A program made the position numbers and the translations under genes. Source: a virus. Taken from it: a stretch of 64,000 nucleotides of DNA. Positions 1 to 64,000 of the stretch are shown here, one piece after another (position 1 is the first letter of the stretch; each line of letters opens with the position of its first letter). The notes under the pieces were generated by a model, which was given only the letters and a program-made list of their open reading frames with translations, was not told where the DNA came from and did no database searches. The stretch is taken from IMG/VR virus record IMGVR_UViG_3300005528_000050, positions 1 to 64,000 of that record. The stretch is one strand, 5' to 3'.

Positions 1-10
1 TATAAAAAAA

Positions 11-42
11 TTTGGATTATACGAAAAAATGTTTTATCTTTG
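11..42 (+). promoter_or_regulatory. Bacteroidetes-type promoter
   Basis: TTTGGATTATA at -33 and TATCTTTG at -7, start point expected near base 48. It places the true start of the next gene at the ATG at 65 rather than at the upstream ATG at 29, which lies inside the promoter. Confidence 0.85.
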
Positions 43-64
43 TGTTTCACCAAAACTAATTAAA

Positions 65-277
65 ATGACAAGACAAGAAGTTGTTGGTTTAATTTACCAA
101 CATATTCAAACCGAAAACGAAATGGGTTTACCACCGAATAGAAGTTGGGAAGGAATTTTTGAAGGTGATAATGATTGGGTAGATGAATGTATTAAGAGTG
201 GATATACACTATTTCAATTACAGAATGAATTGTTCAACGAAGCGATTCAAATTTTTCGGGATAGTGAAGAAGAGTAA
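65..277 (+). CDS. Small hypothetical early protein (70 aa)
   Basis: Unknown function. The protein starts MTRQEVVGLIY and ends in an acidic tail (DSEEE). It has a tryptophan-rich centre (residues about 24-37, SW..IF..DNDW) and looks like a compact mostly helical cytosolic protein. It is monocistronic: own promoter upstream and strong terminator 9 nt downstream. An upstream in-frame ATG at 29 would lie within the promoter and is therefore not used. Confidence 0.8.
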   Translation: MTRQEVVGLIYQHIQTENEMGLPPNRSWEGIFEGDNDWVDECIKSGYTLFQLQNELFNEAIQIFRDSEEE

Positions 278-285
278 AGACAAGA

Positions 286-310
286 CCTCAACGAAAGTTG
301 GGGTTTTTTT
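286..310 (+). terminator. Rho-independent terminator
   Basis: CCTCAAC-GAAA-GTTGGGG stem-loop with a GAAA tetraloop followed by seven T. Confidence 0.85.
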
Positions 311-322
311 ATGACCTGAAGT

Positions 323-476
323 CCTGAGTCACGGTTCAGGGTGAAAATTGTTTGGCATCCACTTTACAGATTAGTAGGTTTTTACTTTACAGATTGTAAG
401 AACGCCAACCAAAATTTTCCCGACGCAGCGGTTCTGAGATGTTACCGAATGGTAAGTTACTATTTGGTTAGTTGGC
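323..476 (+). repeat. Boundary module: stem-loop plus GTTTGGC element with inverted partner
   Basis: Stem-loop CCTGA...TCAGG at 323-340, then AAAATTGTTTGGC at 344-356, the inverted partner GCCAACCAAAATT at 404-417, and a weaker copy TTAGTTGGC at 468-476 just before the next promoter. The 16 bases of the stem-loop core recur at 8258-8273. Confidence 0.75.
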
Positions 477-494
477 AAGAAAAATAAAAATAAA

Positions 495-526
495 TTTGGT
501 AGAATAAAAAACTCGTTATATCTTTG
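495..526 (+). promoter_or_regulatory. Bacteroidetes-type promoter
   Basis: TTTGGTAGAATAA at -33 and TATCTTTG at -7; drives the gene starting at 548. Confidence 0.8.
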
Positions 527-547
527 TATCATAAAATCGACAAAATA

Positions 548-1096
548 ATGAAAACACTTGTAATTCATCCAAAAGACAAATCGACACAATTTTTAGATAT
601 TGTGTACGAACCTATACCGAATAAGACAATTATCACGGGTGGGGTAACAAAAGAAGAAGTTAGAAAACTTATCGACGCCCACGACAGAGTAATAATGTGT
701 GGACACGGAGCACCTATGGGATTGTTCTCGGTTGGACAATTTCCTGGTTCAAATGGTTTCATCATTGATGAAAGTATGGTGTACCTATTAAAAGAAAAAG
801 ACAATTCAATTTTTATTTGGTGTAACGCGGACAAATTCGTTAATCACTTTAAGTTGAAAGGTTTTTATTCGGGAATGTTTATTTCCGAAGTAGGGGAAGC
901 GTACTATTGTGGTTTACCTGGTACCGAACAAGAAGTAGTTGATGAAAGTAACTATGGTTTTTGTGAACTTTTATCGGAGTGTATTAACGAACCACAAGAT
1001 AGAATGTACGAAATCATTAAAAAGGAATATGGTAAGATTGCGGAAGAAAACCCAGTCGCACTATACAACCACAACCGCCTGTACTTGTCGATTTAA
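548..1096 (+). CDS. Possible clan CD (caspase/CHAT-like) cysteine peptidase-fold protein
   Basis: 182 aa starting MKTLVIHPKDKST. Two segments suggest a clan CD fold: a hydrophobic strand ending in His-Gly (VIMCGHG, about residues 54-60) and, about 50 residues later, a strand ending in Cys (IFIWCNADKF). In caspases, gingipains and CHAT proteins the catalytic His-Gly and Cys follow this order and spacing. A conserved-looking block GFYSGMFISEVGEA follows. The fold assignment is inference; the catalytic pair is seen but not proven. It is monocistronic with its own promoter and terminator, in a region of early-type genes, so a host-directed effector role is possible. Confidence 0.85.
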   Translation: MKTLVIHPKDKSTQFLDIVYEPIPNKTIITGGVTKEEVRKLIDAHDRVIMCGHGAPMGLFSVGQFPGSNGFIIDESMVYLLKEKDNSIFIWCNADKFVNHFKLKGFYSGMFISEVGEAYYCGLPGTEQEVVDESNYGFCELLSECINEPQDRMYEIIKKEYGKIAEENPVALYNHNRLYLSI

Positions 1097-1120
1097 TTGG
1101 TTTAACTCGGTTGCGGTGGA

Positions 1121-1149
1121 AAAGGGTAGCAGAAATGTTACCCTTTTTT
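1121..1149 (+). terminator. Rho-independent terminator
   Basis: AAGGGTAGC / GTTACCCTT stem with AGAAAT loop and a T-run. Confidence 0.8.
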
Positions 1150-1190
1150 GTTGCGTTTTAGTTTCACCTCACAGCACGTGCTGTATCCTA

Positions 1191-1290
1191 AATTTGGTTG
1201 GCACTGTATGACACTCAATAAAGGCGTATTACACTATATGTTTTGTTTAATCTTTCGGTCAAAACATTAAACAACACGCCAAACAATTTG
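1191..1290 (+). repeat. GTTTGGC-family inverted pair
   Basis: AATTTGGTTGGC at 1191-1202 and its inverted partner GCCAAACAATTTG at 1278-1290 enclose about 75 bases with no gene. Part of the boundary-element family. Confidence 0.65.
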
Positions 1291-1320
1291 TGGGATGGAG
1301 ACGACAGGTATGAAAAAAAA

Positions 1321-1352
1321 TTTGGATTATACTGAATATAGTTTTATATTTG
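1321..1352 (+). promoter_or_regulatory. Bacteroidetes-type promoter
   Basis: TTTGGATTATACT and TATATTTG at ideal spacing; drives the gene at 1373. Confidence 0.85.
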
Positions 1353-1372
1353 TATCGTAATACATAATTACT

Positions 1373-1534
1373 ATGAGTAAGAAATCAATCCCAACGGAAA
1401 TCAAAGTCGGTGTTTACTATTACATTGATGATGAAACTAAACAACCAATCTTTGATACCGATGAAATGAGAAATGAGTTTGAACAAAAACTTAAAGAAAT
1501 AGAAGATGAAACCGAATTTAACTATGAAGAATGA
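1373..1534 (+). CDS. Small hypothetical protein (53 aa), acidic
   Basis: Starts MSKKSIPTEIKVGVYYY about 20 nt behind a strong promoter and ends in an acidic helix (FEQKLKEIEDETEFNYEE). No family recognised. Its 3' end overlaps the next short gene by 11 nt, so the two are probably translated from one mRNA. Confidence 0.7.
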   Translation: MSKKSIPTEIKVGVYYYIDDETKQPIFDTDEMRNEFEQKLKEIEDETEFNYEE

Positions 1535-1664
1535 AACCCTTAATGGATTAAGTGTGAGACACGTCGCACAAATAGTCCGTAGGAAAATGTTACAGAAGTC
1601 GAAACCTTCGGCGAAGGCGTACAGACGAATAAAGTTTGGCAAAAAAGATTTGGTAAACGAATAA
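1524..1664 (+). CDS. Small basic hypothetical protein (46 aa)
   Basis: Starts MKNETLNGLSVRHVAQIVRR and is very rich in Lys and Arg, so nucleic-acid binding is conceivable but not shown. It overlaps the end of the preceding acidic 53-aa gene. The last codons contain a GTTTGGC copy (1634-1640) and the next promoter, so its C-terminus overlaps a boundary module. An acidic/basic pair could form a complex, but this is only inference. Confidence 0.55.
   Translation: MKNETLNGLSVRHVAQIVRRKMLQKSKPSAKAYRRIKFGKKDLVNE
1634..1640 (+). repeat. GTTTGGC element inside the 3' end of a short gene
   Basis: GTTTGGCAAAAAAG lies in the final codons of the 46-aa gene, nine bases before the -33 box of the next promoter. 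Confidence 0.55.
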
Positions 1665-1680
1665 AATTGTTATATATTTG
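1649..1680 (+). promoter_or_regulatory. Bacteroidetes-type promoter
   Basis: TTTGGTAAACGAATAA and TATATTTG, overlapping the end of the preceding gene. Confidence 0.8.
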
Positions 1681-1705
1681 TATAAACCAATAAATAATAA
1701 CGACT

Positions 1706-2113
1706 ATGTATCAAGATTTTGACAACCCACGGAGTTGGGACAACCTCGGAAAAATGGTGTGTTTTCACGGACGTTACGACCTTGGAGACAAACACGACTA
1801 CAACCACAATAACTACAATGGTTGGGAAGAAATGAAAAACGCAATCATCAAAGAAGAAGATGTTTGTGTTATCTTACCTCTTTACTTGTACGACCACTCG
1901 GGAATTACAATGAACACAAGTCCGTTCAGTTGTCGTTGGGATAGTGGACAAGTTGGTTGGTACTTTGTTTCAAAGAAGAAAGTCCGTGAAGAATATGGAG
2001 TAAAGAAAATTACCCAAAGTCTTATTGACAAAGTAACCGAAGTGTTGGAGGGTGAAGTAAAAACTTACGACATGTACCTCACGGGTGAATTGTACGCAGA
2101 AGAATACGAATAG
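1706..2113 (+). CDS. Conserved phage hypothetical protein (135 aa)
   Basis: Function unknown. The centre holds the signature seen from memory in many phage and mobile-element proteins: ILPLYLYDHSGITMNT then FSCRWDSGQVGW at about residues 56-90, preceded by FHGRYDLGDKH. The conserved Asp, His, Ser and Cys/Arg residues suggest a folded domain of its own, without a known active site. Monocistronic, strong promoter and terminator. Start chosen 25 nt after the -7 box. Confidence 0.9.
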   Translation: MYQDFDNPRSWDNLGKMVCFHGRYDLGDKHDYNHNNYNGWEEMKNAIIKEEDVCVILPLYLYDHSGITMNTSPFSCRWDSGQVGWYFVSKKKVREEYGVKKITQSLIDKVTEVLEGEVKTYDMYLTGELYAEEYE

Positions 2114-2136
2114 ATTTTGTTTGGTTAGGTGAAAAG

Positions 2137-2165
2137 TCCTCGGCGAAAGTCGGGGATTTTTTTTT
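2137..2165 (+). terminator. Rho-independent terminator
   Basis: TCCTCGGC-GAAA-GTCGGGGA followed by nine T. Confidence 0.85.
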
Positions 2166-2183
2166 ATACCAGAATTCGCCCAG

Positions 2184-2259
2184 CCCACGCCTGGTGGGGA
2201 TTTTGTTTGGCGGATAACCTATTATATTTAAGTGTTTTATGTGGTCAGCCAACCAAAAT
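2184..2259 (+). repeat. Boundary module: stem-loop, GTTTGGC element, inverted partner
   Basis: CCCAC-GCCTG-GTGGG stem-loop at 2184-2198 runs straight into GATTTTGTTTGGC (2199-2211); the inverted partner GCCAACCAAAAT is at 2248-2259. Confidence 0.75.
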
Positions 2260-2313
2260 TTTTACGACGCCGGGTGAAACAGTAGATGGTGTTATTGGAT
2301 ATTTTAAAATAAA

Positions 2314-2344
2314 TTTGGATATCATAAAATGAATTGTATATTTG
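2314..2344 (+). promoter_or_regulatory. Bacteroidetes-type promoter
   Basis: TTTGGATATCATAAAAT and TATATTTG. Nearly identical to the promoter at 2678-2708. The ATG follows only four bases after the -7 box, so the transcript should be leaderless. Confidence 0.85.
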
Positions 2345-2348
2345 TATT

Positions 2349-2654
2349 ATGAAAAACTATAACGACATATCATTGAATACCGATGAGGAAGTAATGAACT
2401 ACCTAAAAAAATCGGAAAAAGAAGGTAAAGTGTGTGACATCATTGAAACTGAAAATTATATTTCGGTTGATGTTGAATGGGCATACAACTTTGAAGGTCA
2501 CAAAGTGGAGAGGAGAAAATTTATCTATCTTCTTACTCGTTCTAACTTTCAATTTAACAAAACAATATCGCGTTATGTTAGAGAAAAAGACGAAATAAGA
2601 TTCAGAAGAATTGAAAAAGAGTTCAAACGAATATTCAGATTGACATCAATTTGA
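2349..2654 (+). CDS. Hypothetical protein (101 aa)
   Basis: No family recognised. Starts MKNYNDISLNTDEEVMNYL, has a strand-rich middle (YISVDVEWAYNFEGHKV) and a very basic C-terminus (RRIEKEFKRIFR). The start is set by the promoter: the earlier open frame begins inside the -7 box. The stop codon TGA lies inside a boundary element (ATTTGATTGGC). Confidence 0.8.
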   Translation: MKNYNDISLNTDEEVMNYLKKSEKEGKVCDIIETENYISVDVEWAYNFEGHKVERRKFIYLLTRSNFQFNKTISRYVREKDEIRFRRIEKEFKRIFRLTSI

Positions 2655-2659
2655 TTGGC
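2648..2659 (+). repeat. Boundary element variant overlapping a stop codon
   Basis: ATTTGATTGGC-type copy; the TGA inside it ends the preceding gene. Confidence 0.55.
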
Positions 2660-2677
2660 AAAATATCCTAAAAAAAA

Positions 2678-2708
2678 TTTGGATATCATAAAATAAGTTG
2701 TATATTTG
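2678..2708 (+). promoter_or_regulatory. Bacteroidetes-type promoter
   Basis: TTTGGATATCATAAAAT and TATATTTG; near-duplicate of the promoter at 2314. Confidence 0.85.
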
Positions 2709-2729
2709 TATTAATAAACTAATACAGAT

Positions 2730-2975
2730 ATGAAAATAAACGAAAAATTAATCGGAAAAAGAATTCGTCTCGTTTCAATGGAGAACGACCCTAACCCCGT
2801 TGAGGAAGGTTCAATGGGAACAATTTATCATGTTGGTCATGGTGTTATCAATGTCCGTTGGGATAGTGGTAGGACTCTTGGTGTAGTTGAGGGTGAAGAT
2901 GAATATGAAATCATTGACACTCCCGACACTTATTTACCACCCAACAATTTTCTTGTCTTTTCGGGAAATATCTGA
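2730..2975 (+). CDS. DUF4314-like protein (81 aa)
   Basis: Residues 5-62 match the DUF4314 pattern: IGKRIRLVSM, DPNPVEEGSMGTI, then VRWDSGRTLGVVEGEDEYEII. DUF4314 is a small beta-barrel-like domain common in phages and mobile elements of Firmicutes and Bacteroidetes; no biochemical role is known. The last 19 residues (PDTYLPPNN...) are extra. Monocistronic behind a strong promoter. Confidence 0.92.
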   Translation: MKINEKLIGKRIRLVSMENDPNPVEEGSMGTIYHVGHGVINVRWDSGRTLGVVEGEDEYEIIDTPDTYLPPNNFLVFSGNI

Positions 2976-2992
2976 GGAGATGGTGAACCGCC

Positions 2993-3005
2993 GATTTTGA
3001 TTGGC
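2993..3005 (+). repeat. Boundary element
   Basis: GATTTTGATTGGC between two genes, seven bases before the -33 region of the next promoter. Confidence 0.6.
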
Positions 3006-3012
3006 ACAATCG

Positions 3013-3045
3013 TTTGTATATTCCAAAAATTCATTTGTATATTTG
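3013..3045 (+). promoter_or_regulatory. Bacteroidetes-type promoter (weaker -33)
   Basis: TTTGTATATTCC at -33 and TATATTTG at -7, spacing two bases longer than usual. Confidence 0.65.
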
Positions 3046-3068
3046 TCCAATAATTAAAAAAACAAAAA

Positions 3069-3428
3069 ATGTTAATTAAACTCACTTATCAAGGTAAAGG
3101 AACCCCAACACTTGTCAATCTACAAAATGTCAAAAACATTTTTAGTATCTTGGATAAAAGAAACGACAAGATAGCAACGAAGATTGAATACATAGATGGT
3201 ACATATGTCAATGTTGAAGAAGACATTAAAACCATTTATGAAATTCAGTGGAAGATGATGAATGGAAGTTGTGATATGGACTTTGAAGTTCCATCGGTTG
3301 ATGAAATGATTAATAACTCATACTACGAAAATGGTGGTAATGGAGACCGCCATTGGAATGGTCAACGAACCAACCAACCTCGTAAAAGAGTTTACCGAGA
3401 CAACTACGATAATCAAAACAATTATTGA
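3069..3428 (+). CDS. Hypothetical protein (119 aa)
   Basis: Starts MLIKLTYQGKGTPTLVNLQNVKNIF, a beta-rich N-terminal half that looks like a small PH-like or SH3-like barrel, followed by a low-complexity hydrophilic tail rich in Asn, Arg and Tyr. The tail suggests a flexible C-terminus. Cotranscribed with the 46-aa membrane protein that starts two bases after its stop. Confidence 0.8.
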   Translation: MLIKLTYQGKGTPTLVNLQNVKNIFSILDKRNDKIATKIEYIDGTYVNVEEDIKTIYEIQWKMMNGSCDMDFEVPSVDEMINNSYYENGGNGDRHWNGQRTNQPRKRVYRDNYDNQNNY

Positions 3429-3429
3429 T

Positions 3430-3570
3430 ATGTTAAAGGAAATGTTTTCAACTTTCAAAGAAGTTTACCAAGAAGACCGAAAGGAATTTTGGGATGGAAT
3501 TTTGGGTGGCATTGTAATACTTATGTTTTTCCTATTGACAATGTTTGTTTTAATTCCTATATTTGGTTAA
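3430..3570 (+). CDS. Small single-span membrane protein (46 aa)
   Basis: Starts MLKEMFSTFKEVYQEDRKEF, an amphipathic charged helix, followed by one hydrophobic segment (about residues 24-44, GGIVILMFFLLTMFVLI). The short start at 3430 is preferred over an in-frame GTG/ATG at 3331 because it begins directly behind the upstream stop. Belongs to a set of micro-membrane proteins in this window; function unknown. Confidence 0.65.
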   Translation: MLKEMFSTFKEVYQEDRKEFWDGILGGIVILMFFLLTMFVLIPIFG

Positions 3571-3623
3571 AGTGTAATACACTTGATTTGTCGTTCATAG
3601 ATTAGTTTTATTTGGTTAAGGAA

Positions 3624-3649
3624 CCCTCACAGAAATGTGGGGGTTTTTT
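3624..3649 (+). terminator. Rho-independent terminator
   Basis: CCCTCACAGAAATGTGGGGG plus six T. The same terminator sequence recurs at 11226 and, one base pair shorter, at 4716 and 14741. Confidence 0.85.
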
Positions 3650-3688
3650 GTTTGCTAAAAAAATTCGTCGCCGGCAAATCCCGTGTTC

Positions 3689-3728
3689 AATTTAGTTTGG
3701 CGGGTGTATGACAGATGCCAACCAATTT
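3689..3728 (+). repeat. GTTTGGC element with close inverted partner
   Basis: AATTTAGTTTGGC at 3689-3701 and GCCAACCAATTT at 3717-3728, a near-perfect dyad with a 15-base loop. Confidence 0.7.
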
Positions 3729-3778
3729 CTGAGATGGTACGGTGAATTCTGGGGTCAGAAAAAAAAAATAAAGATTTA

Positions 3779-3810
3779 TTTGGATTATAATGAAAAGTGT
3801 ATTACATTTG
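3779..3810 (+). promoter_or_regulatory. Bacteroidetes-type promoter
   Basis: TTTGGATTATAAT and TACATTTG; drives the DUF932 gene. Confidence 0.85.
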
Positions 3811-3832
3811 TATCAAATTAAAAAACATCCAT

Positions 3833-4687
3833 ATGTCACAAGAAAATCGCACACAGCAAGTTCTCAACAAAGTCGGCCTAAATTGGACCGTAAGAGAAGA
3901 AAGTATCACTACAGAAAGTGGTATCATTGTTCCTAAGAGTAAAGCAATCATCCGTGAGGACACAAACACTGTTTTGTCTGTACATGGTGATGGTTACTTT
4001 CCTTATCAAAATCATCAGATGGTTGATTTACTAGACAAGGTATCTCAACAGGTTGGTTTACCAATTCACAAAGGTGGTTACTTTGGTGGGGGTGAGAAAG
4101 TATACCTTCAATTGAAATCAAATGATTTGAAATTGGGCAATGACAGAGTTGAGGGTTTCATCACTGGTGTGAATTCCTTCGATGGGTCAACTAGTTTGGC
4201 ATTCGGTCCAAGTAATATTACAATCAGTTGTCAGAATTCATTCTTCGCAGCGTTCCGTAACTTGAATGCGAAAATTCGTCACACCAAAAACATGGAGATG
4301 AGAATCGATGATATCTGTCGTGGTTTGGAGGGGGTACTCGTGGAAGAAAAAGAAATGTTCGAAGACATTAAGAAACTTTCTGAAACGAAGATGACCAAGA
4401 AACAAGAGGATTGGGTTACACGTACATTGTTCAATATCATGAAAGATGTTGATTTGAATAGTGACAAAGATGTGTCGACCGTGACTCGTAATCGTCTTTC
4501 TCGTTTCTACGTAGACCTTAATGGTGAAGTAAAAGAGAAAGGTGATAACCTTTGGGGATTGTTCAGTGGGGTTACTAAGTACACCACACATTCCTTAAGT
4601 AAAGGTGATAACTCTGAAAACAAGATGTTTGGAACCTATGGACAAAGGGAACGTCAAATTTTCAAAGAATTGGTTGAGTTGGTTTAA
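3833..4687 (+). CDS. DUF932-family phage/plasmid-like protein (284 aa)
   Basis: Matches the DUF932 family by its characteristic order: WTVREESI, a strand block ending RED..TVLSVHGDGYFPYQNHQMVDLLD, GGYFGGGEKVYLQLK, TGVNSFDGSTSLAFGPSN, ISCQNSF and RHT near residue 160, followed by a helical C-terminus. DUF932 proteins are frequent in phages and plasmids and are of unknown biochemical function; a role in host takeover or DNA metabolism has been guessed for some. Monocistronic. Start set by promoter; the upstream in-frame start lies within the -7 region. Confidence 0.92.
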   Translation: MSQENRTQQVLNKVGLNWTVREESITTESGIIVPKSKAIIREDTNTVLSVHGDGYFPYQNHQMVDLLDKVSQQVGLPIHKGGYFGGGEKVYLQLKSNDLKLGNDRVEGFITGVNSFDGSTSLAFGPSNITISCQNSFFAAFRNLNAKIRHTKNMEMRIDDICRGLEGVLVEEKEMFEDIKKLSETKMTKKQEDWVTRTLFNIMKDVDLNSDKDVSTVTRNRLSRFYVDLNGEVKEKGDNLWGLFSGVTKYTTHSLSKGDNSENKMFGTYGQRERQIFKELVELV

Positions 4688-4715
4688 GATTGGTTAGGTA
4701 CTCAATTAATAAGAA

Positions 4716-4739
4716 CCCCACAGAAATGTGGGGTTTTTT
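4716..4739 (+). terminator. Rho-independent terminator
   Basis: CCCCACAGAAATGTGGGG plus six T, followed by ATTGCTC as after several other terminators here. Confidence 0.85.
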
Positions 4740-4778
4740 ATTGCTCCAAAGTTGATGGTGAGCTACGCGCAAACAGTG

Positions 4779-4841
4779 AAAATTGTTTGGCAAACTCTAA
4801 ACCCAATAAAATCAATACTTTGGGTTCGAGCCAACCAAAAT
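4779..4841 (+). repeat. GTTTGGC inverted pair with nested dyad
   Basis: AAAATTGTTTGGC at 4779-4791 and GCCAACCAAAAT at 4830-4841; inside lies a second dyad, AACCCAA...TTGGGTT. The whole block is homologous to 7576-7636 and, more weakly, 12243-12304. Confidence 0.75.
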
Positions 4842-4868
4842 CGAGGGCTGCGCGCAACCAGGAGATGT

Positions 4869-5000
4869 TCATGTATCTTCCCAGAATCTAAATGGTTTCT
4901 CTTGATAATCTTCTTTTAGTTGTCTTCTTAACTCATAACAAAACAATATAATGACTAATACGAACTCAACTCCTAATGTATAAAGTATCCCTTCTATCAT
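4869..5000 (-). CDS. Possible antisense micro-membrane protein (43 aa)
   Basis: Open frame on the strand opposite to all neighbours, in a 430-base gap. It starts MIEGILYTLGVEFVLVIILF, one membrane span, then a charged tail (YELRRQLKEDYQEKP). The span-plus-basic-tail design matches several micro-membrane proteins in the right half of the window. No clear promoter is seen upstream on this strand, so confidence is limited. Confidence 0.45.
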   Translation of the reverse strand: MIEGILYTLGVEFVLVIILFCYELRRQLKEDYQEKPFRFWEDT

Positions 5001-5042
5001 AATAATAAGTATCCAAGATGGTGATGATGCAGCACAGGATAA

Positions 5043-5054
5043 CTTTTGTTTGGC
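5043..5054 (+). repeat. Boundary element
   Basis: CTTTTGTTTGGC, 18 bases before the -33 box of the next promoter. Confidence 0.6.
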
Positions 5055-5072
5055 AAGAAATATAAAAATAAA

Positions 5073-5104
5073 TTTGGATTATACAAAATATAGATTTATA
5101 TTTG
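5073..5104 (+). promoter_or_regulatory. Bacteroidetes-type promoter
   Basis: TTTGGATTATACA and TATATTTG. Confidence 0.85.
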
Positions 5105-5122
5105 TGTTCTAAATTAATTTAT

Positions 5123-5344
5123 ATGGTTTTAGAAAAACTAACTATCGGTAATGTCTACTATGTAAAACACATAGGGAATGTTAAGTATTTGGGTAAGTGG
5201 AAAATGGATTACTATGTAGAGGGTGAAAAAGGTATTAAAGGAATGAATACCTTTAAGTTGTTGTCGTTCAGAGGTAATCAACTTCTTTCATTAACCAAAA
5301 AAGAAATTGTGAATGACCTATTAGATATTGTACGAAACGAATGA
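5123..5344 (+). CDS. Hypothetical protein (73 aa)
   Basis: Starts MVLEKLTIGNVYYVKHIGNVKYLGKW; alternating aromatic/basic pattern typical of a small all-beta barrel, with a short C-terminal helix (KKEIVNDLLDIVRNE). No family recognised. Own promoter and terminator. The ATG 18 nt after the -7 box is chosen over an earlier GTG-type start. Confidence 0.8.
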   Translation: MVLEKLTIGNVYYVKHIGNVKYLGKWKMDYYVEGEKGIKGMNTFKLLSFRGNQLLSLTKKEIVNDLLDIVRNE

Positions 5345-5347
5345 CGA

Positions 5348-5370
5348 AATCACCTTCACGGGTGATTTTT
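5348..5370 (+). terminator. Terminator that merges with a boundary element
   Basis: AATCACC-TTCAC-GGGTGATT followed by TTT; its T-run is at the same time the start of the element GATTTTTGTTTGGC. Confidence 0.75.
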
Positions 5371-5377
5371 GTTTGGC
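5364..5377 (+). repeat. Boundary element
   Basis: GATTTTTGTTTGGC directly continuing a terminator stem. Confidence 0.65.
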
Positions 5378-5395
5378 GAAAAAAATAAAAAAAAA

Positions 5396-5427
5396 ATTCA
5401 CTTATACAAAAAATAGATTTATATTTG
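5396..5427 (+). promoter_or_regulatory. Promoter with intact -7 and weak -33
   Basis: TATATTTG at 5420-5427; the -33 region reads TTCACTTATACA instead of TTTGGATTATA. It serves the four-gene unit 5448-7486. Confidence 0.7.
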
Positions 5428-5447
5428 TACCATAAAACAATCTAAAA

Positions 5448-5726
5448 ATGAAAAACAAGAAAGTAACTCCGAAGAAAAAACACACACTCTTAAAGGGTGA
5501 GGGTGTTAACCAGCACACTCTGTATGGTGATTTCATTGTTGATGAAACACAAACAGATTTCGCAGAAGTTGAAGTTAGAAAGGATAGTGTATTAAGACAC
5601 GAACAACCCGATGGAAGTTTCTCAAACGAACACAAACCACTCAAAGTTGAGCAAGGTGATTGGGTTATGGGAAAACAAGTTGAGTACAATCCGTTTGAAG
5701 GTACTATCACTCAAATTTGGGATTAA
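5448..5726 (+). CDS. Hypothetical protein (92 aa)
   Basis: Starts with a basic segment (MKNKKVTPKKKHTL), then a beta-rich body (LYGDFIVDETQTDFAEVEVRK). No family recognised. First gene of a four-gene unit (5448-7486); the next start lies two bases after its stop. Confidence 0.8.
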   Translation: MKNKKVTPKKKHTLLKGEGVNQHTLYGDFIVDETQTDFAEVEVRKDSVLRHEQPDGSFSNEHKPLKVEQGDWVMGKQVEYNPFEGTITQIWD

Positions 5727-5728
5727 CT

Positions 5729-6133
5729 ATGGCGAACCCACTAATTCACTCAAAGAGCAGCGTCAAGCGTTGGGGTGGTAAGGTAGAAGATTATTTACCT
5801 ATCCACGAACTTATTGATAGTCCGAAAGCGACAATGAACAATAATAGTTCTCGGTTACTCACCCACAACACTTGGTTCGCATACACTATCATTCCAAAAA
5901 TCTTCGGTTACAACATTACTAATAGTGATGGTAAGTCAGTTGATGTTGTTGATATTGCGATGTTACATATCGCAGAAGATTTTAGAATGAAGTTCGTTCC
6001 AACCCCACAAGATTACCTTAAACATTTAGAGGTTCAACCCTGGATGTGTAATGGGGTAAAAGATTTAGACAACCCCGAAGCGTACGAAGTAGTTAAACAA
6101 TTAAACCAAAAAATCCACGAATATGCAAACTAA
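5729..6133 (+). CDS. DUF6915-like hypothetical protein (134 aa)
   Basis: The N-terminus shows HSKSSVKRWGGKVEDYLPIHE...DSPKA with later paired His residues (LLTHNTWF) and D..MLHIAEDF, a pattern I associate with DUF6915, a mostly helical family of unknown function in phages and bacteria. The family name is from memory. The conserved His and Asp could bind a metal, which is inference. ATG at 5729 preferred over an upstream TTG. Its last 11 bases overlap the next gene. Confidence 0.85.
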   Translation: MANPLIHSKSSVKRWGGKVEDYLPIHELIDSPKATMNNNSSRLLTHNTWFAYTIIPKIFGYNITNSDGKSVDVVDIAMLHIAEDFRMKFVPTPQDYLKHLEVQPWMCNGVKDLDNPEAYEVVKQLNQKIHEYAN

Positions 6134-6776
6134 TGAAGCAATCGCACTCTGGAAAGAGTTAGGTATTACAAGCGCAACTATGGAATTTAGTTGTGGTGGT
6201 GATAGTATGAATGATTATCACTTTAATTTTTACAATTCAGAAAACAAAGATGTTGAGAGTGGTGAACTTGATAGTTTCTTTGATGATGATGTTTTCCGTA
6301 GAGTAGAATTTTATGTGAACTCTGACGGACACTACATTGGTGAATTTGGAAGTGTTGAGATTACACTTGATGAAGATGATGAGGAAAACCCCACTTTCTC
6401 GTATTACAAATCTGCACAGGCGGAATGGTCAGAGAGTTTTACAGAAGAAGTTGTTGTTGAACTCACAGAAAAAGAGGTTGAGTTTATTAGAACCAAAGTC
6501 CTTAATTTGGTTGGCAGTCAAGACGGAAGTTCAATTAACTACAAAGGTGATTGTATTCTCAATGATGAGGAAGAACAGATTTCTGATACATTATTGGAAA
6601 AGATTACTGATGTTGTTGAGAACCACGAATTTGAAAACGCAGACGGCGAACAAGAGGATTGGTTTCAATTCAACACAGAAGAAGTGGATAGTGATGTATT
6701 ACCTAAAATTGTAGATAACACATTATTCGTTTCACTAACAAGACAATTTTTGGTATTGACTGAAAGTGATATGTAA
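6123..6776 (+). CDS. Acidic hypothetical protein (217 aa)
   Basis: Strongly acidic. The N-terminal part (ATMEFSCGGDSMNDYHFNFY, later GHYIGEFGSVEITLDEDDEE) resembles the DUF6878 pattern, in which a Gly-Gly-Asp-Ser motif lies between strands, but this link is weak. The overlap with the preceding gene suggests coupled translation. Third gene of the unit; a 20-base spacer precedes the next gene. Confidence 0.85.
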   Translation: MQTNEAIALWKELGITSATMEFSCGGDSMNDYHFNFYNSENKDVESGELDSFFDDDVFRRVEFYVNSDGHYIGEFGSVEITLDEDDEENPTFSYYKSAQAEWSESFTEEVVVELTEKEVEFIRTKVLNLVGSQDGSSINYKGDCILNDEEEQISDTLLEKITDVVENHEFENADGEQEDWFQFNTEEVDSDVLPKIVDNTLFVSLTRQFLVLTESDM

Positions 6777-6796
6777 ACAATTAAAAAGTAAAAGAA

Positions 6797-7486
6797 ATGA
6801 AAATCATAATTGAAAACACTCGTTTTGACTACAACATTGGTTGTCGTTTATTAAAAACAAAATATCGTAATACACCCTTTAATGGTTTGGAAGATATTTG
6901 GGAAGATATTGTTCCTATTACTTTCAAAGAAATTACAACCGAAATTCAAAACATTGAACAGAGGCGTATCGCCGTAGGTTGTTTGGGTTTGGAAAACATT
7001 TACAAAGAAGTGAACCCCACACTTATTAAGTCCGAAACGATTTCAAAAGAAACATTTTGGGTTGGTGAGAATGGTGAACTCATTAAGAAAAACTTTGAGG
7101 ACACCTACGAACTTTATGAAGTAAAAGGAAATGTTTGGGGTGAAGGTGCAGAATTTGGTTGGCGTAGACCAGATAATGTTCACTTTGTAAAGTGTAAGGA
7201 CACCTCAACTGATAGGGAGTATTTTATTTGGGTGGACGCACAAAGTGTTTATCGTACTAACAACAAAGACAAATGGTTGAGTAGTAGTGAGAACTTTGGT
7301 GAAAAGATTACCCCTATTCAAGCAATCGCGTGGACAATTCAAACAGACATTAAAGAAGGTGGAATTGAGAAAATTGTTCGGCAAGGTGATTGTGTTCTTA
7401 TTAAGAAGAAAAAGAAGTGTGAAAGTGGTTCGGTTAGACACTTGACCGAAAAAGAATACCGAAAACTATTGGTCGCAGAGAGTTAG
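6797..7486 (+). CDS. Hypothetical protein (229 aa)
   Basis: No family recognised. Starts MKIIIENTRFDYNIGCRLL. Internal Trp-rich stretch (WGEGAEFGWRRPDNVHFVKC) followed by YFIWVDAQSVYR and a basic loop (VLIKKKKKCES). The C-terminus ends in a helix (HLTEKEYRKLLVAES). Last gene of the four-gene unit and followed by a terminator. Probably cytosolic. Confidence 0.85.
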   Translation: MKIIIENTRFDYNIGCRLLKTKYRNTPFNGLEDIWEDIVPITFKEITTEIQNIEQRRIAVGCLGLENIYKEVNPTLIKSETISKETFWVGENGELIKKNFEDTYELYEVKGNVWGEGAEFGWRRPDNVHFVKCKDTSTDREYFIWVDAQSVYRTNNKDKWLSSSENFGEKITPIQAIAWTIQTDIKEGGIEKIVRQGDCVLIKKKKKCESGSVRHLTEKEYRKLLVAES

Positions 7487-7510
7487 TTGTTTCATTTTTA
7501 TTGGTTAAAA

Positions 7511-7538
7511 CCCTCACTCAAAAGGTGGGGGTTTTTTA
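7511..7538 (+). terminator. Rho-independent terminator
   Basis: CCCTCACTCAAAAGGTGGGGG with six T, followed by the recurrent ATTGCTC. Confidence 0.85.
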
Positions 7539-7575
7539 TTGCTCCGAAGTTGCTGCTGGTTGCGCTGCTGTTCGT

Positions 7576-7636
7576 GATTTTGTTTGGCATTCTGTAAACC
7601 CAATAAAATCAATGGTTTGGGTTCGCCAACCAAAAT
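7576..7636 (+). repeat. GTTTGGC inverted pair with nested dyad
   Basis: GATTTTGTTTGGC at 7576-7588 and GCCAACCAAAAT at 7625-7636, inner dyad AACCCAA...TTGGGTT. Homologous to the block at 4779. Flanks are GC-richer, with repeated words such as GGTTGCTGCTG on both sides. Confidence 0.75.
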
Positions 7637-7728
7637 CAAGGGCTGGTTGCTGCTGTTGCACAACTGGTTTTTTCTAGTCATTGCTTCTGGTTTTACTGGT
7701 TTCCTGCTGCGGGGACCTGGAATCCACC

Positions 7729-7740
7729 AAATTGTTTGGC
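7729..7740 (+). repeat. Boundary element
   Basis: AAATTGTTTGGC followed by an A-rich stretch and the next promoter. Confidence 0.65.
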
Positions 7741-7758
7741 AAAAAAAATAAAAAAATT

Positions 7759-7790
7759 ATTGGATTATATTCTATATACTTTTATATTTG
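7759..7790 (+). promoter_or_regulatory. Bacteroidetes-type promoter
   Basis: ATTGGATTATATT and TATATTTG. Confidence 0.8.
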
Positions 7791-7811
7791 TGGTGTTAAA
7801 TTAATAAACAT

Positions 7812-8219
7812 ATGTACACGACAATTAAAGATTATTATTCCTTCTTGAAAAAACAAAAAGAGGAAAAAGAGAATGAACTTTCTAAGATAAAAGAAAGTGT
7901 TAACCAACAAATGGATGTTTTTATGTCCGAACATGGTTGGACACGAAAGGGTAAAGTTCAAACCAAAAAGTATACTCAAAAAGTAACTTACACCAAAAAG
8001 TTCAATGGTAAGGATATCGTAATTGAGTATCGTGGTAACTACCAAGATGATTTTGTTGATGGTGGTTGCCCCGAGTTCGTACACGATAAATCAATACCTA
8101 ATTGTGTTGAGAAATTTCAAATGGGTTACTTTCATTGGAACGACCAAGACACAAGTGGTTGGAGTTTAGATGTGGTAATGGAACGAATGGAAGTGTTCTA
8201 TAACAAGTACACCTCGTAA
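7812..8219 (+). CDS. Hypothetical protein with N-terminal coiled coil (135 aa)
   Basis: Residues 8-40 form a charged helix likely to be a coiled coil (LKKQKEEKENELSKIKES). The rest alternates strands and Trp (MSEHGWTRKGKVQTKKY, GYFHWNDQDTSGWSLDVV). No family recognised. Monocistronic. Confidence 0.85.
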   Translation: MYTTIKDYYSFLKKQKEEKENELSKIKESVNQQMDVFMSEHGWTRKGKVQTKKYTQKVTYTKKFNGKDIVIEYRGNYQDDFVDGGCPEFVHDKSIPNCVEKFQMGYFHWNDQDTSGWSLDVVMERMEVFYNKYTS

Positions 8220-8222
8220 GAG

Positions 8223-8244
8223 AAACCCCGAAAGGGGTTTTTTT
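8223..8244 (+). terminator. Rho-independent terminator
   Basis: AACCCC-GAAA-GGGGTT plus T-run. Confidence 0.85.
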
Positions 8245-8257
8245 ATTTCTCAGGACT

Positions 8258-8291
8258 CTGAGTCACGGTTCAGGACGGAAATTAGATTGGC
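8258..8291 (+). repeat. Stem-loop plus boundary element
   Basis: CTGAGTCACGGTTCAG at 8258-8273, identical to the stem-loop at 324-339, then ATTAGATTGGC at 8281-8291. Confidence 0.65.
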
Positions 8292-8309
8292 AAGAAAAAT
8301 AAAAAAATA

Positions 8310-8341
8310 TTTGGATTATATTAATTACTGATTTATATTTG
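8310..8341 (+). promoter_or_regulatory. Bacteroidetes-type promoter
   Basis: TTTGGATTATATT and TATATTTG; serves 8362-9110. Confidence 0.85.
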
Positions 8342-8361
8342 TATTATAAAACGACAAGACA

Positions 8362-8580
8362 ATGATAAAATCTATTGATGAAAAACAAGGAGGTATTGAG
8401 ATTGACCTCACAGGACCTGATGGGAACGCGTTCGTTCTTATTGGTCTCGCCTCAAAATGGGCGAAACAACTCGGTTTGGACTCCAAGAAAATTCAAGAGG
8501 AGATGATGAGTGGGGATTATGAGAATTTGATTGGCGTGATTGAAAAGTATTTCGGTGACTATGTAACTCTTTATCGTTAA
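8362..8580 (+). CDS. Conserved phage hypothetical protein (72 aa)
   Basis: The block IDLTGPDGNAFVLIG then KQLGLDSKKIQEEMMSGDYENLI and YFGDYVTL is familiar from many phages, where it is always a short stand-alone protein of unknown role. First of three tightly packed genes (gaps of 4 and 1 bases). Confidence 0.88.
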   Translation: MIKSIDEKQGGIEIDLTGPDGNAFVLIGLASKWAKQLGLDSKKIQEEMMSGDYENLIGVIEKYFGDYVTLYR

Positions 8581-8584
8581 TCAT

Positions 8585-8788
8585 ATGGCACAGAAAATTC
8601 AAATTTTATCCCCTGATGGGTTCACACTCGAAAGGGATGTACCTTACTACAAGTCGCACAGAGCGGCGTGTAAGGCGTTCGAACAATGGAAGAAAGGGTA
8701 CGAAACTCAAGGGTATTATTCTTCCGTAAAATATGGTCGCATACCATTAGTTGACCTTGAGGATTATTGTCAATTAAATTATTTGTAA
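8585..8788 (+). CDS. Conserved phage hypothetical protein (67 aa)
   Basis: Pattern IQILSPDGF...AFEQWKKGYETQGYYSS...GRIPL, again a common small phage protein of unknown function that tends to occur beside its two neighbours here. Helical centre with aromatic residues; no metal-binding cysteine pairs. Confidence 0.88.
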   Translation: MAQKIQILSPDGFTLERDVPYYKSHRAACKAFEQWKKGYETQGYYSSVKYGRIPLVDLEDYCQLNYL

Positions 8789-8789
8789 C

Positions 8790-9110
8790 ATGAAAAATTT
8801 CAGTCAAGTTTGTGTTTGGCCCGCAACTCTTATCGGTAAGTCCAACATTAAGGAATTCGAAAAGTGGTTAAAACAAGAATTCGGTGTTCGTGCAAAATAT
8901 TGTGAGGAAGTAGAAACACTACCTACACCAGGCGAACCTGAAACGGGTGGAAGAAACGATGTGTTCTTTAGAGTCCATCAAGATGACATTCCAAAATTCG
9001 CAGTACCCCGTTTACAAATTGGTATTCGTTGGTGGGAGGATGTATTACTTAATGGTAATGGTGTTCTCTATCCCCAAGATATTTTGGAAAGATACCCGAA
9101 GACATGGTGA
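8790..9110 (+). CDS. Conserved phage hypothetical protein (106 aa)
   Basis: Starts MKNFSQVCVWPATLIGKSNIKEFEK and carries GGRNDVFFRVHQDDIPKFAVPRL and GIRWWEDVLLN. Function unknown. Third gene of the 8362-9110 unit. Confidence 0.88.
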   Translation: MKNFSQVCVWPATLIGKSNIKEFEKWLKQEFGVRAKYCEEVETLPTPGEPETGGRNDVFFRVHQDDIPKFAVPRLQIGIRWWEDVLLNGNGVLYPQDILERYPKTW

Positions 9111-9120
9111 ACAGTGAATA

Positions 9121-9129
9121 TTGATTGGC
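9121..9129 (+). repeat. Boundary element variant
   Basis: TTGATTGGC between the unit's last gene and the next promoter. Confidence 0.5.
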
Positions 9130-9137
9130 AAAAATAA

Positions 9138-9168
9138 CTTGTAAAAAGAAATAATCTTTATACCTTTG
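9138..9168 (+). promoter_or_regulatory. Bacteroidetes-type promoter (weak -33)
   Basis: CTTGTAAAAAG at -33 and TACCTTTG at -7. Confidence 0.65.
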
Positions 9169-9183
9169 TAAAAAACCATTCGT

Positions 9184-9435
9184 ATGACAAATCAAGAAAT
9201 AACTACCCATTGGGTAAATCAAAGTGAGAAAGTCCTAAAGGGACGAGTTATCAAATCAGTTCGTTATCTTACCGATGAGGAAATGGAACTTATGGGTTGG
9301 TACAAGAGACCAATTTGTATTGAGTTGGACAACGGAACACTATGTATTCCTTCTATGGATGATGAGGGAAATGATGGTGGAAGTTTGTTCTACCAAGAAA
9401 AAGGTAAAGAACTTGATGTATTACCTGTAATCTAA
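9184..9435 (+). CDS. Conserved phage hypothetical protein (83 aa)
   Basis: Conserved-looking core VRYLTDEEMELMGWYKRP then LDNGTLCIPSMDDEGNDGG and LPVI. This is a recurrent small phage protein without known function. Own promoter. Confidence 0.88.
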   Translation: MTNQEITTHWVNQSEKVLKGRVIKSVRYLTDEEMELMGWYKRPICIELDNGTLCIPSMDDEGNDGGSLFYQEKGKELDVLPVI

Positions 9436-9472
9436 AAACACTTGACAATGTAAAATATGATGTGTAACTTTT

Positions 9473-9548
9473 TATTGGATTACATTTCATAGTTGTAATT
9501 TGTGTTTGGTTTGACACACTAAAGGGGTTCTTCGGAATCCCTTTTTTT
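9473..9548 (+). ncRNA. Possible tiny RNA between a promoter-like site and a terminator
   Basis: ATTGGATTACATT (near 9476) and TAATTTG (9496-9502) resemble a promoter, but only a stem TGTGT...ACACA and the terminator at 9521-9548 follow, with no reading frame. If active it would give an RNA of about 45 nt. The -7 box is one T short, so this is weak. Confidence 0.3.
9521..9548 (+). terminator. Rho-independent terminator
   Basis: AAAGGGGTTCTTCGGAATCCCTTT with seven T. Confidence 0.85.
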
Positions 9549-9614
9549 GTTTCTAAAATACTGAAAATCTTCGTTTTAACATACGCCAGGGGGAAAACTG
9601 GACGACGGCTGGAC

Positions 9615-9627
9615 GATTTTGTTTGGC
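9615..9627 (+). repeat. Boundary element
   Basis: GATTTTGTTTGGC after a CCAG...CTGG stem-loop near 9587-9602. Confidence 0.65.
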
Positions 9628-9647
9628 AAGAAATACTAGTATTCTTG
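9627..9647 (+). promoter_or_regulatory. Palindromic operator candidate
   Basis: CAAGAAATACTAGTATTCTTG, with the perfect core AATACTAGTATT, in the 373-base leader region of the ParB-like gene. A GTATG...CATAC hairpin follows near 9670. No other gene sits in this region. Confidence 0.4.
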
Positions 9648-9737
9648 GTGAATATCCTTAAAAGTTTTAGTATGTTTGTCATACACAAAGTCAAAGATGT
9701 ATGTGGAAAAACTTTTTTGAAAAAACTTTAAAAAAAA

Positions 9738-9769
9738 TTTGGAAAAAAAGAAAAACTATTATATCTTTG
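9738..9769 (+). promoter_or_regulatory. Bacteroidetes-type promoter
   Basis: TTTGGAAAAAAAG and TATCTTTG, drives the ParB-like gene. Confidence 0.8.
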
Positions 9770-9808
9770 TACCCACATTAAATCTTTAATCTAAAATTAG
9801 AAACGAAA

Positions 9809-10564
9809 ATGAGTACAAAAAATGTTCAAGTAAAGTTCACCCAAAATTTGGGTATGTTCAAACTTCACAATGTAAATCGTGAGGTAGACTCTCCACGCGT
9901 TAAGCGTATTACAGACTCGATGAAGAAGGACGGATTAAAACTCGTTCCAATCATTGTAAACTCCCAGTATGTGGTTGTAGACGGACAACACCGACTAACC
10001 GCAGCAAAAGAAGCGGGTAAAGGTATCTACTTTATTGTAGACAACTCAATCCCCAACACCACGAAAGGTATCTTTGAAGCCGCACGTAAGTTCAACCAGA
10101 ACATGAAAGAGTGGGGTAAGAAAGATTACATTCATGGTTTTTCCGAACAAGGAAACAAATCTTACAAAACTTTGGAAGATTTTTCAAAAGAGTTTCCGAT
10201 GTTTTCTTTGACCGAAAGAATTATGTTACTACAAAATTCTGGTACTCGTCATTGTGACAAACAAGATTTTGCGGATGGTAAGTTTGTTGTTGGTAATATG
10301 GAAACCGCCAAAGAATGGGCGAATAACCTACTCCAACTGAAACCTTACTTTGAAAAGGGTTACAACAAATCGGTATTTGTTCGTACTATTCTTACCATTA
10401 TGGAAAAGAAACCCGATTTTAAGTTTGAAGAATTTTTACATAAAGTAAAACTTCGTCCAAGTTCAATCTATATGTGTGGTGATAAAAAATCATACGCGGA
10501 AATGATTGAAGACATTTACAACTACAAGCGTCGTAATGAGGACAAGTTGAACCTTCGTTTCTAA
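9809..10564 (+). CDS. ParB/Srx-fold domain protein (251 aa)
   Basis: An N-terminal ParB-like nuclease domain is seen at about residues 15-85: NREVDSPRVKRITDSMKKDGLKLVPIIVN followed by the box VVVDGQHRLTAAKEAG. The remaining 160 residues are helical and carry no recognised HTH. Such proteins are common in Bacteroidetes phages and mobile elements and are not necessarily partition proteins; in vivo they may bind or modify DNA or use CTP. Monocistronic with an unusually long leader that contains a palindrome. Confidence 0.9.
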   Translation: MSTKNVQVKFTQNLGMFKLHNVNREVDSPRVKRITDSMKKDGLKLVPIIVNSQYVVVDGQHRLTAAKEAGKGIYFIVDNSIPNTTKGIFEAARKFNQNMKEWGKKDYIHGFSEQGNKSYKTLEDFSKEFPMFSLTERIMLLQNSGTRHCDKQDFADGKFVVGNMETAKEWANNLLQLKPYFEKGYNKSVFVRTILTIMEKKPDFKFEEFLHKVKLRPSSIYMCGDKKSYAEMIEDIYNYKRRNEDKLNLRF

Positions 10565-10586
10565 CTTTGGATTAGGGTTAGTGATT

Positions 10587-10616
10587 GGGGTGACCGAAAG
10601 GTTACCCCTTTTTTTT
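10587..10616 (+). terminator. Rho-independent terminator
   Basis: GGGGTGACC-GAAA-GGTTACCCC plus T-run. Confidence 0.88.
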
Positions 10617-10658
10617 GCTCAAAATTTCACAAGATGTAACATCCTGAAGACGACTCCA

Positions 10659-10671
10659 GATTTTGTTTGGC
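10659..10671 (+). repeat. Boundary element
   Basis: GATTTTGTTTGGC, single copy in the gap 10565-10819. Confidence 0.65.
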
Positions 10672-10761
10672 GGAGTTTTCAACACACAAATGTTTGTAAT
10701 CCAATAAAAAAGACACTTTTTGTATAAGGTTTTGACAAAAAAGTTGAACAAAGTGAAAATA

Positions 10762-10796
10762 TTTGTTGTTTATCGAAAATATTCTTATTACTTTTG
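10762..10796 (+). promoter_or_regulatory. Bacteroidetes-type promoter
   Basis: TTTGTTGTTTATC and TACTTTTG, spacing slightly long. Confidence 0.6.
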
Positions 10797-10819
10797 TACT
10801 GTAATTCAAAAACTTGAAT

Positions 10820-11191
10820 ATGATAAAAAAACCAAGAAAGACTACGGCTAATTCTCTGAAGAAGTCTTTGCACGAAATTCGTGAATGCCTTAATGAGAGT
10901 TTACCAAACTTTGAGAAAAAGGAAATGGTGGGAATTAAATTTTCTCGTGTTGGTACTCGTTATCACATTGAAAATGCACCAGTTCCTCCTACCGATAAGA
11001 TTGGTGTACAGCTTGAGCGTTCTTTCAATGATTTTATGCGTAAGCTGAAAGTAACTTATGGTGGAATGAAACTTGAAGGTTCGATGGTGTTAGGGACCAA
11101 AGACGATTTGTTTTTGGTTGGCTACAACAACTATGAACGTAAAGGTAAAAACCTCACCAAAAAGGGACATTCAATAGAAGGGGTTCTTTAG
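10820..11191 (+). CDS. Hypothetical protein (123 aa)
   Basis: Starts MIKKPRKTTANSLKKSLHE, a basic helical N-terminus, followed by a body with VGTRYHIENAPVPPTDKIG and a C-terminal strand pair (DDLFLVGYNNYERKGK). No family recognised. ATG preferred over an upstream TTG two codons earlier. Monocistronic. Confidence 0.82.
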   Translation: MIKKPRKTTANSLKKSLHEIRECLNESLPNFEKKEMVGIKFSRVGTRYHIENAPVPPTDKIGVQLERSFNDFMRKLKVTYGGMKLEGSMVLGTKDDLFLVGYNNYERKGKNLTKKGHSIEGVL

Positions 11192-11225
11192 TTTAGTATA
11201 TTGATTTAATGTTCGGTTCGAAAAA

Positions 11226-11251
11226 CCCTCACAGAAATGTGGGGGTTTTTT
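11226..11251 (+). terminator. Rho-independent terminator
   Basis: Same CCCTCACAGAAATGTGGGGG stem as at 3624, then ATTGCTC. Confidence 0.85.
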
Positions 11252-11293
11252 ATTGCTCGAATGTGTGCGGAGGAGCTGCACAGTTCGTCTATT

Positions 11294-11322
11294 AAATTAG
11301 TTTGGCGCCCGCCAAACAATAT
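11294..11322 (+). repeat. GTTTGGC inverted pair with 4-base loop
   Basis: AAATTAGTTTGGC at 11294-11306 and GCCAAACAATAT at 11311-11322, the tightest dyad of the family. Confidence 0.7.
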
Positions 11323-11370
11323 CGCCCTGGGAAGAACAGGTCCCTCCTGAAGAAAAAAAATAAAAATAAA

Positions 11371-11402
11371 TTTGGAATATAAAAGAATTCGTTTTATATT
11401 TG
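11371..11402 (+). promoter_or_regulatory. Bacteroidetes-type promoter
   Basis: TTTGGAATATAAAAG and TATATTTG; close relative of the promoter at 13116. Confidence 0.85.
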
Positions 11403-11422
11403 TATTGTTAAACCAATATTAT

Positions 11423-12193
11423 ATGGAGTACAGAAATAAAACCCAAGCCAGAAAGGAAACTGGAATCAATTATTTAGGTTCAGTTAACCTGACATCAAAA
11501 CACGCTAAGGCGTACAAGTATGATGAATTAACCTACAGTCTTTACCTCGCACCCGCGGACTTAAGTGGTTACGAAGTTTGCCCAATGAGAAACGCGGAGT
11601 GTACTGCACTATGTTTAAACGAATCTGGTATGAATCGAATGAACATGAGAGATGACATGATTACTGAGAGTAGAATTAAAAAAACAAAATTGTTTTTCGA
11701 ACATCGCCAGTATTTCATGCAATGGATGGTTGCAGAAATTGAGGCGGCAAAAAAGAAGGCAGAAAAACAAGGTTATCACTTTAGTGTTCGTTTAAATAAC
11801 ACTTCAGACATTTCACCCGAATCTTTTCATATGGAGATAGATGGTAAAAGAAAAAACATTTTGCAATTGTTTCCTAATGTTATGTTTTACGACTACAGCA
11901 AAGTGGGTAAACGAATGGAGTTAGTTAAGAAGTATAAGAACTACGACTTAACATTTTCATTTAGTGGTACAAACTTTTCAGATTGTATTAGTATGTTGAA
12001 CAATGGTATACGAGTTGCCGTTGTTTTCAAAAAAGAAATACCCAAAAAGTTTTGGGGTAGAAAAGTTATCGATGGTGACTTATATGATATGAGATATCGA
12101 GATGAGAACGACATTATTGTGGGATTAAAATATAAAGTCACACGAAAACGACCTCAAAAAGATAGTAAGTTTATAGTAGACCCCTCACAATGA
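11423..12193 (+). CDS. Gp88-like (gene product 88) family protein (256 aa)
   Basis: Matches the Gp88 family by SLYLAPADLSGYEVCPMRNAEC then ALCLNESG, RIKKTKLFF, VRLNNTSDISPE, FPNVMFYDYSKVGKR and a Cys-containing repeat of FSFSGTNFSDC. The conserved cysteines (about residues 52, 58, 62) may coordinate a metal or an iron-sulfur cluster; function is unknown, though the family is frequent in phages. Monocistronic. The terminator stem overlaps its last codons. Confidence 0.92.
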   Translation: MEYRNKTQARKETGINYLGSVNLTSKHAKAYKYDELTYSLYLAPADLSGYEVCPMRNAECTALCLNESGMNRMNMRDDMITESRIKKTKLFFEHRQYFMQWMVAEIEAAKKKAEKQGYHFSVRLNNTSDISPESFHMEIDGKRKNILQLFPNVMFYDYSKVGKRMELVKKYKNYDLTFSFSGTNFSDCISMLNNGIRVAVVFKKEIPKKFWGRKVIDGDLYDMRYRDENDIIVGLKYKVTRKRPQKDSKFIVDPSQ

Positions 12194-12203
12194 GGGGTTT
12201 TTT
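12181..12203 (+). terminator. Terminator overlapping the gene end
   Basis: CCCCTCA-CAA-TGAGGGG plus T-run; the TGA stop codon is in the 3' arm of the stem. Confidence 0.85.
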
Positions 12204-12242
12204 ATTGCTTGAAGATGTTGCGCGCATGATGCTGGTCATCGG

Positions 12243-12304
12243 AATTTTGTTTGGCATTCTGTAATCCTAATAAAATCAACACTTTAAGTTGTGCCAACCA
12301 AAAT
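12243..12304 (+). repeat. GTTTGGC inverted pair
   Basis: AATTTTGTTTGGC at 12243-12255 and GCCAACCAAAAT at 12293-12304. Homologous to 7576-7636 but the inner dyad has decayed. Confidence 0.72.
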
Positions 12305-12376
12305 CACCTGGCTTCAGACTGGTTGCAACAGCCAGTTTTACTGGTCATTTTGCTGGTGACCCTGGTTAATCCAAAA

Positions 12377-12387
12377 ACTTGGTTGGC
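12377..12387 (+). repeat. Boundary element variant
   Basis: ACTTGGTTGGC, 30 bases before the next -33 box. Confidence 0.5.
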
Positions 12388-12416
12388 AAGAAAACAATAA
12401 AAAAGATAAAAAATTA

Positions 12417-12448
12417 TTTGGAATATAATAATAACAGTATTATATTTG
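12417..12448 (+). promoter_or_regulatory. Bacteroidetes-type promoter
   Basis: TTTGGAATATAAT and TATATTTG. Confidence 0.85.
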
Positions 12449-12468
12449 TATCATAAAACAACATAACA

Positions 12469-13071
12469 ATGGGACAATATTATAAACCAATCATTTTAGG
12501 TAACACCCCAAAAGAGGGTGAACACGAAACAGTTAAAGCGTGGATGTATTCACACGAGTACGACAACGGACTCAAACTGATGGAGCATTCCTATCAAGGG
12601 AACAACTTCGTTTCAACTTTTGAAAAACAATTAACCCGTAGAGGTGAACATTACAAAAGTCGTGTAGTGTGGGCGGGTGATTACGCAGGAGAAGAACCAG
12701 GTGTAAAAGTCATTTCGGAAGGGAAGGAGTACGATGCAAATTTGTATTCACTTTGTAATGATGAAAACCAAATCAAACCCAAAGTGTCATCAACGGATGA
12801 ATACCCCTACATTGTAAACCACACCAAAAAAATGTTCGTGGATAAAAACAAAGTTCCCGAAATTCAAGGATGGGATGGTGTAAAAATTCACCCTTTACCA
12901 CTATTAACTAGTGAAGGTAACGGAATGGGTGGGGGAGATTTTAGAGGTGATGATGAAAATGAGATTGTTGGTTCGTGGGCAAGAGATGTTATCTCGGTAG
13001 AAAAAGATAGTCCACTCGTAACCAATGGGATGATGAATTACACCGAATTGATTTTTGATTTGAAAGAATAA
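12469..13071 (+). CDS. Conserved phage hypothetical protein, MGQYYKPI type (200 aa)
   Basis: Starts MGQYYKPIILGN and shows GLKLMEHSYQGNNFV, RVVWAGDYAGEE, YPYIVNHTKKMFVDK, HPLPLLTSEGNGMGGGDF and GSWARDVISVEKD. I recognise this as a widespread phage family of unknown function. Conserved Trp, Asp and His residues suggest an enzyme or binding fold, but none is assigned. Monocistronic. Confidence 0.9.
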   Translation: MGQYYKPIILGNTPKEGEHETVKAWMYSHEYDNGLKLMEHSYQGNNFVSTFEKQLTRRGEHYKSRVVWAGDYAGEEPGVKVISEGKEYDANLYSLCNDENQIKPKVSSTDEYPYIVNHTKKMFVDKNKVPEIQGWDGVKIHPLPLLTSEGNGMGGGDFRGDDENEIVGSWARDVISVEKDSPLVTNGMMNYTELIFDLKE

Positions 13072-13076
13072 AAAGG

Positions 13077-13100
13077 TCCCCCGTCACAGGGGGATTTTTG
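13077..13100 (+). terminator. Terminator merging with a boundary element
   Basis: TCCCCC-GTCACA-GGGGGA then TTTTTG, which continues into GTTTGGC. Confidence 0.8.
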
Positions 13101-13106
13101 TTTGGC
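13093..13106 (+). repeat. Boundary element
   Basis: GATTTTTGTTTGGC formed by the terminator's 3' flank. Confidence 0.65.
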
Positions 13107-13115
13107 AAAAAAACA

Positions 13116-13147
13116 TTTGGAATATAAAAGAATTAGTATTATATTTG
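13116..13147 (+). promoter_or_regulatory. Bacteroidetes-type promoter
   Basis: TTTGGAATATAAAAG and TATATTTG. Confidence 0.85.
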
Positions 13148-13165
13148 TATTATAAACCAATCAAG

Positions 13166-13555
13166 ATGAGTAAAAGTATTAAAGTAAGGTTCAATCTCGG
13201 TAGAGGTAAGAACTACATGAAGTGGAAAGTACAACACCCTGATGGTAGTGTATTGTATTACAGTCCAACAGATAATCAGTTGGTCATGACAGGTTGCACA
13301 TTTAAGAACCACAGGAAAACAGCACAGAAGATTTTCGATGGTGGTAATAAAACAGTATGTGCGTGGATACTTTGTAAGGACATCAAGATTTACACAGGTC
13401 AACCATACAAGGATGAAAGTCGTAGGGTTCGATACAATCCACGAGTTCAACCCAACTGGTTATTCGATGGTCACATCATGGACAATGATGGAGTACCACA
13501 ATTGCACACCATCGATTACGGAGTGTACATCACGACAGGTGAAGGTGAAATTTAG
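13166..13555 (+). CDS. Conserved phage hypothetical protein (129 aa)
   Basis: Starts MSKSIKVRFNLGRGKNYMKWKV, then HPDGSVLYYSPTDNQLVMTGC, FKNHRKTAQKI and KTVCAWILCKDIKIY. The first 80 residues form a compact phage family seen elsewhere; no function. The stop codon TAG is part of an AATTTAGTTTGGC element. Start placed 19 nt after the -7 box. Confidence 0.88.
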   Translation: MSKSIKVRFNLGRGKNYMKWKVQHPDGSVLYYSPTDNQLVMTGCTFKNHRKTAQKIFDGGNKTVCAWILCKDIKIYTGQPYKDESRRVRYNPRVQPNWLFDGHIMDNDGVPQLHTIDYGVYITTGEGEI

Positions 13556-13561
13556 TTTGGC
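13549..13561 (+). repeat. Boundary element containing a stop codon
   Basis: AATTTAGTTTGGC; the TAG ends the preceding gene. Confidence 0.7.
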
Positions 13562-13576
13562 CTAAAATAAAACAAC

Positions 13577-14053
13577 ATGGACTTAATTAAAGCACAACGG
13601 TTAGCAGAGAAGTTAATTCACAAACACAAGTTAGATGTTAAGGGGTGGACATTTGCGTATGACAATGCAAAAAGTAGGTTTGGGTGTTGTAAATACAGAC
13701 CTAAACAAATTACACTATCCAAAGTATTGACATTACTTAATGATGAAAGTCATGTAAAGAATACTATTCTACATGAGATTGCACACGCACTTTGTCCTGG
13801 TCAAAAACATAACCATGTATGGAGGTCGAAAGCGATTGAAATAGGTTGTGATGGACATCGTTGTTATAGTAGTAAAGTAGTTGAAACACCCGAAGCAAAA
13901 TATATTGCAACATGTGTTGGTTGTGGTAAGGTATCCAAAGCCCATCGTTTAAGAAGTAGGTCTTATTCATGTAGCAATTGTTCGGGTGGTAGTTACAACC
14001 CAAAGTACAAATTGGAGTTCAGACCAAACCCCATATTCACAGGGGGGATTTAG
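13577..14053 (+). CDS. SprT-like zinc metallopeptidase-fold protein (158 aa)
   Basis: HEIAH at about residue 65 (NTILHEIAHALCPGQKHNHVW) is the zinc-binding HExxH of SprT-like proteins, with the third ligand His in the following HNH..W stretch. The C-terminal 50 residues hold a zinc ribbon (CVGCGK ... CSNCSGG). Bacterial and eukaryotic SprT/Spartan proteins act on DNA-protein crosslinks; phages often carry short SprT forms. No own promoter, 21 bases behind the preceding gene, so cotranscribed. Its stop TAG also lies in a boundary element. Confidence 0.93.
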   Translation: MDLIKAQRLAEKLIHKHKLDVKGWTFAYDNAKSRFGCCKYRPKQITLSKVLTLLNDESHVKNTILHEIAHALCPGQKHNHVWRSKAIEIGCDGHRCYSSKVVETPEAKYIATCVGCGKVSKAHRLRSRSYSCSNCSGGSYNPKYKLEFRPNPIFTGGI

Positions 14054-14059
14054 TTTGGC
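14047..14059 (+). repeat. Boundary element containing a stop codon, start of 63-nt module copy 1
   Basis: GATTTAGTTTGGC; TAG ends the SprT-like gene. Bases 14048-14110 are the first of three nearly identical element-plus-promoter modules. Confidence 0.75.
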
Positions 14060-14077
14060 GACAAAGTTGAAAAAAAA

Positions 14078-14109
14078 TTTGGTATAAAAGAAAAATTGTT
14101 ATATCTTTG
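14078..14109 (+). promoter_or_regulatory. Bacteroidetes-type promoter (module copy 1)
   Basis: TTTGGTATAAAAG and TATCTTTG; identical to those at 14835 and 15223. Confidence 0.85.
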
Positions 14110-14132
14110 TAATACAATTAAATTAAAAAAGT

Positions 14133-14723
14133 ATGGGATACACAACCGATTTCGAAGGTGGATTTGAATTCAGTCGTCCACTTACTAGTGATGAAAAGAA
14201 TTACATCACCAAGTTCAACAACACTCGTAGAATGAAACGAAATGTTGAGAAACTCTATGAGTTATTTAAGGGTGAACACGGAAACCCTTTTCTACCAAAA
14301 GAAGAAACCTACGGAAACGATGGTGAATACTTTGTTGGTGGTAATGGGTTCGCAGGTCAAGACAAGGATGATAGTATTGTCGATTACAATACACCTCCAG
14401 GTCAACTAGATTTTCTAACAACTAACTACAACGAAAGGTGGACACAAAATGATTTGAGAACACGAGAGGGTAAATGTCAACCTGGTTTATGGTGTCAGTG
14501 GACTACGGATGAAAATGGAACTCATCTAATATGGGATGGTGGTGAGAAGTTTTACAACTACGTTGAGTGGTTGAAATATATCATCAATCATTTCTTTGAG
14601 AAGTGGGGTGTGAAATTAAATGGTGAGGTTTATTGGAAAGGCGAGGATGGTGAGGACATGGGTAAGATTGTTGTAAAGGACAACTGGGTCACAGTAAAAT
14701 ACGCGAGGATTACTTATGATTGA
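14133..14723 (+). CDS. Conserved phage hypothetical protein (196 aa)
   Basis: Starts MGYTTDFEGGFEFSRPLTSDEK, then TRRMKRN, GGNGFAGQDKDDSIVDYNTPPG, CQPGLWCQWTTDENG, WDGGEKFYNYVEWLKYIINHF and LNGEVYWKGEDGEDMG. This pattern is common in phages of many hosts; function unknown. Trp-rich and acidic, probably cytosolic. Monocistronic. Confidence 0.9.
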   Translation: MGYTTDFEGGFEFSRPLTSDEKNYITKFNNTRRMKRNVEKLYELFKGEHGNPFLPKEETYGNDGEYFVGGNGFAGQDKDDSIVDYNTPPGQLDFLTTNYNERWTQNDLRTREGKCQPGLWCQWTTDENGTHLIWDGGEKFYNYVEWLKYIINHFFEKWGVKLNGEVYWKGEDGEDMGKIVVKDNWVTVKYARITYD

Positions 14724-14740
14724 TTGGTTTAAGGAGAGAA

Positions 14741-14764
14741 CCCCACAGAAATGTGGGGTTTTTT
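14741..14764 (+). terminator. Rho-independent terminator
   Basis: CCCCACAGAAATGTGGGG plus T-run, same as at 4716. Confidence 0.85.
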
Positions 14765-14803
14765 ATTAAAAACCTCGTACACATATATTATGGGATGGAC
14801 ATT

Positions 14804-14816
14804 GATTTAGGTTGGC
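14804..14816 (+). repeat. Boundary element, 63-nt module copy 2
   Basis: GATTTAGGTTGGC; module copy 2 spans 14805-14867. Confidence 0.75.
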
Positions 14817-14834
14817 AACAAAGTTGAAAATAAA

Positions 14835-14866
14835 TTTGGTATAAAAGAAAAATTGTTATATCTTTG
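14835..14866 (+). promoter_or_regulatory. Bacteroidetes-type promoter (module copy 2)
   Basis: TTTGGTATAAAAG and TATCTTTG. Confidence 0.85.
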
Positions 14867-14886
14867 TATTACTAAAACATTTTATT

Positions 14887-15198
14887 ATGTACAAGAAAAA
14901 AATTCAAGACCTACAAGAGGAAATAATCAAAAAAATTAAAAACAAATGTTCGACCATTATTGGTGAGAACCAACAAATCACATTTAGAAATGTGTTTGGA
15001 GTTTGGGTTACCGAAGGTATGTACGAAGATGATGGTAGAGTTCAATACGCGGCGTATGGAATATTACCTGATGGTACTGTGATGTCGGAAAGTTTTGGTG
15101 ATAGTATAGAACTCTCGTTAGTTGAATTGGACATATATGAACTCGCACACATCATAGACATCCTTGAGTCGGATGACTTTACCGTCGAGGACATTTAG
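14887..15198 (+). CDS. Hypothetical protein (103 aa)
   Basis: N-terminal charged helix (MYKKKIQDLQEEIIKKIK), then strands with VFGVWVTEGMYEDDGRV and GILPDGTVMSESFGDS, then an acidic C-terminal helix. No family recognised. Its stop TAG is inside a boundary element that starts the next module. Confidence 0.82.
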   Translation: MYKKKIQDLQEEIIKKIKNKCSTIIGENQQITFRNVFGVWVTEGMYEDDGRVQYAAYGILPDGTVMSESFGDSIELSLVELDIYELAHIIDILESDDFTVEDI

Positions 15199-15204
15199 TT
15201 TGGC
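15193..15204 (+). repeat. Boundary element containing a stop codon, 63-nt module copy 3
   Basis: ATTTAGTTTGGC; TAG ends the preceding gene; module copy 3 spans 15193-15255. Confidence 0.75.
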
Positions 15205-15222
15205 AACAAAGTTGAAAATAAA

Positions 15223-15254
15223 TTTGGTATAAAAGAAAAATTGTTATATCTTTG
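15223..15254 (+). promoter_or_regulatory. Bacteroidetes-type promoter (module copy 3)
   Basis: TTTGGTATAAAAG and TATCTTTG; the ATG follows four bases later, so the mRNA should be leaderless. Confidence 0.85.
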
Positions 15255-15258
15255 TATT

Positions 15259-15561
15259 ATGAAAAAAGAAAAAGTAATCCACTCGGTATCATCTCACTTG
15301 AGAGATAAGTCATATGAGATGAGAATTATTCAAAATGAGAATAATGTCAAATTGAAAATGACCTACGAAGCGTACAACGCACAAGAAAGGTTTACAGGTG
15401 AACAATTCATCAATGGTAAATGGGAACACACATTTGGAATGTTGGATTTGGGTGTTCTACCTGATAAGTCAATCTACGTGTGTAGTGAAGGAAAAAGAGA
15501 AGATAAGGCCGAAAAGTTATTTGGTCTTGGTACAAAATTGTTTAACATCTTAAATCAATAA
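15259..15561 (+). CDS. Hypothetical protein (100 aa)
   Basis: Starts MKKEKVIHSVSSHLRDKSYEM. Beta-rich middle (NVKLKMTYEAYNAQERFTG), then a C-terminal helix. No family recognised. Leaderless start immediately behind the -7 box. The next gene begins four bases after its stop. Confidence 0.8.
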   Translation: MKKEKVIHSVSSHLRDKSYEMRIIQNENNVKLKMTYEAYNAQERFTGEQFINGKWEHTFGMLDLGVLPDKSIYVCSEGKREDKAEKLFGLGTKLFNILNQ

Positions 15562-15565
15562 TACA

Positions 15566-16111
15566 ATGGGATTAGACATGTATCTCAAGAAGAAAACCTA
15601 TGTGAAAAATTGGTCACATATGGAACCCGAACAACTTCACAAGGTGACAGTTAAGAAGGGTGGGAAAGTAGTTAAGGAAATTCAACCCGACAGAATTTCA
15701 TCCATCGAGGAACAGGTGGCGTATTGGAGAAAGGACAACCACATCCACGCATGGTTTGTAAACAATGTACAGGACGGTGAGGACGATTGTGGTGAGTATT
15801 ATGTAGACCGCGAAAAACTCAAAGAGTTGGTGGATACCTGTGGGAAAGTTAGAGCAACCCTGAAAAATTCTCCGACGAAGAAGGTTCAGGTGAAAGTTGG
15901 TTGGCAAGGTGGTAAGGAATTGTATGAGGACATCGATGTCTACACCGACACCGAACTTGCGGAAGAACTACTACCAACCCAAGCAGGTTTCTTTTTCGGG
16001 GGAACTGAATATGATGAGTGGTATCTAAAAGGTTTAGAAGATACCATCAAACAAATCACTCCCTTATTAGAGGAAAAGGAAGGAGATTTCTACTACCAAT
16101 CATCCTGGTAA
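15566..16111 (+). CDS. Conserved phage hypothetical protein, MGLDMYL type (181 aa)
   Basis: Starts MGLDMYLKKKTYVKNW and shows EEQVAYWRKDNHIHAWFVNNVQ, DDCGEYYVDREKL, QAGFFFGGTEYDEWYLKGL and a C-terminal YYQSSW. This is one of the most widespread uncharacterised phage families. The conserved YWRK.N.IH and FFFG..YDE blocks may form a nucleotide or metal site (inference). Cotranscribed with the preceding gene. Confidence 0.92.
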   Translation: MGLDMYLKKKTYVKNWSHMEPEQLHKVTVKKGGKVVKEIQPDRISSIEEQVAYWRKDNHIHAWFVNNVQDGEDDCGEYYVDREKLKELVDTCGKVRATLKNSPTKKVQVKVGWQGGKELYEDIDVYTDTELAEELLPTQAGFFFGGTEYDEWYLKGLEDTIKQITPLLEEKEGDFYYQSSW

Positions 16112-16119
16112 AAAAATAA

Positions 16120-16155
16120 AAAGAGGATATCGTTTGGTAAAATGGTATCCTCTTT
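16120..16155 (+). promoter_or_regulatory. Inverted repeat wrapped around a promoter's -33 box
   Basis: AAAGAGGATA at 16120-16129 pairs with TATCCTCTTT at 16146-16155; the loop contains TTTGG and the 3' arm abuts the -7 box. It could be a terminator for the upstream unit, an operator, or both. Confidence 0.6.
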
Positions 16156-16164
16156 ATACCTTTG
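16133..16164 (+). promoter_or_regulatory. Bacteroidetes-type promoter embedded in a hairpin
   Basis: TTTGGTAAAATGG and TACCTTTG; serves the 16195-17865 unit. Confidence 0.75.
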
Positions 16165-16194
16165 TATTAATGAACAGCTTAAAATAGATAGATT

Positions 16195-16809
16195 ATGCCG
16201 AACTGGTGTCAAAACTCAATAACAATAACAGGTACTGAAGAGCAGATTGGTTTGCTCACTCGTATCCTTAATGATGTTCCAAAGTCCGAACCTGAAAAGT
16301 GTATCGTGTTTGAGTCCTTAATCGGTCGTGAACCTGAAATTAGTAAAGAAGAATACGAACAAGGTGGATGGTATAATGCAAACACCAGTTGGTATGGTAC
16401 CAAATGGGATGTGTCATACGCCGACTGCAACTTCACTTTTGAGAAGGATGTTATCTATATGTCACCTGATACGGCGTGGTCACCACCAATAAACTTTGGT
16501 GTTGTATTACACAAGATGTATGGTGTGGATGTGGAGTTGTTCTACTCGGAGGGTGGAAGTGATTTCTGTGGCAAAACAACCATTAATCAAAACGGAGTGG
16601 TTGAGGATGATTATGGTTATCTCGAAGGTAACTATCGTTTTGACGAAGAATACTTTTGGGAATCCCTTTTCCAAAATGAGATGGAATATGCAATCGATAA
16701 CGAAACTAGTGTTGATGACTTCGTTGCACAATTCCCTTATGTGGATACGGAAGACGCAAAAGAAATCCGTAGAATATACGAAGAAGAACTAAAGGAAAAA
16801 GTAAAATAA
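16195..16809 (+). CDS. YubB/Api92-like ferredoxin-fold protein (204 aa)
   Basis: The N-terminus MPNWCQNSITITGTEEQI is the hallmark of the DUF1281/Api92-like family (plasmid YubB, phage APSE Api92), followed by FESLIG..PEI, NTSWYGTKWDV, FEKDVIYMSPDTAWSPPINF and a VELFYSEGGSDFCG strand pair. The core is a ferredoxin-like fold of unknown function. The acidic C-terminus (EEYFWESLF onward) is an addition. First gene of a four-gene run. Confidence 0.92.
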   Translation: MPNWCQNSITITGTEEQIGLLTRILNDVPKSEPEKCIVFESLIGREPEISKEEYEQGGWYNANTSWYGTKWDVSYADCNFTFEKDVIYMSPDTAWSPPINFGVVLHKMYGVDVELFYSEGGSDFCGKTTINQNGVVEDDYGYLEGNYRFDEEYFWESLFQNEMEYAIDNETSVDDFVAQFPYVDTEDAKEIRRIYEEELKEKVK

Positions 16810-16815
16810 ATTCAT

Positions 16816-17076
16816 ATGGAAGATTTGAAAATATTATCGACAGCAGAACCTCAAGAAGAATTAACCTACCAAGAATGGGTAGACGCATTGAGAACTCAAG
16901 AGAATGTCATTGTTTCATCCAAATACCACGCAAGAACCATCGAGCAACGGATTAAAGTTGATGAAGCAATTCAAATGAAAAGAGAAATGGAAAACTCTGA
17001 AGTAAAATTTTCCGACGGGACAGCCGAACCCCGAATTTTGTTTGGCATGTTAAAATCTGTATTAAACTTCTTTTAA
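16816..17076 (+). CDS. Hypothetical protein with a boundary element in its 3' end (86 aa)
   Basis: Helical, starts MEDLKILSTAEPQEELTYQEW. The last 14 residues (ILFGMLKSVLNFF) are encoded by an AATTTTGTTTGGC element and its downstream sequence, so the present C-terminus may have arisen by fusion at this element. No family recognised. Seven bases behind the preceding gene, six before the next. Confidence 0.75.
   Translation: MEDLKILSTAEPQEELTYQEWVDALRTQENVIVSSKYHARTIEQRIKVDEAIQMKREMENSEVKFSDGTAEPRILFGMLKSVLNFF
17034..17046 (+). repeat. Boundary element inside a gene
   Basis: AATTTTGTTTGGC read through in frame as NILFG-like codons near the end of the 86-aa gene; 30 bases before its stop. Confidence 0.6.
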
Positions 17077-17081
17077 AGATT

Positions 17082-17561
17082 ATGGGACGAGTAAATAAAA
17101 CAATCGAGGGTGTCTTCATTGACATCGTAGGGTCAAAGAGTGAACTGAGTTCATATGACCAATTCATCAACCACGGTGATGGTAAGAAATATTCTAAGGA
17201 GCTTAAAGAGCTCACTGGTTTATATAAGAACTTAATCACTGAGAGTAAATTAACATTCGAAAAACTAGCATCACTCGAGGAGATTATAATCCAAATGAGA
17301 ATTCGTGAGGACCTCAGTGATATCAAGTTGACTCAAGTTCGTGAGTACATCTACGCAAGGACTCCTTTCTACCGTAAGGATAAGAAGTCAAAAGATGTCC
17401 GTGTTATTGTCGACAAGATTGAGTTTCACCCTGAGGAGGATTTGGAGATTTTGTCTGGCGACAAGGAGTTCATGACCAAAGCCAAGATGAAGTTAGCTCA
17501 GGCTATGGACCTCGAGATTGAGGAAAACATCCGAGTATTCAAATCAACATTTAAAAAGTAG
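17082..17561 (+). CDS. Hypothetical protein (159 aa)
   Basis: Starts MGRVNKTIEGVFIDIVGSKSEL; mostly helical and charged, with a likely coiled coil around residues 40-75 and a segment YARTPFYRKDKKSKDVRVIVD. No family recognised. Third gene of the 16195-17865 run; four bases separate its stop from the next start. Confidence 0.83.
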   Translation: MGRVNKTIEGVFIDIVGSKSELSSYDQFINHGDGKKYSKELKELTGLYKNLITESKLTFEKLASLEEIIIQMRIREDLSDIKLTQVREYIYARTPFYRKDKKSKDVRVIVDKIEFHPEEDLEILSGDKEFMTKAKMKLAQAMDLEIEENIRVFKSTFKK

Positions 17562-17565
17562 AGGT

Positions 17566-17865
17566 ATGAAAACAGAAACAATTTCAACAGGTATTGGACT
17601 CTCAATTTACAAAGGTGATTGGGATGGAGCACAGTGGACACTTACTGGTTTCCCTAAAAAAGAAGCAATTGGTCACGACTACGACTCTGCCTATGACTTC
17701 GAGGACTGTGTCAAGAGAAACATCAATTGTAGTGGAATCGATTTTGACAGTGAGTATTGTCAGTTCTACGCATACGCAAAGACCAAAGCTCGTTTGGTGA
17801 GTTTTGCAAACCAAATCAAGAAACACTTTGAGAAAGCAAAGCAACTGAAGGAGGAGATGTACTGA
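17566..17865 (+). CDS. Hypothetical protein (99 aa)
   Basis: Starts MKTETISTGIGLSIYKGDWDGAQWTLTGFPKKEAIG, with DFEDCVKRNINCSGIDFDSEYCQFYAYAKT and a C-terminal charged helix. Acidic and Cys-containing. Preceded by GAGGT, one of the few Shine-Dalgarno-like sequences here, which supports the ATG at 17566. Confidence 0.82.
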   Translation: MKTETISTGIGLSIYKGDWDGAQWTLTGFPKKEAIGHDYDSAYDFEDCVKRNINCSGIDFDSEYCQFYAYAKTKARLVSFANQIKKHFEKAKQLKEEMY

Positions 17866-17877
17866 ATTTAGATTGGC
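17865..17877 (+). repeat. Boundary element
   Basis: AATTTAGATTGGC directly after the preceding stop codon. Confidence 0.6.
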
Positions 17878-17880
17878 AAA

Positions 17881-17910
17881 AATATTCTAGAAAAATTTGG
17901 AATATTCTAG
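17881..17910 (+). promoter_or_regulatory. Direct repeat around a -33 box (operator candidate)
   Basis: AATATTCTAG occurs at 17881 and again at 17901, exactly two helical turns apart, on either side of the TTTGG -33 box. Confidence 0.45.
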
Positions 17911-17927
17911 TAAATGTATTAATTTTG
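17896..17927 (+). promoter_or_regulatory. Bacteroidetes-type promoter
   Basis: TTTGGAATATTCTAG and TAATTTTG; serves 17957-19830. Confidence 0.7.
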
Positions 17928-17956
17928 AATATAGAACATTAAAAATCAATAGGTGT

Positions 17957-18559
17957 ATGACAAACAAAATCAAATTAGGAACTGAGGTCGTAGTATCCGA
18001 CCCTTGTTACACAATCCCAACCTGGTGTCAGGGAATTGTTAGTGGTGTTAAACCCGGTATGTATGACACCTATGTTAAGCGTCACGACTGTGGTGATTGG
18101 GGTATCCGAAGTTCAATGATACTTGTCATACACGAGGACCATAAAGACGACAAACTGGTTTGGAAAGATTATCCTGCAACCATCGGTGTCGACTCAGGTC
18201 AGTGTGGAATCTTCTCCAAAGAATCTTACCGTGACGACTCTATTACAGAACGAATCGGTTTGGGAGATGGTGACATTTCATTCTTTGGTGTAACACCTTG
18301 GAAAGAAATGACCGAGGCCCGTGAGGAAGAACAAGGTGAAAAATGGTACATCAGTATGTGTTCTCGTACCTTGGGTGATAGTCGATACGGTGTGTATGAC
18401 GAGGGAGTAGTTTCTTCATCTGGTTTTGGTGATGGTTCTTACACATTATATGTTGCAAAGAAAAGAGGAAAGATTATTGCAATGTGTGTTGACTTCGCGG
18501 TGGAGGAAGACGAAGTAATTGATTTTGAATTTTTTCGTGATATCCATATTGAGAAGTAA
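17957..18559 (+). CDS. DUF4241-like protein (200 aa)
   Basis: Shows VVVSDPCYTIPTWCQG near the N-terminus and IGVDSGQCGIFS near residue 90, followed by a C-terminal block GDGSYTLYVAKKRGKIIAMCVDF, matching the DUF4241 pattern (DPC.. and VDSG..G). Function unknown. First gene of the six-gene run to 19830. Start placed 29 nt after the -7 box; the longer frame would begin inside it. Confidence 0.85.
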   Translation: MTNKIKLGTEVVVSDPCYTIPTWCQGIVSGVKPGMYDTYVKRHDCGDWGIRSSMILVIHEDHKDDKLVWKDYPATIGVDSGQCGIFSKESYRDDSITERIGLGDGDISFFGVTPWKEMTEAREEEQGEKWYISMCSRTLGDSRYGVYDEGVVSSSGFGDGSYTLYVAKKRGKIIAMCVDFAVEEDEVIDFEFFRDIHIEK

Positions 18560-18583
18560 TAAATTTTATTTAGATTTGGAGTT

Positions 18584-18874
18584 ATGAAAAAAATATTATT
18601 TATATCAGCACTTGGATTAGTTGGTTGTGGAACCAATCGAACATATATCCAACACGGGGACAAGGCATTAGTAAGTGGACACAAAGTTTACTTTATCGAT
18701 TGCAACATAACCCGAGAAGTAATTAAACCCCAATGGGATAAAGGTTCATATGGTGATACCATGAAGGTATACTTAGTGGATACACTGACATTTATGAATA
18801 TGTGTAGAAAAGCATCACCATGTGGATGTTCACCAGCAGGAACAACCGCAAATAAAACTGTAACAAAAACTTAG
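18584..18874 (+). CDS. Small lipoprotein (96 aa)
   Basis: Signal sequence MKKILFISALGLVGC with lipobox LVGC, so the mature protein would start at Cys 15 and be anchored in the membrane. The mature part ends in a Cys/Gly/Pro-rich motif (CRKASPCGCSPAG) that could form disulfides or bind metal. No family recognised. It may alter the host surface. Confidence 0.82.
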   Translation: MKKILFISALGLVGCGTNRTYIQHGDKALVSGHKVYFIDCNITREVIKPQWDKGSYGDTMKVYLVDTLTFMNMCRKASPCGCSPAGTTANKTVTKT

Positions 18875-18878
18875 TATT

Positions 18879-19340
18879 ATGTTCAATACACAGAAACCTC
18901 AAGAACCGATTCACATATTCACCCCATCTCAGTGGTTGAATATTGGTTGGCTGGCCATGGTACCAGCAACTTACTTCGTACACCCATATGCATGTGCATT
19001 GGCGGTAGTCATCTATATCTACAAATATTTCGAAGTAGATTGTTGGAGGTATGAATTCTATGATGACTGTGTAATTGAACGAAAAGGGGTCTTCAGTGTG
19101 ACTCGAGAATCTGTGAACTATTTCAGGATTAAATCTGTAATGGTCGACGAACCATTTTGGATGAGATTACTTGGACTGTCTGTTGTTCGAGTTATTACTT
19201 CAGAGCAATTTAAACAGCAACTAATATTTCAAGCCGTACCACACGGTGAAGGTATTCAAGCGTTTTTACAGCACAACGCAAGAGTGGAGAGACAAAATAT
19301 GGGAATTAGGGATTTTGATGTATTCAATACTCACCTGTAG
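18879..19340 (+). CDS. Membrane protein with bacterial PH-like domain (153 aa)
   Basis: Two membrane segments at residues 20-55 (WLNIGWLAMVPATYFVHPYACALAVVIYIY) are followed by a bPH2/YdbS-like domain: YEFYDDCVIERKGVFSVTRESVNYFRIKSVMVDEPFWMRLLG..VRVIT. This order is typical of DUF304/YdbS-type proteins, which are rare in phages. Four bases behind the lipoprotein gene; both act at the envelope. Confidence 0.85.
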   Translation: MFNTQKPQEPIHIFTPSQWLNIGWLAMVPATYFVHPYACALAVVIYIYKYFEVDCWRYEFYDDCVIERKGVFSVTRESVNYFRIKSVMVDEPFWMRLLGLSVVRVITSEQFKQQLIFQAVPHGEGIQAFLQHNARVERQNMGIRDFDVFNTHL

Positions 19341-19354
19341 CAATATTTAAAGTC

Positions 19355-19513
19355 ATGATAGTAGTAGAACCACGGATTCAGGAACAGTTCATGAGGATAG
19401 CAATGGCTAGACTTAATAAGAAATATTGTTTTAAACCTCAAAGGTTAGCAATGGCGGCCAAGATGTTTTCACAATATTTGCAACGTTTGGAAGAAAGGGG
19501 GAAGAGTAAATGA
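19355..19513 (+). CDS. Small basic hypothetical protein (52 aa)
   Basis: Starts MIVVEPRIQEQFMRIAMARLN, strongly helical and basic (NKKYCFKPQRLAM, QRLEERGKSK). Its TGA overlaps the next ATG (ATGA), which supports both genes. Too short for most gene callers. Function unknown. Confidence 0.65.
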   Translation: MIVVEPRIQEQFMRIAMARLNKKYCFKPQRLAMAAKMFSQYLQRLEERGKSK

Positions 19514-19830
19514 AACTCTTCATCAGGGACAAGGTATACTTCACGGACCCTACCACAGGTGAAATAATAGAAGACACCATTACCGACGTTAATGACAACG
19601 TAGTGATGGGAAAGAAATTCAACTTGACTGATTTATATTGGAAGGGTGAGTTAAACGTATATAGGTTAGAGTGTCACATATGTGGATTCAGTATACCAGC
19701 ACCTCTATCGCAATTTCAGGTAGATGGAATAAAAGGTAAGCAGCAATTATTACCATCCACATGTGGTGTATGTTTAGAAGAGTCACGGTACCCTGATAAC
19801 CCTGAGGAGGGAATCATACTGTGGATTTAG
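19510..19830 (+). CDS. Putative zinc-binding hypothetical protein (106 aa)
   Basis: Two CxxC pairs, CHIC near residue 54 and CGVC near residue 85, are spaced to bind one zinc ion. The N-terminal half is beta-rich (VYFTDPTTGEIIEDTITDV). Translationally coupled to the 52-aa gene. Its TAG stop is part of a boundary element. Confidence 0.8.
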   Translation: MKLFIRDKVYFTDPTTGEIIEDTITDVNDNVVMGKKFNLTDLYWKGELNVYRLECHICGFSIPAPLSQFQVDGIKGKQQLLPSTCGVCLEESRYPDNPEEGIILWI

Positions 19831-19836
19831 TTTGGC
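19824..19836 (+). repeat. Boundary element containing a stop codon
   Basis: GATTTAGTTTGGC; TAG ends the preceding gene. Confidence 0.7.
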
Positions 19837-19866
19837 ATTAGTTCTTTGAAAGATTTTTTTATAGGA

Positions 19867-19898
19867 TTTGGTTTTTAGGATTTTCTTGTGTATATTTT
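19867..19898 (+). promoter_or_regulatory. Atypical promoter
   Basis: TTTGG at 19867 with TATATTTTAT about 24 bases later instead of TAnnTTTG; precedes the basic Lys/Ala-rich gene. Confidence 0.45.
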
Positions 19899-19919
19899 AT
19901 ATATCAAAATCAATATATT

Positions 19920-20189
19920 ATGGCAACAAAGAAGTCCACAACTAAAAAACCCGCCAGCAAACCAGCGGCGAAACCAGCTCCAGCCCCCAAAAAGGGTGGG
20001 AAGAAAGCAGTAGCAGCTCCGGCTATGAAAACAACCGTAAGTACTTACGTACCTGTTTCACACCACATCTACTATGATGGTTTCTCTTACCGTGTACGTG
20101 CTAGCGTTAACGGAACCCGTTACTCTCAGAACTTCTCCTCCAAGAAGAAAGCTTTCGAGTTCCGTAAGAGTATCTTGAGTAATATGTAA
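19920..20189 (+). CDS. Histone-like Lys/Ala/Pro-rich protein with AP2-like DNA-binding domain (89 aa)
   Basis: Residues 1-36 are low complexity, Lys/Ala/Pro-rich as in histone H1-like or AlgP-type tails. Residues 47-85 (HIYYDGFSYRVRASVNGTRYSQNFSS, then KKKAFEFRK) look like a three-stranded AP2/arm-type DNA-binding domain. It may coat or bind phage or host DNA. Codon use in the tail is GC-richer than neighbours. Monocistronic with strong terminator. Confidence 0.85.
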   Translation: MATKKSTTKKPASKPAAKPAPAPKKGGKKAVAAPAMKTTVSTYVPVSHHIYYDGFSYRVRASVNGTRYSQNFSSKKKAFEFRKSILSNM

Positions 20190-20213
20190 TAGACGACTCA
20201 AGTCTCTTAACCA

Positions 20214-20248
20214 AATCCTGTGATTAACGTCACGGGATTTTTTTTTTA
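20214..20248 (+). terminator. Rho-independent terminator
   Basis: AATCCTGTGA-TTAACG-TCACGGGATT with a long T-run. Confidence 0.88.
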
Positions 20249-20281
20249 ATGAGAATCCTGACGACGGGACCTGAGATGGTC

Positions 20282-20454
20282 AATTTAGTTTGGCGGAAAG
20301 GTTGTTTAGACAATTGATGTTGTAACAATAAATCCACCGATTTAGTTTGGCGGAATCAGAATCCTCAGAATCGTCCGACGGTACCGATTTTGTTTGGCAC
20401 AAACTAACTAACACTTGTTAGTTCAGGGACCTGAGGAGGTCGATTTAGTTTGGC
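20282..20454 (+). repeat. Tandem array of four GTTTGGC elements without genes
   Basis: Copies at 20282-20294, 20339-20351, 20386-20398 and 20442-20454, spaced 57, 47 and 56 bases. Two follow GACC...GGTC hairpins; one follows CGGTACCG. Between copies 3 and 4 lies a CTAAC...GTTAG dyad. No reading frame of note in the array. Confidence 0.8.
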
Positions 20455-20460
20455 GGGGGA

Positions 20461-21279
20461 ATGGTATTTATATGTAAAGTAAATGAGATGATTAAACTAA
20501 CAGAAACTTTAGAAGGTGATGATGTCCAAAAGTTTCACGACGCTTTACCACAAATAGGTGACTCACTTAAAGGACTGACCGATGGGACCATTACAATAAA
20601 ATATGTTGTAGCTGAAGACCCAACCCAAGGAACAATAGATGGTGTCCCTTTTATAAGTGAATGTCTATTGAAACTATTTGTTGATGTTAACAGGGTTTAT
20701 CCTGAGATGATTAATGACATCTACATTTTGGTTGGCAGAAAAATTCAAGAGATTGGGTTCGGTGAATTTCCGTTCAAGTTAAGTATAAGGTCACTTCACC
20801 TTATTAACGGACCTTTAATTATTGATTTATTAGAAGAATCGTTTGACAGAAATTATACCAATCACCTCAGGTATGATAATCCAACAATACAGTACATTTT
20901 GTCTGGCCAATATTCCCTTGTATTACCTCAAGATGTATTACCTAAGTTTTTTGACCAAATGGATGAGTGGATAAAAATTTTAATAAAGAGAGCGACGGTG
21001 TATTACACCGTATATAAAAAAGGAAAGATAGATGACCATGAGTATGAACTCGTAGACAACCCAGTTATTAGAGTTGTGGTACGCGGGAAAAAAGATATAA
21101 AAAATGAAAAAGATTTAATTCCGTTCATTGATTCAAAATTTAAAACCATAGATGGTATCGAAAAAGGTAGTCCCGATTTCCCCTATAACTTACAAGATAA
21201 TATTATTGATAAGTTAGAAAAAAAGTTCAGGGAGAAACACAACGTAAGAATTTTTATTGACGACACGAGACGTGTATGA
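20461..21279 (+). CDS. Hypothetical protein (272 aa)
   Basis: No family recognised. The start is uncertain: ATG at 20461 (MVFICKVNEM) or ATG at 20488 (MIKLTETLEG). Mixed alpha/beta, with a hydrophobic helix pair near residues 100-125 and KATVYYTVYKKGKIDDHEYEL later. It lacks a clear upstream promoter and directly follows the tandem element array. Last + gene before the strand switch. Confidence 0.8.
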   Translation: MVFICKVNEMIKLTETLEGDDVQKFHDALPQIGDSLKGLTDGTITIKYVVAEDPTQGTIDGVPFISECLLKLFVDVNRVYPEMINDIYILVGRKIQEIGFGEFPFKLSIRSLHLINGPLIIDLLEESFDRNYTNHLRYDNPTIQYILSGQYSLVLPQDVLPKFFDQMDEWIKILIKRATVYYTVYKKGKIDDHEYELVDNPVIRVVVRGKKDIKNEKDLIPFIDSKFKTIDGIEKGSPDFPYNLQDNIIDKLEKKFREKHNVRIFIDDTRRV

Positions 21280-21300
21280 CATATATACGTATATACATTA

Positions 21301-21331
21301 ACCCCCTTGTATGACACTTGGGGGTTTTTTA
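21301..21331 (+). terminator. Rho-independent terminator
   Basis: ACCCCC...GGGGGTTTTTT with an inner TTGTATGACACTT loop. Confidence 0.8.
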
Positions 21332-21530
21332 TTTACATCTGTTTTTCTGAAAATATAAAAATATAACTCTTATTTCGAACAAGGGTCAATCCCCTACTAT
21401 GTCCCACAATTTCCCACTTTAATCCACTTTTATGGATTGTAATACGACCAGCGGGATTTCTTGTCATACATTCGTATATATCTGAGAAAAATTCCTTACG
21501 ACAAAAAATGTCTGGATTACAGGGTTAAAA
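21332..21530. other. Convergent intergenic gap
   Basis: Separates the + strand left part from the - strand right part. It holds a small dyad AATCCA...TGGATT (21421-21438) and a T-rich stretch near 21537; no gene, promoter or boundary element is visible. Confidence 0.6.
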
Positions 21531-21740
21531 TCAAGGGTTTTTTAACTCTTTCTGTATTACATTAGGGGTATCGTGGGTCAAAATCCTATCACTACTGTAC
21601 ATCCAAACAGAGGGTAAACCACTATAATGACATACCTGTTTTTCTCTCTCTTCAACCAGTTTCTTCTTAACCGATTCGTCAAAATAAACCCCATCAGATT
21701 CCATATCCGAGAGTGGTCTGTACAGTATAAATTTTTTCAT
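21531..21740 (-). CDS. Hypothetical protein (69 aa)
   Basis: Starts MKKFILYRPLSDMESDGVYFDE; charged, with SVKKKLVEEREKQV helix. No family recognised. Last gene of the leftward operon that begins near 24 kb. Confidence 0.75.
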   Translation of the reverse strand: MKKFILYRPLSDMESDGVYFDESVKKKLVEEREKQVCHYSGLPSVWMYSSDRILTHDTPNVIQKELKNP

Positions 21741-21770
21741 ATAGATGTAACAACTATGGTTTCAAATTGT

Positions 21771-21866
21771 TTAAACCGATGTGGGTCTACCGCAGTAAAC
21801 CATACTTTCTACCTTCTGTTTTTTTAACCACCAAAGGTGGTTCATTAACTTTTTAATATACTTCAT
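21771..21866 (-). CDS. Possible micro-protein (31 aa)
   Basis: Short basic/aromatic frame (MKYIKKLMNHLWWLKKQK) whose ATG overlaps the TGA of the upstream gene. A perfect dyad AACCACC-AAA-GGTGGTT lies within it. May be a real coupled gene or just the 3' part of the mRNA. Confidence 0.35.
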   Translation of the reverse strand: MKYIKKLMNHLWWLKKQKVESMVYCGRPTSV

Positions 21867-22114
21867 TTGTTATCCCTTATTATTCTTGTGATGATGTTTA
21901 TGAAACCATTTAGGTTAGACATATTATTAATAACCAAATCCAATTCCCATACATGAACATTCCAGTGTTCATCTTTAACCATGTCACTATCATCTGAAGT
22001 TAGATTAACATTATCTATATCCAAATTATAATAGTACCATGGTTCTGTTTGTCCTTCAAGATTCCCTTCAACCTTTTCAAAACCCAAATCAATTAAATTC
22101 TGTTCTGTAATCAT
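21863..22114 (-). CDS. Hypothetical protein (83 aa)
   Basis: Starts MITEQNLIDLGFEKVEGN, a pattern of small beta-rich phage and host proteins (Y..NLDIDNVNLTSDD, NVHVWELDLVINNMSNL). Function unknown. Overlaps its upstream neighbour by four bases. Confidence 0.82.
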   Translation of the reverse strand: MITEQNLIDLGFEKVEGNLEGQTEPWYYYNLDIDNVNLTSDDSDMVKDEHWNVHVWELDLVINNMSNLNGFINIITRIIRDNK

Positions 22115-22479
22115 AACGTAATATGTTTTTTTATTATATCCATTATTTCTCTTGTGAGACTACCAGCGGTTTTTGTTCCATCAATATTCCAACGAATAAT
22201 CAATTCTTCTATAGAACCATATAGAATGTTCTCTGTGTTCTTAATCCTCGCGTGTGGAACATCTTCCCCGTTTACACATTCTTCACCTTCCTTTTCCACA
22301 AATACAGGAATGATATCAAAATCAACCATAGTATATTCCTTTAGTATATGACCATGATTCTTTACATCACCAGGGTGTAATGGGATTATTCCAATTTGGG
22401 TTGAATCGGTGGATGAGTTTATTTCATCATACCATCTTACCATCCAATTATTATTTTCTTTATACAGTATTCCTTTCAT
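22111..22479 (-). CDS. Conserved hypothetical protein (122 aa)
   Basis: MKGILYKENNNWMVRWYDE followed by IGIIPLHPGDVKNHGHI and VDFDIIPVF resembles small proteins of unknown function found in large phages. ATGA overlaps on both sides indicate coupled translation. Confidence 0.83.
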   Translation of the reverse strand: MKGILYKENNNWMVRWYDEINSSTDSTQIGIIPLHPGDVKNHGHILKEYTMVDFDIIPVFVEKEGEECVNGEDVPHARIKNTENILYGSIEELIIRWNIDGTKTAGSLTREIMDIIKKHITL

Positions 22480-22730
22480 TTCTTTACATGTATATCTTTA
22501 AATGAATCTATACTAACAAATTCTTCATTAAGGTAATTTATTACATCCCTCATTGTTTGTGCTTCATTTTCTGAACCTCTTATACTTAGAGATAGTGCTC
22601 CTGATAGTATACTGGTAATTTGATTTAAAGTTATTTGAGGTTGGTCTGTAGGAGTTGAGAGATTATATATACATCTTCCATCTTTTATGGTTGTATCTAT
22701 TATTACTCTATATGTAATTTCGTTATTCAT
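22476..22730 (-). CDS. Conserved hypothetical protein (84 aa)
   Basis: Beta N-terminus (ITYRVIIDTTIKDGR) and a helical C-terminal half (LNQITSILSGALSLSIRGS, MRDVINYLNEEFV). No known function. Part of the tight operon 21.5-24.0 kb. Confidence 0.82.
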   Translation of the reverse strand: MNNEITYRVIIDTTIKDGRCIYNLSTPTDQPQITLNQITSILSGALSLSIRGSENEAQTMRDVINYLNEEFVSIDSFKDIHVKK

Positions 22731-22760
22731 ATTATTAGTTGGAACCCCAGTTATTGTTTT

Positions 22761-23114
22761 TTAGTTATTTTCATTAATTTCCCCCAGCGATTCGTTAATC
22801 ACTAAAAGTGTACCCAAAAACAAACGAATATAATCGTACATGTTTTCTATGTTACCTTCCACGTATTCATATGTATCCAATATCCTTTTAGCAAAATTAA
22901 CATAGTCTTCCCTGTTTCCGTTTCTTTTAAAAGTCTCACCTTCCTCAATTACACGGGTTCCGTTATTATGACATATTTCCACGTGGGTATCAAATCGAAA
23001 ATCAGGGGACTCTTCAAAGAATCTTAATATAATAGTCATATCACCACGGCGAAGAATTTCACGGTGATTTTTATAGGTTATTCCCCTTAACAATGTAAAG
23101 TTAATTGTATCCAT
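22761..23114 (-). CDS. Hypothetical protein (117 aa)
   Basis: MDTINFTLLRGITYKNHREIL then DMTIILRFFEESPDF and HVEICHNNGTRV suggest a beta sandwich with a C-terminal hydrophobic helix (YDYIRLFLGTLLVI). No family recognised. Confidence 0.82.
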   Translation of the reverse strand: MDTINFTLLRGITYKNHREILRRGDMTIILRFFEESPDFRFDTHVEICHNNGTRVIEEGETFKRNGNREDYVNFAKRILDTYEYVEGNIENMYDYIRLFLGTLLVINESLGEINENN

Positions 23115-23524
23115 TAATGATGATGCAATAATTCTTGGTAAACCTTTCCGTTTAATATATCTTTCTTCAACGCTTTATTCTCAGAATCACATATGATGAA
23201 TCCCATATCCGTTCTGAATATTCTTAAGTACTTTAGATACCAACCATCGCGATAGGTTTCCAATGAGAAATACCTCCATTCACCCTCACCACCAGATTCT
23301 TCGTAGTATCTTTCCAGTAATGTGGTTAGTTCATCCTTGGTCCAAAAGAAATGTGGGTATTTGTTTATGGTAGAAATATCAGGATGTCCTTCATCATTCC
23401 AATGATATCCCACATGGAAATCCCTTGTATCCACATTAAACTTATTGTTCTTTGGACAATCCCAATCAATGTCTTTGAAGAATACCCATTTATCTTGTGG
23501 TTCCATATTATTTATTTTTTCCAT
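23114..23524 (-). CDS. Conserved hypothetical protein (136 aa)
   Basis: Contains NMEPQDKWVFFKDIDWDCPKN, HVGYHWNDEGHPDI and ERYYEESGGEGEWRYFSLE, a Trp/Asp-rich body. ATG at 23524 is preferred; a longer frame from a GTG at 23596 adds a basic stretch of 24 residues encoded by GC-richer DNA and overlaps the upstream stop by one base, so it cannot be excluded. Confidence 0.8.
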   Translation of the reverse strand: MEKINNMEPQDKWVFFKDIDWDCPKNNKFNVDTRDFHVGYHWNDEGHPDISTINKYPHFFWTKDELTTLLERYYEESGGEGEWRYFSLETYRDGWYLKYLRIFRTDMGFIICDSENKALKKDILNGKVYQELLHHH

Positions 23525-23595
23525 TAAAATGAACCTCGGGCACCGGAACCGGGAATTTTTTCCACTATAACGACGTTTTTTGAAAATATTTTCCA

Positions 23596-23787
23596 CTATC
23601 GGTGGTCTTCTATTTGTTTGATGATTGAAAAGTTTATGGGGAAATAGTTCTCATCACCATCCTCGGTCTGTAAAAAATAATGGTTTCTACCTACCTCGAA
23701 TTTAACCACATCGTATATTGTGTACTCAGCCCAATACTGTGTGGTTGCCGATTGTAATAAAACTTTTATGTTATAGTGTTTAAGCAT
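23596..23787 (-). CDS. Hypothetical protein (63 aa)
   Basis: Starts MLKHYNIKVLLQSATTQYWAEY; small beta barrel-like protein with an acidic middle (TEDGDENYFPI). No family recognised. Confidence 0.78.
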   Translation of the reverse strand: MLKHYNIKVLLQSATTQYWAEYTIYDVVKFEVGRNHYFLQTEDGDENYFPINFSIIKQIEDHR

Positions 23788-23788
23788 A

Positions 23789-24004
23789 TTATGATTCGTT
23801 TGTATTTTTTTCCCTTACTTCTATGTACCTGTGTAAAATGATAAGACCGAGTAAACTGATAACGAAAGAAATGGTTGGAATATTTGAAATGATAAGTAAA
23901 CCAAGACATATCCCATAAAGAAAATCATTCCATCTTCTACGCAATAGGGATACTAAGATATAGAATCCGTACATTATTGATATTAAGATGGTGATGATAG
24001 CCAT
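23789..24004 (-). CDS. Small membrane protein (71 aa)
   Basis: Two hydrophobic segments, residues 2-21 and about 31-58, separated by LLRRRWNDFL, so both ends probably face the same side. Function unknown. Probably inner membrane. One base from the next gene in the operon. Confidence 0.78.
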   Translation of the reverse strand: MAIITILISIMYGFYILVSLLRRRWNDFLYGICLGLLIISNIPTISFVISLLGLIILHRYIEVREKNTNES

Positions 24005-24057
24005 GTCCTTTTGTTTTTAACAAAAATAACCAATTAATTTGAATATTCCAAAAAATC

Positions 24058-24219
24058 TTAATTATTTTCTCGTAAGGTATTGTTTAATTGTTCTAAAGAG
24101 TTGTTCAATTGAATCAAACTGTAATTGTAATTCTCCATGACTCTGGCTAAACTTTCTATGGTCATTCTTAAACTTACCAACGGGTCGGCATATCCCCTTA
24201 ATAATTTAAAATCCTCCAT
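24058..24219 (-). CDS. Small coiled-coil protein (53 aa)
   Basis: Not a long frame but well formed: starts MEDFKLLRGYADPLVSLRM, then a heptad-like helix rich in Leu/Asn (SLIQLNNSLEQLNNTLREN). Overlaps the end of the preceding gene by 14 bases. Function unknown; probably oligomeric. Confidence 0.65.
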   Translation of the reverse strand: MEDFKLLRGYADPLVSLRMTIESLARVMENYNYSLIQLNNSLEQLNNTLRENN

Positions 24220-24427
24220 CTTCGTTCTCCATATGTTTGAGATAGTCCTCGATAAAATTATCTACAATTCCCGACGACCTTTTGGTTTCAGGTACTGGTT
24301 GGTTGTTCAATCTTGATTCGTAGTAACGAATGATTTCTGATACACTTACACCAGACCTTACACAACCATCCAACAGATTTGTGAATCGGTTTTTGGTGTC
24401 ATTTAATGCTTGTTCTTTTTGTGTCAT
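24206..24427 (-). CDS. Hypothetical protein (73 aa)
   Basis: Helical: MTQKEQALNDTKNRFTNLL, VSVSEIIRYYESRLN, and a C-terminal FIEDYLKHMENEDGGF. No family recognised. Overlaps both neighbours. Confidence 0.78.
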   Translation of the reverse strand: MTQKEQALNDTKNRFTNLLDGCVRSGVSVSEIIRYYESRLNNQPVPETKRSSGIVDNFIEDYLKHMENEDGGF

Positions 24428-24587
24428 GTTCTATTACTTTTGGTTCCTGTATTCCTTTTTCTTTTAAATGTTGGATTGCCATTTCCACCGTTTCGTGTTT
24501 TCTGTAAGGAGGATTTGGTAATAACCCACAACCTTCCTTATATACAAAAACATTTTTCTGACAACCGAATGTAATAATCTTTTCCAT
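24399..24587 (-). CDS. Hypothetical protein (62 aa)
   Basis: Starts MEKIITFGCQKNVFVYKEGCG; two Cys and a C-terminal helix (TVEMAIQHLKEKG). ATG at 24587 chosen over a GTG ten codons upstream that would run into the previous gene. Confidence 0.72.
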   Translation of the reverse strand: MEKIITFGCQKNVFVYKEGCGLLPNPPYRKHETVEMAIQHLKEKGIQEPKVIEHDTKRTSIK

Positions 24588-24595
24588 ATTGATTT

Positions 24596-24817
24596 TTATC
24601 CATTGGTTACACCACACTTGTGTTTGTGTTCAACATACCACATTATTCTAAAAGTACCCAAAACAAAAAAGTATGTATCAAATTCATTTATCTCATCGGT
24701 TGATTTACAAATCCCCGTGTGATATGCCGGTATTTTGGTCTCGATACTTTTAGCCGACTTAGGAAAAGTATTAAACGCAATACTATATCTCTTTGTTAGT
24801 TTGAATGATTTATACAT
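24596..24817 (-). CDS. Hypothetical protein (73 aa)
   Basis: MYKSFKLTKRYSIAFNTFPKSAKSI followed by DEINEFDTYFFVLGTFRIMWYVEHKHKCG. Basic N-terminal half and an aromatic strand. No family recognised. Confidence 0.75.
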   Translation of the reverse strand: MYKSFKLTKRYSIAFNTFPKSAKSIETKIPAYHTGICKSTDEINEFDTYFFVLGTFRIMWYVEHKHKCGVTNG

Positions 24818-24818
24818 A

Positions 24819-24998
24819 TTATTCTAATTTACTGTTAAACAATTCTATGGCCTTCTCTTTATCTTTTTCTTGAAAGATGTTATCAATAATAAACTTGGCT
24901 TCTTCCATTGTGCACTTATCTTCAATGACATCAATGTATGTTTCTACATCAACACCCAATTCCCCCGCCATAAGTTCATCCATCAAATCATGAAACAT
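24819..24998 (-). CDS. Small acidic helical protein (59 aa)
   Basis: Starts MFHDLMDELMAGELGVDVETY and contains EEAKFIIDNIFQEKDKEKAIELF. The sequence is helical and acidic and resembles small proteins of unknown function seen in other large phages. Fills the gap between the neighbouring genes with one-base spacers. Confidence 0.72.
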   Translation of the reverse strand: MFHDLMDELMAGELGVDVETYIDVIEDKCTMEEAKFIIDNIFQEKDKEKAIELFNSKLE

Positions 24999-24999
24999 A

Positions 25000-25188
25000 T
25001 TACTCTGATTTAGTTTCTATACCGTTTTTCCAATCTTTCCAATTATCAAAATCTTTCAGTTTTTCATAATGGTCATCTTCCATTTTTCTTGCTTCGTTTA
25101 GTATATCGTCATAAATTCCACTATACCTCGTATCCAATTGAAGTTTGGTGATTAACCAATTTACCGGTGTTAGTTTTTCGTTACTCAT
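25000..25188 (-). CDS. Small hypothetical protein (62 aa)
   Basis: MSNEKLTPVNWLITKLQLDT then YDDILNEARKMEDDHYEKLK: helical, acidic, a pattern common in marine and Bacteroidetes phages. Overlaps the ABC-domain gene by eight bases. Confidence 0.8.
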   Translation of the reverse strand: MSNEKLTPVNWLITKLQLDTRYSGIYDDILNEARKMEDDHYEKLKDFDNWKDWKNGIETKSE

Positions 25189-26023
25189 TTGTATTTTTTA
25201 ATCTTTTTATTATATCGGTCATTCTTGTAAACATTTCCATACCCACAGGGATGGATAAGAGGGAAACCAAAAATTGATTTATATAAGAATACATTGCAAT
25301 GGCTTCACCTTGTGTTAGTTTCACATTTTCGTGAGTGAAAATGATTAATGATAAAACCAAGAAGATGGTCTTTACCATATTGAGTGAAGTCCAATTCTTT
25401 CCTTGTAGGGTGGATGCTGAAATCCAAATCCTTCTTCTCCTTTTAAAGAATGAATCAATCAAACCTCTATCGTTTGTGTTGAGCACATCCATTTTCTTTT
25501 CGTGTTGGTTGTGACTAATTTTTGTGGACTGAGCAATCTTACCGTAGAACTTCCATACAATAAAACAAATGAACGGAGCACATAACAATACAATAAAACC
25601 AGTAACCACGTGGGACATGAATATAAAAAACAATGTTCCAATTATGGAAAGTATTGACATTATATAATAGTGTATGTGGTGTTCCAAGAAATCCACAATA
25701 CTATGTGCTAAATCCGTTCTACCCAACCTCGTTGAGACATCCGAATCCTCTGAACTATCCAAATAGTTAAACACAATATCATTGTAGATAGATGTGTAAA
25801 TCTTGGTGTCAAATACCATACGTTTATAAATGAAAAAATTGGAGAGAGATTCTATTAAAAGAAAAACCCCAATCCAATAATACTCCTTATTCAATAAACC
25901 ATCTATTGATTTACCCAACACATAGGGTTCAACCAAGAAAATGATTTGTGCAATAAAGATGTAGAAGTATATTAATAATAATGACCTCTTATATTTTTCA
26001 ATAATTTTATAAACGTACCGCAA
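25181..26023 (-). CDS. ABC-exporter transmembrane domain without ATPase (280 aa)
   Basis: Six hydrophobic helices in the order of type I ABC exporters: an N-terminal pair (LLLIYFYIFIAQIIFLVEPYVLGKSIDGLL), a loop with YTSIYNDIVFNYLDSSEDSDVSTRLGR, a central pair (YYIMSILSIIGTLFFIFMSHVVTGFIVLL) and a C-terminal pair around FLVLSLIIFTHE. The protein stops where the nucleotide-binding domain would start; no Walker A or signature motif is present here or next door. It could pair with a host ATPase or act as a decoy. Inner membrane. Confidence 0.88.
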   Translation of the reverse strand: MRYVYKIIEKYKRSLLLIYFYIFIAQIIFLVEPYVLGKSIDGLLNKEYYWIGVFLLIESLSNFFIYKRMVFDTKIYTSIYNDIVFNYLDSSEDSDVSTRLGRTDLAHSIVDFLEHHIHYYIMSILSIIGTLFFIFMSHVVTGFIVLLCAPFICFIVWKFYGKIAQSTKISHNQHEKKMDVLNTNDRGLIDSFFKRRRRIWISASTLQGKNWTSLNMVKTIFLVLSLIIFTHENVKLTQGEAIAMYSYINQFLVSLLSIPVGMEMFTRMTDIIKRLKNTNE

Positions 26024-26041
26024 AGTGAAATGAGATTTATT

Positions 26042-26149
26042 TTATTCTTTATCAAAATAAGTTGTGAATAGTGATAACAACGCAATACAAACGCATAAAC
26101 CGATTACGATTATTCCAACTACTTGTGCTACTGGATGTAAATTTTCCAT
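26042..26149 (-). CDS. Micro-membrane protein (35 aa)
   Basis: MENLHPVAQVVGIIVIGLCV then CIALLSLF: one membrane span with a short acidic tail (YFDKE). Read directly from the gap between the zinc-finger gene and the ABC-domain gene. Function unknown. Confidence 0.6.
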   Translation of the reverse strand: MENLHPVAQVVGIIVIGLCVCIALLSLFTTYFDKE

Positions 26150-26153
26150 AATA

Positions 26154-26849
26154 TTAACAATTAACTCTTACTTTGTAGGTTTTTTCGACATCGTTAGTCA
26201 TATTACCCATAATCAAAATATACATTTTTTCATTTGGAATACCAAATAACGATTTAATATCACTATCGGTTGGATAAACTTCCAATTCATCCACACCAAT
26301 AAACTTGACATTATCGATGAGTTCTCTCATCTCATATAATGACAAATGAACACCGTGAACAACAATGAAGTGTTTATTGGGATAAGTGTACTCACCATTT
26401 TCTTCTTCACCACATTCTACCTTACCTTCCCCATCACAGTCATCACATTCGGTTTCGTGTCCACAACAATTACACTCAACAGTCCCGTGTCCATCACATT
26501 GATAACATTCCTTATATTTTTTGTCAAACTCAGGAATCATCTTGATGTCTTCATAAACTTTTTCAAGGTCAGATACTTTAATTCTCCCGAATGGTTTTGA
26601 ATCACCTTCATAAAATTTACGAAACTCAAACATGACAGGTTGGGCGTTGACACCATTACCTTTGCTGTGGTCATGTATGTTTTCATTATTAATGTAGTCG
26701 ACATCATGAAACCACAACGCTTTGTATGAGTTGGTTGAAACTACCCACCCATTTTCATAACAAACAGGTTTCATGATTGGGTCTCTCCAATCATCTTTTG
26801 ACGACCAAGATTCTACGAACCTTACGTAATTTGGATTTTCTTTTATCAT
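26154..26849 (-). CDS. DnaJ-type zinc-finger protein (231 aa)
   Basis: Residues 114-145 contain four CxxC/CxxCxGxG-like motifs (CYQCDGHGTVEC, CCGHETECDDCDGEGKVEC), the zinc-binding cysteine-rich module of DnaJ. No J domain is present. The C-terminal half (FIVVHGVHLSLYEMRELIDNV) resembles an actin-like or structural domain but is not assigned. May be a phage co-chaperone-like factor. Confidence 0.87.
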   Translation of the reverse strand: MIKENPNYVRFVESWSSKDDWRDPIMKPVCYENGWVVSTNSYKALWFHDVDYINNENIHDHSKGNGVNAQPVMFEFRKFYEGDSKPFGRIKVSDLEKVYEDIKMIPEFDKKYKECYQCDGHGTVECNCCGHETECDDCDGEGKVECGEEENGEYTYPNKHFIVVHGVHLSLYEMRELIDNVKFIGVDELEVYPTDSDIKSLFGIPNEKMYILIMGNMTNDVEKTYKVRVNC

Positions 26850-26850
26850 A

Positions 26851-27498
26851 TTAATCTAATGAATTTGGTAAATAAAGTAGTGTGGGGTTTTTCTTTTGAA
26901 TATCTAATTCAGGGTATCTCTCCTTAAACTTCATCACATCAAATTTTTTGGTAATTAAGTGGTGTCCGTTCTTTGTTGGGATTACAGCCTCAACCTTTGG
27001 TCCCACCTTGTAACCAATTGGAACACCGGCTTCATCAAATTCAACTTCAGTAAATGGTTTACATTCATATTCAATAAATGCAACCATCATTGGACTCATC
27101 TCTTTTACATCATCAACATCCACTATCCAACGTTTCTCCTGTGTCTTTAACTGACCAACAACGCTATCAAATAATCCTTTCTGATTATGTTGTCCATTCT
27201 GAATACGTTGAGCGAGGTCAACCATCATATTCAATGAAACATCAAAGTGATTTTGTTTTTGAACGTGGATGTATGCCCTCGCCTTAAACATCTCACACAG
27301 TTGTTTAATCTCATCGTACCTACGTTCAAGATGTTCGATACTTTCAATACAGTAAGTCTTAATTGTTCTCACCGATTGGTGATTATCTCTCTCCCCTTCG
27401 GGTTGGTCTTTCTTTCGTTTGAAAATGTAGAGCATATAGAAGTCACCCTCGTTTTCGAAGTTGAGTAATGACTTAACTAATTCTATATTATCTATCAT
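26851..27498 (-). CDS. Hypothetical protein, possibly primase-polymerase-like (215 aa)
   Basis: Shows FYMLYIFKRKKDQPEGERD, ARAYIHVQKQNHFDVSL, RWIVDVDD and IPTKNGHHLITKKFD. The Asp-x-Asp after a strand and the later Asn-Gly-His-His are reminiscent of archaeo-eukaryotic primase folds, but the match is from memory and weak. Function therefore open. Confidence 0.85.
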   Translation of the reverse strand: MIDNIELVKSLLNFENEGDFYMLYIFKRKKDQPEGERDNHQSVRTIKTYCIESIEHLERRYDEIKQLCEMFKARAYIHVQKQNHFDVSLNMMVDLAQRIQNGQHNQKGLFDSVVGQLKTQEKRWIVDVDDVKEMSPMMVAFIEYECKPFTEVEFDEAGVPIGYKVGPKVEAVIPTKNGHHLITKKFDVMKFKERYPELDIQKKNPTLLYLPNSLD

Positions 27499-27767
27499 TA
27501 CAGAGACTGTACTTTTTTCATAATCTCTGTAACTTGTTCAGGTTCTAAATAACCAAGGACATCGCTGGTTATTGGTGTTTCGTAGGTGAGGTCACCATTT
27601 TTATCTAAGACCGCAAGTTCATACAAACCATCCTTACCACCGTAGGAGTATGTGTGAGAAACGACAGATACCCCGTATCCATTATCAAATTGTGTACGTA
27701 CCTTTTTACCAACCATAAATGGGGATTCATCGATTTGTTCGAATTCTAAATCGTTAAATGTTTTCAT
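27498..27767 (-). CDS. Conserved phage hypothetical protein (89 aa)
   Basis: FDNGYGVSVVSHTYSYGGKDGLYELAVL and TPITSDVLGYLEPEQV form a signature seen in many phages. Small beta-rich protein of unknown role. One-base overlap with the next gene. Confidence 0.88.
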   Translation of the reverse strand: MKTFNDLEFEQIDESPFMVGKKVRTQFDNGYGVSVVSHTYSYGGKDGLYELAVLDKNGDLTYETPITSDVLGYLEPEQVTEIMKKVQSL

Positions 27768-27782
27768 ATAATTAAATTAGTT

Positions 27783-28043
27783 TTATTCTGCAAGAATTGC
27801 TTCGTCAAACATACTACCATCCTCTCTTTGTTTTGTAACAATTTGAGCGTTTACTCTTACACCTGAAGAGTAAAATTCCGACATCCATTTAGATTTTGGA
27901 ATTGATTCCTCATTAACAGGTATTTCTGTATATTCATCGTCGAACATTAAGATGTATCTAAAGAACCATCGGTCTTTAAATTTGTAAATTGTACCAGTGC
28001 ACATAGTTTCTTTCTCTAAGTTGTTTGATTTGTATATTCTCAT
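27783..28043 (-). CDS. Hypothetical protein (86 aa)
   Basis: Starts MRIYKSNNLEKETMCTGTIYKFKD, then RYILMFDDEYTEIPVN and VRVNAQIVTKQRED. Beta-rich. A GTG at 28061 would add six residues and overlap the upstream stop; the ATG is preferred. Confidence 0.8.
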   Translation of the reverse strand: MRIYKSNNLEKETMCTGTIYKFKDRWFFRYILMFDDEYTEIPVNEESIPKSKWMSEFYSSGVRVNAQIVTKQREDGSMFDEAILAE

Positions 28044-28057
28044 AGTTTGGTTTTCCT

Positions 28058-28171
28058 TCACCTATTAAGTATTATCAAAGTCACAATAATTACGATAATA
28101 CCAATTAATGACCAAAAAGCCATTTTTTCACTAAATTCAATTTGTTCCTTCCTCTTTCCTTGGTTGTCCAT
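28058..28171 (-). CDS. Micro-membrane protein (37 aa)
   Basis: MDNQGKRKEQIEFSEKMAFW then LIGIIVIIVTLIIL: charged N-terminus and one membrane span at the C-terminus. Overlaps the preceding gene's end by 35 bases. Function unknown. Confidence 0.6.
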   Translation of the reverse strand: MDNQGKRKEQIEFSEKMAFWSLIGIIVIIVTLIILNR

Positions 28172-28337
28172 TGTATGTAGTTTTAGGTGTTTCAATCTCC
28201 CAATACCCCACGATGAAGTATTGATTACGACCAACAGGAGAAACTTCATACTTTTTTCCACGAGCAATGGATGCATTAGTCACAACACAGTCCATTTGTT
28301 TGTATAAAACCCGTTGACCTATATAAAATGTGTTCAT
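28137..28337 (-). CDS. Hypothetical protein (66 aa)
   Basis: Starts MNTFYIGQRVLYKQMDCVVTN, a small SH3-like barrel pattern (KKYEVSPVGRNQYFIVGYWE). The ATG overlaps the TGA of the upstream 28-aa frame (ATGA), supporting this start. Confidence 0.7.
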   Translation of the reverse strand: MNTFYIGQRVLYKQMDCVVTNASIARGKKYEVSPVGRNQYFIVGYWEIETPKTTYNGQPRKEEGTN

Positions 28338-28420
28338 AGATACATAAAGATTAAAAATCCAAATCCTATACCTGCTAAGAAGTACACCAAGTTGTTCAAC
28401 CAAAAGGGATATCTTTCCAT
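28334..28420 (-). CDS. Micro-membrane protein (28 aa)
   Basis: MERYPFWLNNLVYFLAGIGF then GFLIFMYL: one span with a GxGxG pattern. It sits directly behind a strong leftward promoter and overlaps the next ATG (ATGA), so translation is plausible despite its size. Confidence 0.55.
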   Translation of the reverse strand: MERYPFWLNNLVYFLAGIGFGFLIFMYL

Positions 28421-28435
28421 AATCACATTTTTCTT

Positions 28436-28466
28436 CAAATATAAAAATTTTTTTGTGAAATCCAAA
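28436..28466 (-). promoter_or_regulatory. Bacteroidetes-type promoter
   Basis: On the - strand TTTGGATTTCAC at -33 and TATATTTG at -7; it directly follows the terminator of the structured RNA and serves the operon leading to 26 kb. Confidence 0.8.
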
Positions 28467-28474
28467 AAAATCAC

Positions 28475-28690
28475 AAAAAAAAACACCCTAATTTATCCAA
28501 CTTTCAGGTGTTATGGTTGTCCCCGTTGCCGGGTTAGGAATAGACTTACAGGGGCACGTTGTTCTTTATCACCCTTTTGGTATTCCCCGCGGATAGTCAG
28601 TCCGAATAAGACGTTGTCTTATTATCAGTCCTCTACGGTTATCACACCGTTTCTCATCATGTGAGGCACACTATCCGATGATTAATCGGA
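28475..28690 (-). ncRNA. Candidate structured RNA (about 215 nt)
   Basis: A GC-rich island in AT-rich DNA with many complementary segments on the - strand: hairpin CCGAT/ATCGG (28688-28674), a closing helix CGGATAGT (28677-28670) with ACTATCCG (28597-28590), hairpin ACGGT/ACCGT (28650-28635), CCTC with GAGG, perfect hairpin AATAAGAC-AAC-GTCTTATT (28623-28605), GGGG with CCCC (28588/28551), and a GNRA hairpin CCCG-GCAA-CGGG (28533-28522), then a terminator. The first hairpin and the closing helix share bases, so two alternative states are possible. No tRNA, tmRNA, RNase P or ribozyme signature was recognised. It follows the 35-aa frame on the same transcript. Confidence 0.6.
28482..28512 (-). 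terminator. Rho-independent terminator of the structured RNA
   Basis: On the - strand AACACC pairs with GGTGTT over an 18-19-base loop, followed by about nine T. Confidence 0.8.
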
Positions 28691-28789
28691 ACGTTTCTTT
28701 AGATATTCTTTTCTTGTTCTATATTCCCCTACTTTGTAACCAGCGAGAAACCAAAGAGAGAATCCTATGTATACTAAAATAACTGTCAT
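28682..28789 (-). CDS. Micro-membrane protein (35 aa)
   Basis: MTVILVYIGFSLWFLAGYKV plus a basic tail (YRTRKEYLKKRSD): one span, positive-inside. It starts about 15 bases behind a strong leftward promoter. Its stop codon lies in the loop of the first hairpin of the structured RNA. Function unknown. Confidence 0.6.
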   Translation of the reverse strand: MTVILVYIGFSLWFLAGYKVGEYRTRKEYLKKRSD

Positions 28790-28803
28790 AATTAATTTTG
28801 ATA

Positions 28804-28834
28804 CAAATATAATGTATATTTTTTAATATGCAAA
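28804..28834 (-). promoter_or_regulatory. Bacteroidetes-type promoter
   Basis: On the - strand TTTGCATATTAAAAA at -33 and TATATTTG at -7; drives the 35-aa gene and the structured RNA. Confidence 0.75.
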
Positions 28835-28840
28835 AATATT

Positions 28841-29029
28841 TTAATTTTTTTTGAAGTGTCTTTTACTACCTTCACAAATATTGTCTTTGGAAACGTCCCA
28901 TATGTTTTTTTGAACCATATGACAAGCGTGTGATTTACCCATTCGTTTAGAAAAATGGATGATGGTGTCATTATTATTATTTCTGACAACCCATGGACAT
29001 TCCTTACAAGGTGAACTAGTTTTCTTCAA
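28841..29029 (-). CDS. Putative zinc-binding small protein (62 aa)
   Basis: CKECPWVVRNNN near the N-terminus and HFSKRMGKSHACHMV later give a Cys/Cys...His/Cys/His set able to bind one zinc ion, as in DUF6283-type phage proteins (family name from memory). Basic C-terminus. Overlaps the upstream gene by 14 bases. Confidence 0.75.
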   Translation of the reverse strand: MKKTSSPCKECPWVVRNNNNDTIIHFSKRMGKSHACHMVQKNIWDVSKDNICEGSKRHFKKN

Positions 29030-29600
29030 ATTTAAAAATGTCTACCTGAGAGGATTTACCCCAGTTGTCCAAAAAATCAGAGGGTTCCATGGATTCACCC
29101 TTAAAAAATATTCTATCGATGTAATCCCAGTCCCCATCAGGAAAGTCGACAGAACCGTGACAGTAGGTAAAATCTTCAATGGTTGGAACCGTTTCAGATT
29201 CAATTTCATATTCCCAAATACCACCTTTGTTTTCGTCAACACTCACATAGATATTTTCACCCTTTTCCATTGGGAATGCTCGGTGTGAAATATAATCATC
29301 CCAATCCTCATTCACTGAAGAGATTGTTTGAATATCTTCAATACCAAAAGATAGTACGTTGTTACCATTTTCATCTTCAAGTTCAAAGGTCATTGTTTGG
29401 TTATCCAATGCTTTGTTTACGTGAAAGATGTCACCATCGTAAATGTCAATATCTAAACTTTCCAAGTCAAATCTAGTTTCCCAAAGTTCATCGTACTCTT
29501 TTTCTTCTTTTAAGAGTTCAATTTGTTCAACCTGTTCGTCAGTGAGTTTTTTACCGATAAACTCGGCGCTCCATCCATAAGTTTTTAGCGTATACTTCAT
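29016..29600 (-). CDS. Conserved hypothetical acidic protein (194 aa)
   Basis: Starts MKYTLKTYGWSAEFIGKKLTDEQ; acidic body with FDLESLDIDIYDGDIFHV, VSVDENKGGIWEYE, GSVDFPDGDWDYIDRIFF. Similar proteins of unknown function occur in other large phages. Cytosolic. Confidence 0.85.
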   Translation of the reverse strand: MKYTLKTYGWSAEFIGKKLTDEQVEQIELLKEEKEYDELWETRFDLESLDIDIYDGDIFHVNKALDNQTMTFELEDENGNNVLSFGIEDIQTISSVNEDWDDYISHRAFPMEKGENIYVSVDENKGGIWEYEIESETVPTIEDFTYCHGSVDFPDGDWDYIDRIFFKGESMEPSDFLDNWGKSSQVDIFKFEEN

Positions 29601-29602
29601 GT

Positions 29603-29899
29603 TTATCTTATTAATTTTACTGTTGGTATTAAAAAATCATCATAATGTTTATGAGATAAAATATCCCATGAACTTGGATGTCTTTCCTTGAATATTTCTT
29701 GTCTTTCCAAAAGTGACAGTGGTAAGGTACAATCCTCACCGAACATATACCAAAGTTCATAATCATTGATTATCCTTTGTGCAAATTCAGTAAGACTCTT
29801 GATTTTTACTTCTCTCAGGTATTCCCTATTTATACCTAAGTTATCATACCACTTGATATATTCTTGGTATGCTTCTTTGACTTTTTTGTGTACCACCAT
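29603..29899 (-). CDS. Hypothetical protein (98 aa)
   Basis: Helical, starts MVVHKKVKEAYQEYIKWYDNLG; FAQRIINDYELWYMFGEDCTLPLSLLERQEIFK in the middle. A -7-like TATCTTTG lies two bases before the ATG (29901-29908), so the gene may be leaderless. No family recognised. Confidence 0.8.
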   Translation of the reverse strand: MVVHKKVKEAYQEYIKWYDNLGINREYLREVKIKSLTEFAQRIINDYELWYMFGEDCTLPLSLLERQEIFKERHPSSWDILSHKHYDDFLIPTVKLIR

Positions 29900-29911
29900 A
29901 CAAAGATAATA

Positions 29912-30220
29912 TTAAAATTGTTGTGTTCTACCGATAAATCTTTTCGCCATCTCAACCCTAACTTCACCATTCTCCCTGTCAAATATTGGAGGTTCTACAA
30001 ATTCACCCGACCTACTTTTTAAACGGTAGTATAGATTAGTTTCTTCATATTCATAGAACTGATTTTTGTTTAGGTATTTTTTTAAATCTAATATCTCCTT
30101 ATCACTACAACCTTTTGAAATCAACACCATCAACATTCTATCACAGAATGCAATAGATACTAAATTCCACTTGTAGTGTGGTTGTAAATACTCGTATACC
30201 TCAATGTTGGTGTGAAGCAT
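29912..30220 (-). CDS. Hypothetical protein (102 aa)
   Basis: Starts MLHTNIEVYEYLQPHYKWN; DRMLMVLISKGCSDKEILDLKKYL is helical, the C-terminal part contains EPPIFDRENGEVRVEMAKRF. No family recognised. Confidence 0.8.
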   Translation of the reverse strand: MLHTNIEVYEYLQPHYKWNLVSIAFCDRMLMVLISKGCSDKEILDLKKYLNKNQFYEYEETNLYYRLKSRSGEFVEPPIFDRENGEVRVEMAKRFIGRTQQF

Positions 30221-30226
30221 AGTGAT

Positions 30227-30298
30227 TTATTTTTTTCGGATGTTTTCATTGATTGCATACAAAAGTATGCAAATGATAAATAATAAAAGTACAATCAT
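30227..30298 (-). CDS. Possible micro-membrane protein (23 aa)
   Basis: MIVLLLFIICILLYAINENI plus a basic end. A single span with almost nothing else; six bases before the next gene. Plausible because similar tiny spans recur in the window, but unproven. Confidence 0.4.
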   Translation of the reverse strand: MIVLLLFIICILLYAINENIRKK

Positions 30299-30346
30299 GA
30301 GTCAATATTAAGAAGAATATTTTAAATTTCAAAATTTTTTTTGAAA

Positions 30347-31084
30347 TCACCAATAACCAATATCTTTTTTGAAATATTCTTCGTTTTCCCTATTCAAAAA
30401 GGACTTAATGATTAGTTTAATCATTCCCAAATACCCCATTTTCTTGAATCTACGGTCATCTTGACCAACGTAATGTTCGGATATTTTAAACTTTTTTGAA
30501 TTGTATTTCCTACTTAAACCATAGTCTTCACTGTGTTGGTATTCCTCATTAAATTTACCTAATTCTCTAAATTTATCAGTTTTTGTCAAGAAAAAGGTAC
30601 CAACAGCGAATGGACTGAATTTACTAATAATATTATTAACGGAATTAAAACAAACGAATACCAATTTGGACTTCCAATTTTTAGATGTTGATTTTATTTT
30701 ACATGTCATCAAATCCAAATCTTCCAAAATCATTTCCTCAATACAGTCGTGAATTGTAATTGAATTGAAGAATTGGATGTCAGCATCCACAAATAAAACA
30801 TATTCAGTATTAACCAAATCACTCCCTAAATTTCTTGCTTCACCAACTTTACCACCGTCAATCATTTCTATCTTAAGTCTATCAGAGTACATCATAGACA
30901 TATTATTGATAATCGCCCTTGTTCGGTCTGTTGAATGGTTATCAGCAATGATTACTCTTGTACCATCAATTAAAACTTGTTTGTGTATTGAGTCGAGAGT
31001 CTTCTTAATATACTTGTCTTCATTGTAACATGGAATTACAATGGTTAGTTTGTTTTTTATTTTTGTTGGTTTATAAAGTGGCAT
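30347..31084 (-). CDS. Family 2 glycosyltransferase, GT-A fold (245 aa)
   Basis: LTIVIPCYNEDKYIKKTLDSI, IIADNHSTDRT and the metal-binding VLFVDADIQF (DxD) define a GT2 family enzyme with a GT-A domain. The length fits a soluble or membrane-associated enzyme without extra domains; the basic C-terminus (MIKLIIKSFLNREN) could touch the membrane. It overlaps the LpxH-like gene by 14 bases, which suggests a joint role in modifying lipid A, O-antigen or another surface glycan. Confidence 0.92.
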   Translation of the reverse strand: MPLYKPTKIKNKLTIVIPCYNEDKYIKKTLDSIHKQVLIDGTRVIIADNHSTDRTRAIINNMSMMYSDRLKIEMIDGGKVGEARNLGSDLVNTEYVLFVDADIQFFNSITIHDCIEEMILEDLDLMTCKIKSTSKNWKSKLVFVCFNSVNNIISKFSPFAVGTFFLTKTDKFRELGKFNEEYQHSEDYGLSRKYNSKKFKISEHYVGQDDRRFKKMGYLGMIKLIIKSFLNRENEEYFKKDIGYW

Positions 31085-31766
31085 ATCTCTGAAGTTTAAA
31101 ATCCCCGTTATGATGTATTATGTAAGTATTGTTTTCTATCCAATCCCCACAATTTAAATACCTCACACCCTCAATAATTTTATCTTCAGGATTGTGTATG
31201 TGACCACATATCACAGTGTCACACTCTCTTTTTTTTGCCTGTCTAACCAGTTCTACCTCAAAACTCGTAATAAATTTAACAGCCTCTTTAACACTGTCCT
31301 TTAAAAATTTAGAAAGGGACCTCTTATGTCCAAATTTTTTTAGAGTCCTATCTATAGAAATCGCAATATCGTAACCAATGGAACCTAAAATACCTAACCA
31401 TTTTAACTTAACCACACCATCATAAAGGTCTCCATGGGTAATAAATACATTACCATATTTGTATTCATTACAAATTTCAATGTTACCAAAAGATAAGTCC
31501 GTATATTGTCTTAAAAATTCATCATGATTACCAGTAACATAAATTACTTGAGTACCTCTTTTGGAATGTGATAATATTTTTCTTATCACATTGGTGTCGT
31601 TTTGTTTCCATCTGAACTTCCTCTGTAACATCCAACCATCTATGATATCACCAACTAAAAACAAATAAGTTGGTTCATATTTTTTTAGGACTTCAAGCAC
31701 CATTTCAGAATTACTACCCTTAGTACCAAGGTGAACATCTGAAATAAAAAGTGCATCTATTTTCAT
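31071..31766 (-). CDS. LpxH-like UDP-2,3-diacylglucosamine hydrolase family phosphoesterase (231 aa)
   Basis: Calcineurin-like motifs in order: SDVHLGTKG, LVGDIIDGW, VTGNHDEFLR, ITHGDLYD and ICGHIHNPE, then NCGDWIENN. The set with the SLSKFLK..V middle helix fits the LpxH-like (UDP-2,3-diacylglucosamine diphosphatase) branch, an enzyme of lipid A synthesis. Active site metals would be bound by the listed Asp/His/Asn. Together with the overlapping glycosyltransferase it suggests LPS modification. Confidence 0.92.
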   Translation of the reverse strand: MKIDALFISDVHLGTKGSNSEMVLEVLKKYEPTYLFLVGDIIDGWMLQRKFRWKQNDTNVIRKILSHSKRGTQVIYVTGNHDEFLRQYTDLSFGNIEICNEYKYGNVFITHGDLYDGVVKLKWLGILGSIGYDIAISIDRTLKKFGHKRSLSKFLKDSVKEAVKFITSFEVELVRQAKKRECDTVICGHIHNPEDKIIEGVRYLNCGDWIENNTYIIHHNGDFKLQRYATL

Positions 31767-31791
31767 ATCTATAATTATCTCAATTAAATGA

Positions 31792-32256
31792 TTACAAATT
31801 TATTTCTATGATTTGTCCTTTATCTCTTTTAAACAAAAATCTATAAATTTTTACAAACAAATGTATAATAGACATTTTAAATGCATATGTGAATCCGCTA
31901 CTGACATTTGTCAACCTATAAACGGTAATTAATAGTGAATCGTCAAAATGTCTTTTTAAAATAAAGTACCTATGATAACCATCAAAAATATAATTTTTGT
32001 TTGTTAGATAGATGTGACCCTTATTATAATCAAACCCTCTTTCTATTATATCTAATTCAATTTGTTTATGTATTGGTTTTAAATGAATTGATTTTACTCT
32101 TGTTTTAATTTCGGACATTGGTATTGTCTCTACTTTGACTTTAAAGCACCACCATTTATTACAAAAGAAATCACCGTCGTGCCTTTTTAACAATTCGGAA
32201 TTATATCTTCTATCAACAACTACTTTTATTTTTTCTAAAAAAGTCATATCCACCAT
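31792..32256 (-). CDS. ParB-like-fold protein (154 aa)
   Basis: The stretch IPMSEIKTRVKSIHLKPI...IELDIIERGFDY...NKNYIFDGYHRYFILKRH matches the ParB/Srx pattern of a helix followed by a DG.HR box (here FDGYHRY). The C-terminus is hydrophobic and basic (MSIIHLFVKIYRFLFKRDK), perhaps membrane-associated. May tie the sugar-modification genes to sensing, but that is guesswork. Confidence 0.75.
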   Translation of the reverse strand: MVDMTFLEKIKVVVDRRYNSELLKRHDGDFFCNKWWCFKVKVETIPMSEIKTRVKSIHLKPIHKQIELDIIERGFDYNKGHIYLTNKNYIFDGYHRYFILKRHFDDSLLITVYRLTNVSSGFTYAFKMSIIHLFVKIYRFLFKRDKGQIIEINL

Positions 32257-32460
32257 TTATTCCCCTAACTCAAGATTATTTTTGCGTTTAGTCATTTCGT
32301 TAAAAACCTCAATTGACAAATTCGCCCTAAAATCATCTCTAGCACACTCATGGGGACTTAATTTTAAAAGTCTGTTCGCAACCTCATCTCTCCACTCGTG
32401 AAAGAATCCTTCATTAAAAGCCATCCATCCATAAAATTCGTGAGTTTCTGCGTTGTTCAT
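32257..32460 (-). CDS. Hypothetical protein (67 aa)
   Basis: MNNAETHEFYGWMAFNEGFFHEWRDEVANRLLKLSPHECARDDF: helical and acidic with several aromatic residues. Abuts the ParB-like gene. No family recognised. Confidence 0.75.
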   Translation of the reverse strand: MNNAETHEFYGWMAFNEGFFHEWRDEVANRLLKLSPHECARDDFRANLSIEVFNEMTKRKNNLELGE

Positions 32461-32471
32461 TTATTGTCGAT

Positions 32472-32651
32472 TTAAAATTTTGAGGCAATCATATACCCCA
32501 AACAAAATGATGAGGTCACAGCAACCCAATAAAATAATGATTTAATTTTAAATGCTGTTCGATTGTGCTCTCCGTTTATGGTTGTTGCAGTTGCAAACAA
32601 CCAGGTTACAATTAGAAACAATATACCAAATGTTAATAAAACTATTTTCAT
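32472..32651 (-). CDS. Small membrane protein (59 aa)
   Basis: Read directly from the gap. Two spans: MKIVLLTFGILFLIVTWLF and YWVAVTSSFCLGYMIA, separated by a short charged loop (INGEHNRTAFKIKS). Divergent from the NUDIX gene, with 38 bases in between. Function unknown. Confidence 0.65.
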   Translation of the reverse strand: MKIVLLTFGILFLIVTWLFATATTINGEHNRTAFKIKSLFYWVAVTSSFCLGYMIASKF

Positions 32652-32662
32652 ACGTAAAGTAT

Positions 32663-32672
32663 AAATATTTAT
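32663..32672 (+). promoter_or_regulatory. AATATTTAT-type motif upstream of the NUDIX gene
   Basis: AAATATTTAT, 18 bases before the start; one of about seven genes in the right part with this motif upstream. Confidence 0.4.
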
Positions 32673-32689
32673 CTTTATAAATCAAAATT

Positions 32690-33106
32690 ATGATACAAAT
32701 ATCTCAAATCATTCTTCAAAACCCTGAAGGTAAATACTTGGTGTATTTAAGAGACAACAACCCAGATATCCCCTTTCCAAATCATTGGGACCTTATAGGT
32801 GGTCACGTTGAAAAAAGAGAAACACCATTAGAAGCGTTGAAAAGAGAAATGATAGAAGAAATTGAAACTGACTCGAGCAGTTTAGTTAGATTTTCTTTTT
32901 GGAAGAAGTATGTCTGTATTGAGGGTGATGTGTCCCCAAATATTAAATATATATTTCACGGTGTGATTGACAAACCTATTGAAGAAATTCCACTAAATGA
33001 GGGTCAGTATCTTAGATTTGTAACTCAAAGTGAGTTATCTGAATTAAATTTTGCAAACATTATGGGTAAGATAATGCAAGATTTCGTGAGAGAAAGATTT
33101 GGTTAG
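32690..33106 (+). CDS. NUDIX hydrolase (138 aa)
   Basis: The Nudix box GGHVEKRETPLEALKREMIEEI at residues 38-59 fits GX5EX7REUXEEXGU, preceded by WDLIGGH, and the family's C-terminal strand (YIFHGVI). Substrate unknown: nucleoside diphosphate linked compound or oxidised nucleotide. Lone + gene; its last four bases overlap the end of the convergent nuclease-like gene. Confidence 0.93.
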   Translation: MIQISQIILQNPEGKYLVYLRDNNPDIPFPNHWDLIGGHVEKRETPLEALKREMIEEIETDSSSLVRFSFWKKYVCIEGDVSPNIKYIFHGVIDKPIEEIPLNEGQYLRFVTQSELSELNFANIMGKIMQDFVRERFG

Positions 33107-33642
33107 TATTTTAAAACTGTAAAATGAGACTCAAAGTTTTTTCTTGGAATCAAATACATATGTGACCTTTTCTCTTCAGGAATCAATACGTTAGTTCCAG
33201 CATAAACCTCGTCACCACCTATCTTTACTTTGAAATTATTTTCTGAAATTAATTTTCTTAATTTATTAGTTTTAATCACCCAAATCTCTTTGATGTTCAT
33301 AAAAACTATTACCCACAAATCTGATTTGGTTACCATTATTCCACTGTCCTTACCGTGCATCCTAAATTCAATACATAGGTTACCAGTATCTATACCGGGA
33401 AAATAGGCACCGTTTGGTAATGTTCTACCGGGTTGTACCCATTTGTCTTCTGTCTTGACTTCTGCAACCACATGGGTTTTAGTTGGGAAATTGAATATTA
33501 AATCGAACTCTTTTAAATTACCATTTTCTTTTTCACTCTTCCCAACACAAATAGCATTGTATTCTCTTTCAAATACATCAATGACTACTTGTTCATTAGT
33601 TTGACCGATTTTTATATCTTCATGAAAATTCAGATTCCCCAT
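33103..33642 (-). CDS. PD-(D/E)XK nuclease-like protein (179 aa)
   Basis: EFDLIFNFPTKTHVVAEVKTEDKW near residues 43-66 has the D..(E)xK arrangement of the PD-(D/E)XK fold; an earlier Glu (NEQVVIDVFEREYNAI) fits the first helix. The Tyr/Phe/His-rich middle is not assigned. It may be a DNA-modifying or degrading enzyme. Convergent with the NUDIX gene. Confidence 0.78.
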   Translation of the reverse strand: MGNLNFHEDIKIGQTNEQVVIDVFEREYNAICVGKSEKENGNLKEFDLIFNFPTKTHVVAEVKTEDKWVQPGRTLPNGAYFPGIDTGNLCIEFRMHGKDSGIMVTKSDLWVIVFMNIKEIWVIKTNKLRKLISENNFKVKIGGDEVYAGTNVLIPEEKRSHMYLIPRKNFESHFTVLKY

Positions 33643-33721
33643 CTTCGCTGGTTAAATACATTTTCTCATAGTGTTCCCACCATAAAATCTCTTCTTGTTC
33701 AGAAGTAAGTTTATTTTCCAC
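33620..33721 (-). CDS. Possible small acidic protein with GTG start (33 aa)
   Basis: VENKLTSEQEEILWWEHYEK onward, acidic. It begins inside the end of the lipoprotein gene and ends inside the start of the nuclease-like gene, as compact phage genes often do. No ATG; kept at low confidence. Confidence 0.35.
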   Translation of the reverse strand: MENKLTSEQEEILWWEHYEKMYLTSEDGESEFS

Positions 33722-33938
33722 AGGGACAATGTCCTGCGTGTGTGATTCCTGAACCATGACTTCTATCGATTATGAGATAAGTATGTCCCTTATGTTCCCA
33801 TTCAAAAACTCTGTATTCGGATTGATTACTAAGTTTAATAGTTTGGGGGTTATTCCTATCGTTTACAACTTGTTTTGTGTTTGGTTCAGAACATGATGTG
33901 ACGAGTAAAACAAATAAAATAATACTACTTAATCTCAT
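33711..33938 (-). CDS. Small lipoprotein (75 aa)
   Basis: Signal peptide MRLSSIILFVLL with lipobox LVTSC, mature protein starting at Cys 16. The mature part ends with THAGHCPCGK, a His/Cys cluster. Function unknown. Overlaps the upstream gene's end by 14 bases. Envelope-located. Confidence 0.78.
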   Translation of the reverse strand: MRLSSIILFVLLVTSCSEPNTKQVVNDRNNPQTIKLSNQSEYRVFEWEHKGHTYLIIDRSHGSGITHAGHCPCGK

Positions 33939-34797
33939 CTAATTGAATTTCAATTTCTTGTTGTCCTTCTTTTACAACTTGACTACCGTCAGCCATTCTA
34001 TAATACTTAAACAAAACGTATTTATCGCCTTCGGTTGTTTTAAAATGTGTATGTTTGGTGTAAGGGTTTAGTTGAAAATCATGGTATAAATTTTTCCAAA
34101 TTACTCCATCTCCTTTTACAGGTTTTACACTTCTTTCAATTGAATTAAAAGTTAGATGTCCACCCTCAGTAATGTTATTCAATGATATTTGGACACTCCA
34201 CAATCTATTACCCATGTTTGTAAACAATTTGTCCTCCGATATTTGATTAGGTAGTAGAAAATCGTATTTTTCCTCATAATTGAATTCGGGTGTTATTTTT
34301 TGAATAAAAACATCTTCACCAAATGAATCTCGAATACCAATAACAGAATTGATTCTCTCATTTACTGTTTTATAAATCTCAGACTTTTTATCTAACTTAT
34401 GAATCATGGGTGATTGCAAGTCCTTAGATTTTTTCTGTGAGTTTAATTTTTTGTCTGTAATCGATATCAAATCATCACATTCAATTAATGTTAATAATTC
34501 AGGGTAATGATAAATTTCAACTAAATTATTTTCAACTCTATAAGCTCTTGGGTTATCACATAGAGATTTATTGAACGGATAAAGTTCAACTTCGTAAGGT
34601 TGATTAAGGTTTTCCTGTGAATATTGTCTTTGCCAAATTAACGCGTTAGTTGGTTCAATTTCAAGTTCTCTTTTAATTAAATTGTAATCAAATCCATTAT
34701 TAAGTAAAACATTAAAAATGGACTCTCTATCATATCCATTCACAATATTAGACCAAATCCATAGTTTCCATTCAGGAGTAAAAATTCTATTAATCAT
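33925..34797 (-). CDS. Prolyl-4-hydroxylase-like 2OG-Fe(II) oxygenase, first His replaced (290 aa)
   Basis: The C-terminal 200 residues follow the P4H pattern: FNYEEKYDFLLPN near residue 173, RLWSVQISLNNITEGGHLTFNSIE, KPVKGDGVIWKN, then KHTHFKTTEGDKYVLFKYYR near residue 255. The distal His and the 2OG-binding Lys are present, but the first metal ligand, normally HxD, appears as KYD. This may be a divergent or inactive enzyme. The N-terminal 80 residues are an extra helical domain. Confidence 0.75.
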   Translation of the reverse strand: MINRIFTPEWKLWIWSNIVNGYDRESIFNVLLNNGFDYNLIKRELEIEPTNALIWQRQYSQENLNQPYEVELYPFNKSLCDNPRAYRVENNLVEIYHYPELLTLIECDDLISITDKKLNSQKKSKDLQSPMIHKLDKKSEIYKTVNERINSVIGIRDSFGEDVFIQKITPEFNYEEKYDFLLPNQISEDKLFTNMGNRLWSVQISLNNITEGGHLTFNSIERSVKPVKGDGVIWKNLYHDFQLNPYTKHTHFKTTEGDKYVLFKYYRMADGSQVVKEGQQEIEIQLDEIK

Positions 34798-34800
34798 ATT

Positions 34801-35055
34801 TTATTTTTTTATTTTTCTTTCGATTACATACACAGTATCACCTTTTTCATATGACCTGTACGATGTTATTTTCATTTCGGGGTTTTTTAGATACAATTTC
34901 CAATATGGAGTTGTTTGTAAAGTATTGTCACAACCAATTCCATGATATTCAACAGAATCAACAATACATGGGATTTTAGTGTCAGTATATTGTGTCTTGT
35001 ACTTGCAAGACATTAATATTAGACCCAAAAAAATTACAAATGTTAGATTTTTCAT
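34801..35055 (-). CDS. Small lipoprotein (84 aa)
   Basis: Signal sequence MKNLTFVIFLGLILMSC with lipobox LMSC; mature protein of about 68 residues with paired Cys (KIPCIVDSVEYHGIGC). Ends KGDTVYVIERKIKK, a beta-rich pattern. Function unknown. Confidence 0.78.
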   Translation of the reverse strand: MKNLTFVIFLGLILMSCKYKTQYTDTKIPCIVDSVEYHGIGCDNTLQTTPYWKLYLKNPEMKITSYRSYEKGDTVYVIERKIKK

Positions 35056-35091
35056 ATTCTAAATATAAATGATTTTTTTGATAAAACAAAA

Positions 35092-35346
35092 TTAATCTTC
35101 ACAGAAACAATTGTTTCTTGAAAGAGCGATTAACTTGATGTGTTTTAAACATTCATTGTCGGCCCTAACTACCGCACCACACAAATCGTTATTCACAACA
35201 GATTGAACGAAACTACCCCCAATGGGTCCAACCCCATCTCTTGTTCTCATTACCGATACAATGATGTTGATGATGTGTTCACTAACATCATCTTGTCCAT
35301 ACCTCTTTACGAAGTCTTTTGCTGCACTATATAATTTTTCTTCCAT
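35092..35346 (-). CDS. Conserved phage hypothetical protein (84 aa)
   Basis: VMRTRDGVGPIGGSFVQSVVNNDLCGAVVRAD is a signature of a small phage family of unknown function; N-terminal helix AAKDFVKRYGQDDVSE; Cys-rich end. The conserved MRTRDG..PIGGSF region may bind a ligand. Confidence 0.87.
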   Translation of the reverse strand: MEEKLYSAAKDFVKRYGQDDVSEHIINIIVSVMRTRDGVGPIGGSFVQSVVNNDLCGAVVRADNECLKHIKLIALSRNNCFCED

Positions 35347-35349
35347 ATT

Positions 35350-35574
35350 TTAAACATTCCATGATGCCAACATTTGTCCTATATCATCATTCCTGTCCCT
35401 ACCGTCGGCTTTAAAATTATCATCATCCAGTGTAATATTTTTTGTGATTGTAATAATTCCTTTTTTTATCGCATCACATGGTTTTCTGTTACATGGACAA
35501 ATTCTATATTCGAATGAGGTGTTAATACCACATCTCACACATTCATAATAATCTTTTGTGGTTGTTGTTATCAT
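35350..35574 (-). CDS. Putative zinc-binding small protein (74 aa)
   Basis: CVRCGINTSFEYRICPCNRKPC carries four Cys pairs able to bind zinc. The rest is acidic (LDDDNFKADGRDRNDD). Function unknown. Confidence 0.78.
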   Translation of the reverse strand: MITTTTKDYYECVRCGINTSFEYRICPCNRKPCDAIKKGIITITKNITLDDDNFKADGRDRNDDIGQMLASWNV

Positions 35575-35582
35575 TATTAGAA

Positions 35583-36068
35583 TTAGTTGTCAAACCAAAA
35601 GACAACTCTAAAACCATTCTCTTTAATCGTATACCTCTTTTGGTCATCATTTGTTATCCAAAATTCTTCTTTAAACCTATTGTCCATAGAGTCAACAAAA
35701 TATTTTAAGTTCTCAACGATTTCTTCATTATCTGAATTATTGTACAGATAATCTTTGAGTTCTTTTAAGGTGTAGTAAGAAGCTGTATGGACCATATCAC
35801 CTCTTTCATATTCCTTTCTTGTTGTCTCAGTCACATCCTCAGGTAAACCCCTTGGGTCCGCAATCGGGTCCATTGAACCTCTGACCTCCGCAAGAATTGA
35901 GAATAAATCATAATTTCTTCCCCAATAAAAAGCAACGTGGTCGTACTCCCTTTCGGAATCGTTCATTCCAAAATGTGGATTTATTTGCCAATGGTCAACA
36001 TTGACCCATTTATTTTCACCATTTACTGAAGTGTATTTTTCCAAATACACATGAATATCACATCCCAT
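35583..36068 (-). CDS. Conserved phage protein, MGCDIH type (161 aa)
   Basis: Starts MGCDIHVYLEKYTSVNGENKW with WGRNYDLFSILAEVRG, a common family in phages and bacteria of unknown function; its MGCDIH start and Tyr/Trp-rich middle are diagnostic. Behind a promoter at 36073. Confidence 0.88.
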   Translation of the reverse strand: MGCDIHVYLEKYTSVNGENKWVNVDHWQINPHFGMNDSEREYDHVAFYWGRNYDLFSILAEVRGSMDPIADPRGLPEDVTETTRKEYERGDMVHTASYYTLKELKDYLYNNSDNEEIVENLKYFVDSMDNRFKEEFWITNDDQKRYTIKENGFRVVFWFDN

Positions 36069-36072
36069 GATT

Positions 36073-36103
36073 CAAATATAATTAATAATTTTTAAAATGT
36101 CAA
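36073..36103 (-). promoter_or_regulatory. Bacteroidetes-type promoter
   Basis: On the - strand TTGACATTTT at -33 and TATATTTG at -7, overlapping the end of the helicase gene. Confidence 0.6.
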
Positions 36104-36104
36104 T

Positions 36105-38018
36105 TTAGTACTGAGATATCTTACCCAATTTAGTAACCTTGTTTCCCCTAAATTCTGAGTGTTCCTTTATTATGCCGTAAAAAGACACCTTTGAATTAAT
36201 TGAAACGCTCTTATGTAAATTAGTTGTTAGGTATTCAGTATTAATTTCACCAAATTTAGAAAATATGTTACCATTTTTGTCAACCAAATCATAGACAGTT
36301 GTTGGCCCATAAAGACCATTCACGGTTCTAATATCGGTAACAGTTAGTTCAAAATAAATTTTCATACCAGGACTACCGACAAATTTACTCACCTTTAATT
36401 TGGATTCGTCAATGTCCCTTGATTTGTGGTTAACAAATGCATCAAAGTCGGTTACAAATCCTAAAGTGGTTTTGGCTCTTGTGTAAGCAACGTATTCTAA
36501 ATTTTTTTCTTGTTCAATTTGCCATGGTAAGGTTGCAAATTTCGATGGAAATAATTCTGGGTGGATAATAAAAACCCTTTCTGATTCAAGACCTTTAGAT
36601 TTATGTACGTTACTCAAGCATATTCCACTTTTTTTATCATCTGAAAAGATATCATCGATTTTCTTTACAACAATTGCGGGGTCATCTATCCCGTGGGATA
36701 ACGCTTCTATTACTTGTATCTTTTCACCAAATAGAATTACTTGGTTATCCTCTAACGCTTCACTTCTTTTCATTGTGTGATTTGTCATTGTTTTTTCAAT
36801 CAACTTTTCTTTGTCCTTAAGAAGACAACATATTACGTTTGTCATGTTATATTCTTCATTCTTCTTGTTGCAAGAAAGTATCATGGTTTTCAAAGACTTA
36901 CCAATATCAGAACCAATTATATAAGATTTTTTACCTTCACTTAATAATTTGATACACAATGAGACAACCGGAAATGTATTTCTACACAAAACCATGTCCC
37001 CATCCATAATATCTTTATAGGAGAAGTTTTCAATTACTCTACCTGACCTATTTTTAGAATGAGCAATGATTGCTGGATTTATGTGTCGAACCAAATTTAA
37101 AATCTCAGGCGAGACTCTATATGTAAAAGACAATGGTAATTCAACCGTGTTTGGTAGTTCTTTCAATTTTTGATATGACTCATGGTCAGCACCTGCAAAA
37201 CCATATATCGCTTGTTTAGGGTCACCTACAGCAATGAATCTACCACCATCAGGTTTCATTGCTTTTTGCATCAATAAACGGTGACAAGAATTCAAATCTT
37301 GACATTCGTCTATAAAAACAAAATCGTAATTATCTCCCGAATGGTTCAAAATGATTGGTAAAGAAATCATGTCGGTATAATCGAGAACCTTTAGATAAGA
37401 CATACCCAATTTAGACAGATACCATGCGGCAGTGGATTCACCATCTTGATTGTTCACAGAATGAAACTCTGCAATTTTATTTATCTCACCAACACCAATT
37501 GGTTTGATATCAAAATTTACTAAATGTTGTCTCGATAAATTACACAGAGTTACAACATCGGTAACAAATTTATACCTGTCAATATTCTCACCTTGAACAG
37601 AATCATGGATGCCTTGAATGTACTTGTTTTGTTCTTCGTTGAATCCGTATTTGTCTAAACTATCGGGTTTTTCACCACTGTAAAAATTAATGATGTCCCA
37701 AAAAAGATTTCGATACTTTAAACTTTTTTCGTCAACACCACAATCATAGTTATTCCTCATGATTGTGTAACCGAAACCATGGACCGTTTTGACATCAATG
37801 TTCTTATTTTCGGGAATCCTTCTTTTTAATTCATCTCGTATACTAACATTGAATGCCAAAAACAATACTGATTTATCATCAGGTATTAAGTCCAAAGCTT
37901 TTAATAGTGTCGTCGTTTTACCACTACCAGCAACAGCAGAAACTACTGCGTTTCGAGTATCTTTTAAAATAAAATTGAAAATATCTTTTTGATATTTGCT
38001 GGGTGTAAATTTAGACAT
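36105..38018 (-). CDS. UvrD/PcrA-like superfamily 1 DNA helicase (637 aa)
   Basis: Motif I AVAGSGKTTTLLK near residue 28, Ia FLAFN, II VFIDECQDLN, III GDPKQAIYGFAGAD, IV SFTYR, and later KSKGLESERVF and YVAYTRAKTTLG. This is the full motif set of a UvrD-like 3'-5' helicase. The C-terminal 80 residues (EISQY end) form an extra small beta domain. Likely used in DNA replication or repair. Own promoter not obvious; cotranscribed with the 72-aa gene. Confidence 0.95.
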   Translation of the reverse strand: MSKFTPSKYQKDIFNFILKDTRNAVVSAVAGSGKTTTLLKALDLIPDDKSVLFLAFNVSIRDELKRRIPENKNIDVKTVHGFGYTIMRNNYDCGVDEKSLKYRNLFWDIINFYSGEKPDSLDKYGFNEEQNKYIQGIHDSVQGENIDRYKFVTDVVTLCNLSRQHLVNFDIKPIGVGEINKIAEFHSVNNQDGESTAAWYLSKLGMSYLKVLDYTDMISLPIILNHSGDNYDFVFIDECQDLNSCHRLLMQKAMKPDGGRFIAVGDPKQAIYGFAGADHESYQKLKELPNTVELPLSFTYRVSPEILNLVRHINPAIIAHSKNRSGRVIENFSYKDIMDGDMVLCRNTFPVVSLCIKLLSEGKKSYIIGSDIGKSLKTMILSCNKKNEEYNMTNVICCLLKDKEKLIEKTMTNHTMKRSEALEDNQVILFGEKIQVIEALSHGIDDPAIVVKKIDDIFSDDKKSGICLSNVHKSKGLESERVFIIHPELFPSKFATLPWQIEQEKNLEYVAYTRAKTTLGFVTDFDAFVNHKSRDIDESKLKVSKFVGSPGMKIYFELTVTDIRTVNGLYGPTTVYDLVDKNGNIFSKFGEINTEYLTTNLHKSVSINSKVSFYGIIKEHSEFRGNKVTKLGKISQY

Positions 38019-38019
38019 A

Positions 38020-38238
38020 TTACTTTTCGATAAACATGTTTGTATTTGAAATTGGTACTCTTAAAACAGGAATATTTTTTTCATCTCCATCCAATTTCTT
38101 CATGACTTCATAGTAACCACTGTCACTTATTCTAACAGTTGGTGCATCTGTAATCATTTCTAATAATTTTGAAGATTCTTTTGGACCTTCGTAAAGCTTA
38201 ACTTCTTTTGTTGTTGTGTTAAAAATTAATGTTTGCAT
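38020..38238 (-). CDS. Conserved phage hypothetical protein (72 aa)
   Basis: MQTLIFNTTTKEVKLYEGP then APTVRISDSGYYEVMKK and PVLRVPISNTNMFIEK: a small beta-rich protein seen in other large phages next to DNA metabolism genes. Function unknown. Confidence 0.83.
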   Translation of the reverse strand: MQTLIFNTTTKEVKLYEGPKESSKLLEMITDAPTVRISDSGYYEVMKKLDGDEKNIPVLRVPISNTNMFIEK

Positions 38239-38244
38239 TTTTAT

Positions 38245-39354
38245 TTATTTTATGTTTAGTAAATATTTTTTAAATAATTCGTGCTCAACTGACACGCAGA
38301 TTCTAGAATATGATGACCATAAGTCCTTATCGTGATAAACAAACTTATCAAGACCAACAGCACCGATTCTATGTTGAAATAAGTAATCTTCCGATTTATT
38401 TATAACCGCGAAGATACCTAATGGTTGACCACCTTGGTAAATTTCTTCAACCAGTAGGTTTTTCTCTTTTAGGTAATTTACATTCTTAAAGATATTATTA
38501 GTTGTTATATTTTTAAATTGTTCTAATGAACTTCTTCCTTCGGGTGTGGTTAAAACTTTCTCAATAATCATTTGAGATGGGGAACATACGGCATTGAATT
38601 CATAAAGTAAACGAATGTTTAATTCTGAATTAAAATCCTTGTCCTTACAAAAAATGAAACCCATTCTTAAACCCGATAAACCTACCCATTTTGAAAAAGA
38701 TTCGGTGATAATAACATTATCAAGATGGGCAACTTTATCAAAGAAATCATCTTCATAAAATAACTTACGGTATGGTGAATCAAATATTATAATCGCACCT
38801 GTCATCGATATCTCATAAATCTTTCTGAAAAGAATGTTGTCATCTATTTTTACACCTGTAGGATTATTTGGGTCACAAATAAAAATACAAGATGATTCAC
38901 TAAAATTGGATGCTTCTAAAGATTCTAATGATTCATAAAATGAAAAAGACTTTTGTCTAATTGTTGCCATTTTAGAATAAGAACCCCAATAAAATTTTGG
39001 GAAATAAATATTTTCTACATTTAATAATTGGATAACCAAATCTAACGCAGGCATACCACCTGGTGTGATTGCAATATTATTGATGAAATTAGGTGAATTT
39101 GCAAATGAAGGAAAATATTCTGAAACGATAGAATGTCTAAATGTTTCAATACCCAAGTTAGGTGCATATACTTGAAACTCTTTTGAGTTAAAATCAATTT
39201 GTTTCATAACTCCCGTCAAATCGATTTCCGTAACAGCGTTTACACCTCTATTTAATTCGAGATATGAATTACCTGATTCTTTTGCCGCCCTTTTAACTTT
39301 CTGACCAATCCCTACTATCGAAGAGAAGGTTGCATTCGATATATTTACTTTCAT
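38245..39354 (-). CDS. PLP-dependent aminotransferase, class I/II (369 aa)
   Basis: Contains IFICDPNNPTGVKI (Asn of the cofactor site), IIIFDSPYRKLFYEDDFF (Asp), and ITESFSKWVGLSGLRMGFI, where the Lys of SFSK is the PLP-binding lysine. Length fits fold-type I aminotransferases. Substrate unknown. Unusual in a phage: with the glutamine synthetase it could supply or re-route amino nitrogen. Behind its own promoter. Confidence 0.93.
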   Translation of the reverse strand: MKVNISNATFSSIVGIGQKVKRAAKESGNSYLELNRGVNAVTEIDLTGVMKQIDFNSKEFQVYAPNLGIETFRHSIVSEYFPSFANSPNFINNIAITPGGMPALDLVIQLLNVENIYFPKFYWGSYSKMATIRQKSFSFYESLESLEASNFSESSCIFICDPNNPTGVKIDDNILFRKIYEISMTGAIIIFDSPYRKLFYEDDFFDKVAHLDNVIITESFSKWVGLSGLRMGFIFCKDKDFNSELNIRLLYEFNAVCSPSQMIIEKVLTTPEGRSSLEQFKNITTNNIFKNVNYLKEKNLLVEEIYQGGQPLGIFAVINKSEDYLFQHRIGAVGLDKFVYHDKDLWSSYSRICVSVEHELFKKYLLNIK

Positions 39355-39386
39355 TATATTCTAAGTTAGTCTGTACTTACCACTAA

Positions 39387-39419
39387 CAAAATATAATAAA
39401 AAGAAATCGTATTTCCAAA
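39387..39419 (-). promoter_or_regulatory. Bacteroidetes-type promoter
   Basis: On the - strand TTTGGAAATACG at -33 and TATATTTTG at -7 (one extra T). Confidence 0.6.
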
Positions 39420-39426
39420 AATTAAT

Positions 39427-39451
39427 AAAAAAAAATCCCCTTTCGGGGATT
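39427..39451 (-). terminator. Rho-independent terminator
   Basis: On the - strand AATCCCC-GAAA-GGGGATTTTTTTT. Confidence 0.85.
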
Positions 39452-39454
39452 AAA

Positions 39455-39811
39455 TTAATATGGATTTTCAAATGTCAACGAGTCTAAGGACTCATCTATT
39501 TTGGAATTATACCACCCATTTATCCAACATTTTGTGGTATCACCAATTTTGGCGGGTTTATTGGTTAGTATTGTGACACCATTTTCAAATGTTATATGAT
39601 ATTGATTTTGGAATATTTCTTCACAGGATACTACCGGTACAGGATACCACTCTTTTTCGCTCCTTGGTATAACTTCCTCACTTATTTCTTCCTCAACTAT
39701 ATTTTCATCTGTAATATAGTTATGTATCTTTTCTTTATTAAAATGAAGAATACCAGTGAAAATTATGACCGTTATAAACGCCAAAAGAATCCTGACTTGT
39801 TTTATATCCAT
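39455..39811 (-). CDS. Membrane-anchored hypothetical protein (118 aa)
   Basis: N-terminal span MDIKQVRILLAFITVIIFTG followed by an acidic linker (ENIVEEEISEEV) and a small beta domain (NQYHITFENGVTILTNKPAKIGD). Directly downstream of the glucosaminidase, so a role in lysis is possible, for example as a spanin-like or regulator protein; not shown. Confidence 0.8.
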   Translation of the reverse strand: MDIKQVRILLAFITVIIFTGILHFNKEKIHNYITDENIVEEEISEEVIPRSEKEWYPVPVVSCEEIFQNQYHITFENGVTILTNKPAKIGDTTKCWINGWYNSKIDESLDSLTFENPY

Positions 39812-39813
39812 GA

Positions 39814-40380
39814 TTAAAATTTTTCTTTTAATTTTTCAGTTTGAATTATGTCTTTCAATAATTTAACATACCCTTCACCCGCTTCGGCGTAGGTATTTGA
39901 TAAATACAAATAGTATTCATTTTCAGTATTAATCTGACCAAGGTATCGGCATTGGTAAAACGCATAATCATAAACAGATTGGTACCAGTTATCATAAAAC
40001 GCGTGACCGTTTTGAGTTCCTTTGGCGGTGTTGATTCTAACTGTCGCCTGTTTCATACCAAACAGATTATTATTTTCCTTGAAAACTTGACTTTTGTAAT
40101 GTCCCGTCTCAGCAATGGCTTGAGCCATAACAATATGTGGAAATTTAACGTTTAATCTTTTTAGTTCTGATACAAACTTATCCTCTGAAAATTTATTTTT
40201 TTCTTTTTCTAATGAAATTACGATTAATTCTTTTTCGTAACTGTCCAAACTTTTAAACCGTATAAAACGACCTAAAATAAATGAAGAGATTACCAAAACA
40301 ATTACAACCGACAACGCGATTTTTACTTTTTTCCAATCCTTTTTCCAAAGGAGTAGAGAGTTATCATATTTGTAAAACAT
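39814..40380 (-). CDS. Glucosaminidase domain peptidoglycan hydrolase, membrane-anchored (188 aa)
   Basis: N-terminal positively charged region then a membrane span (VKIALSVVIVLVISSFILG). The catalytic domain shows FPHIVMAQAIAETGHYKSQV with the catalytic Glu in AETG, NNLFGMKQATV, and YDNWYQSVYDYAFYQ, matching the GH73/FlgJ glucosaminidase family. Topology puts the enzyme in the periplasm. A candidate endolysin or SAR-type lysin. Confidence 0.9.
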   Translation of the reverse strand: MFYKYDNSLLLWKKDWKKVKIALSVVIVLVISSFILGRFIRFKSLDSYEKELIVISLEKEKNKFSEDKFVSELKRLNVKFPHIVMAQAIAETGHYKSQVFKENNNLFGMKQATVRINTAKGTQNGHAFYDNWYQSVYDYAFYQCRYLGQINTENEYYLYLSNTYAEAGEGYVKLLKDIIQTEKLKEKF

Positions 40381-40421
40381 AATTTTAGTGTTTGAGTGTT
40401 AGACAATTATTGTTCCAAAAT

Positions 40422-40796
40422 TTAACTTTTCGTAAAATGGTCCACGACCATTCTTGCACTTGAGTAGTTTGTAGCTAATGCCACTTCGTGCACATCACAA
40501 ACCCTCATTAACATTTGTACATCAGGTTCGTGCGGGTGTTTATCCAATGGGTCCCTAAAAAATATAACCGCATCGATTTCTTTTCTCGAGACCATTGCAG
40601 CAATTTCCGCGTCTCCACCCATTGGTCCTGAATTGACTTGTTCAACCTTTGTAACACCAGCAAACATTATTCTTTTACCTGTCGTACCCGTTGCAACAAT
40701 ATCAACATCGGTTCGATTAAAAAAATCTAATCGTTTCATTACAAAGGCAACCATGTCCGCCTTCTTACCGTCGTGTGCTATGAGTGCTATTTTCAT
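40422..40796 (-). CDS. mgsA: Methylglyoxal synthase (124 aa)
   Basis: IALIAHDGKKADMVAF, ATGTTGKRIM, GPMGGDAEIAAMV, VIFFRDPLDKHPHEPDV and VALATNYSSAR correspond to the phosphate-binding, catalytic Asp and substrate motifs of methylglyoxal synthase (dihydroxyacetone phosphate to methylglyoxal plus phosphate). Length slightly shorter than the usual 150. ATG chosen over a TTG two codons upstream. It is preceded by the outer-membrane barrel gene, two bases away. Confidence 0.95.
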   Translation of the reverse strand: MKIALIAHDGKKADMVAFVMKRLDFFNRTDVDIVATGTTGKRIMFAGVTKVEQVNSGPMGGDAEIAAMVSRKEIDAVIFFRDPLDKHPHEPDVQMLMRVCDVHEVALATNYSSARMVVDHFTKS

Positions 40797-40798
40797 AA

Positions 40799-41266
40799 TC
40801 AAAAAATAAACAACCTACCCCCAATCATAAACTGAGGTTTATCGGTTTGATAAAAACTTAAAGTTAAGTACAAGGGATATGATAATTTCAAATTTGCAGC
40901 GGTCTTCAATATAATTTGATTACCACCATCAACAGATAAACCCGCCCCACCTGTTAAAATTAACCATTTATAATCTTTATTTGTGTAAACGTAATTTAAA
41001 ACAACATAAATTTCTTCAGGTCTACCATTGATTGTTAAAGTATTGGGGTTAAATAAATTTAATTCGGCCATCAATTTACCATAACCAATTCCAATAAAGG
41101 CATTTGTTTTTTCTTTGGAGAATTCGTAACCCGCGGAATAATATGATGAATTACCTCTAGGACCATAAGATAATCCATAATTGAATATTCTTTGGGGTAC
41201 TCTTAACCCTTGTGCCCATGTGTTGTTCATCAACAGCATACAAAATATCATTAAGAATTTTTTCAT
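40799..41266 (-). CDS. Outer-membrane beta-barrel protein (155 aa)
   Basis: Signal peptide MKKFLMIFCMLLMNNTWAQG with a cleavage site after AQ, then alternating amphipathic strands (YYSAGYEFSKEKTNAFIGIGYG, VVLNYVYTNKDYKWLILTGG) and a C-terminal aromatic F (GGRLFIF) as in barrels. It may change phage receptors or exclude competing phages. Strong own promoter. Confidence 0.87.
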   Translation of the reverse strand: MKKFLMIFCMLLMNNTWAQGLRVPQRIFNYGLSYGPRGNSSYYSAGYEFSKEKTNAFIGIGYGKLMAELNLFNPNTLTINGRPEEIYVVLNYVYTNKDYKWLILTGGAGLSVDGGNQIILKTAANLKLSYPLYLTLSFYQTDKPQFMIGGRLFIF

Positions 41267-41283
41267 TTTTTATGATTTACATA

Positions 41284-41315
41284 CAAATATATTACTAGTA
41301 TTTGAGATATCCAAA
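41284..41315 (-). promoter_or_regulatory. Bacteroidetes-type promoter
   Basis: On the - strand TTTGGATATCTC and TATATTTG, one of the best promoters of the right half. Confidence 0.85.
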
Positions 41316-41324
41316 TTTTTTTTC

Positions 41325-41352
41325 AAAAAAAAGAGGGACCGAAATCCCTCCT
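41325..41352 (-). terminator. Rho-independent terminator
   Basis: On the - strand AGGGA-TTTCGG-TCCCT plus eight T, ends the unit with the 346-aa gene. Confidence 0.82.
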
Positions 41353-41375
41353 TACAAATTTAGATTTGATTGTAA

Positions 41376-42416
41376 TTAAATTCTCCTCAAGGTGGCATTT
41401 TCATTGTCATAGGTTCCTCGTAAGATTTCTCTCGGTCCTTCCGACATCATTCCACTTGTCTCGTACGCCCTTTCTTCCACAACCGCTTCAACATCACGTT
41501 CAACTACCCATTCTCTCTCTTCTCTTATATCCACATTTCTCATATCCATATCAGCTTCACCCATTGGGGATTCCATATCCGTTGGTTCTGGTAGTACCTC
41601 CATTTTGGTAAACTCTTTCAGTAACACATCCTCTTTGATTCTATCTTCTTCAGTCAACAAAGAGTTGTTGGTTACTGGGTTTTCACTAACTTCATTTTTA
41701 ATGACACCCAATATAAAATCAGGTAAACCACTTTCTAATGAATCGATACGAGAATCAATTTGATTCCAAAAAGAAAATTCAGGGTCTGAGTCGAGTGATT
41801 TAAAGCAACCAACTTTTAATCCTGTTAATTTATTAATCACATAAATAAGGATACCTCTTTTGGAGTATCTTAGGAAATAATCCGGGTTATTCTCAGACGA
41901 CGTACACCATTTTGTTGATGACCCATATTTCTTTGAGGCGTAAAACGTTAAAGGTCTTAAAACAATCCACTCATCTGAAGTGAACAATGTGTGAATTTGT
42001 TTTTCCAAATCTTTCTCGAAAGCTTTAATCTCAGCGAGACTAGTCGCCGTCATTACATCGTCAAAAGATTTAAATTTAGATAAGTCATTATCTTGAATCA
42101 ATCCTCTTTCATTGTAATCACAAAATTTTTGGAATGTTTTTAAATCTGAAAAATTAAAACTCTGTTCCAAAAATCTGTAAGAGCTAAAAATTTGAAATGG
42201 GGTCATTCCTTTAAAGTGGTCATCTGTAATTCCAAATTCTCTTTTTAGATTCTCACGAACTTCATTGACGTACATGTCTAAATGTTTCGTGTTTTTTGAA
42301 AGTCGAATTAAAAATTCGATGTACTTAGATTTACCCTCAGGGCAAAAGATTTGAAAGACATCAACCATATTTATGTTGTTGTCAGGATTTTGTTTTAGTT
42401 CTTTGATTCGTGACAT
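41376..42416 (-). CDS. Conserved protein with TKWCTS motif (346 aa)
   Basis: Middle part KYGSSTKWCTSSENNPDYFLRYSKRGILIYVINK resembles the core of PcfJ-like proteins (Cys-x-x-Ser-like motif, then a strand with Tyr/Ile and a Lys/Cys strand), though more distant than the two paralogues at 53-56 kb. The N-terminal 150 residues are helical. The C-terminal 90 residues are acidic, Met-rich and low complexity. Function unknown. Confidence 0.83.
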   Translation of the reverse strand: MSRIKELKQNPDNNINMVDVFQIFCPEGKSKYIEFLIRLSKNTKHLDMYVNEVRENLKREFGITDDHFKGMTPFQIFSSYRFLEQSFNFSDLKTFQKFCDYNERGLIQDNDLSKFKSFDDVMTATSLAEIKAFEKDLEKQIHTLFTSDEWIVLRPLTFYASKKYGSSTKWCTSSENNPDYFLRYSKRGILIYVINKLTGLKVGCFKSLDSDPEFSFWNQIDSRIDSLESGLPDFILGVIKNEVSENPVTNNSLLTEEDRIKEDVLLKEFTKMEVLPEPTDMESPMGEADMDMRNVDIREEREWVVERDVEAVVEERAYETSGMMSEGPREILRGTYDNENATLRRI

Positions 42417-42435
42417 ATTGTTTTAATTTAGTTTA

Positions 42436-43104
42436 TTAATAAAATTTACGTAACATTTGAACCACGTCCCAAGCGTCCTCAAGAGCGGTGTGAGCGACTT
42501 CTCCGTCAATTCCAGCACGTTCTTTACATTTTTTAAGACTTGGAATTGCGTTATCCTCATCCCATATACAATACAAAACGGAAGGGTCAATAATTCTTTG
42601 TCTGATTTTTATGAGTTTTTTCCACCACGGTAATTCTTCCAAGAACAATTTATCAAAGGTTCCAAAATTTTTACCGGCAACATTAATTGTAAGTGATGGT
42701 GTGTGATTGTTAAAAGCCGGTATCATTGTTCCATTGACATTTCTAACATGATTATTTAGAAATGATGAATTTGGGTAGATACCATTTAAGAATAAAAAGT
42801 CATAGAATTTTTGTGCCAGTTCATTTTCTTCCAAAAATACATAATCACTATGATGTTCCAAGTTTGCCCTATCCTCTTCGTTACCTTCTTTATATTCACC
42901 AATTAATGATATGATTTCTTTGTTCATGGAAATCGCTCTCGGTGAACCGGTAATTTGGTTTTGAAGTACGATGGCGTTAAACTTTGGTAATTTCTCGTAT
43001 GGTAATTTATTAGTGGTGTCTTCTATGATAGCACCAAAAGACAACACACTATTGTTTAACGGTTCGAGACCTGAAGTCTCAATGTCTATTGATACATATA
43101 TCAT
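42436..43104 (-). CDS. DEDDh-type 3'-5' exonuclease (222 aa)
   Basis: Exo I SIDIETSGLEPLNNS, Exo II NFGTFDKLFLEE and Exo III HTALEDAWDVV (His-x4-Asp) match the DnaQ/oligoribonuclease-like DEDDh fold. The insert in the middle (EEDRANLEHHSDYVF) is unusual. Could proofread or degrade nucleic acids. ATGA overlap with the upstream gene. Confidence 0.92.
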   Translation of the reverse strand: MIYVSIDIETSGLEPLNNSVLSFGAIIEDTTNKLPYEKLPKFNAIVLQNQITGSPRAISMNKEIISLIGEYKEGNEEDRANLEHHSDYVFLEENELAQKFYDFLFLNGIYPNSSFLNNHVRNVNGTMIPAFNNHTPSLTINVAGKNFGTFDKLFLEELPWWKKLIKIRQRIIDPSVLYCIWDEDNAIPSLKKCKERAGIDGEVAHTALEDAWDVVQMLRKFY

Positions 43105-43292
43105 CGGTCAAGTGCTTTTACAACTACAACAATCATGATGACAATAAAGATGAGGGCAAACCCACCCCATAGTGGTGCGGTCACCCACCACCACGACCAA
43201 TCAATAACACCAGTAAGTTTAAGTGTCATAAAAATTAAAAACATCAGACCGAAGAATCCCACTCCTCCTGATGACGAACTATTTTCTGCCAT
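43101..43292 (-). CDS. Small membrane protein (63 aa)
   Basis: Two spans: GFFGLMFLIFMTLKLTGVI and APLWGGFALIFIVIMIVVV with DWSWWWV between. This type of small protein occurs in many phages. Overlaps both neighbours by one and four bases. Confidence 0.82.
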   Translation of the reverse strand: MAENSSSSGGVGFFGLMFLIFMTLKLTGVIDWSWWWVTAPLWGGFALIFIVIMIVVVVKALDR

Positions 43293-43771
43293 TAGTGTAA
43301 ATTATATTTTTCTTTTAATATTTTGATTGTTTCTTCCGCGGAAGTATGAAGAATACCTTCACCACCGTTTTCATTCCAACCGTCTATAGTATCTTTCCTA
43401 TCGTCGATTAATATTGTGTATGGAGCCGCGAAATCTTTTTTATGTTTAGCACTTCTTAATATTAAAGCAACACCGGGTAACTCCCTGTTTACCCATTCCA
43501 TTTTCCCAATACGGGATTCAACTTGTCTTGATGGTGCAGATAAAAGGGTTGGATTATACTTGGAAATGTGTTCCCACAAAATGTGACCGTCAGGTTCAAT
43601 CCATTTCAAATTGACCCAAAAATCATATCCCGCCTTTTCTATTGGTGCCCAAAATTGTGAGTCGTTACGATGTTCGTCTTTGTTCAAATCAATACCAGTA
43701 AGGTCTTTATAACCTTGGTTGAAATCTATTAAGACCCCATCTAAATCACAAAAAATAGTATACTTTGTCAT
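43292..43771 (-). CDS. HAD-family 5'(3')-deoxyribonucleotidase-like (159 aa)
   Basis: Motif I CDLDGVLIDFN, motif III region AKHKKDFAAPYT, and IDDRKDTI near the end match the NT5C-type HAD nucleotidase fold. LSAPS is the Ser/Thr motif II. It would dephosphorylate nucleotides and, with the thymidylate synthase and NUDIX enzymes, control the pool. Confidence 0.92.
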   Translation of the reverse strand: MTKYTIFCDLDGVLIDFNQGYKDLTGIDLNKDEHRNDSQFWAPIEKAGYDFWVNLKWIEPDGHILWEHISKYNPTLLSAPSRQVESRIGKMEWVNRELPGVALILRSAKHKKDFAAPYTILIDDRKDTIDGWNENGGEGILHTSAEETIKILKEKYNLH

Positions 43772-43835
43772 TTGAAATACTTCTATGACAAGTATAAGAA
43801 TAAATTTTTAAAATAAAAAATTTTAAAGAGTAATT

Positions 43836-44174
43836 TTAATAATCATCATTGTCAGAATCCTCAACAAAATCATTGTAGTAGGTGTCTTCCTCTTCTTCTG
43901 TGAGTTCTTCCCCCTCGAATTCATCTATCTCCAATTCAGCGTACAAGGCCTCGTAGACCATATCTTCTGTTAACCAAGTTGGTAATTCATCAACTTCGTT
44001 GTTTGGTTCATATGATTTAATATCAACCTCATTGTTATCCATAAATAAATTATCATCTTCATCTGAATCATCTTTATTTATGTATTCATAGGTTACGAAT
44101 AATTCAAATTCCTCGTCAGTGTCTGGATGAAAAACAGTAATTACTCGAGTATTTAATCCTTTTTTGTTTGCCAT
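43836..44174 (-). CDS. Highly acidic hypothetical protein (112 aa)
   Basis: First 30 residues form a strand-rich start (NTRVITVFHPDTDEEFELFVTYEY), followed by long Asp/Glu runs (DDSDEDDNLF, ELTEEEEDTYYNDF). Acidic tails like this occur in DNA-mimic or scaffold-associated proteins, but nothing is proven. Convergent genes on either side. Confidence 0.8.
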   Translation of the reverse strand: MANKKGLNTRVITVFHPDTDEEFELFVTYEYINKDDSDEDDNLFMDNNEVDIKSYEPNNEVDELPTWLTEDMVYEALYAELEIDEFEGEELTEEEEDTYYNDFVEDSDNDDY

Positions 44175-44184
44175 TTTAATTATG

Positions 44185-44194
44185 AAATATTTAT
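44185..44194 (+). promoter_or_regulatory. AATATTTAT-type motif
   Basis: AAATATTTAT six bases before the ATG of the coiled-coil membrane gene. Confidence 0.4.
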
Positions 44195-44200
44195 TATTAT

Positions 44201-44701
44201 ATGTTTAAGTATATATCTGAAATATTATCAAAATTCACACAGAGACAAAGAATTGTTGCTCTGTCAATTTTGTTATTTTCAATTATAATTATCTCGGTTG
44301 GACCCAAAATCACTGAGTCTTTAACATATAATGACGAAGAACTGAAATTAAGGATAGAATCCCAAAACAATCAGATTGTACAACTAAACAATAGAATTGA
44401 TGAGTTAAACAACCAAGTAATAGAAAATCAAAGAGAGTGTACCAATGAAATGGTTAAAAGGGAAAATGAGATATTAACTATTATAAGTGATATTGAAAAC
44501 TATACCAATAAAATGAAAAACGAGACAAGAGTAGTAAACTCAATGTCTCGTAAAACCTATAATATTAATGATGATAGTTCCGTAAGAGTGATGGCGATGC
44601 TTCCTGAATCATCTAACACCACCACTATTATTAATAATAAAAGGGATGAGAAATTAATTGGGATGATAAGGAACTTGAAGAAAAAAGTTAAGGACCAATA
44701 A
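44201..44701 (+). CDS. Membrane protein with periplasmic coiled coil, possible spanin subunit (166 aa)
   Basis: One N-terminal span (ALSILLFSIIIISVGPKI) with basic cytosolic start, then a coiled coil (about residues 46-110: LKLRIESQNNQIVQLNNRID, IISDIENYTNK) and a basic C-terminus. This design matches an i-spanin, though a coupled o-spanin lipoprotein is not seen nearby. Lone + gene between two - genes. Confidence 0.75.
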   Translation: MFKYISEILSKFTQRQRIVALSILLFSIIIISVGPKITESLTYNDEELKLRIESQNNQIVQLNNRIDELNNQVIENQRECTNEMVKRENEILTIISDIENYTNKMKNETRVVNSMSRKTYNINDDSSVRVMAMLPESSNTTTIINNKRDEKLIGMIRNLKKKVKDQ

Positions 44702-44702
44702 T

Positions 44703-44936
44703 TTACTTGGTTGCAATTATTTCACCGGTTTCAACATCAGTTACGTATATTTTTCCATCGTCACCTTTACCAATAGCCACAGTTCTTTTTAATTCTTGTT
44801 CATCTTCGTACTCCTGAGCACCTGGTAATTCCTCGGGCTGTGCTTGAGTATCGAAATCATCAAACTCAGCTTCGTTGATTGTTCTTTTTACAATATTTTC
44901 TAAATCTTTGATTGATAATTTAACTACTTTTTTCAT
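44703..44936 (-). CDS. Probable virion-associated protein with KLSIKDL...INE leader (77 aa)
   Basis: Starts MKKVVKLSIKDLENIVKRTI then NEAEFDDFDTQAQPEE. The N-terminal helix with a Ile/Val-x-Glu-Ala step resembles the short leader seen at the start of many phage head/internal proteins and of the genes at 47500 and 49017 here. The rest is acidic with a C-terminal beta hairpin (KIYVTDVETGEIIATK). Confidence 0.75.
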   Translation of the reverse strand: MKKVVKLSIKDLENIVKRTINEAEFDDFDTQAQPEELPGAQEYEDEQELKRTVAIGKGDDGKIYVTDVETGEIIATK

Positions 44937-44950
44937 TTTTTCTTTTATCT

Positions 44951-44958
44951 ATAAATAT
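44951..44958 (-). promoter_or_regulatory. AATATTTAT-type motif (- strand)
   Basis: On the - strand ATATTTAT about 14 bases before the start of the 77-aa gene. Confidence 0.4.
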
Positions 44959-44968
44959 CGTATGTAAA

Positions 44969-44994
44969 CAAAAAACCCCTCTTTCGAGGGGTTC
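44969..44994 (-). terminator. Rho-independent terminator
   Basis: On the - strand AACCCCTCGAAAGAGGGGTTTTTTG, ends the SPFH unit. Confidence 0.85.
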
Positions 44995-44997
44995 TTT

Positions 44998-45849
44998 TTA
45001 TTTAATACCTATCATCGTATTATTTTTGTCACCTAACATGGTTTCGGGTAACTTCCCATTCCATTTATTAATCCATTCAAGTTGTAGGAGTAAAGGTGTA
45101 ATTGTTTGTTGTTTCATCCGATTGGCTTCGGATTCCGCTTTAGCCGCGGTCAACATTGCTTGAGCATTACCATTGGCGGTTGCAATTTTAATCTTGGCTT
45201 GAGCTTCCGCAGTTTTTACCTCATTTTCCGCCCTTAACGCTGCTTGGACCGCATTGTTCTTGGCTTCAATGGACTTCTTAAATGTCTCAGGGTAAATCAA
45301 ATTTGAGGTGAATTGGTTTATCACAAACCCTTCTTTTAAAAGTTGACTTTCCAATAGTTTACGAACCTCAACTTCAAACACCGCCCTATTCGAGATTAGT
45401 TCATCAGCAGTGTACTTATTTGTTGCTAAACGAAACGCGTCATATACTGCGGTCTTTAAAAATCCCTCCTCAATTTCAGGTAATGACCTACGATACTTTG
45501 AAAATATTGTGGGTACTTTTTCTCTTTGAACCGAATAGTTCATAATTGGGGATACTTGAAACTCAGAACCGTCTTTTGAGTTTACAACAAATGAATTATC
45601 AGATTCCTCAGTTTTCTTATACTCTTTGTGTTGAATATAGGTTGGGAATTCATAAATCTTTGTTGTGAAGGGGTTGTAGAATACCATACCTGTACATTCG
45701 GTGACATCATCAACACCCTTTCCATCACCATATAGATTTACTTTTACACCGACGTGACCGGCGTCAATTCTCTCACAAGAGAAAAACAATAAGGTTAGGA
45801 TAATGAATCCTAAAATTCCGAAAATTAATCGTTTCAAAAATGGTTCCAT
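44998..45849 (-). CDS. SPFH/band 7 (prohibitin-like) membrane protein (283 aa)
   Basis: N-terminal span LKRLIFGILGFIILTLLFFS with a following Cys that fits a lipobox (LFFSC), then the SPFH domain (IDAGHVGVKVNLYGDGK, FYNPFTTKIYEFPTYIQ, VQREKVPTIFSKYR) and an Ala/Glu-rich coiled coil (AALRAENEVKTAEAQAKIK) typical of prohibitins and flotillins. It might stabilise or shield membrane protein complexes. Terminator behind it. Confidence 0.92.
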   Translation of the reverse strand: MEPFLKRLIFGILGFIILTLLFFSCERIDAGHVGVKVNLYGDGKGVDDVTECTGMVFYNPFTTKIYEFPTYIQHKEYKKTEESDNSFVVNSKDGSEFQVSPIMNYSVQREKVPTIFSKYRRSLPEIEEGFLKTAVYDAFRLATNKYTADELISNRAVFEVEVRKLLESQLLKEGFVINQFTSNLIYPETFKKSIEAKNNAVQAALRAENEVKTAEAQAKIKIATANGNAQAMLTAAKAESEANRMKQQTITPLLLQLEWINKWNGKLPETMLGDKNNTMIGIK

Positions 45850-45852
45850 AAT

Positions 45853-46197
45853 TTATTTAGTTTGTTTTTTAATTTTAATTGTTGTTTTAGATTTTCTTTC
45901 TTTTTTGGTAACTTTCTTTGGATTATAATCCAATTCCGTCTCAGGTGTTTTATTTGGGTCCGGTGTGAAGAGTTCAAAAGGTTCATCATTAAAGTACATA
46001 AACCTAATATAAAAAACCGCAAACATTGCCGTACCCACCGAAAAAATCGCTGAGATTATGTTGATTATCGTATTTGCAACGGTTAATCCAGGAAAGATTA
46101 AAAATTGATAAGAAATTCCAATGAAGAAAAATACCAAAAAGGTAATCGTTGTTTTGGATTTTATAATATTGGTGAAGATTTTGTTTAACATGTTCAT
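45853..46197 (-). CDS. Membrane protein (114 aa)
   Basis: Two spans (TTITFLVFFFIGISYQFLIF, IINIISAIFSVGTAMFAVFY), then a basic tail (KKVTKKERKSKTTIKIKKQTK). Cotranscribed with the SPFH gene, three bases away. It may be the partner that fixes SPFH in the membrane. Confidence 0.82.
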   Translation of the reverse strand: MNMLNKIFTNIIKSKTTITFLVFFFIGISYQFLIFPGLTVANTIINIISAIFSVGTAMFAVFYIRFMYFNDEPFELFTPDPNKTPETELDYNPKKVTKKERKSKTTIKIKKQTK

Positions 46198-46235
46198 TAA
46201 TTAAATTATATGAAATATTTTTTAAAGTAAAAAAT

Positions 46236-46892
46236 TTAACCTACAACATTTTTCATGTCGTCATTGTGATGGTCTATATCCCCCAATTCAGAACCAATCG
46301 GAACCTTCAACATTGGATTTAAAACCTCATGTACAAAGTCATATGGTCTGAACTCAGGGTGTCCATCCATACCAACATCCATTCTTCTCCCACCACTAAC
46401 TTTTAAGTGGTTAGGTAAATGACAGTGTCCGTGTAAATGGATTCTACCCTTTCTCAGATTGTTCCACGAACTGATAGGATAATGTAACATCTCGAATGAA
46501 TGCCCTTGGTATTCAAGTCTATTGTAATGACTTACACTGGTAAATAAACTCTGACAATTCTCACGGTTTCTTTCAATGTGATGGTCATGGTTACCCAATA
46601 GGATGTGAATCTCTTGACAAACGATTCTATGTCTGAATTCCGCTATATTATCAAACCCACCGAATGACCAATCACCCAAGTGAATCAAAACATCATCCTG
46701 TCCAACAACCTCATTGATGTTGTTTACAATCGCGGCGTTCATCTTATCAAGAGTTGCGAAGTCTCTCGTTTGATTAACGGGAATACTACCGTCAGGCATT
46801 CTCCAATTAGTAATTCCTCTACATATATTAGTATGTGAGTAATGCGTGTCAGACGTTATCCAAACTTTTCTATTGTTATCTATTCTTAACAT
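46236..46892 (-). CDS. Calcineurin-like metallophosphoesterase (218 aa)
   Basis: VWITSDTHYSHTNICRG, IHLGDWSFGGFDN, ILLGNHDHHIE, MLHYPISSW and HLHGHCHLPNHL give the complete metal-binding set of the calcineurin-like family. Closest in style to phage phosphoesterases acting on nucleotides or RNA. Start is the ATG at 46892; an upstream TTG frame would overlap the neighbour. Confidence 0.92.
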   Translation of the reverse strand: MLRIDNNRKVWITSDTHYSHTNICRGITNWRMPDGSIPVNQTRDFATLDKMNAAIVNNINEVVGQDDVLIHLGDWSFGGFDNIAEFRHRIVCQEIHILLGNHDHHIERNRENCQSLFTSVSHYNRLEYQGHSFEMLHYPISSWNNLRKGRIHLHGHCHLPNHLKVSGGRRMDVGMDGHPEFRPYDFVHEVLNPMLKVPIGSELGDIDHHNDDMKNVVG

Positions 46893-46893
46893 A

Positions 46894-47400
46894 TTAACTA
46901 AAATCAACTGATGTACTCACACGAAGTCCATCGATTATTAAATCATCATATTTTTCGTTGTCCATCCAAAACATTCCGTGGCCTTTCGACCTTTGGTCTC
47001 TCCTGTATTCTTCATTTACAACCCAACCATCTGGTTGACCCCACTCAAGAGCCATGGTGATAAACTCTTCAACATTCCATTCTTCACCATATTCATCCAC
47101 AATTCTTCCTGAACGAATAAATGAAAGTAGTTCTTCTTTATTTGAATAATGTTTATTATTATGAAAATTCCAACAAAACTTCCACCCACCACTTCTTTTA
47201 CCTAAATGAATTGATGTACCATCTCTGAATATGTCCCAAGGGCTAACTATCTCCCAAGATTCTTTAAATGGGTCAATAAAGGGAAATCCACGTTCAATAT
47301 CACTAGGTGACATTGTCATCTTTTCTATATCTCTTTGGAGACGTGATTTACGTGACTCCATTTCCTCTGCGGTCGGTATACGATAATAATTTGTACCCAT
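46894..47400 (-). CDS. Conserved phage hypothetical protein, MGTNYY type (168 aa)
   Basis: Starts MGTNYYRIPTAEEMESRK; IHLGKRSGGWKFCWNFH and AGMFWMD-like blocks are diagnostic of a common phage family of unknown function. Behind its own promoter; ATG at 47400 preferred over one seven codons upstream that would overlap the promoter. Confidence 0.88.
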   Translation of the reverse strand: MGTNYYRIPTAEEMESRKSRLQRDIEKMTMSPSDIERGFPFIDPFKESWEIVSPWDIFRDGTSIHLGKRSGGWKFCWNFHNNKHYSNKEELLSFIRSGRIVDEYGEEWNVEEFITMALEWGQPDGWVVNEEYRRDQRSKGHGMFWMDNEKYDDLIIDGLRVSTSVDFS

Positions 47401-47418
47401 TTTAAAATTAATATGGGC

Positions 47419-47450
47419 CAAATATATGAAATAATTTTGGATATACCAAA
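47419..47450 (-). promoter_or_regulatory. Bacteroidetes-type promoter
   Basis: On the - strand TTTGGTATATCC at -33 and TATATTTG at -7. Confidence 0.78.
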
Positions 47451-47457
47451 ATATTGC

Positions 47458-47484
47458 AAAAAAAAATCCCGATTTCTCGGGATT
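47458..47484 (-). terminator. Rho-independent terminator
   Basis: On the - strand AAATCCCGAGAAATCGGGATTTTTTT, ends the 397-aa gene. Confidence 0.85.
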
Positions 47485-47499
47485 TAATTTGGTTTTAAT

Positions 47500-48693
47500 T
47501 TATTTGACCACTTTTTGAACTATTCGACTCACCAATTTATTTTTTATTGATTCGTTAAGTTCATTTTGGTTTGGACCCCCAACTTGGTATCTTTTTACTG
47601 TTGCGCTTTTAAGATTGTCTTTTGGATTTAATGATAAAATCTGTGTTTTTAAATCATTAATAACTTCCATTAACGCATCCACAACTTGTTTATCGTTCAT
47701 TACCGTATAATTATCATTGAATGTTGTTCCAGGTCTAAGTTGTGCGGTTGCAGATGATTGAATTAATTTATCATCGAGAAACCCACCTTTTAATCCACTT
47801 TCGCTTTCAAGTTTTTTACCTAACTTGGTTTGAGCTCTAGCGGTCCACGCAAAACTATTTTCACCAATTAATTCTCCTTTAAGTTCAAAATCCATTCTAA
47901 CTGTAACGTCTATGTTTTTTTCCTCAAGACCATATGCGTCTAACATATATTTTGGTGTTTTACCAGCATATTGTTTCAACATTTTTTTGTCTGCTCTCCA
48001 GTTATTGTAATTTTTATTGTACTGACGAGCCATATAAAATGTTTTCATTTCATCAGTATCTTTACCCTGAACTCGAGCCACTGCCGATAATAAAAAATCC
48101 CTTACTGTTGGGTAAGCATTATAGTTATGTGTTGAGTATTCAATTAATTGATTTGTAAATTTACCATATTGGTCGACATTCTTTCTATCTCTAGCAACCA
48201 CAGCAGGAATACTTCTTTTGTTAAGTTCTTGAACAAACGATTCGTCTTCAAAAGTATTTGCAATGATTGTGAATAGTCTTCTCTTAATTGTTTCTTGTTC
48301 TTTATATGTGTCACCTGTGGGTTTATATCCACCCTCAACATATTTTTCAATAGGTCTATGGTACTTTCCTCTCTTACAAGCGGCTAATTGTGGTTCTAAA
48401 TTGTGGAGTTCTTTGATTTTTTCTAAGAATTCTTTGTTTGCATTTTTAAACGCTTCAAGTTCCTGACAATCTAATGGTACCACTAATATCTCACCACCCT
48501 CTTGTAAGGTGGGGTTTGCAATCCAATAATCAGGGATATCTGTGTCATTATCTTCTTTGAAGAAAGGTTTATATTTTACTAGTTTACCTTTGTCATCCCT
48601 GACACCCTTTTGTTTGTATGCCATTTCCTCCACATCAGAGATATAAGATTCAGAAATGATACGTCTTAAATATTTTTCGGTTAATTTATCCAT
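47500..48693 (-). CDS. Probable virion protein of unknown function (397 aa)
   Basis: Starts MDKLTEKYLRRIISESYISDV, again a leader helix with ISE-S similar to the 77- and 442-aa genes. The body is helical and basic (KRRLFTIIANTFEDESF, MKTFYMARQYNKNYNNW). The C-terminus ends in KLVSRIVQKVVK. A structural or internal capsid role is inferred from the leader, from the own-gene unit and from the position beside the cell-wall hydrolase. Confidence 0.8.
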   Translation of the reverse strand: MDKLTEKYLRRIISESYISDVEEMAYKQKGVRDDKGKLVKYKPFFKEDNDTDIPDYWIANPTLQEGGEILVVPLDCQELEAFKNANKEFLEKIKELHNLEPQLAACKRGKYHRPIEKYVEGGYKPTGDTYKEQETIKRRLFTIIANTFEDESFVQELNKRSIPAVVARDRKNVDQYGKFTNQLIEYSTHNYNAYPTVRDFLLSAVARVQGKDTDEMKTFYMARQYNKNYNNWRADKKMLKQYAGKTPKYMLDAYGLEEKNIDVTVRMDFELKGELIGENSFAWTARAQTKLGKKLESESGLKGGFLDDKLIQSSATAQLRPGTTFNDNYTVMNDKQVVDALMEVINDLKTQILSLNPKDNLKSATVKRYQVGGPNQNELNESIKNKLVSRIVQKVVK

Positions 48694-48710
48694 AGAAATA
48701 ATTCTTTACA

Positions 48711-48718
48711 TATAAATA
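48711..48718 (-). promoter_or_regulatory. AATATTTAT-type motif (- strand)
   Basis: On the - strand TATTTATA, 17 bases before the 397-aa gene. Confidence 0.4.
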
Positions 48719-48736
48719 CAACCAAAAACAGAATTG

Positions 48737-48961
48737 TTAATACTTATCGGACAATCTTCTGACTTTTTCACCCAATTCCATATCGTTTGGTGTATCCCTA
48801 ATTAAATCAATTGGAACACATAAGTTTTTAGTCTCATCGGAACGATTACATTTCTCACACAATTGACCTAATCCCTCAACGTAACCGTATCTCAAATCAA
48901 TATGAGTTTCAAATTCATATGGTGTCTCAACACCACAAATTACACAGGTATCTTTTGCCAT
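48737..48961 (-). CDS. Zinc-ribbon phage protein (74 aa)
   Basis: CVICGVETPYEFETHIDLRYGYVEGLGQLCEKC: four Cys in two CxxC pairs enclose a conserved ETPYE..HID..YVEG block, a small phage family of unknown function. Confidence 0.87.
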   Translation of the reverse strand: MAKDTCVICGVETPYEFETHIDLRYGYVEGLGQLCEKCNRSDETKNLCVPIDLIRDTPNDMELGEKVRRLSDKY

Positions 48962-49016
48962 AACTTTTTGTTTTATGAAAAGATATGAAAGAAAAAGAAA
49001 AAGTAAAATTAATTTT

Positions 49017-50345
49017 TTACGCTAAAGATTTGATTTTTGGACTGGCACCTCTTTCGTAACCATCTACAACTTTGGCAACCAAAGTACCAGTACCCCAAGT
49101 CTTAAGTGATTCACACTTAGCAATTTCCGCAGCACCAATATCATTTACCAAACCATCAACAATACAAGTATAAAGACCATTTCTCAATGTTTTGATGGTT
49201 GCTTTCATACCGTCTTCTAAAGATTTGTAATTTTTAACACCAACACTATTTGCGTTAGTGGAACCCGGTAAATCCCATGTGGTATTAAATGGATTATATT
49301 TTCCACCCGAACCTTCTGACTGTCTCCAAGCGTATAAGAATTTTAAGTTTTCCTCACTTTCGGGTGCACCTAAATTTTCAAGTAGTTTTTTATAAAAATT
49401 GATGTCCGTTAAACCGTCAACATTGATTTGTGAATTTTTAGCCGCTTGGTCAAGGTATTGTTTTAACTCTTCGGATTTAACACCTTTAGCTTTTAATAAT
49501 TCCAATAACTTATTTAACATTTCAGGTGTGGCATTTTCAGAAGTACCACTACTAGAAGATGATTTACCACCATATTGTAAATGAAAATGACCACCAGTTG
49601 CGGCTTTGGTTGGATTGGTGTATTCATCTATGTATGAAAAATTACCATCACTACTTTTTGTTGAGTTGAGTAATTTTATAAAATCGGAAGCGTTTTTTGA
49701 ATTATATGGATTTAAAACCAAATCAATTGCATTTCCTTTGGTGTGTTGACTTACGTAATTTAAATTATGGTGGAATTTATCGTTACCTGCGGTTATGGTA
49801 ACCTCAACATCAGGATTACTTTGACTGTACTTGTCAAGAATTTGACTAACAATATCTGTGAGTTTGTCATTAATAGAACCACCACTGGTTAACTCATTAC
49901 CTTTTTCGGTGTAACCTAAATCATCTAATTTATCTCTTAATGAATCGGCACTTTCTTTGATTACAGAATTATCTGATTTGAATTTTCTAACAGCACTTGC
50001 GGTTTCAGGACCAAATAAACCATCAACACCAAATTTAGGTAACTCATAACCCAAGAGTATTAAACCAATTTGCATAGTTTCGACACCTTTTTGATATTCC
50101 ATAGAACCTCTTGGTTGTTCTGATAACCCACCCTGAGCTGCGGTATCTTCTAATGTCTTATAAAATTCTGCAACGTCAGGTGAAACTAAGTCCGCCTTTT
50201 TGGGGTCGTCTATTTTTTTTTCGTCTTTTTTACCTAACCCAATTTTACCCAATAAATCATCGATAAAATTTTCATTTACCATTGATTTACCGTAGGTAAT
50301 TTCATGGATTCGTTGTAATTCTTCTTGTAGTGTGGGTTTTTTCAT
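49017..50345 (-). CDS. Modular cell-wall hydrolase: PG-binding, M15-type peptidase and muramidase-like domains (442 aa)
   Basis: N-terminal leader MKKPTLQEELQRIHEITYG. A peptidoglycan-binding repeat at about residues 85-120 (GLILLGYELPKFGVDGLFGPETASAV). Residues 170-255 contain HTKGNAIDLVL and GGHFHLQYGG, the zinc ligands of VanY/M15-type peptidases. The C-terminal 130 residues (LYAWRQSEGSGGKYNPF, NSVGVKNYKSLEDGM) look like a lysozyme/transglycosylase domain, with the Glu of QSEG as candidate catalytic acid. Likely a virion-associated lysin for entry. Its own leader supports packaging in the particle. Confidence 0.88.
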   Translation of the reverse strand: MKKPTLQEELQRIHEITYGKSMVNENFIDDLLGKIGLGKKDEKKIDDPKKADLVSPDVAEFYKTLEDTAAQGGLSEQPRGSMEYQKGVETMQIGLILLGYELPKFGVDGLFGPETASAVRKFKSDNSVIKESADSLRDKLDDLGYTEKGNELTSGGSINDKLTDIVSQILDKYSQSNPDVEVTITAGNDKFHHNLNYVSQHTKGNAIDLVLNPYNSKNASDFIKLLNSTKSSDGNFSYIDEYTNPTKAATGGHFHLQYGGKSSSSSGTSENATPEMLNKLLELLKAKGVKSEELKQYLDQAAKNSQINVDGLTDINFYKKLLENLGAPESEENLKFLYAWRQSEGSGGKYNPFNTTWDLPGSTNANSVGVKNYKSLEDGMKATIKTLRNGLYTCIVDGLVNDIGAAEIAKCESLKTWGTGTLVAKVVDGYERGASPKIKSLA

Positions 50346-50365
50346 TAAAACAATTCTATACTTAA

Positions 50366-50373
50366 ATAAATAT
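50366..50373 (-). promoter_or_regulatory. AATATTTAT-type motif (- strand)
   Basis: On the - strand ATATTTAT about 20 bases before the 442-aa gene. Confidence 0.4.
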
Positions 50374-50396
50374 CCCTACGTTTAGAAACGGTGTAA

Positions 50397-50969
50397 TTAA
50401 GTAAGGTAATCGATAATCTTTTGTTTTATACCAGATTGTTTGATACCTAAAGTAGATGATGGAGTTAATACAAAATTATCTAAACCCCAATCTTTCCAGT
50501 CCTCTCCATTTTTACCCATATCCAAATCATCAACAGAAACCCAATGAGTAACTTCAGGGTGGTCGTGTAAAAATTGTTTAATCTCGATAACGCGAGTCAT
50601 CTCCAAATCCCATCTCGGTGACCAAACCCATACTTTATCATTATACCAATTACACTGACCTAAATTAGGTGTGAGAGCGATTGGTTTTTTAGAGATACCT
50701 TTTGATTCGTAGTATTCACCCATTTCTTCGAGATTTGCCCACCTCTTCCAATCAGATGACGTTACAATTTCCGCACCTGTTTTTTCGATGATTTGGTTTA
50801 ATACCTTAACCGCTTTTTGATTGAAATTATCAAATCGGTATTCTAGTGGCATTTCTGATGTTGTCATAGATAATTTACGACCACCCCATTTTTCTTGTTT
50901 CTTGAATCGACCACCCCATTCTGACGACAAACAAATTACACCGTCGTGGTCTAAAAATATAACTTTCAT
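50397..50969 (-). CDS. HAD-family phosphatase (190 aa)
   Basis: Motif I IFLDHDGVICL and motif II EIVTSSDWK with C-terminal WVSVDDLDMG match the HAD domain found in some RNA repair proteins. Asp nucleophile present. Could act as a nucleic-acid end phosphatase. ATGA overlap with the metallopeptidase gene. Confidence 0.88.
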   Translation of the reverse strand: MKVIFLDHDGVICLSSEWGGRFKKQEKWGGRKLSMTTSEMPLEYRFDNFNQKAVKVLNQIIEKTGAEIVTSSDWKRWANLEEMGEYYESKGISKKPIALTPNLGQCNWYNDKVWVWSPRWDLEMTRVIEIKQFLHDHPEVTHWVSVDDLDMGKNGEDWKDWGLDNFVLTPSSTLGIKQSGIKQKIIDYLT

Positions 50970-51652
50970 TTATTGAATCTTTTAAATATTTTAATAAAGT
51001 CTGACGAATATTTTTCATAGACAGAATCTTTCCATTCATGATGTTTACCTGTTGACATGTATGCTTGAATCTCGTCATCAATAATCGTTTTGTCGTCAGA
51101 ATATCCACCTTTAATTAAAACTTTTTTCAAATGTTCATAATCTCTATGATTAATATCTCCAATTAAATAATCGACCTCAACTTTGTATTGTGGGTTTGTA
51201 TAATAAAATCCGTGAGCTATTTCATGATTCATTACACCACTTTTTACTTTATCAGCGCCGATAAGATACCAAGAATGTTGTTCACCACGATTCTTTATTC
51301 TACACTCTCTTTCACAGTATTCAATAATTTCATACATAGTATAATCATATTGGGTTCGAGGTAAACCAAACGTATTTTTTGCCTCTAAAAGAACTTTCGA
51401 GGGTATATTATAACCAGTCCAATCGCTTGGATACGTAAAATGAGGTTTTTTATTTGTATCAATGTACAACTTCATGTATTGTTCTAAAGTGAAAAACTTA
51501 CCTCTAATCTGTGGGTATGGAGATTCGTAAAATTCTTGGTATCTACAAAACAAGCTAGACCTATCATATTGGTTTTTAACGATAACAGCAAATATGAAAG
51601 GTTTTATTTCTCTCACTTCACCTTCAATTAATGAATTTGAAATACGCATCAT
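50966..51652 (-). CDS. Zincin-like metallopeptidase-fold protein (228 aa)
   Basis: GVMNHEIAHGFYYTNPQY near residue 140 is a HExxH zinc motif with a third ligand Glu later (DDEIQAYMSTG), the gluzincin pattern. Family unknown but similar phage proteins exist. Helical body around. It could process phage or host proteins. Confidence 0.85.
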   Translation of the reverse strand: MMRISNSLIEGEVREIKPFIFAVIVKNQYDRSSLFCRYQEFYESPYPQIRGKFFTLEQYMKLYIDTNKKPHFTYPSDWTGYNIPSKVLLEAKNTFGLPRTQYDYTMYEIIEYCERECRIKNRGEQHSWYLIGADKVKSGVMNHEIAHGFYYTNPQYKVEVDYLIGDINHRDYEHLKKVLIKGGYSDDKTIIDDEIQAYMSTGKHHEWKDSVYEKYSSDFIKIFKRFNK

Positions 51653-51698
51653 TTTAAGATTTTTTAGTAAATATAACTATTTTTTTTCAAATTATCAC

Positions 51699-51706
51699 TA
51701 TATTTG
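51699..51706 (+). promoter_or_regulatory. -7-like box before the GTG start
   Basis: TATATTTG ends five bases before the GTG at 51711; the -33 region (TATTTTTTTT) is poor. A leaderless start is likely. Confidence 0.5.
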
Positions 51707-51710
51707 ACTT

Positions 51711-52178
51711 GTGAATATATTCTTTCTTGATAAAGATGTAAAAAAATGTGCCGAATATCATTGCGACAAACACGTTGTGAAAATGATATTGGAAACTGCA
51801 CAACTTTTGTGTGGGGCTCATCACATGACCGAACAAGTAACCGGTCAAGTACCGTACAAGTTGTCACATAAAAATCACCCGTGTTCAATATGGGTAAGAG
51901 AATCCTTGACAAACTATCTAATACTCTGTGAATTGGGTTTAGAACTTTGTAAAGAGTACACTTACCGTTATGGTAAACGTCATAAATCTCAAGAAGTTAT
52001 TGAGTGGTGTGTCACAAATAAATTAAAAATTTGTGACAAAGGTTTGACTACACCACCAAAAGCAATGCCAATAGAGTATAAAACAGATTGTGTGATTGAA
52101 TCTTACAGAAACTACTACAGGGGTGCAAAATCAAAATTCACAACATGGAAAAATAGAGATGTACCTCCTTGGTTTTAG
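51711..52178 (+). CDS. Conserved phage protein, GTG start (155 aa)
   Basis: MNIFFLDKDVKKCAEYHCDKHVVKMILETAQLL then HKNHPCSIWVRESLTNYLIL, EYTYRYGKRHKS, YRNYYRGAKSKFTTWKNRDVPPWF. This is a widespread phage family of unknown function; conserved His, Arg and Trp suggest a nucleic-acid enzyme. The N-terminal MNIF start at GTG is supported by the family pattern. Lone + gene with a four-base convergent overlap at its end. Confidence 0.88.
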   Translation: MNIFFLDKDVKKCAEYHCDKHVVKMILETAQLLCGAHHMTEQVTGQVPYKLSHKNHPCSIWVRESLTNYLILCELGLELCKEYTYRYGKRHKSQEVIEWCVTNKLKICDKGLTTPPKAMPIEYKTDCVIESYRNYYRGAKSKFTTWKNRDVPPWF

Positions 52179-52321
52179 TAGAAATTTTGTTCGGTATGTT
52201 GTTTATTATCGTCCCAAGTATAATCATTATCTGATTCATAATTCTCCTGAATTATTTCATCATTTACAATTGGGTTATCTTCTTTAATGACCTGATTATT
52301 AATTTCTTTTGGACTTTTCAT
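52175..52321 (-). CDS. Small acidic hypothetical protein (48 aa)
   Basis: MKSPKEINNQVIKEDNPIVNDEIIQ then DNDYTWDDNK: acidic, disordered-looking. An ATATTTAT motif lies about five bases before the ATG. Its end overlaps the + gene by four bases. Confidence 0.6.
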   Translation of the reverse strand: MKSPKEINNQVIKEDNPIVNDEIIQENYESDNDYTWDDNKQHTEQNFY

Positions 52322-52332
52322 GAAAATAAATA

Positions 52333-52707
52333 TTAAGGTCCGACAAAATATTTTGACCTCCAAAATTGATACCATTTTCTCTTTTGGATTGGTTTACATT
52401 TTGAGAACGGATTGTCCCCAAAATTTACTCTTCCTTGATATCTTGAAGATAAAACATTTAAAAATATTTCATGGTATTCAGGTGGTATAGTATTAAAGTC
52501 TGCCTTTATTTCAACTCGTAAAGAAACTGGTCCCTCATCGTGTTGAACTACCAAATAATCATTTAGGGTGATTATTGTTGATTTTCTAATATTAATCCAT
52601 TCACCACTAATACCAATATCCTGATTGTTTTCATTTGATGGGTCAACAACTATCATCTCTTCTTCTTTTTGTGGTTCGACTTTTTGTTTTGTCTTATTCT
52701 GTCTCAT
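52333..52707 (-). CDS. Hypothetical protein (124 aa)
   Basis: Starts MRQNKTKQKVEPQKEEEMIV; then GEWINIRKSTIITLNDYLVV and VEIKADFNTIPPEYHEIFLNVL; basic C-terminus. The longer frame from 52800 would overlap the membrane gene, so the ATG at 52707 is used (14-base overlap remains). No family recognised. Confidence 0.78.
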   Translation of the reverse strand: MRQNKTKQKVEPQKEEEMIVVDPSNENNQDIGISGEWINIRKSTIITLNDYLVVQHDEGPVSLRVEIKADFNTIPPEYHEIFLNVLSSRYQGRVNFGDNPFSKCKPIQKRKWYQFWRSKYFVGP

Positions 52708-52966
52708 TTGATAATATGTGGTCAAATTCTTCGGCAGCTTTTGGGTTTCTTTCATAGAACATATCATACGCCATCGCGAACCTATTATATTCAGTTTCAA
52801 ATAAAAATAGATAGGTTTGTAAACTATCCATTTCCTGTTTGGTTCTTGATAGTTCCGTTTTTAATTTATTTTCTCTATGTATGGATTTTTGGAGAAGAAT
52901 ACCCATAGAGATGGCAAACAACATGGTGAGTACCAAATAAAATTTGATATCTTGAATGAATTTCAT
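52694..52966 (-). CDS. Small membrane protein with coiled coil (90 aa)
   Basis: One span (IKFYLVLTMLFAISMGILL) after a basic start, then a coiled coil (NKLKTELSRTKQEMDSLQTYL) and a phage-typical C-terminus (AEEFDHILSNETE). Function unknown. Confidence 0.8.
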   Translation of the reverse strand: MKFIQDIKFYLVLTMLFAISMGILLQKSIHRENKLKTELSRTKQEMDSLQTYLFLFETEYNRFAMAYDMFYERNPKAAEEFDHILSNETE

Positions 52967-52978
52967 GGTTAATACAAT

Positions 52979-53143
52979 TTAAAAGATTTCTTCCGCGATA
53001 CCGAGTATCTCCGCCACAAAAAATAAAATTGCCGCAGTTTCTAAATTGGTAAAAAATAAGAAATAACAAGCCACGATTCTCAAACCTGACTTGGCCAAAC
53101 TTATATTGAAGTGAGAATTAGATTTTGATTCTTTTGGTTCCAT
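52979..53143 (-). CDS. Small membrane protein (54 aa)
   Basis: Read directly from the gap: MEPKESKSNSHFNISLAKSG with two spans (ACYFLFFTNLETAAILFF, VAEILGIAEEI). The ISLAKSGLRI..AEILGIAEE pattern recurs in other phages, so it is very likely real. Behind its own promoter. Confidence 0.72.
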   Translation of the reverse strand: MEPKESKSNSHFNISLAKSGLRIVACYFLFFTNLETAAILFFVAEILGIAEEIF

Positions 53144-53163
53144 GATTAAGGGGTTTTACCAAC

Positions 53164-53195
53164 CAAATATAGAAAAGAAAAATTTGATTTCCAAA
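53164..53195 (-). promoter_or_regulatory. Bacteroidetes-type promoter
   Basis: On the - strand TTTGGAAATC at -33 and TATATTTG at -7. Confidence 0.78.
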
Positions 53196-53207
53196 AAAAT
53201 CCTAAAA

Positions 53208-54596
53208 TTATTTTGAAATATATTCATATTTTTCTTTAGTCCATGTCATATTGGAATATTTCATCATTTTTTTTGATATTTCATTTATTGCGGGATTGAA
53301 ATAAGACTCAACAGGACTATTGGCCTTACCAAAAGACATTATCAAACTACCTTTTTTATATTCTAAATTAATCTTTGTTCGATTACATTTCATGGAAAGA
53401 TAGATATAGACCACACCTTTGCTGAATTGTTTAGACATACAATTTTTCATCATAAATCCTTCAGTGAAAAAATCCTCTTCGGTTTTGAGTATTTTGGTTT
53501 GAAAAACTTTATTGTCAATTATAATGTCAGATTCTATTTCATTTATGAACTCCTCATTAAATGAATATCTTGTTTTGTAACCCCTTTTAAAATGATTTTT
53601 TATGTTTTCAAATTTATTTAAAAGTAATTCTACAGAGTCGGAATCGCTCGCATTAAATTTACAGGGGATATTTTTGGATTCTATGAATTCTCGAAGATTC
53701 ATTAATTTGTTCACCAACTCAACAAAATTATCTTTATATAGGTTTGTGGTTTCCCAATCATTAATAACCTTGACCATCATGGATTTTTCTTTATCATTTT
53801 TCAAAGTGTGGAATTTTCTGAAATTAGAATTACGTTTTACAATGTCGTGCCACTTAGTTTGTCTTAAATAATCAACGTAACCATCACCAAAAAGTTTACA
53901 TAGAAAGCTTAGACTTTTAATATTCACATCAAAGTTTTGTGGTTTATTTAATTCAGCAATCAAGTACTTTGATTTAATTCCATACGAATCTAAAATAGAA
54001 GGTAAAAATTTATTATCATTTAATTTTAACCATTTTTTCTGTGGATACTCTTGTTGAATTGTGGTGTAAACAGTATCATGGTATTTTATATTTTTCTTTG
54101 ATAAATGAAAATCAACTAACAAATCATATAGTGGATTAATATAGCATTTCTCTTGATAATTCTTTTCAATATTAAAATTTGACTCAGATTGTATTTTGGA
54201 TATTAAAATATTAATAATGTCCTGAATTGATTTATTATACCTTTTACCCCAATAATCTTTTCTCTTTTCACCCTTGTACATGCCGTTTTCTATTAGTGCA
54301 AGTATTGAATCAAAATTATTCTTCTTTCTATTATTTTTACTTCTACCTTTATCACCTTCACTCACTGAATAGTTTGATAATTGGTAGTAAGTATTTATGT
54401 CCCCGTTTTTTAAATTAACCGTGAACCCGTGATGGATGGTAAGGATGTTTTTTATTCCGTATCGTAAATAATCGAAAGAAAAATCCGCGATATAGTGTAT
54501 CAAACTATCATATTGATACAACTGTAATTCACAAATCGAAACCGAATTGTTCGTTTTGGATTTTTTGTTTTGATAATGTCTAAGTAACAAATCCAT
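53208..54596 (-). CDS. PcfJ-like protein, paralogue A (462 aa)
   Basis: The C-terminal block EEDFFTEGFMMKNCMSKQFSKG then VVYIYLSMKCNRTKINLEYKKGSLIMSF matches the PcfJ-like domain (Cys-containing motif, two strands with hydrophobic/charged residues). A central block (KFLPSILDSYGIKSKYLIAEL and SLSFLCKLFGDGYVDYL) is shared with the next upstream gene. PcfJ was first seen in conjugative plasmid genes; function unknown. The ATG at 54596 is preferred over a start five codons earlier. Confidence 0.85.
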   Translation of the reverse strand: MDLLLRHYQNKKSKTNNSVSICELQLYQYDSLIHYIADFSFDYLRYGIKNILTIHHGFTVNLKNGDINTYYQLSNYSVSEGDKGRSKNNRKKNNFDSILALIENGMYKGEKRKDYWGKRYNKSIQDIINILISKIQSESNFNIEKNYQEKCYINPLYDLLVDFHLSKKNIKYHDTVYTTIQQEYPQKKWLKLNDNKFLPSILDSYGIKSKYLIAELNKPQNFDVNIKSLSFLCKLFGDGYVDYLRQTKWHDIVKRNSNFRKFHTLKNDKEKSMMVKVINDWETTNLYKDNFVELVNKLMNLREFIESKNIPCKFNASDSDSVELLLNKFENIKNHFKRGYKTRYSFNEEFINEIESDIIIDNKVFQTKILKTEEDFFTEGFMMKNCMSKQFSKGVVYIYLSMKCNRTKINLEYKKGSLIMSFGKANSPVESYFNPAINEISKKMMKYSNMTWTKEKYEYISK

Positions 54597-54634
54597 GTAT
54601 AAAATATACATGGACTAAATTTAATTATGTAGTA

Positions 54635-56470
54635 TTAAAACTCTATGTCACCATTCATCAGTTGTTCAAATAAATCAGGTTCTCTTTGGTTGACTTCCTT
54701 CCCATTTATTTTAACTTTCACCTTTTTAATATCAATGTGGTTCAATAATCTTTGTGACGCAAATTTTCTAACTCTTTGTTTTAATATTTCTAATGATTCA
54801 CCAAAATACTCAGGTGGTAACTTATTACAAAAATGTCTCTCCTGAATACAGTCACCTGTTTTTTTGTTAAACTCACATGTTACTCTATCTGAACCACCGT
54901 TGGTCCTCAATGAAATTATCATTGATGATTCTTTGTTTGCGTAACTGGCAACACAGTGGTGCATAAATGTACCCTCTTCCGAATATTCTTCTTCTCTCTT
55001 TAATATCACAGGAGAAAAAATATGATTGTCGTTCTCAAATCGAGTCTTTATTTGTTCCTCCACTAATCTCACCATTCTGTTGTCATATTGATATTCGATT
55101 GACCAACCCTTTTTGATTAATGAACATGTCTTGGATAGTTCAATGTGCTCTGTATGAAAGTCCGTGTAATTTGTTGCCCTCATTTTTATGTTAGGGTCAA
55201 ATTCACGAATCTTTTCAATCATATCGAAGTGGTCTTTTATCAAAGTGTATATACCTCGAGTAACCGACGATACTGAATGGTCTCCTGCCGGTTTGGGAAT
55301 CAGGGAATTTAAAATTTTAATGATATTTTCCCTATCAACATTATCAATAAACAGGTGTCGGTGGTGATTTTTAGCACCTCTCAATTCAAGCGGTACCATA
55401 GAATGTGCATTACCATTATCTACCATAAAAAGATTAAAACATTCACTTTTCAAAGAACCGAGGTATTTTGGATAATCCTTTCCAAGTAAATCACACATAC
55501 ATGAAAACTCTTGTAAATTTAATTTTGGATTTTCATGGAAAAGTTTCAAGGTAAATTTTGAATTTATTCCGTAACTATCCAAAATAGATTGCATTAATTT
55601 TCTCTGATTCTTTTTAAGGTATTTTTCAGTTGGGTAATGTATTTTAATAAGTGGTACAAAGTCGTTTGGTGTTTTTATTTTTTTCTTTTCCGCAAAGAAT
55701 TCAATAAAACTAGTTATAAAAAAATGTTTATCAAATAAGTTTCCAACGTTAGTAGGTAAGTTTGGAATGTGATTTTTAATAACATTTACAAATTCGTGTT
55801 CATTAAATGTGTCATCAAATTCCTTAGCGATTTTAAGATTGTTACTAAACTCTTTTTTTAAATTGAAAAGACTGTTTGAACCCAACAAGATTTCTAACGT
55901 AGTAAATGAATTTTTTCTAAATCTTTTGGATTTTATCTTTCCAAAATTCATATCCCCAATCGTAAAATCTCCCTTCTGTAAATCAATTGTTAACGTCATT
56001 ACCTTGGAAGATTTACGGAAATATTTCCAATTAAAATCACGATATCTGGTATTCTTGTAACACCTTATGTAAAGTTTACCTTCTCTAAGTTCTATTGTTC
56101 TTTCAAATGTTACAATTTGTATTGATGAGAAAGGATTCCCATAATGTCTTTTTAAATGTTTTTCACTTGTTGTGTAACAAGGTTCTTTTGTCAATTTTAT
56201 GAAAGAAACGTATTCTTTTTCTTTTTCACCATAAAAATATTTTGTCCTCGCACCCTTTGATGGTCTTGGTTCCAATTTTATGGTTTCAAATTTGGTATCC
56301 CTATTTACAACGGGCTCAAGTGTCTTAACCTGTTCAGTAAATAAAAAATCATCATCCAGTTCTTTACCATCAGATACAACAATTGGTATTGGTCTATCTT
56401 CAGACAACATACAATTATCCCTAACTAAATCTATTCTGAAATAAGAAAATCTTTGTTTGATGAGTTGCAT
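54635..56470 (-). CDS. PcfJ-like protein, paralogue B (611 aa)
   Basis: C-terminal block EGTFMHHCVASYANKESSMII then LRTNGGSDRVTCEFNKKTGDCIQERHFCNKLPPEY is the canonical PcfJ domain. The central block QSILDSYGINSKFTLKL and EFSCMCDLLGKDYPKYL pairs with the central block of paralogue A. The N-terminus (CMLSEDRPIPIVVSDGKEL) is different. Two genes with shared architecture suggest duplication followed by divergence. Confidence 0.9.
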   Translation of the reverse strand: MQLIKQRFSYFRIDLVRDNCMLSEDRPIPIVVSDGKELDDDFLFTEQVKTLEPVVNRDTKFETIKLEPRPSKGARTKYFYGEKEKEYVSFIKLTKEPCYTTSEKHLKRHYGNPFSSIQIVTFERTIELREGKLYIRCYKNTRYRDFNWKYFRKSSKVMTLTIDLQKGDFTIGDMNFGKIKSKRFRKNSFTTLEILLGSNSLFNLKKEFSNNLKIAKEFDDTFNEHEFVNVIKNHIPNLPTNVGNLFDKHFFITSFIEFFAEKKKIKTPNDFVPLIKIHYPTEKYLKKNQRKLMQSILDSYGINSKFTLKLFHENPKLNLQEFSCMCDLLGKDYPKYLGSLKSECFNLFMVDNGNAHSMVPLELRGAKNHHRHLFIDNVDRENIIKILNSLIPKPAGDHSVSSVTRGIYTLIKDHFDMIEKIREFDPNIKMRATNYTDFHTEHIELSKTCSLIKKGWSIEYQYDNRMVRLVEEQIKTRFENDNHIFSPVILKREEEYSEEGTFMHHCVASYANKESSMIISLRTNGGSDRVTCEFNKKTGDCIQERHFCNKLPPEYFGESLEILKQRVRKFASQRLLNHIDIKKVKVKINGKEVNQREPDLFEQLMNGDIEF

Positions 56471-56485
56471 TTTTGATATTTTTTA

Positions 56486-56516
56486 CAAATATACCACTTT
56501 TTTAATGATATCCATA
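56486..56516 (-). promoter_or_regulatory. Bacteroidetes-type promoter
   Basis: On the - strand TATGGATATCATT at -33 (one change from TTTGG) and TATATTTG at -7, driving PcfJ-like paralogue B. Confidence 0.65.
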
Positions 56517-56521
56517 TTTAT
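56514..56521 (+). promoter_or_regulatory. AATATTTAT-type motif
   Basis: CCATATTTATTTTTATAAA, 18 bases before the 50-aa basic gene. Confidence 0.4.
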
Positions 56522-56539
56522 TTTTATAAAATTATTAAC

Positions 56540-56692
56540 ATGGCAGCAGGAAAAAGTTCAAAAGGTAAATCATCAAACGCATCTATAAAGGTGAATTTTG
56601 GTAAAAGAAGATTAGGTAAAGCTAAAAAATCTTTTAATAAACACGATAAAAGTGAGAAAAACTACCGTGGACAGGGTAGGAGAACTAATTAA
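56540..56692 (+). CDS. Highly basic small phage protein (50 aa)
   Basis: Read from the gap: MAAGKSSKGKSSNASIKVNF then GKRRLGKAKKSFNKHDKSEK and YRGQGRRTN. Strongly basic with a phage-type KRR.GKAKKS.NKHD...YRGQGR pattern I have seen in other large phages. Probably nucleic-acid binding; may be packaged. It overlaps the convergent membrane gene by four bases. Confidence 0.78.
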   Translation: MAAGKSSKGKSSNASIKVNFGKRRLGKAKKSFNKHDKSEKNYRGQGRRTN

Positions 56693-57000
56693 AAAATACT
56701 CCCCAATAACCCAATTAAAGTATAAGATAACTTATACCCTGTGAACGCACCCAATGCCGAAGGGATTGGGAAAACTATCAACTTACCTAAATCTGTAACG
56801 TACTTTGGTCGATTAACTATCCGACCCATGTAATAATAGTAGACAATATAACCGATAAGAACAGCAAAGTCGGTTCTTGTTGCAATAAAAACAACAAGTG
56901 TCGCTCCGATGAAACCGAAAGTAAAATTGTCTCTAATTCCTTCCCATATCTCATAAGTTGTAGCATTTTTATATTCTTTTACGATTTTACGGAGCTTCAC
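56689..57000 (-). CDS. Membrane protein, GTG start (103 aa)
   Basis: Starts MKLRKIVKEYKNATTYEIWEG from GTG, then three spans (GFIGATLVVFIATRTDFAVLIGYIVYYYYMG, IPSALGAFTGYKLSYTLIGLLG). No family recognised. Cotranscribed behind the cytochrome c-like gene. Confidence 0.78.
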   Translation of the reverse strand: MKLRKIVKEYKNATTYEIWEGIRDNFTFGFIGATLVVFIATRTDFAVLIGYIVYYYYMGRIVNRPKYVTDLGKLIVFPIPSALGAFTGYKLSYTLIGLLGSIF

Positions 57001-57019
57001 TTGTTGTTATTTTATGTTA

Positions 57020-58396
57020 TTACTTATCAGAATTCAAGTTACCTTGAATTGACCATGTGAAATCTAATTTAACATCATTCTTAAATAACGATGTGTCCAT
57101 CATATCAATGTATTGATTTGTGGTGTATCCATTCTTACCCGTCATAGTCGACAATGCGTGACATGACATACAGTTTGTTTGCATTCCATACACAAAATCA
57201 GGTCTGAATTTGTTTTGTAAACTGAAAACTTTTGGACCAAATCCACCCTCTAAATAAGGATTGAAAGCAAGTATCGGTCTAGCGTTGTTGTCAGAACCGC
57301 CACTCACAGGTTGATTCGGCCAAACCATTGCGTATGCTGTACTAACTGCGTAGTGTGAAGCGGCGCCTTTAAGTTCTTTAGGTCTAAGACCTGCTTCAAA
57401 TTTAGAACTTGGTGAAGGAGGGTTAGACGGGTCAGGGCACCAAAAATAAGTTTGCCATGTCCAATTTTTAAATTCTTTTGTTGTTACGTGCATGGCTACC
57501 AACAACACATAGTCACCTTCGATAAATTGTCTACTTGGTGTAGTTCCAACGTCTTGGTGACTATTGAGATAGTCCGCACCTACTCTATCAATTTTATAAT
57601 TAATAAAATCATTTACGTTACAGGTCGCATCTTTAATTTGTTCCTCTGTGGGATTTGATGTTGTTACAGGTACTAACTTTTTATTCGGTTCCTGTTTATT
57701 ATTAACATCGGCGTAAACCCATTGTTGCCATTCATTATATCTATACGCTTTGGCCGGATTTGGTGATACCCAAACAGGTACTCTAATCAAACCGTTTTTA
57801 CTTGGTACACCAGCATAATATGTTGGTTTGGTGGTGATTGAAGTATTAGGAAATTCAGGTACCGCACCAATTCCATCTTTTACCAAATATTTGTTCAATG
57901 ACGATTGATTAAATAATTTGTTTGATGTTGCAAAATGTGCCGCAGATGGGTCATAAGAAACTGTTTCCAACACAGTGAAGTTTGTGTCAATCTTTTGTCC
58001 CGCGAAAAGTTTACCATGTACAAATTGTTTCGGGATGTTAAGTTCAGTTCTGTTTGATTTTTCCATTGAACTTGAAACTTGACCCTGTGCAGACATTGCA
58101 GATAGTTCTTGAACACCCATCCAAGTTTCAAAAACCAACAATGTTTGACCATTGTATTTTTGTTTTGTTGGTTGAGTAAGTCCAGCCCAAATACCCCACG
58201 CGTGATTTACAATACTGGTTGTATCTTGATTCTCTAACCATCCGTAAATTTTCGTAGAGTCTTCAGGAAAATTGAATCCCGAAATACCTAAGTCCGTTGG
58301 GAACTCTTGTGGTTTAATTGTTTTACTCGTGTCAGAACATGAGTATACGATTGTAAACAATCCTAAAATTAATAATAGTGTTTTTGTAATTTTCAT
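57020..58396 (-). CDS. Cytochrome c-like lipoprotein (458 aa)
   Basis: Signal peptide ending in a lipobox-like IVYSC (MKITKTLLLILGLFTIVYSC). Near residue 410 the haem-binding CMSCH (TNCMSCHALST) fits CxxCH. The rest (FNYKIDRVGADYL, MHVTTKEFKNWTWQTYFWCPDPSN, LAFNPYLEGGFGPKVF) resembles bacterial secreted cytochrome c-family proteins of about 450 residues. Haem attachment would use host Ccm. Very unusual in a phage. AT content and codon use look similar to neighbours, so it is not a very recent host fragment. Confidence 0.9.
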   Translation of the reverse strand: MKITKTLLLILGLFTIVYSCSDTSKTIKPQEFPTDLGISGFNFPEDSTKIYGWLENQDTTSIVNHAWGIWAGLTQPTKQKYNGQTLLVFETWMGVQELSAMSAQGQVSSSMEKSNRTELNIPKQFVHGKLFAGQKIDTNFTVLETVSYDPSAAHFATSNKLFNQSSLNKYLVKDGIGAVPEFPNTSITTKPTYYAGVPSKNGLIRVPVWVSPNPAKAYRYNEWQQWVYADVNNKQEPNKKLVPVTTSNPTEEQIKDATCNVNDFINYKIDRVGADYLNSHQDVGTTPSRQFIEGDYVLLVAMHVTTKEFKNWTWQTYFWCPDPSNPPSPSSKFEAGLRPKELKGAASHYAVSTAYAMVWPNQPVSGGSDNNARPILAFNPYLEGGFGPKVFSLQNKFRPDFVYGMQTNCMSCHALSTMTGKNGYTTNQYIDMMDTSLFKNDVKLDFTWSIQGNLNSDK

Positions 58397-58400
58397 TTTT

Positions 58401-58649
58401 TTATTTGTTTTTATTTTTATTTTCTATAACTATGAACTTATTTATTTCGTGAAGAACTTCGGCAGTATCATATCTTACACTATAAACCACGTCCCATATT
58501 GTTCTATCATTATAAGAAGGGTGTAATCTTGATTGGGCCCATTTTTTGGCTTTATTAAAATCCTCTACTGACCATTTTACTGGTTCAACTATTGTTGGGG
58601 AATTTAAACGCCTAAGTTTCATCAATAGCAGTTTTAAAAATTTAATCAT
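58401..58649 (-). CDS. Hypothetical protein (82 aa)
   Basis: MIKFLKLLLMKLRRLNSPTIVE is a short hydrophobic/basic start that may be membrane-associated, followed by KWSVEDFNKAKKWAQSRLHPSYNDRTIW and a basic tail. No family recognised. Four bases ahead of the cytochrome gene. Confidence 0.75.
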   Translation of the reverse strand: MIKFLKLLLMKLRRLNSPTIVEPVKWSVEDFNKAKKWAQSRLHPSYNDRTIWDVVYSVRYDTAEVLHEINKFIVIENKNKNK

Positions 58650-58662
58650 CTATATTTTTCAA

Positions 58663-58818
58663 TTATCTGTTATGTTTTGGTGTATAACCAATAACCAATT
58701 GATAACTAAACCAACCAATTATTAATTCATAATCACCATTTAACCAACTGTTATATGTTATTTTAACATATGGTAAAATATAAGATTGATATACAACTTT
58801 GTCAATACTTATTTTCAT
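58663..58818 (-). CDS. Small hypothetical protein (51 aa)
   Basis: Read from the gap: MKISIDKVVYQSYILPYVKI then ELIIGWFSYQLVIGYT; Tyr-rich beta pattern. ATG four bases behind the thymidylate synthase stop. No family recognised. Confidence 0.55.
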   Translation of the reverse strand: MKISIDKVVYQSYILPYVKITYNSWLNGDYELIIGWFSYQLVIGYTPKHNR

Positions 58819-58821
58819 AGT

Positions 58822-60147
58822 TTAATTACTTAAGGGTGCTTTAATCGATGGGTGTGATTGATAATTTTCGATTTGAAAATCCTTATTTTCCAAATGAGTT
58901 ATTAAAGATGAGTCTTCAGATAATGATTTATAAAATTCATCGGTCTTCATATGTTTTAGTTTGGGTAATTTATAAGGTTCTCTTGTGTATCGTGGTATTT
59001 TATATATCTCATAATATTCAGACATACCTCCACCAAATGGTGCTAAGTCTTTCAACGCACTTTTATAACCATTAGGACCCATCGCCTCTTTTAACATACC
59101 TTCTCTCTCTTCATGTGTATACTTTCTACCGATTTGTTCTCTTGCTTGTTCAACATGGTTACTATACAAATGAGTATCACCTAAATTACCAATCAACTCA
59201 TCAGGTACCATATTTACTTCTTTAGCAATAATCTCAAGTAACAAACCGTAAGAAGCAATATTGAATGGTAGACCTAAGAATGTGTCTACTGAGCGTTGAT
59301 TCCACATTAAAGAGATTGCTCGTTTAGGAACTCTTAAACTATCCATGTGAACATCGTGATAATCACTACTTTGATTTAAAGGGTCTTTTGTTGAGTTATA
59401 ATAATTAATCCTTTCATCTAAACTCAACTCTCTCGTATAAACTTGAAATCCATAATGACAAGGTGGAAGAACCATTTGGTCCAGCTCTCCAACATTCCAA
59501 GCATTGACCATTAATCGTCTTGAGTCTGGATTTGTTTTAAGGTCGTTGATTAGGTTTGTGATTTGGTCTATTGAATTGTTTTGGTATTCTATTTTGACAC
59601 CATACTTGGTAACATCTTCACCGATTTCAATTGCTTTTAGTACTCTGTGTTGGTCAGAACCTTTTACATCCTTTAAGTCGTAATTAGTCACATTCTTTCT
59701 ACCCCATCTTCTCCATTGCTTACCATACACAGGTCCGAGGTCACCCCACTTCTTAGCAAACTCATCATCGGTTTTTATTTTGTTGATGAATTCTTCTTTT
59801 GTTAATCGAAATCCTAACTCTAACATTTTTTCTTTTGACATATTAGGTAAGATTTTGGCATCTTCAATTAGATAGTTCTTATACGCATCACCATCCCAAA
59901 TATGACAATTGTTATCAACAAGGAACTTGATGTTTGTATCACCACGAAGGAACCATAACAATTCGGTTACCATCGTCTTCCACGCCATTTTCTTGGTTGT
60001 AAGTAATGGAAACCCATCGGACATTTTATGACGGATTGTATAACCAAAAATAGATTTGGTTCCTGTACCTGTACGGTCTTTCTTTTCTACCCCATAATCT
60101 ATAATAGTTTGGAGTAAGTCTGTGTATTGTTTATCTAATTTGTTCAT
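58822..60147 (-). CDS. thyA: Thymidylate synthase with insertions (441 aa)
   Basis: Folate-dependent dUMP methylation. Seen: DRTGTGTKSIFG, ELLWFLRGDTN, GDLGPVYGKQWRRWG, SRRLMVNAWN, LPPCHYGFQVY with the catalytic Cys, FNIASYGLL and GDTHLYSNH. Usual length is about 264-320; here it is 441 because of insertions after HIWDGD (about 50 residues) and in the middle, plus a C-terminal extension. Overlaps the upstream HAD gene by one base in the metabolic operon. Confidence 0.96.
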   Translation of the reverse strand: MNKLDKQYTDLLQTIIDYGVEKKDRTGTGTKSIFGYTIRHKMSDGFPLLTTKKMAWKTMVTELLWFLRGDTNIKFLVDNNCHIWDGDAYKNYLIEDAKILPNMSKEKMLELGFRLTKEEFINKIKTDDEFAKKWGDLGPVYGKQWRRWGRKNVTNYDLKDVKGSDQHRVLKAIEIGEDVTKYGVKIEYQNNSIDQITNLINDLKTNPDSRRLMVNAWNVGELDQMVLPPCHYGFQVYTRELSLDERINYYNSTKDPLNQSSDYHDVHMDSLRVPKRAISLMWNQRSVDTFLGLPFNIASYGLLLEIIAKEVNMVPDELIGNLGDTHLYSNHVEQAREQIGRKYTHEEREGMLKEAMGPNGYKSALKDLAPFGGGMSEYYEIYKIPRYTREPYKLPKLKHMKTDEFYKSLSEDSSLITHLENKDFQIENYQSHPSIKAPLSN

Positions 60148-60761
60148 TACTCAAATGTTTGAATTTTTGCGTCTACTTCTTTTAATTCAGACCACGTTCC
60201 AAGATACGTAATCGCTCTGACTTTTCTATTATCAATCCACACATATTCTTGGTCATCTTTGATTCTTGGTTTGTCCATAACCAATCCGTGATATTTAAAA
60301 CCTTTTTCTTTTAACCATGTTTCGGTTACTTCACGGTCTTTACTTTCACGAGCGGTAAAAAATGTAATTACATTTCCCTCATCGTACCATTTGTTGATGA
60401 TACCCAACGCGTTTGGGTAATGGTTAGCTGTCGGATAAAGATGTGAATCTTCATTTTTAATGTCGTCACAAATTGTCCCATCAATATCAATCAGAAAAAC
60501 CCGACTAACCATTTTTTGCGTTATTATGATGTCAGCAATTGTACTATGAAAAATATCATCGTACATTACTTGACAATTTGTTTTTAAAACATACTCGACT
60601 TCATCACCGTCTTTTACATCATATTTTCCGCTTTTTATTTTTTCTAAAGTTTCTTTTGATGCTTCAAAATTCTTTGATGAATCTTCAGAAACAATAAACC
60701 ATCCTTCGACACTGTTAATAAGTTCGTCAGATTTTTTTTGATATATTAATTTACCTTTCAT
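60147..60761 (-). CDS. HAD phosphatase with N-terminal domain (204 aa)
   Basis: N-terminal 85 residues (KGKLIYQKKSDELINSVEGW) are a separate small domain; C-terminal HAD domain shows VFLIDIDGTICDDIKNED, FFTARESKDREVTETWLKEKG and VMDKPRIKDDQEYVWIDNR. The ARESKD and DxD motifs are complete. May act on nucleotides or polynucleotide ends. ATG overlaps the thymidylate synthase gene by one base (TAATG). Confidence 0.9.
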   Translation of the reverse strand: MKGKLIYQKKSDELINSVEGWFIVSEDSSKNFEASKETLEKIKSGKYDVKDGDEVEYVLKTNCQVMYDDIFHSTIADIIITQKMVSRVFLIDIDGTICDDIKNEDSHLYPTANHYPNALGIINKWYDEGNVITFFTARESKDREVTETWLKEKGFKYHGLVMDKPRIKDDQEYVWIDNRKVRAITYLGTWSELKEVDAKIQTFE

Positions 60762-61155
60762 TTCTAACCCATTTTCTATCTGAATTTAATGTAAAAGCAC
60801 CAATAAAATCGTCACCCCGATTCCAATCTTTTGGTGATAATAATGATAATGTATTTACACCATTAAAATTATATAAGTAATATGTTTCACCAACAATTGG
60901 GTCAAAAGAAATTTTTGATTCCCAAACCATTATTGAATCCACATACTCTCTTTGAAGTTTTTCTATTGATTGAATGATTTCTTCTCTTTGACGATTAAAG
61001 ACATCAATCATTTTTTTTGAGGACTCTTTTTTTACGAGACCCACATTAGGTAATTCAAATTTTGGCGAACCGATACTGGTAGGATAATGCTTTCTATTAG
61101 CGTCGTACCCATTTGTTTCATCCCAAACAACAATATCAGGTTTCTTTTTATTCAT
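60751..61155 (-). CDS. DUF2452-like protein (134 aa)
   Basis: ISFDPIVGETYYLYNFNGVNTLSLLSPKDWN then FIGAFTLNSDRKW is the DUF2452 signature. The N-terminal KPDIVVWDETNGYDANRKHYPT and the helix (FNRQREEIIQSIEKLQREY) are typical. Role unknown. Overlaps the HAD gene by eleven bases. Confidence 0.9.
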   Translation of the reverse strand: MNKKKPDIVVWDETNGYDANRKHYPTSIGSPKFELPNVGLVKKESSKKMIDVFNRQREEIIQSIEKLQREYVDSIMVWESKISFDPIVGETYYLYNFNGVNTLSLLSPKDWNRGDDFIGAFTLNSDRKWVRNER

Positions 61156-61321
61156 CCTCCAAACCGTCCATTAAAGTTACGTCCCAATCTGAAAAATCGT
61201 CACCTAATTCCATACCCAATTTCAAATTTTCCAAAAAATTTTTTTCCCATTCCTCATAAGAAAGATTTGAGTTGGGATTTTGTTTAATGTAAATTTTATA
61301 TTGTCTTTTAAGGGTTGACAT
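61148..61321 (-). CDS. Small acidic protein (57 aa)
   Basis: MSTLKRQYKIYIKQNPNSNL then YEEWEKNFLENLKLGMELGD and DWDVTLMDGLEDE. A recognisable phage-type small protein, read from the gap. Overlaps both neighbours by 8-14 bases, which fits an operon. Confidence 0.75.
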   Translation of the reverse strand: MSTLKRQYKIYIKQNPNSNLSYEEWEKNFLENLKLGMELGDDFSDWDVTLMDGLEDE

Positions 61322-61736
61322 CGTTTTGTTCAGAATCTCTTATGTCAATTAATTTTTGAATTCTACTCCTACCTTTTTCACCAATTGGTACCGGATTACC
61401 TTCTTCATCAATCCTAACAAACCTTATGTTTGTTTTCAAGATGACAATTTGGTTACCTGTGTAAACATTATGTGCTCTTGCTTCCATATACAAGGTAACT
61501 GAAGTATTCCCTAATTTACTTGGTGACCCGTAAATTTTAATCAACTGACCCTCTTTGGCTGGTTTTTCAAAAAAACATTTATCAATTGATACGGTAACTA
61601 ATCTTGGTGAATCACACAATTGCATGGAGTATCCCGCAGCCGCCGCGTCAATCCACGCTAAAAGTTTTCCACCGAATAAATTTCCGTGGAATCCTAAATC
61701 CGACTTTTTTATGGGGTGTGAATTCAAAAATTCCAT
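61308..61736 (-). CDS. Acyl-CoA thioesterase, hotdog fold (142 aa)
   Basis: GFHGNLFGGKLLAWIDAAAAGYSMQLCDS (Gly-Gly and Asp of the hotdog active site) followed by RLVTVSIDKCFFEKPAKEGQ and SVTLYMEARAHNVYTG is the YciA/BFIT-like acyl-CoA thioesterase pattern. Hydrolyses acyl-CoA to free acid and CoA. Uncommon in phages; in this operon it may alter lipid or CoA metabolism in the infected cell. Confidence 0.93.
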   Translation of the reverse strand: MEFLNSHPIKKSDLGFHGNLFGGKLLAWIDAAAAGYSMQLCDSPRLVTVSIDKCFFEKPAKEGQLIKIYGSPSKLGNTSVTLYMEARAHNVYTGNQIVILKTNIRFVRIDEEGNPVPIGEKGRSRIQKLIDIRDSEQNDVNP

Positions 61737-61906
61737 TACTCAAAAGTTATTTGTTCTCTAATAATGTATTCTTTTAATGCGTTTTCCGCTTCTATTTTAG
61801 TTGCAAAAACCCCAATAGTTTGGTCAAATTCTGTTGGGTCGGACACACCAAATTGTCCGTTTAATGTTTCATAAATGAACGTATCTAAAATTTGTTGACT
61901 TACCAT
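61736..61906 (-). CDS. Small hypothetical protein (56 aa)
   Basis: Read from the gap: MVSQQILDTFIYETLNGQFG then DQTIGVFATKIEAENALKEY. Helical, acidic. Its TAA overlaps the next ATG (TAATG), indicating coupled translation with the thioesterase. Confidence 0.72.
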   Translation of the reverse strand: MVSQQILDTFIYETLNGQFGVSDPTEFDQTIGVFATKIEAENALKEYIIREQITFE

Positions 61907-61913
61907 AATTAAT

Positions 61914-62078
61914 TTATATTTCTTGATTTTTATTTGATTCCGATTCTTGATTTATTGATTCAGAATTTTTAGTCTCTTGCATTTTCTTAAATAAATTCAT
62001 CAATGTGGACTCTTCTCTCTTTAATCTTTGATTACGAGCTTGAACTTTTTTTCTATGTTCTTTGTCTTTTTTTCCCAT
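61914..62078 (-). CDS. Small basic coiled-coil protein (54 aa)
   Basis: MGKKDKEHRKKVQARNQRLK then EESTLMNLFKKMQETKNSES: a basic helix with an acidic/Asn tail; phage-type MGKKDKEHRKKV start. Read from the gap. Sits between the glutamine synthetase and the 56-aa gene with seven-base spacers. Confidence 0.75.
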   Translation of the reverse strand: MGKKDKEHRKKVQARNQRLKREESTLMNLFKKMQETKNSESINQESESNKNQEI

Positions 62079-62084
62079 GGTATT

Positions 62085-63209
62085 TTATTCTTCTTCATCT
62101 TTTCGATAACTTTCCAAGAGTTCCTCCCCTGAAAGTGTACCGTATTTATTTACAATTTTTTCGGTGTCTATTTCAACATTCATCATGTGATGAACATTAT
62201 TTAATTCTTCGGCTAATGATAAACTATCACTAATCACTTTAACGATTTTATATGGGTCCGCGTGTGATGCTGGTCTCCTGTCTTCAAGATAACCCTTCCA
62301 TGTCTCACCAACGGATTTTGGTACACGGATAGATGCACCTCTGTCTGAGACACCCCAACTAAATTTATCAATAGATTGTGTCTCAAAATGACCTGTTAAT
62401 CTCAAATGGTTATCAGAACCATAAGAGTCAATATGTTCTTGTGTTCTTGATTCAAAAGACCTAAAAATTGCATTGAAGTATTGTTCACCACCCTCTTCTC
62501 TCATTTTTTGATTTGAGAAATTTGTATGTAAACCTGAACCGTTCCATTCTCCGTGGGTCATCGGTTTGGGATGTAACTCAATAGAACGACCATATTTCTC
62601 AGCAATTTTATGTAAAAAATATCTACTCATCCATAAATCATCAGAAGCGGCAATTTTACCTGTTGCAAAAATTTGGTATTCCCATTGACCTAATGCAACC
62701 TCTGAATTGGTTCCCTCCACATTGATGTCATATTTTAAACACATGTTCAAATGTTCATCAGAAATATTTCGACCAACAATATGTCCACCTACACCACAAT
62801 AATAAATTCCTTGACCGTCAATGATACCATTTCTTTCAAATCCAAGAATTGGATTATTATGTGAAGAACGAATAAAATATTCCTGTTCAAATCCAACCCA
62901 AAAATTTACATCTTCCTCACCTACTTTTGCTCTATGATTTGATGGATGAATTTCATTATTACCATCTAAAACCTCACATAATACATATACTGTATCAAGT
63001 GAACTATTTGTATGATATAATTTTACTGGCTTAAGATAACAATCTGAAAAGTTACCTTCCGCTTGTTTAGTTGAGCTTCCGTCAAACCCCCAATTGGGGA
63101 TGTGTTTCAATTCAAATGGTGCCGGTAGGTCCACAATTTTTATTTTACTTCTGAGATTTGGCTCAGGGGAATACCCATCAAGCCATACGTATTCTACTTT
63201 TGTTTTCAT
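62085..63209 (-). CDS. Type II glutamine synthetase (374 aa)
   Basis: Catalyses glutamate plus ammonia plus ATP to glutamine. GSII marks: VWLDGYSPEPNLRSK, PNWGFDGSSTKQAEG, GFEQEYFI, EGTNSEVALGQWEYQI, GEWNGSGLHTNFS, GHFETQSIDKFSWG and EDRRPASHADPYKIV. Length fits GSII (about 360-380). GSII is known from eukaryotes and some bacteria, including Bacteroidetes; a phage-borne copy is rare. Head gene of the metabolic operon 58.8-63.4 kb. Confidence 0.96.
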   Translation of the reverse strand: MKTKVEYVWLDGYSPEPNLRSKIKIVDLPAPFELKHIPNWGFDGSSTKQAEGNFSDCYLKPVKLYHTNSSLDTVYVLCEVLDGNNEIHPSNHRAKVGEEDVNFWVGFEQEYFIRSSHNNPILGFERNGIIDGQGIYYCGVGGHIVGRNISDEHLNMCLKYDINVEGTNSEVALGQWEYQIFATGKIAASDDLWMSRYFLHKIAEKYGRSIELHPKPMTHGEWNGSGLHTNFSNQKMREEGGEQYFNAIFRSFESRTQEHIDSYGSDNHLRLTGHFETQSIDKFSWGVSDRGASIRVPKSVGETWKGYLEDRRPASHADPYKIVKVISDSLSLAEELNNVHHMMNVEIDTEKIVNKYGTLSGEELLESYRKDEEE

Positions 63210-63415
63210 TTTTTATAATATATGTTTTTCTGTATCTGAATACCGACCATAAAAATTAAGAATCTCAAAGCCAAACCCCAGCTTGGTGAGGTTGCACCGG
63301 TTTCAAAAAACGTGTCTTTACGGTAGTAAAATATGGGAGTTGGTAAAAGAAACCAATGGTATTTCTTTCTTATTACAAAAAAATCCGTGATGTATTTCTT
63401 TTCTTTATTTGACAT
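63206..63415 (-). CDS. Small membrane-associated protein (69 aa)
   Basis: MSNKEKKYITDFFVIRKKYHWFLL, then a hydrophobic segment LALRFLIFMVGIQI and a basic tail. One likely span; ATGA overlap with the glutamine synthetase gene. Function unknown. Confidence 0.7.
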   Translation of the reverse strand: MSNKEKKYITDFFVIRKKYHWFLLPTPIFYYRKDTFFETGATSPSWGLALRFLIFMVGIQIQKNIYYKK

Positions 63416-63581
63416 TTTTTTTCTTTTTTAAATAATCTAAAACTATATTGAATGAACCAAGAGAAATTATACCAAATCCAAAATATTTTTCAATCTCGGG
63501 ATTACTGGTGTTCATTCCGTATTTTTCAATTATGATTCCCGTCAGAATCATCAGTACGTAAATTATTGTCCTTATATTCAT
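63405..63581 (-). CDS. Small membrane protein (58 aa)
   Basis: Read from the gap: MNIRTIIYVLMILTGIIIEK then FGFGIISLGSFNIVLDYL with a basic end (LKKKKNVK). Two possible spans. Overlaps both neighbours. Function unknown. Confidence 0.62.
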   Translation of the reverse strand: MNIRTIIYVLMILTGIIIEKYGMNTSNPEIEKYFGFGIISLGSFNIVLDYLKKKKNVK

Positions 63582-63771
63582 ATGTTTTTAAGTATTGAAT
63601 TGTTTTATATAACGTGTGTGTTTCCCTCATGTTAAAAACACCGGAATAATGACCATGTTGTAAACCCATTTCAATAATTTGAATTGCCATCTGTGGGTTT
63701 AAATTATCTAAAACCATTTCCAATTCATCATTATTGTCAAAATTTAATTGGTCGTTGAATAGTCCTTTCAT
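63526..63771 (-). CDS. Hypothetical protein (81 aa)
   Basis: MKGLFNDQLNFDNNDELEMVL then NPQMAIQIIEMGLQHGHYSGV and TLYKTIQYLKTYEY: acidic, helical. First gene of the operon that leads to the glutamine synthetase. No family recognised. Confidence 0.75.
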   Translation of the reverse strand: MKGLFNDQLNFDNNDELEMVLDNLNPQMAIQIIEMGLQHGHYSGVFNMRETHTLYKTIQYLKTYEYKDNNLRTDDSDGNHN

Positions 63772-63806
63772 GATATTAAAATATAGTAAACAAATATGAT
63801 AAAGTC

Positions 63807-63816
63807 AAATATTTAT
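63807..63816 (+). promoter_or_regulatory. AATATTTAT-type motif
   Basis: AAATATTTAT six bases before the DUF192-like gene. Confidence 0.4.
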
Positions 63817-63822
63817 AAAAAT

Positions 63823-64000
63823 ATGTCAGTGATTATTAATAATACAAAGTTCCCTGCGGAATACCTATCCGAACCTGAAGAAATTAGTCAAGGTATGATG
63901 GGTAGAGATAATTTAAATGGTTGTATGGTTTTTAATATGGGTGGTGTTGGTCACCATTCTTTTTGGATGAAAAACTGTTTAATACCTTTGGATATTGTTT
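63823..64000 (+). CDS. DUF192-like protein, incomplete at window end (at least 59 aa)
   Basis: MSVIINNTKFPAEYLSEPEE then QGMMGRDNLNGCMVF and FWMKNCLIPLDIV matches the start of the DUF192 family (QGLMgR, MLF, FWMknt.ipLDi). The window ends inside the gene. Phage DUF192 proteins are known but of unknown role. Confidence 0.9.
   Translation, partial: MSVIINNTKFPAEYLSEPEEISQGMMGRDNLNGCMVFNMGGVGHHSFWMKNCLIPLDIV

Follow-up and report, generated by a model that had tools for sequence, protein, structure and literature searches.

The window analysed here is a stretch of 64,000 nucleotides (positions 1 to 64,000 of IMG/VR virus record IMGVR_UViG_3300005528_000050, whose own length is 86,966 bp). Its first 24 kb are 100% identical to the 288-kb record of this lineage, and a 310-kb relative was used for comparison; the records used are metagenome assemblies throughout. 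The left part of the window holds an array of gene cassettes tagged by a short repeated element, and in the 288-kb record this array extends ~4 kb beyond the window start. The mapped sites and cassettes are listed below.

1-20454, forward: tagged gene-cassette array, right-hand 20 kb (identity to the longer record, motif scan)
344-416, forward: inverted pair, forward copy 344-356, reverse copy 404-416, spacer 47 nt (motif scan)
1190-1290, strand not assigned: inverted pair, GGTTGGC at 1196 and reverse GTTTGGC at 1278, spacer 75 nt, the longest in the window
1634-1640, forward: single core GTTTGGC
2199-2260, forward: inverted pair, forward copy 2199-2211, reverse copy 2248-2260, spacer 36 nt
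2653-2659, forward: single core GATTGGC
2993-3005, forward: single site
3689-3729, forward: inverted pair, spacer 15 nt
4779-4842, forward: inverted pair, spacer 38 nt
5048-5377, forward: gene cassette from GTTTGGC 5048 to GTTTGGC 5371, present in lineage A, missing in lineage B
7576-7637, forward: inverted pair, spacer 36 nt
7734-8291, forward: gene cassette from GTTTGGC 7734 to GATTGGC 8285, missing in lineage B
9117-9129, forward: single site
9615-9627, forward: site upstream of a ParB-like (PHROG) gene
10659-10671, forward: single site
11294-11323, forward: inverted pair, spacer 4 nt, the shortest in the window
12243-12305, forward: inverted pair, spacer 37 nt, inverted in lineage B
13100-13106, forward: single core, promoter directly behind
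13549-13561, forward: site contributing its TAG as the left gene's stop codon, no promoter seen behind
14047-14059, forward: site over a stop codon, promoter behind
14804-15204, forward: gene cassette from GGTTGGC 14810 to GTTTGGC 15198, missing in lineage B
17034-17046, forward: site within a gene's 3' end; behind it no promoter was seen
17865-17877, forward: single site; against lineage B the right side is conserved and the left side different
19824-19836, forward: site over a stop codon; against lineage B the right side is conserved, the left flank and base N differ
20282-20454, forward: tandem run of four sites (20282, 20339, 20386, 20442) with three gene-less units (57, 47 and 56 bp) between them

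The repeat noticed in the sequence-only reading is real. GTTTGGC occurs 30 times in the window against 3.9 expected from shuffles, and GATTTWGTTTGGC with at most two mismatches occurs 43 times against 5.2. In the 86,966-bp record the exact 13-mer was found nine times, in forward orientation only and between 2.2 and 20.5 kb, and GTTTGGC 25 times forward and five times reverse. Scanning the window with RAWWTWGNYTGGC gave 27 forward and 7 reverse sites between 344 and 20454 and none in the remaining 43.5 kb, which confirms the claim that copies occupy only the left third. With RAWWTWGNTTGGC, all 46 matches in the 288-kb record (33 forward, 13 reverse) fell inside one 24-kb stretch and all 37 in the 310-kb relative (29 + 8) inside one 18-kb array; four scrambled controls gave 0-3 matches per strand. 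Matches to other cores were confined to one 30-kb stretch in two further genomes (20/20 in G017, 31/31 in G021), and 20/20 matches of TTACCGGGAT in G020 lay within 14 kb.

The second base of the core is free (GGTTGGC and GATTGGC also count), giving the consensus GNTTGGC. In 14/14 core/lineage sets tested, the A/T run had a G+C content of 0.04-0.18 and the 12 nt before it 0.43-0.60, compared with 0.30-0.39 for the locus. The element had been placed between a terminator and the next promoter, and it is often found there, but four sites overlap a gene's stop codon (13549, 14047, 15192 and 19824, from the ORF list), others stand in tandem, and strict copies lie within genes at 7151, 8523 and 18939, as do looser GNTTGGC matches; a fourth strict in-gene copy, at 17447, is probably a coding coincidence. 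Some sites, such as 13549 and 17034, have no promoter behind them, which counts against the reading that we prefer below.

The claim that copies always point in the direction of transcription failed, with seven strict reverse copies (404, 2248, 3717, 4830, 7625, 11311 and 12293) and a reverse GTTTGGC at 1278. Each has a forward copy opposite it. The occurrence of copies on both strands, named earlier as a refutation, is half borne out: reverse copies exist, but as ordered partners. Across 50 non-redundant spacers of such pairs the best period was 10.5 (R 0.69, periods 5-20 scanned), a value reached by 0/20000 jittered spacer sets. Pair phasing was weak in E (R 0.28), L104 (0.30; phasing data for L104 and L105 come from partial loci), L129 (0.21), L131 (0.37), L109 (0.42) and others, against our preferred reading. 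The spacer in L117 measures 82 nt. A long hairpin built from both outer flanks of the pairs was discarded as weak (z 2.0, reached by 2/200 shuffles).

Single sites lie ~32, 42, 53 and 64 nt from a -7 box of what we take to be the Bacteroidetes type, that is, at helical-turn distances; promoters were detected with a simple regular expression. In seven sequences, every TTGGC found 28-69 nt upstream of a -7 box was in phase (89/89; by sequence 19/19, 13/13, 14/14, 10/10, 6/6, 10/10 and 17/17); lineage F had none. Among 139 promoters from six arrays, the end of TTGGC lay 30-34 nt before the -7 box in 14 cases, 40-45 nt in 38, 51-55 nt in five and 62-66 nt in one, and no TTGGC ended 35-39, 46-50 or 56-61 nt before it. 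The 174 promoters outside arrays or on the other strand yielded one phased match. A core on either strand was present within 250 nt upstream of 160/183 promoter-pattern matches in eight arrays, compared with 20-46% of random positions. A further 12 TTGGC lay 12-17 nt before a -7 box (A-F), outside the counted range and mostly out of phase, where the site's own TTTGG has probably been taken as the -33 box; they count against our preferred reading.

This helical phasing suggests a protein that sits next to RNA polymerase on double-stranded DNA, and supports the protein-binding site that had been offered as one option. Helical-turn spacing to the promoter is shared with an activator site in what is presumably the class I position, in the GTTTGGC lineages A-E, L104 and L105 only. 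Promoter-phased sites are almost absent from lineage F and from lineages that have another core, and this also counts against our preferred reading.

Relatives have the same layout with a core of their own (GTGGGGC, GTCTGGA, CTGTGGC, TACTGGG, TACCGGG, GTCTAGT and others). The own core reached 6-32 per 10 kb in 19/20 arrays and foreign cores at most 2.3, and nine core spellings are nearly exclusive among related phages. The array of L114 is related yet lacks GTTTGGC, a point against our preferred reading. The sequence-only reading had included neither the inverted partners nor the helical phasing, the restriction to one locus in a ~300-kb genome or the lineage-specific cores.

As had been proposed, relatives differ in gene content at the element; the effect is an enrichment and not exclusive. 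Where both orthologues were present, neighbour pairs were broken in 92/234 cases with a site between them and in 16/199 without (the pairs overlap one another). Operon ends alone give part of this excess. Among 85 indels of at least 35 bp between relatives, 17 had both ends at a core against ~0.7 expected (comparisons A/B, A/C and B/C have events in common). Neither end was at a core in 50/85, so that most indels lie elsewhere; this argues against our preferred reading, as does L122/L132, in which 0/15 indels had both ends at a core. Of the seven indels between the close strains L117 and L119, four were elsewhere, some at other short direct repeats.

In close strains, units had been excised exactly from one direct core to the next, spacers replaced and units inverted. 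In lineage B, the left flank of 7734 and the right flank of 8285 are joined within the core; the cassette left of core 2653 is also missing there, with its right end at the core and its left end not. Between C and E, one gene is 99% identical in amino acids and the next 54%, and DNA similarity begins at the core. By our reading, 4/13 left-conserved and 5/25 right-conserved alignments stopped clearly at the core, which counts against our preferred reading; the remainder are too diverged or pass through the site. In eight clear A/B/C cases the left arm and base N travel with the left gene, and one event, represented by two alignments, replaced the left arm itself. A plain operator does not explain why the left arm stays with its upstream gene.

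We consider it probable that the element is a lineage-specific putative protein-binding site, marking transcription units and at the same time serving as a cassette boundary, in a PeSL-like role and not as attC. The site would be asymmetric and ~40 bp long, made up of a left arm (~25 bp, GC-rich), an A/T run and a core (GN-TTGGC here) specific to the phage lineage, and would tag most transcription-unit boundaries in one 18-24-kb small-gene array of a jumbo phage. A trans-acting protein matched to the core, probably phage-encoded, may bind it as double-stranded DNA. From single sites, at helical-turn distances from RNA polymerase, this protein would, in a class-I-like position, most likely regulate and probably activate the promoter; where sites form inverted pairs, two molecules would sit opposite each other. 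Because tens of copies share one core, the element may also serve as a joint for the gain, loss, replacement and inversion of cassettes and of units without a gene, and the array would thereby become a platform on which same-core phages exchange genes. We favour repeat-driven phage recombination or template switching over a dedicated recombinase. Large phages gain and lose many small genes, and exchange joints would here be directly readable and stand in a measurable helical relation to promoters. The layout suggests a motif-based route to such arrays in huge phages, and makes a core-reading factor, and core identity as determinant of gene-exchange partners, testable.

Dedicated site-specific recombination with an integron-like logic, a special case that overlaps this reading, is possible but rather doubtful. 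A putative lineage-specific recombinase would cut GN|TTGGC, so that cassettes (promoter, genes and left arm) are excised, inserted or inverted, and promoter phasing would be secondary. Joins within the core, the eight cases of a left arm and base N kept with the left gene, the 47-57-bp units that hold no gene, the events in close strains and the inverted spacer in lineage B all agree with this, and the concerted change of core per lineage fits a matched enzyme. Against it, promoter phasing is not predicted, most indels lie elsewhere, and the segments, at 4-77 bp, are short for inversion by an enzyme. Nothing convincing from four recombinase families was found in the records searched, which may be incomplete: tyrosine recombinase PF00589 in 0/26, serine recombinase PF00239 in 0/13, PF01797 in 0/8 and PF01548 in 2/9, both below cut-off (as proteins, one frame matched weakly at 0.0075 and the other gave no match). 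The Pfam scan covered ten genes left of the array and 30/54 proteins (70-450 aa) common to five genomes; its DNA-binding hints (sigma-70 region 2, WYL, CARF-associated HTH) were weak and all below cut-off. The gene at the array end (20461-21279) was rejected as a recombinase candidate, with no Pfam family and one weak PHROG match of unknown function; its alignment holds two homologues only, and no homologue was seen alongside the array of lineage C.

Integron attC arrays and integrase-less phage attC clusters, as described in the cited passages, likewise form cassette arrays, mostly in one orientation, with a short core and gene-less minimal units (PMC9892861). The core here is GNTTGGC, with other spellings in other lineages, and not G|TTRRRY, and promoters lie within many cassettes. 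An attC-like hairpin in the left arm found no support: the arm has no fixed hairpin geometry and no covariation at fixed positions, and its folding (z -0.44) does not exceed that of GC-matched array DNA (-0.37), although the inverted pairs could fold. The tyrosine integrase of integrons was found in none of 26 records, and the phage attC clusters also lack one (PMC9892861). Shufflon-type inversion systems use a tyrosine recombinase, none of which was found here (PF00589, 0/26 records). In a stronger form, which we hold unlikely, the core would be a lineage barcode read by a matched recombinase or guide-directed factor that couples to RNA polymerase by way of the helical phasing and cuts and joins cassettes at the core, with trade between same-barcode phages only.

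A PeSL-type element, in which homologous recombination would shuffle a conserved promoter-terminator stretch with no special factor, is decidedly unlikely. PeSLs of T4-type phages are, in the passages cited, repeated regulatory regions between genes at which genes are shuffled, as here (PMC4503421, PMC3950731). The order terminator, element, promoter at many boundaries and the shuffling of small genes agree with this, as do a gp25-type baseplate protein, which passes the cut-off, and a match to T4 gp19, which does not; T4 kinship thus rests on a single family over cut-off. What is conserved here, however, is a core that is short and asymmetric, helically phased, arranged partly in inverted pairs and confined to one locus, and its spelling changes in concert between lineages. 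A conserved stem-loop belongs to PeSLs; here, terminator-like hairpins precede five sites and are formed from the left arm at four, with no covariation at fixed positions. In haloarchaeal virus HGTV-1, a motif with a TATA-like box and an inverted repeat precedes ORFs (PMC3950731). It is similarly repeated, promoter-linked and located in one genome part, with regulation and shuffling suggested, but the promoter box belongs to the motif, and phasing, breakpoints and lineage cores do not feature in the passage (PMC3950731).

Stoperator-like repressor sites of a temperate phage are quite improbable. Like the element, stoperators of cluster A mycobacteriophages are asymmetric 13-bp sites, tens per genome and mainly in one orientation, and their motif differs between lineages along with the repressor, as far as the cited passages go (PMC9283540, PMC6550527). 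Those, however, are genome-wide, whereas the element is confined to one locus, has ordered inverted pairs, is phased upstream of promoters and acts as a shuffling joint (PMC9283540, PMC6550527); no integrase was found in 26 records.

An RNA-level element (terminator, processing site or hairpin) is highly improbable: inverted pairs could fold, sites come after stop codons, and the left arm with its T run scores terminator-like at forward sites 2184, 2981 and 13077 and reverse site 4859, but helical phasing, left-arm folding not above control and five separate forward terminator-like hairpins (at 1112, 7507, 9521, 10587 and 12178), each before a site, oppose it. A terminator scan of positions 1-20000 gave 31 matches against 12.9 in shuffles. 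A main role in termination, as proposed, found no support, but a few sites may act in this way; the terminator-like score of the left arm at four sites counts against our preferred reading.

The DUF932 protein had no relative in the bacterial genomes searched, and no close DNA match was found among named phages. A scan of bacterial genomes for the site-promoter pattern gave 0 matches; its -33/-7 spacing was three bases shorter than in the viral scan, so this says little. The description as a Bacteroidetes phage falls short of proof of the host; the presumed promoter type and the best helicase matches, to Bacteroides phages at 36% identity, suggest a Bacteroidetes host.

GTTTGGC and its 13-bp extension occurred far more often than expected in the window's left third. 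All nine exact copies of the 13-mer in the window's own record (86,966 bp) were forward and lay within 2.2-20.5 kb, and RAWWTWGNYTGGC occurred 27 times forward and 7 times in reverse, always within 344-20454 of the window. The sequence-only reading, with about 32 forward copies, was about right for that strand but overlooked the reverse sites. The first 24 kb of the window was 100% identical to longer records, the longest of which (G006, 288,260 bp) contains the whole array of small-gene cassettes. There, RAWWTWGNTTGGC was found in 33 + 13 copies on the two strands, every one inside 53.0-77.2 kb (array orientation), and in G013 (310,691 bp, IMG/VR 3300042545_001134) in 29 + 8 copies, every one inside 41.7-59.7 kb; four scrambled controls gave 0-3 matches per strand. 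Five records from other metagenome sets (G002, G003, G004, G006, G007) showed zero differences from window 1-24000 over 17.9-24 kb, which indicates a widespread, uniform phage.

A consensus from 242 sites in seven sequences (162 once similar left flanks were removed) gave the pattern RAWWTWG-N-TTGGC-A, preceded by a left arm of ~25 nt rich in G+C, where CCTGA/TCAGG words were frequent at variable positions. Core base N was T in 52%, G in 27%, A in 18% and C in 3%. Eight arrays held 183 matches to the promoter pattern, and 160 of these had a core on either strand at most 250 nt upstream, against 20-46% for random positions. Scanning window 1-20000 for terminators returned 31 matches versus 12.9 in shuffles; five forward ones were separate and ahead of a site, and the left arm itself scored as terminator-like at three forward sites and one reverse site. 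An inverted partner followed the forward site by 4-77 nt in 54 cases. Many spacers between partners contained TGTATGACA / TGTATTACA words, for example window 1203-1277 and 3702-3716. At the array end, four tandem sites bounded three gene-less units of 47-57 bp each.

Comparison of lineages, A being the window's own, showed the sites to be joints of gene exchange. A and B, 89% identical, differed by cassettes between sites, for example:

window 5048-5371
window 7734-8285
window 14810-15198

Sequence left of site 7734 was fused in B to the right flank of 8285, with the switch point inside the core, and a 37-nt spacer of B was inverted relative to A. Where the left gene was conserved and the right gene different, 4 of 13 alignments, judged by eye, ended clearly after GNTTGGC; the left arm was replaced in two (one event, C 11011), and seven were ambiguous, too diverged or without a site. 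Among 25 mirror cases, five began clearly at the core (four A/B, one C/E), the remainder being diverged, truncated at the limits of the displayed region, or continuous through the site. Between C and E, a 105-aa gene product showed 99% identity and the neighbouring gene 54%, with DNA similarity starting at the core. Base N was identical in the four clear left cases and different in the four A/B right cases, and therefore travels with the left side. In six alignments, 85 unselected indels of at least 35 bp had both ends at a core in 17 cases (~0.7 expected), one end in 18 and neither in 50. Neighbouring gene pairs were broken in 92/234 cases across a site versus 16/199 without one.

Recent events, the inverted spacer of B among them, were read from metagenome assemblies. 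L117 and L119 are strains of a lineage with core TACTGGG and share ~96% identity in aligned segments. One of the two has exactly lost a unit of 37 nt plus core that lay between two direct cores; where inverted cores had conserved flanks, the spacer measured 82 nt in one strain and 7 nt in the other; and a ~53-bp unit was inverted between cores. Four of the pair's seven indels lay away from cores. Whole-gene indels at L117 12560-12830 and L119 4700-5070, seemingly flanked by short direct repeats of a different kind (ACACTAAAAAA and TAAGACA), seem to represent a second route of gene gain or loss. Near-identical lineage A records differed, in the part compared, in the copy number of a 72-bp unit (two or three), by a 69-bp deletion at such sites and by a few substitutions. 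This tandem unit includes a reverse site and lies left of the window (L028/L040).

Searching with the array DUF932 protein (PF06067) recovered 67 loci, so that DUF932 is present in most arrays by construction. Relatives outside the GTTTGGC lineages had the same layout around cores of their own.

Own cores of related arrays
GTGGGGC, L108
GTCTGGA, L109
CTGTGGC, L110
TACTGGG, L116-L119
GTTTCGC, L123
GACTGGC, L127
TACCGGG, L129
GTCTAGT, L131

The own core occurred at 6-32 per 10 kb in 19 of 20 arrays, and any foreign core at no more than 2.3; GTTTGGC was absent from L114. In three further records the own core was likewise confined to one stretch (G017 20/20, G021 31/31, and G020 20/20 for TTACCGGGAT); the bare 7-mer TACCGGG had 19 further scattered matches in G020. 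Tens of sites have changed in concert, which points to a trans-acting reader of the core. GTATTAC was also enriched in L110, L116, L118, L127, L129, L131 and L132 (17-31 copies versus 1.0-3.2 expected).

The distance from the GGC end of single sites to the promoter -7 box was 31-33, 41-44, 52-55 or 64 nt in 62/70 cases, the other eight lying at 95-130 nt. At 139 promoters in six arrays, TTGGC never fell at 35-39, 46-50 or 56-61 nt, and 58 fell in the bins between. Within 28-69 nt, where chance gives 0.43 per site, every TTGGC was in phase (A 19/19, B 13/13, C 14/14, D 10/10, E 6/6, L104 10/10, L105 17/17; F 0/0). Twelve TTGGC in A-F at 12-17 nt, mostly out of phase, probably arise where TTTGG of the site itself is scored as the -33 box. 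A single phased match was seen at 174 promoters outside arrays or on the other strand (G006, G013). Inverted-pair spacers clustered at 4, 15, 25, 36, 46 and 76 nt, 10.5 being the best of the periods scanned. Their phasing is not general across lineages: R was 0.76-0.91 for A-D, F and L105 and 0.87-0.88 for L110 (five pairs) and L119, as against 0.28 for E and 0.21-0.67 for the remaining lineages with pairs. Spacings in multiples of the DNA turn suggest that a factor on duplex DNA faces RNA polymerase.

Because of this phasing, a DNA-binding regulator would be the most economical core function, and the repeated core would then double as a recombination joint; we consider this dual role probable. 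A dedicated recombinase, a less likely explanation that overlaps with it, would account for joins being exact and for the left arm travelling along. However, the usual families were not found in records that may themselves be incomplete: PF00589 in 0/26, PF00239 in 0/13 and PF01797 in 0/8, with PF01548 in 2/9, both below cut-off.

Promoter-early-stem-loop cassettes (PeSLs; PMC4503421, PMC3950731) are the closest known kind in role. Clusters of attC without an integrase have been described in virulent phages (PMC9892861), but the array sites do not match the attC core. With stoperators (PMC9283540, PMC6550527) they share asymmetry, orientation and lineage-specific motifs, but differ in confinement, pairing and phasing. 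The open literature searched yielded no description of such arrays, which does not prove their absence in print.

Two array genes matched Pfam families over cut-off:

window 13577-14053, SprT-like metallopeptidase
window 11423-12193, Gene product 88

A fast-evolving 272-aa gene (window 20461-21279; 23-53% identity), whose product matched no Pfam family, lies next to the end of the array in lineages A, B, D and E; none was seen there in C. Distant relatives of the DUF932 protein (window 3833-4684), at <60% identity, occur in Stenotrophomonas phages and actinobacterial phages. The 134-aa array protein at window 5717-6133 is 99-100% identical in A-C and 92-93% in F, where identity of its operon neighbours falls to 44-67%.
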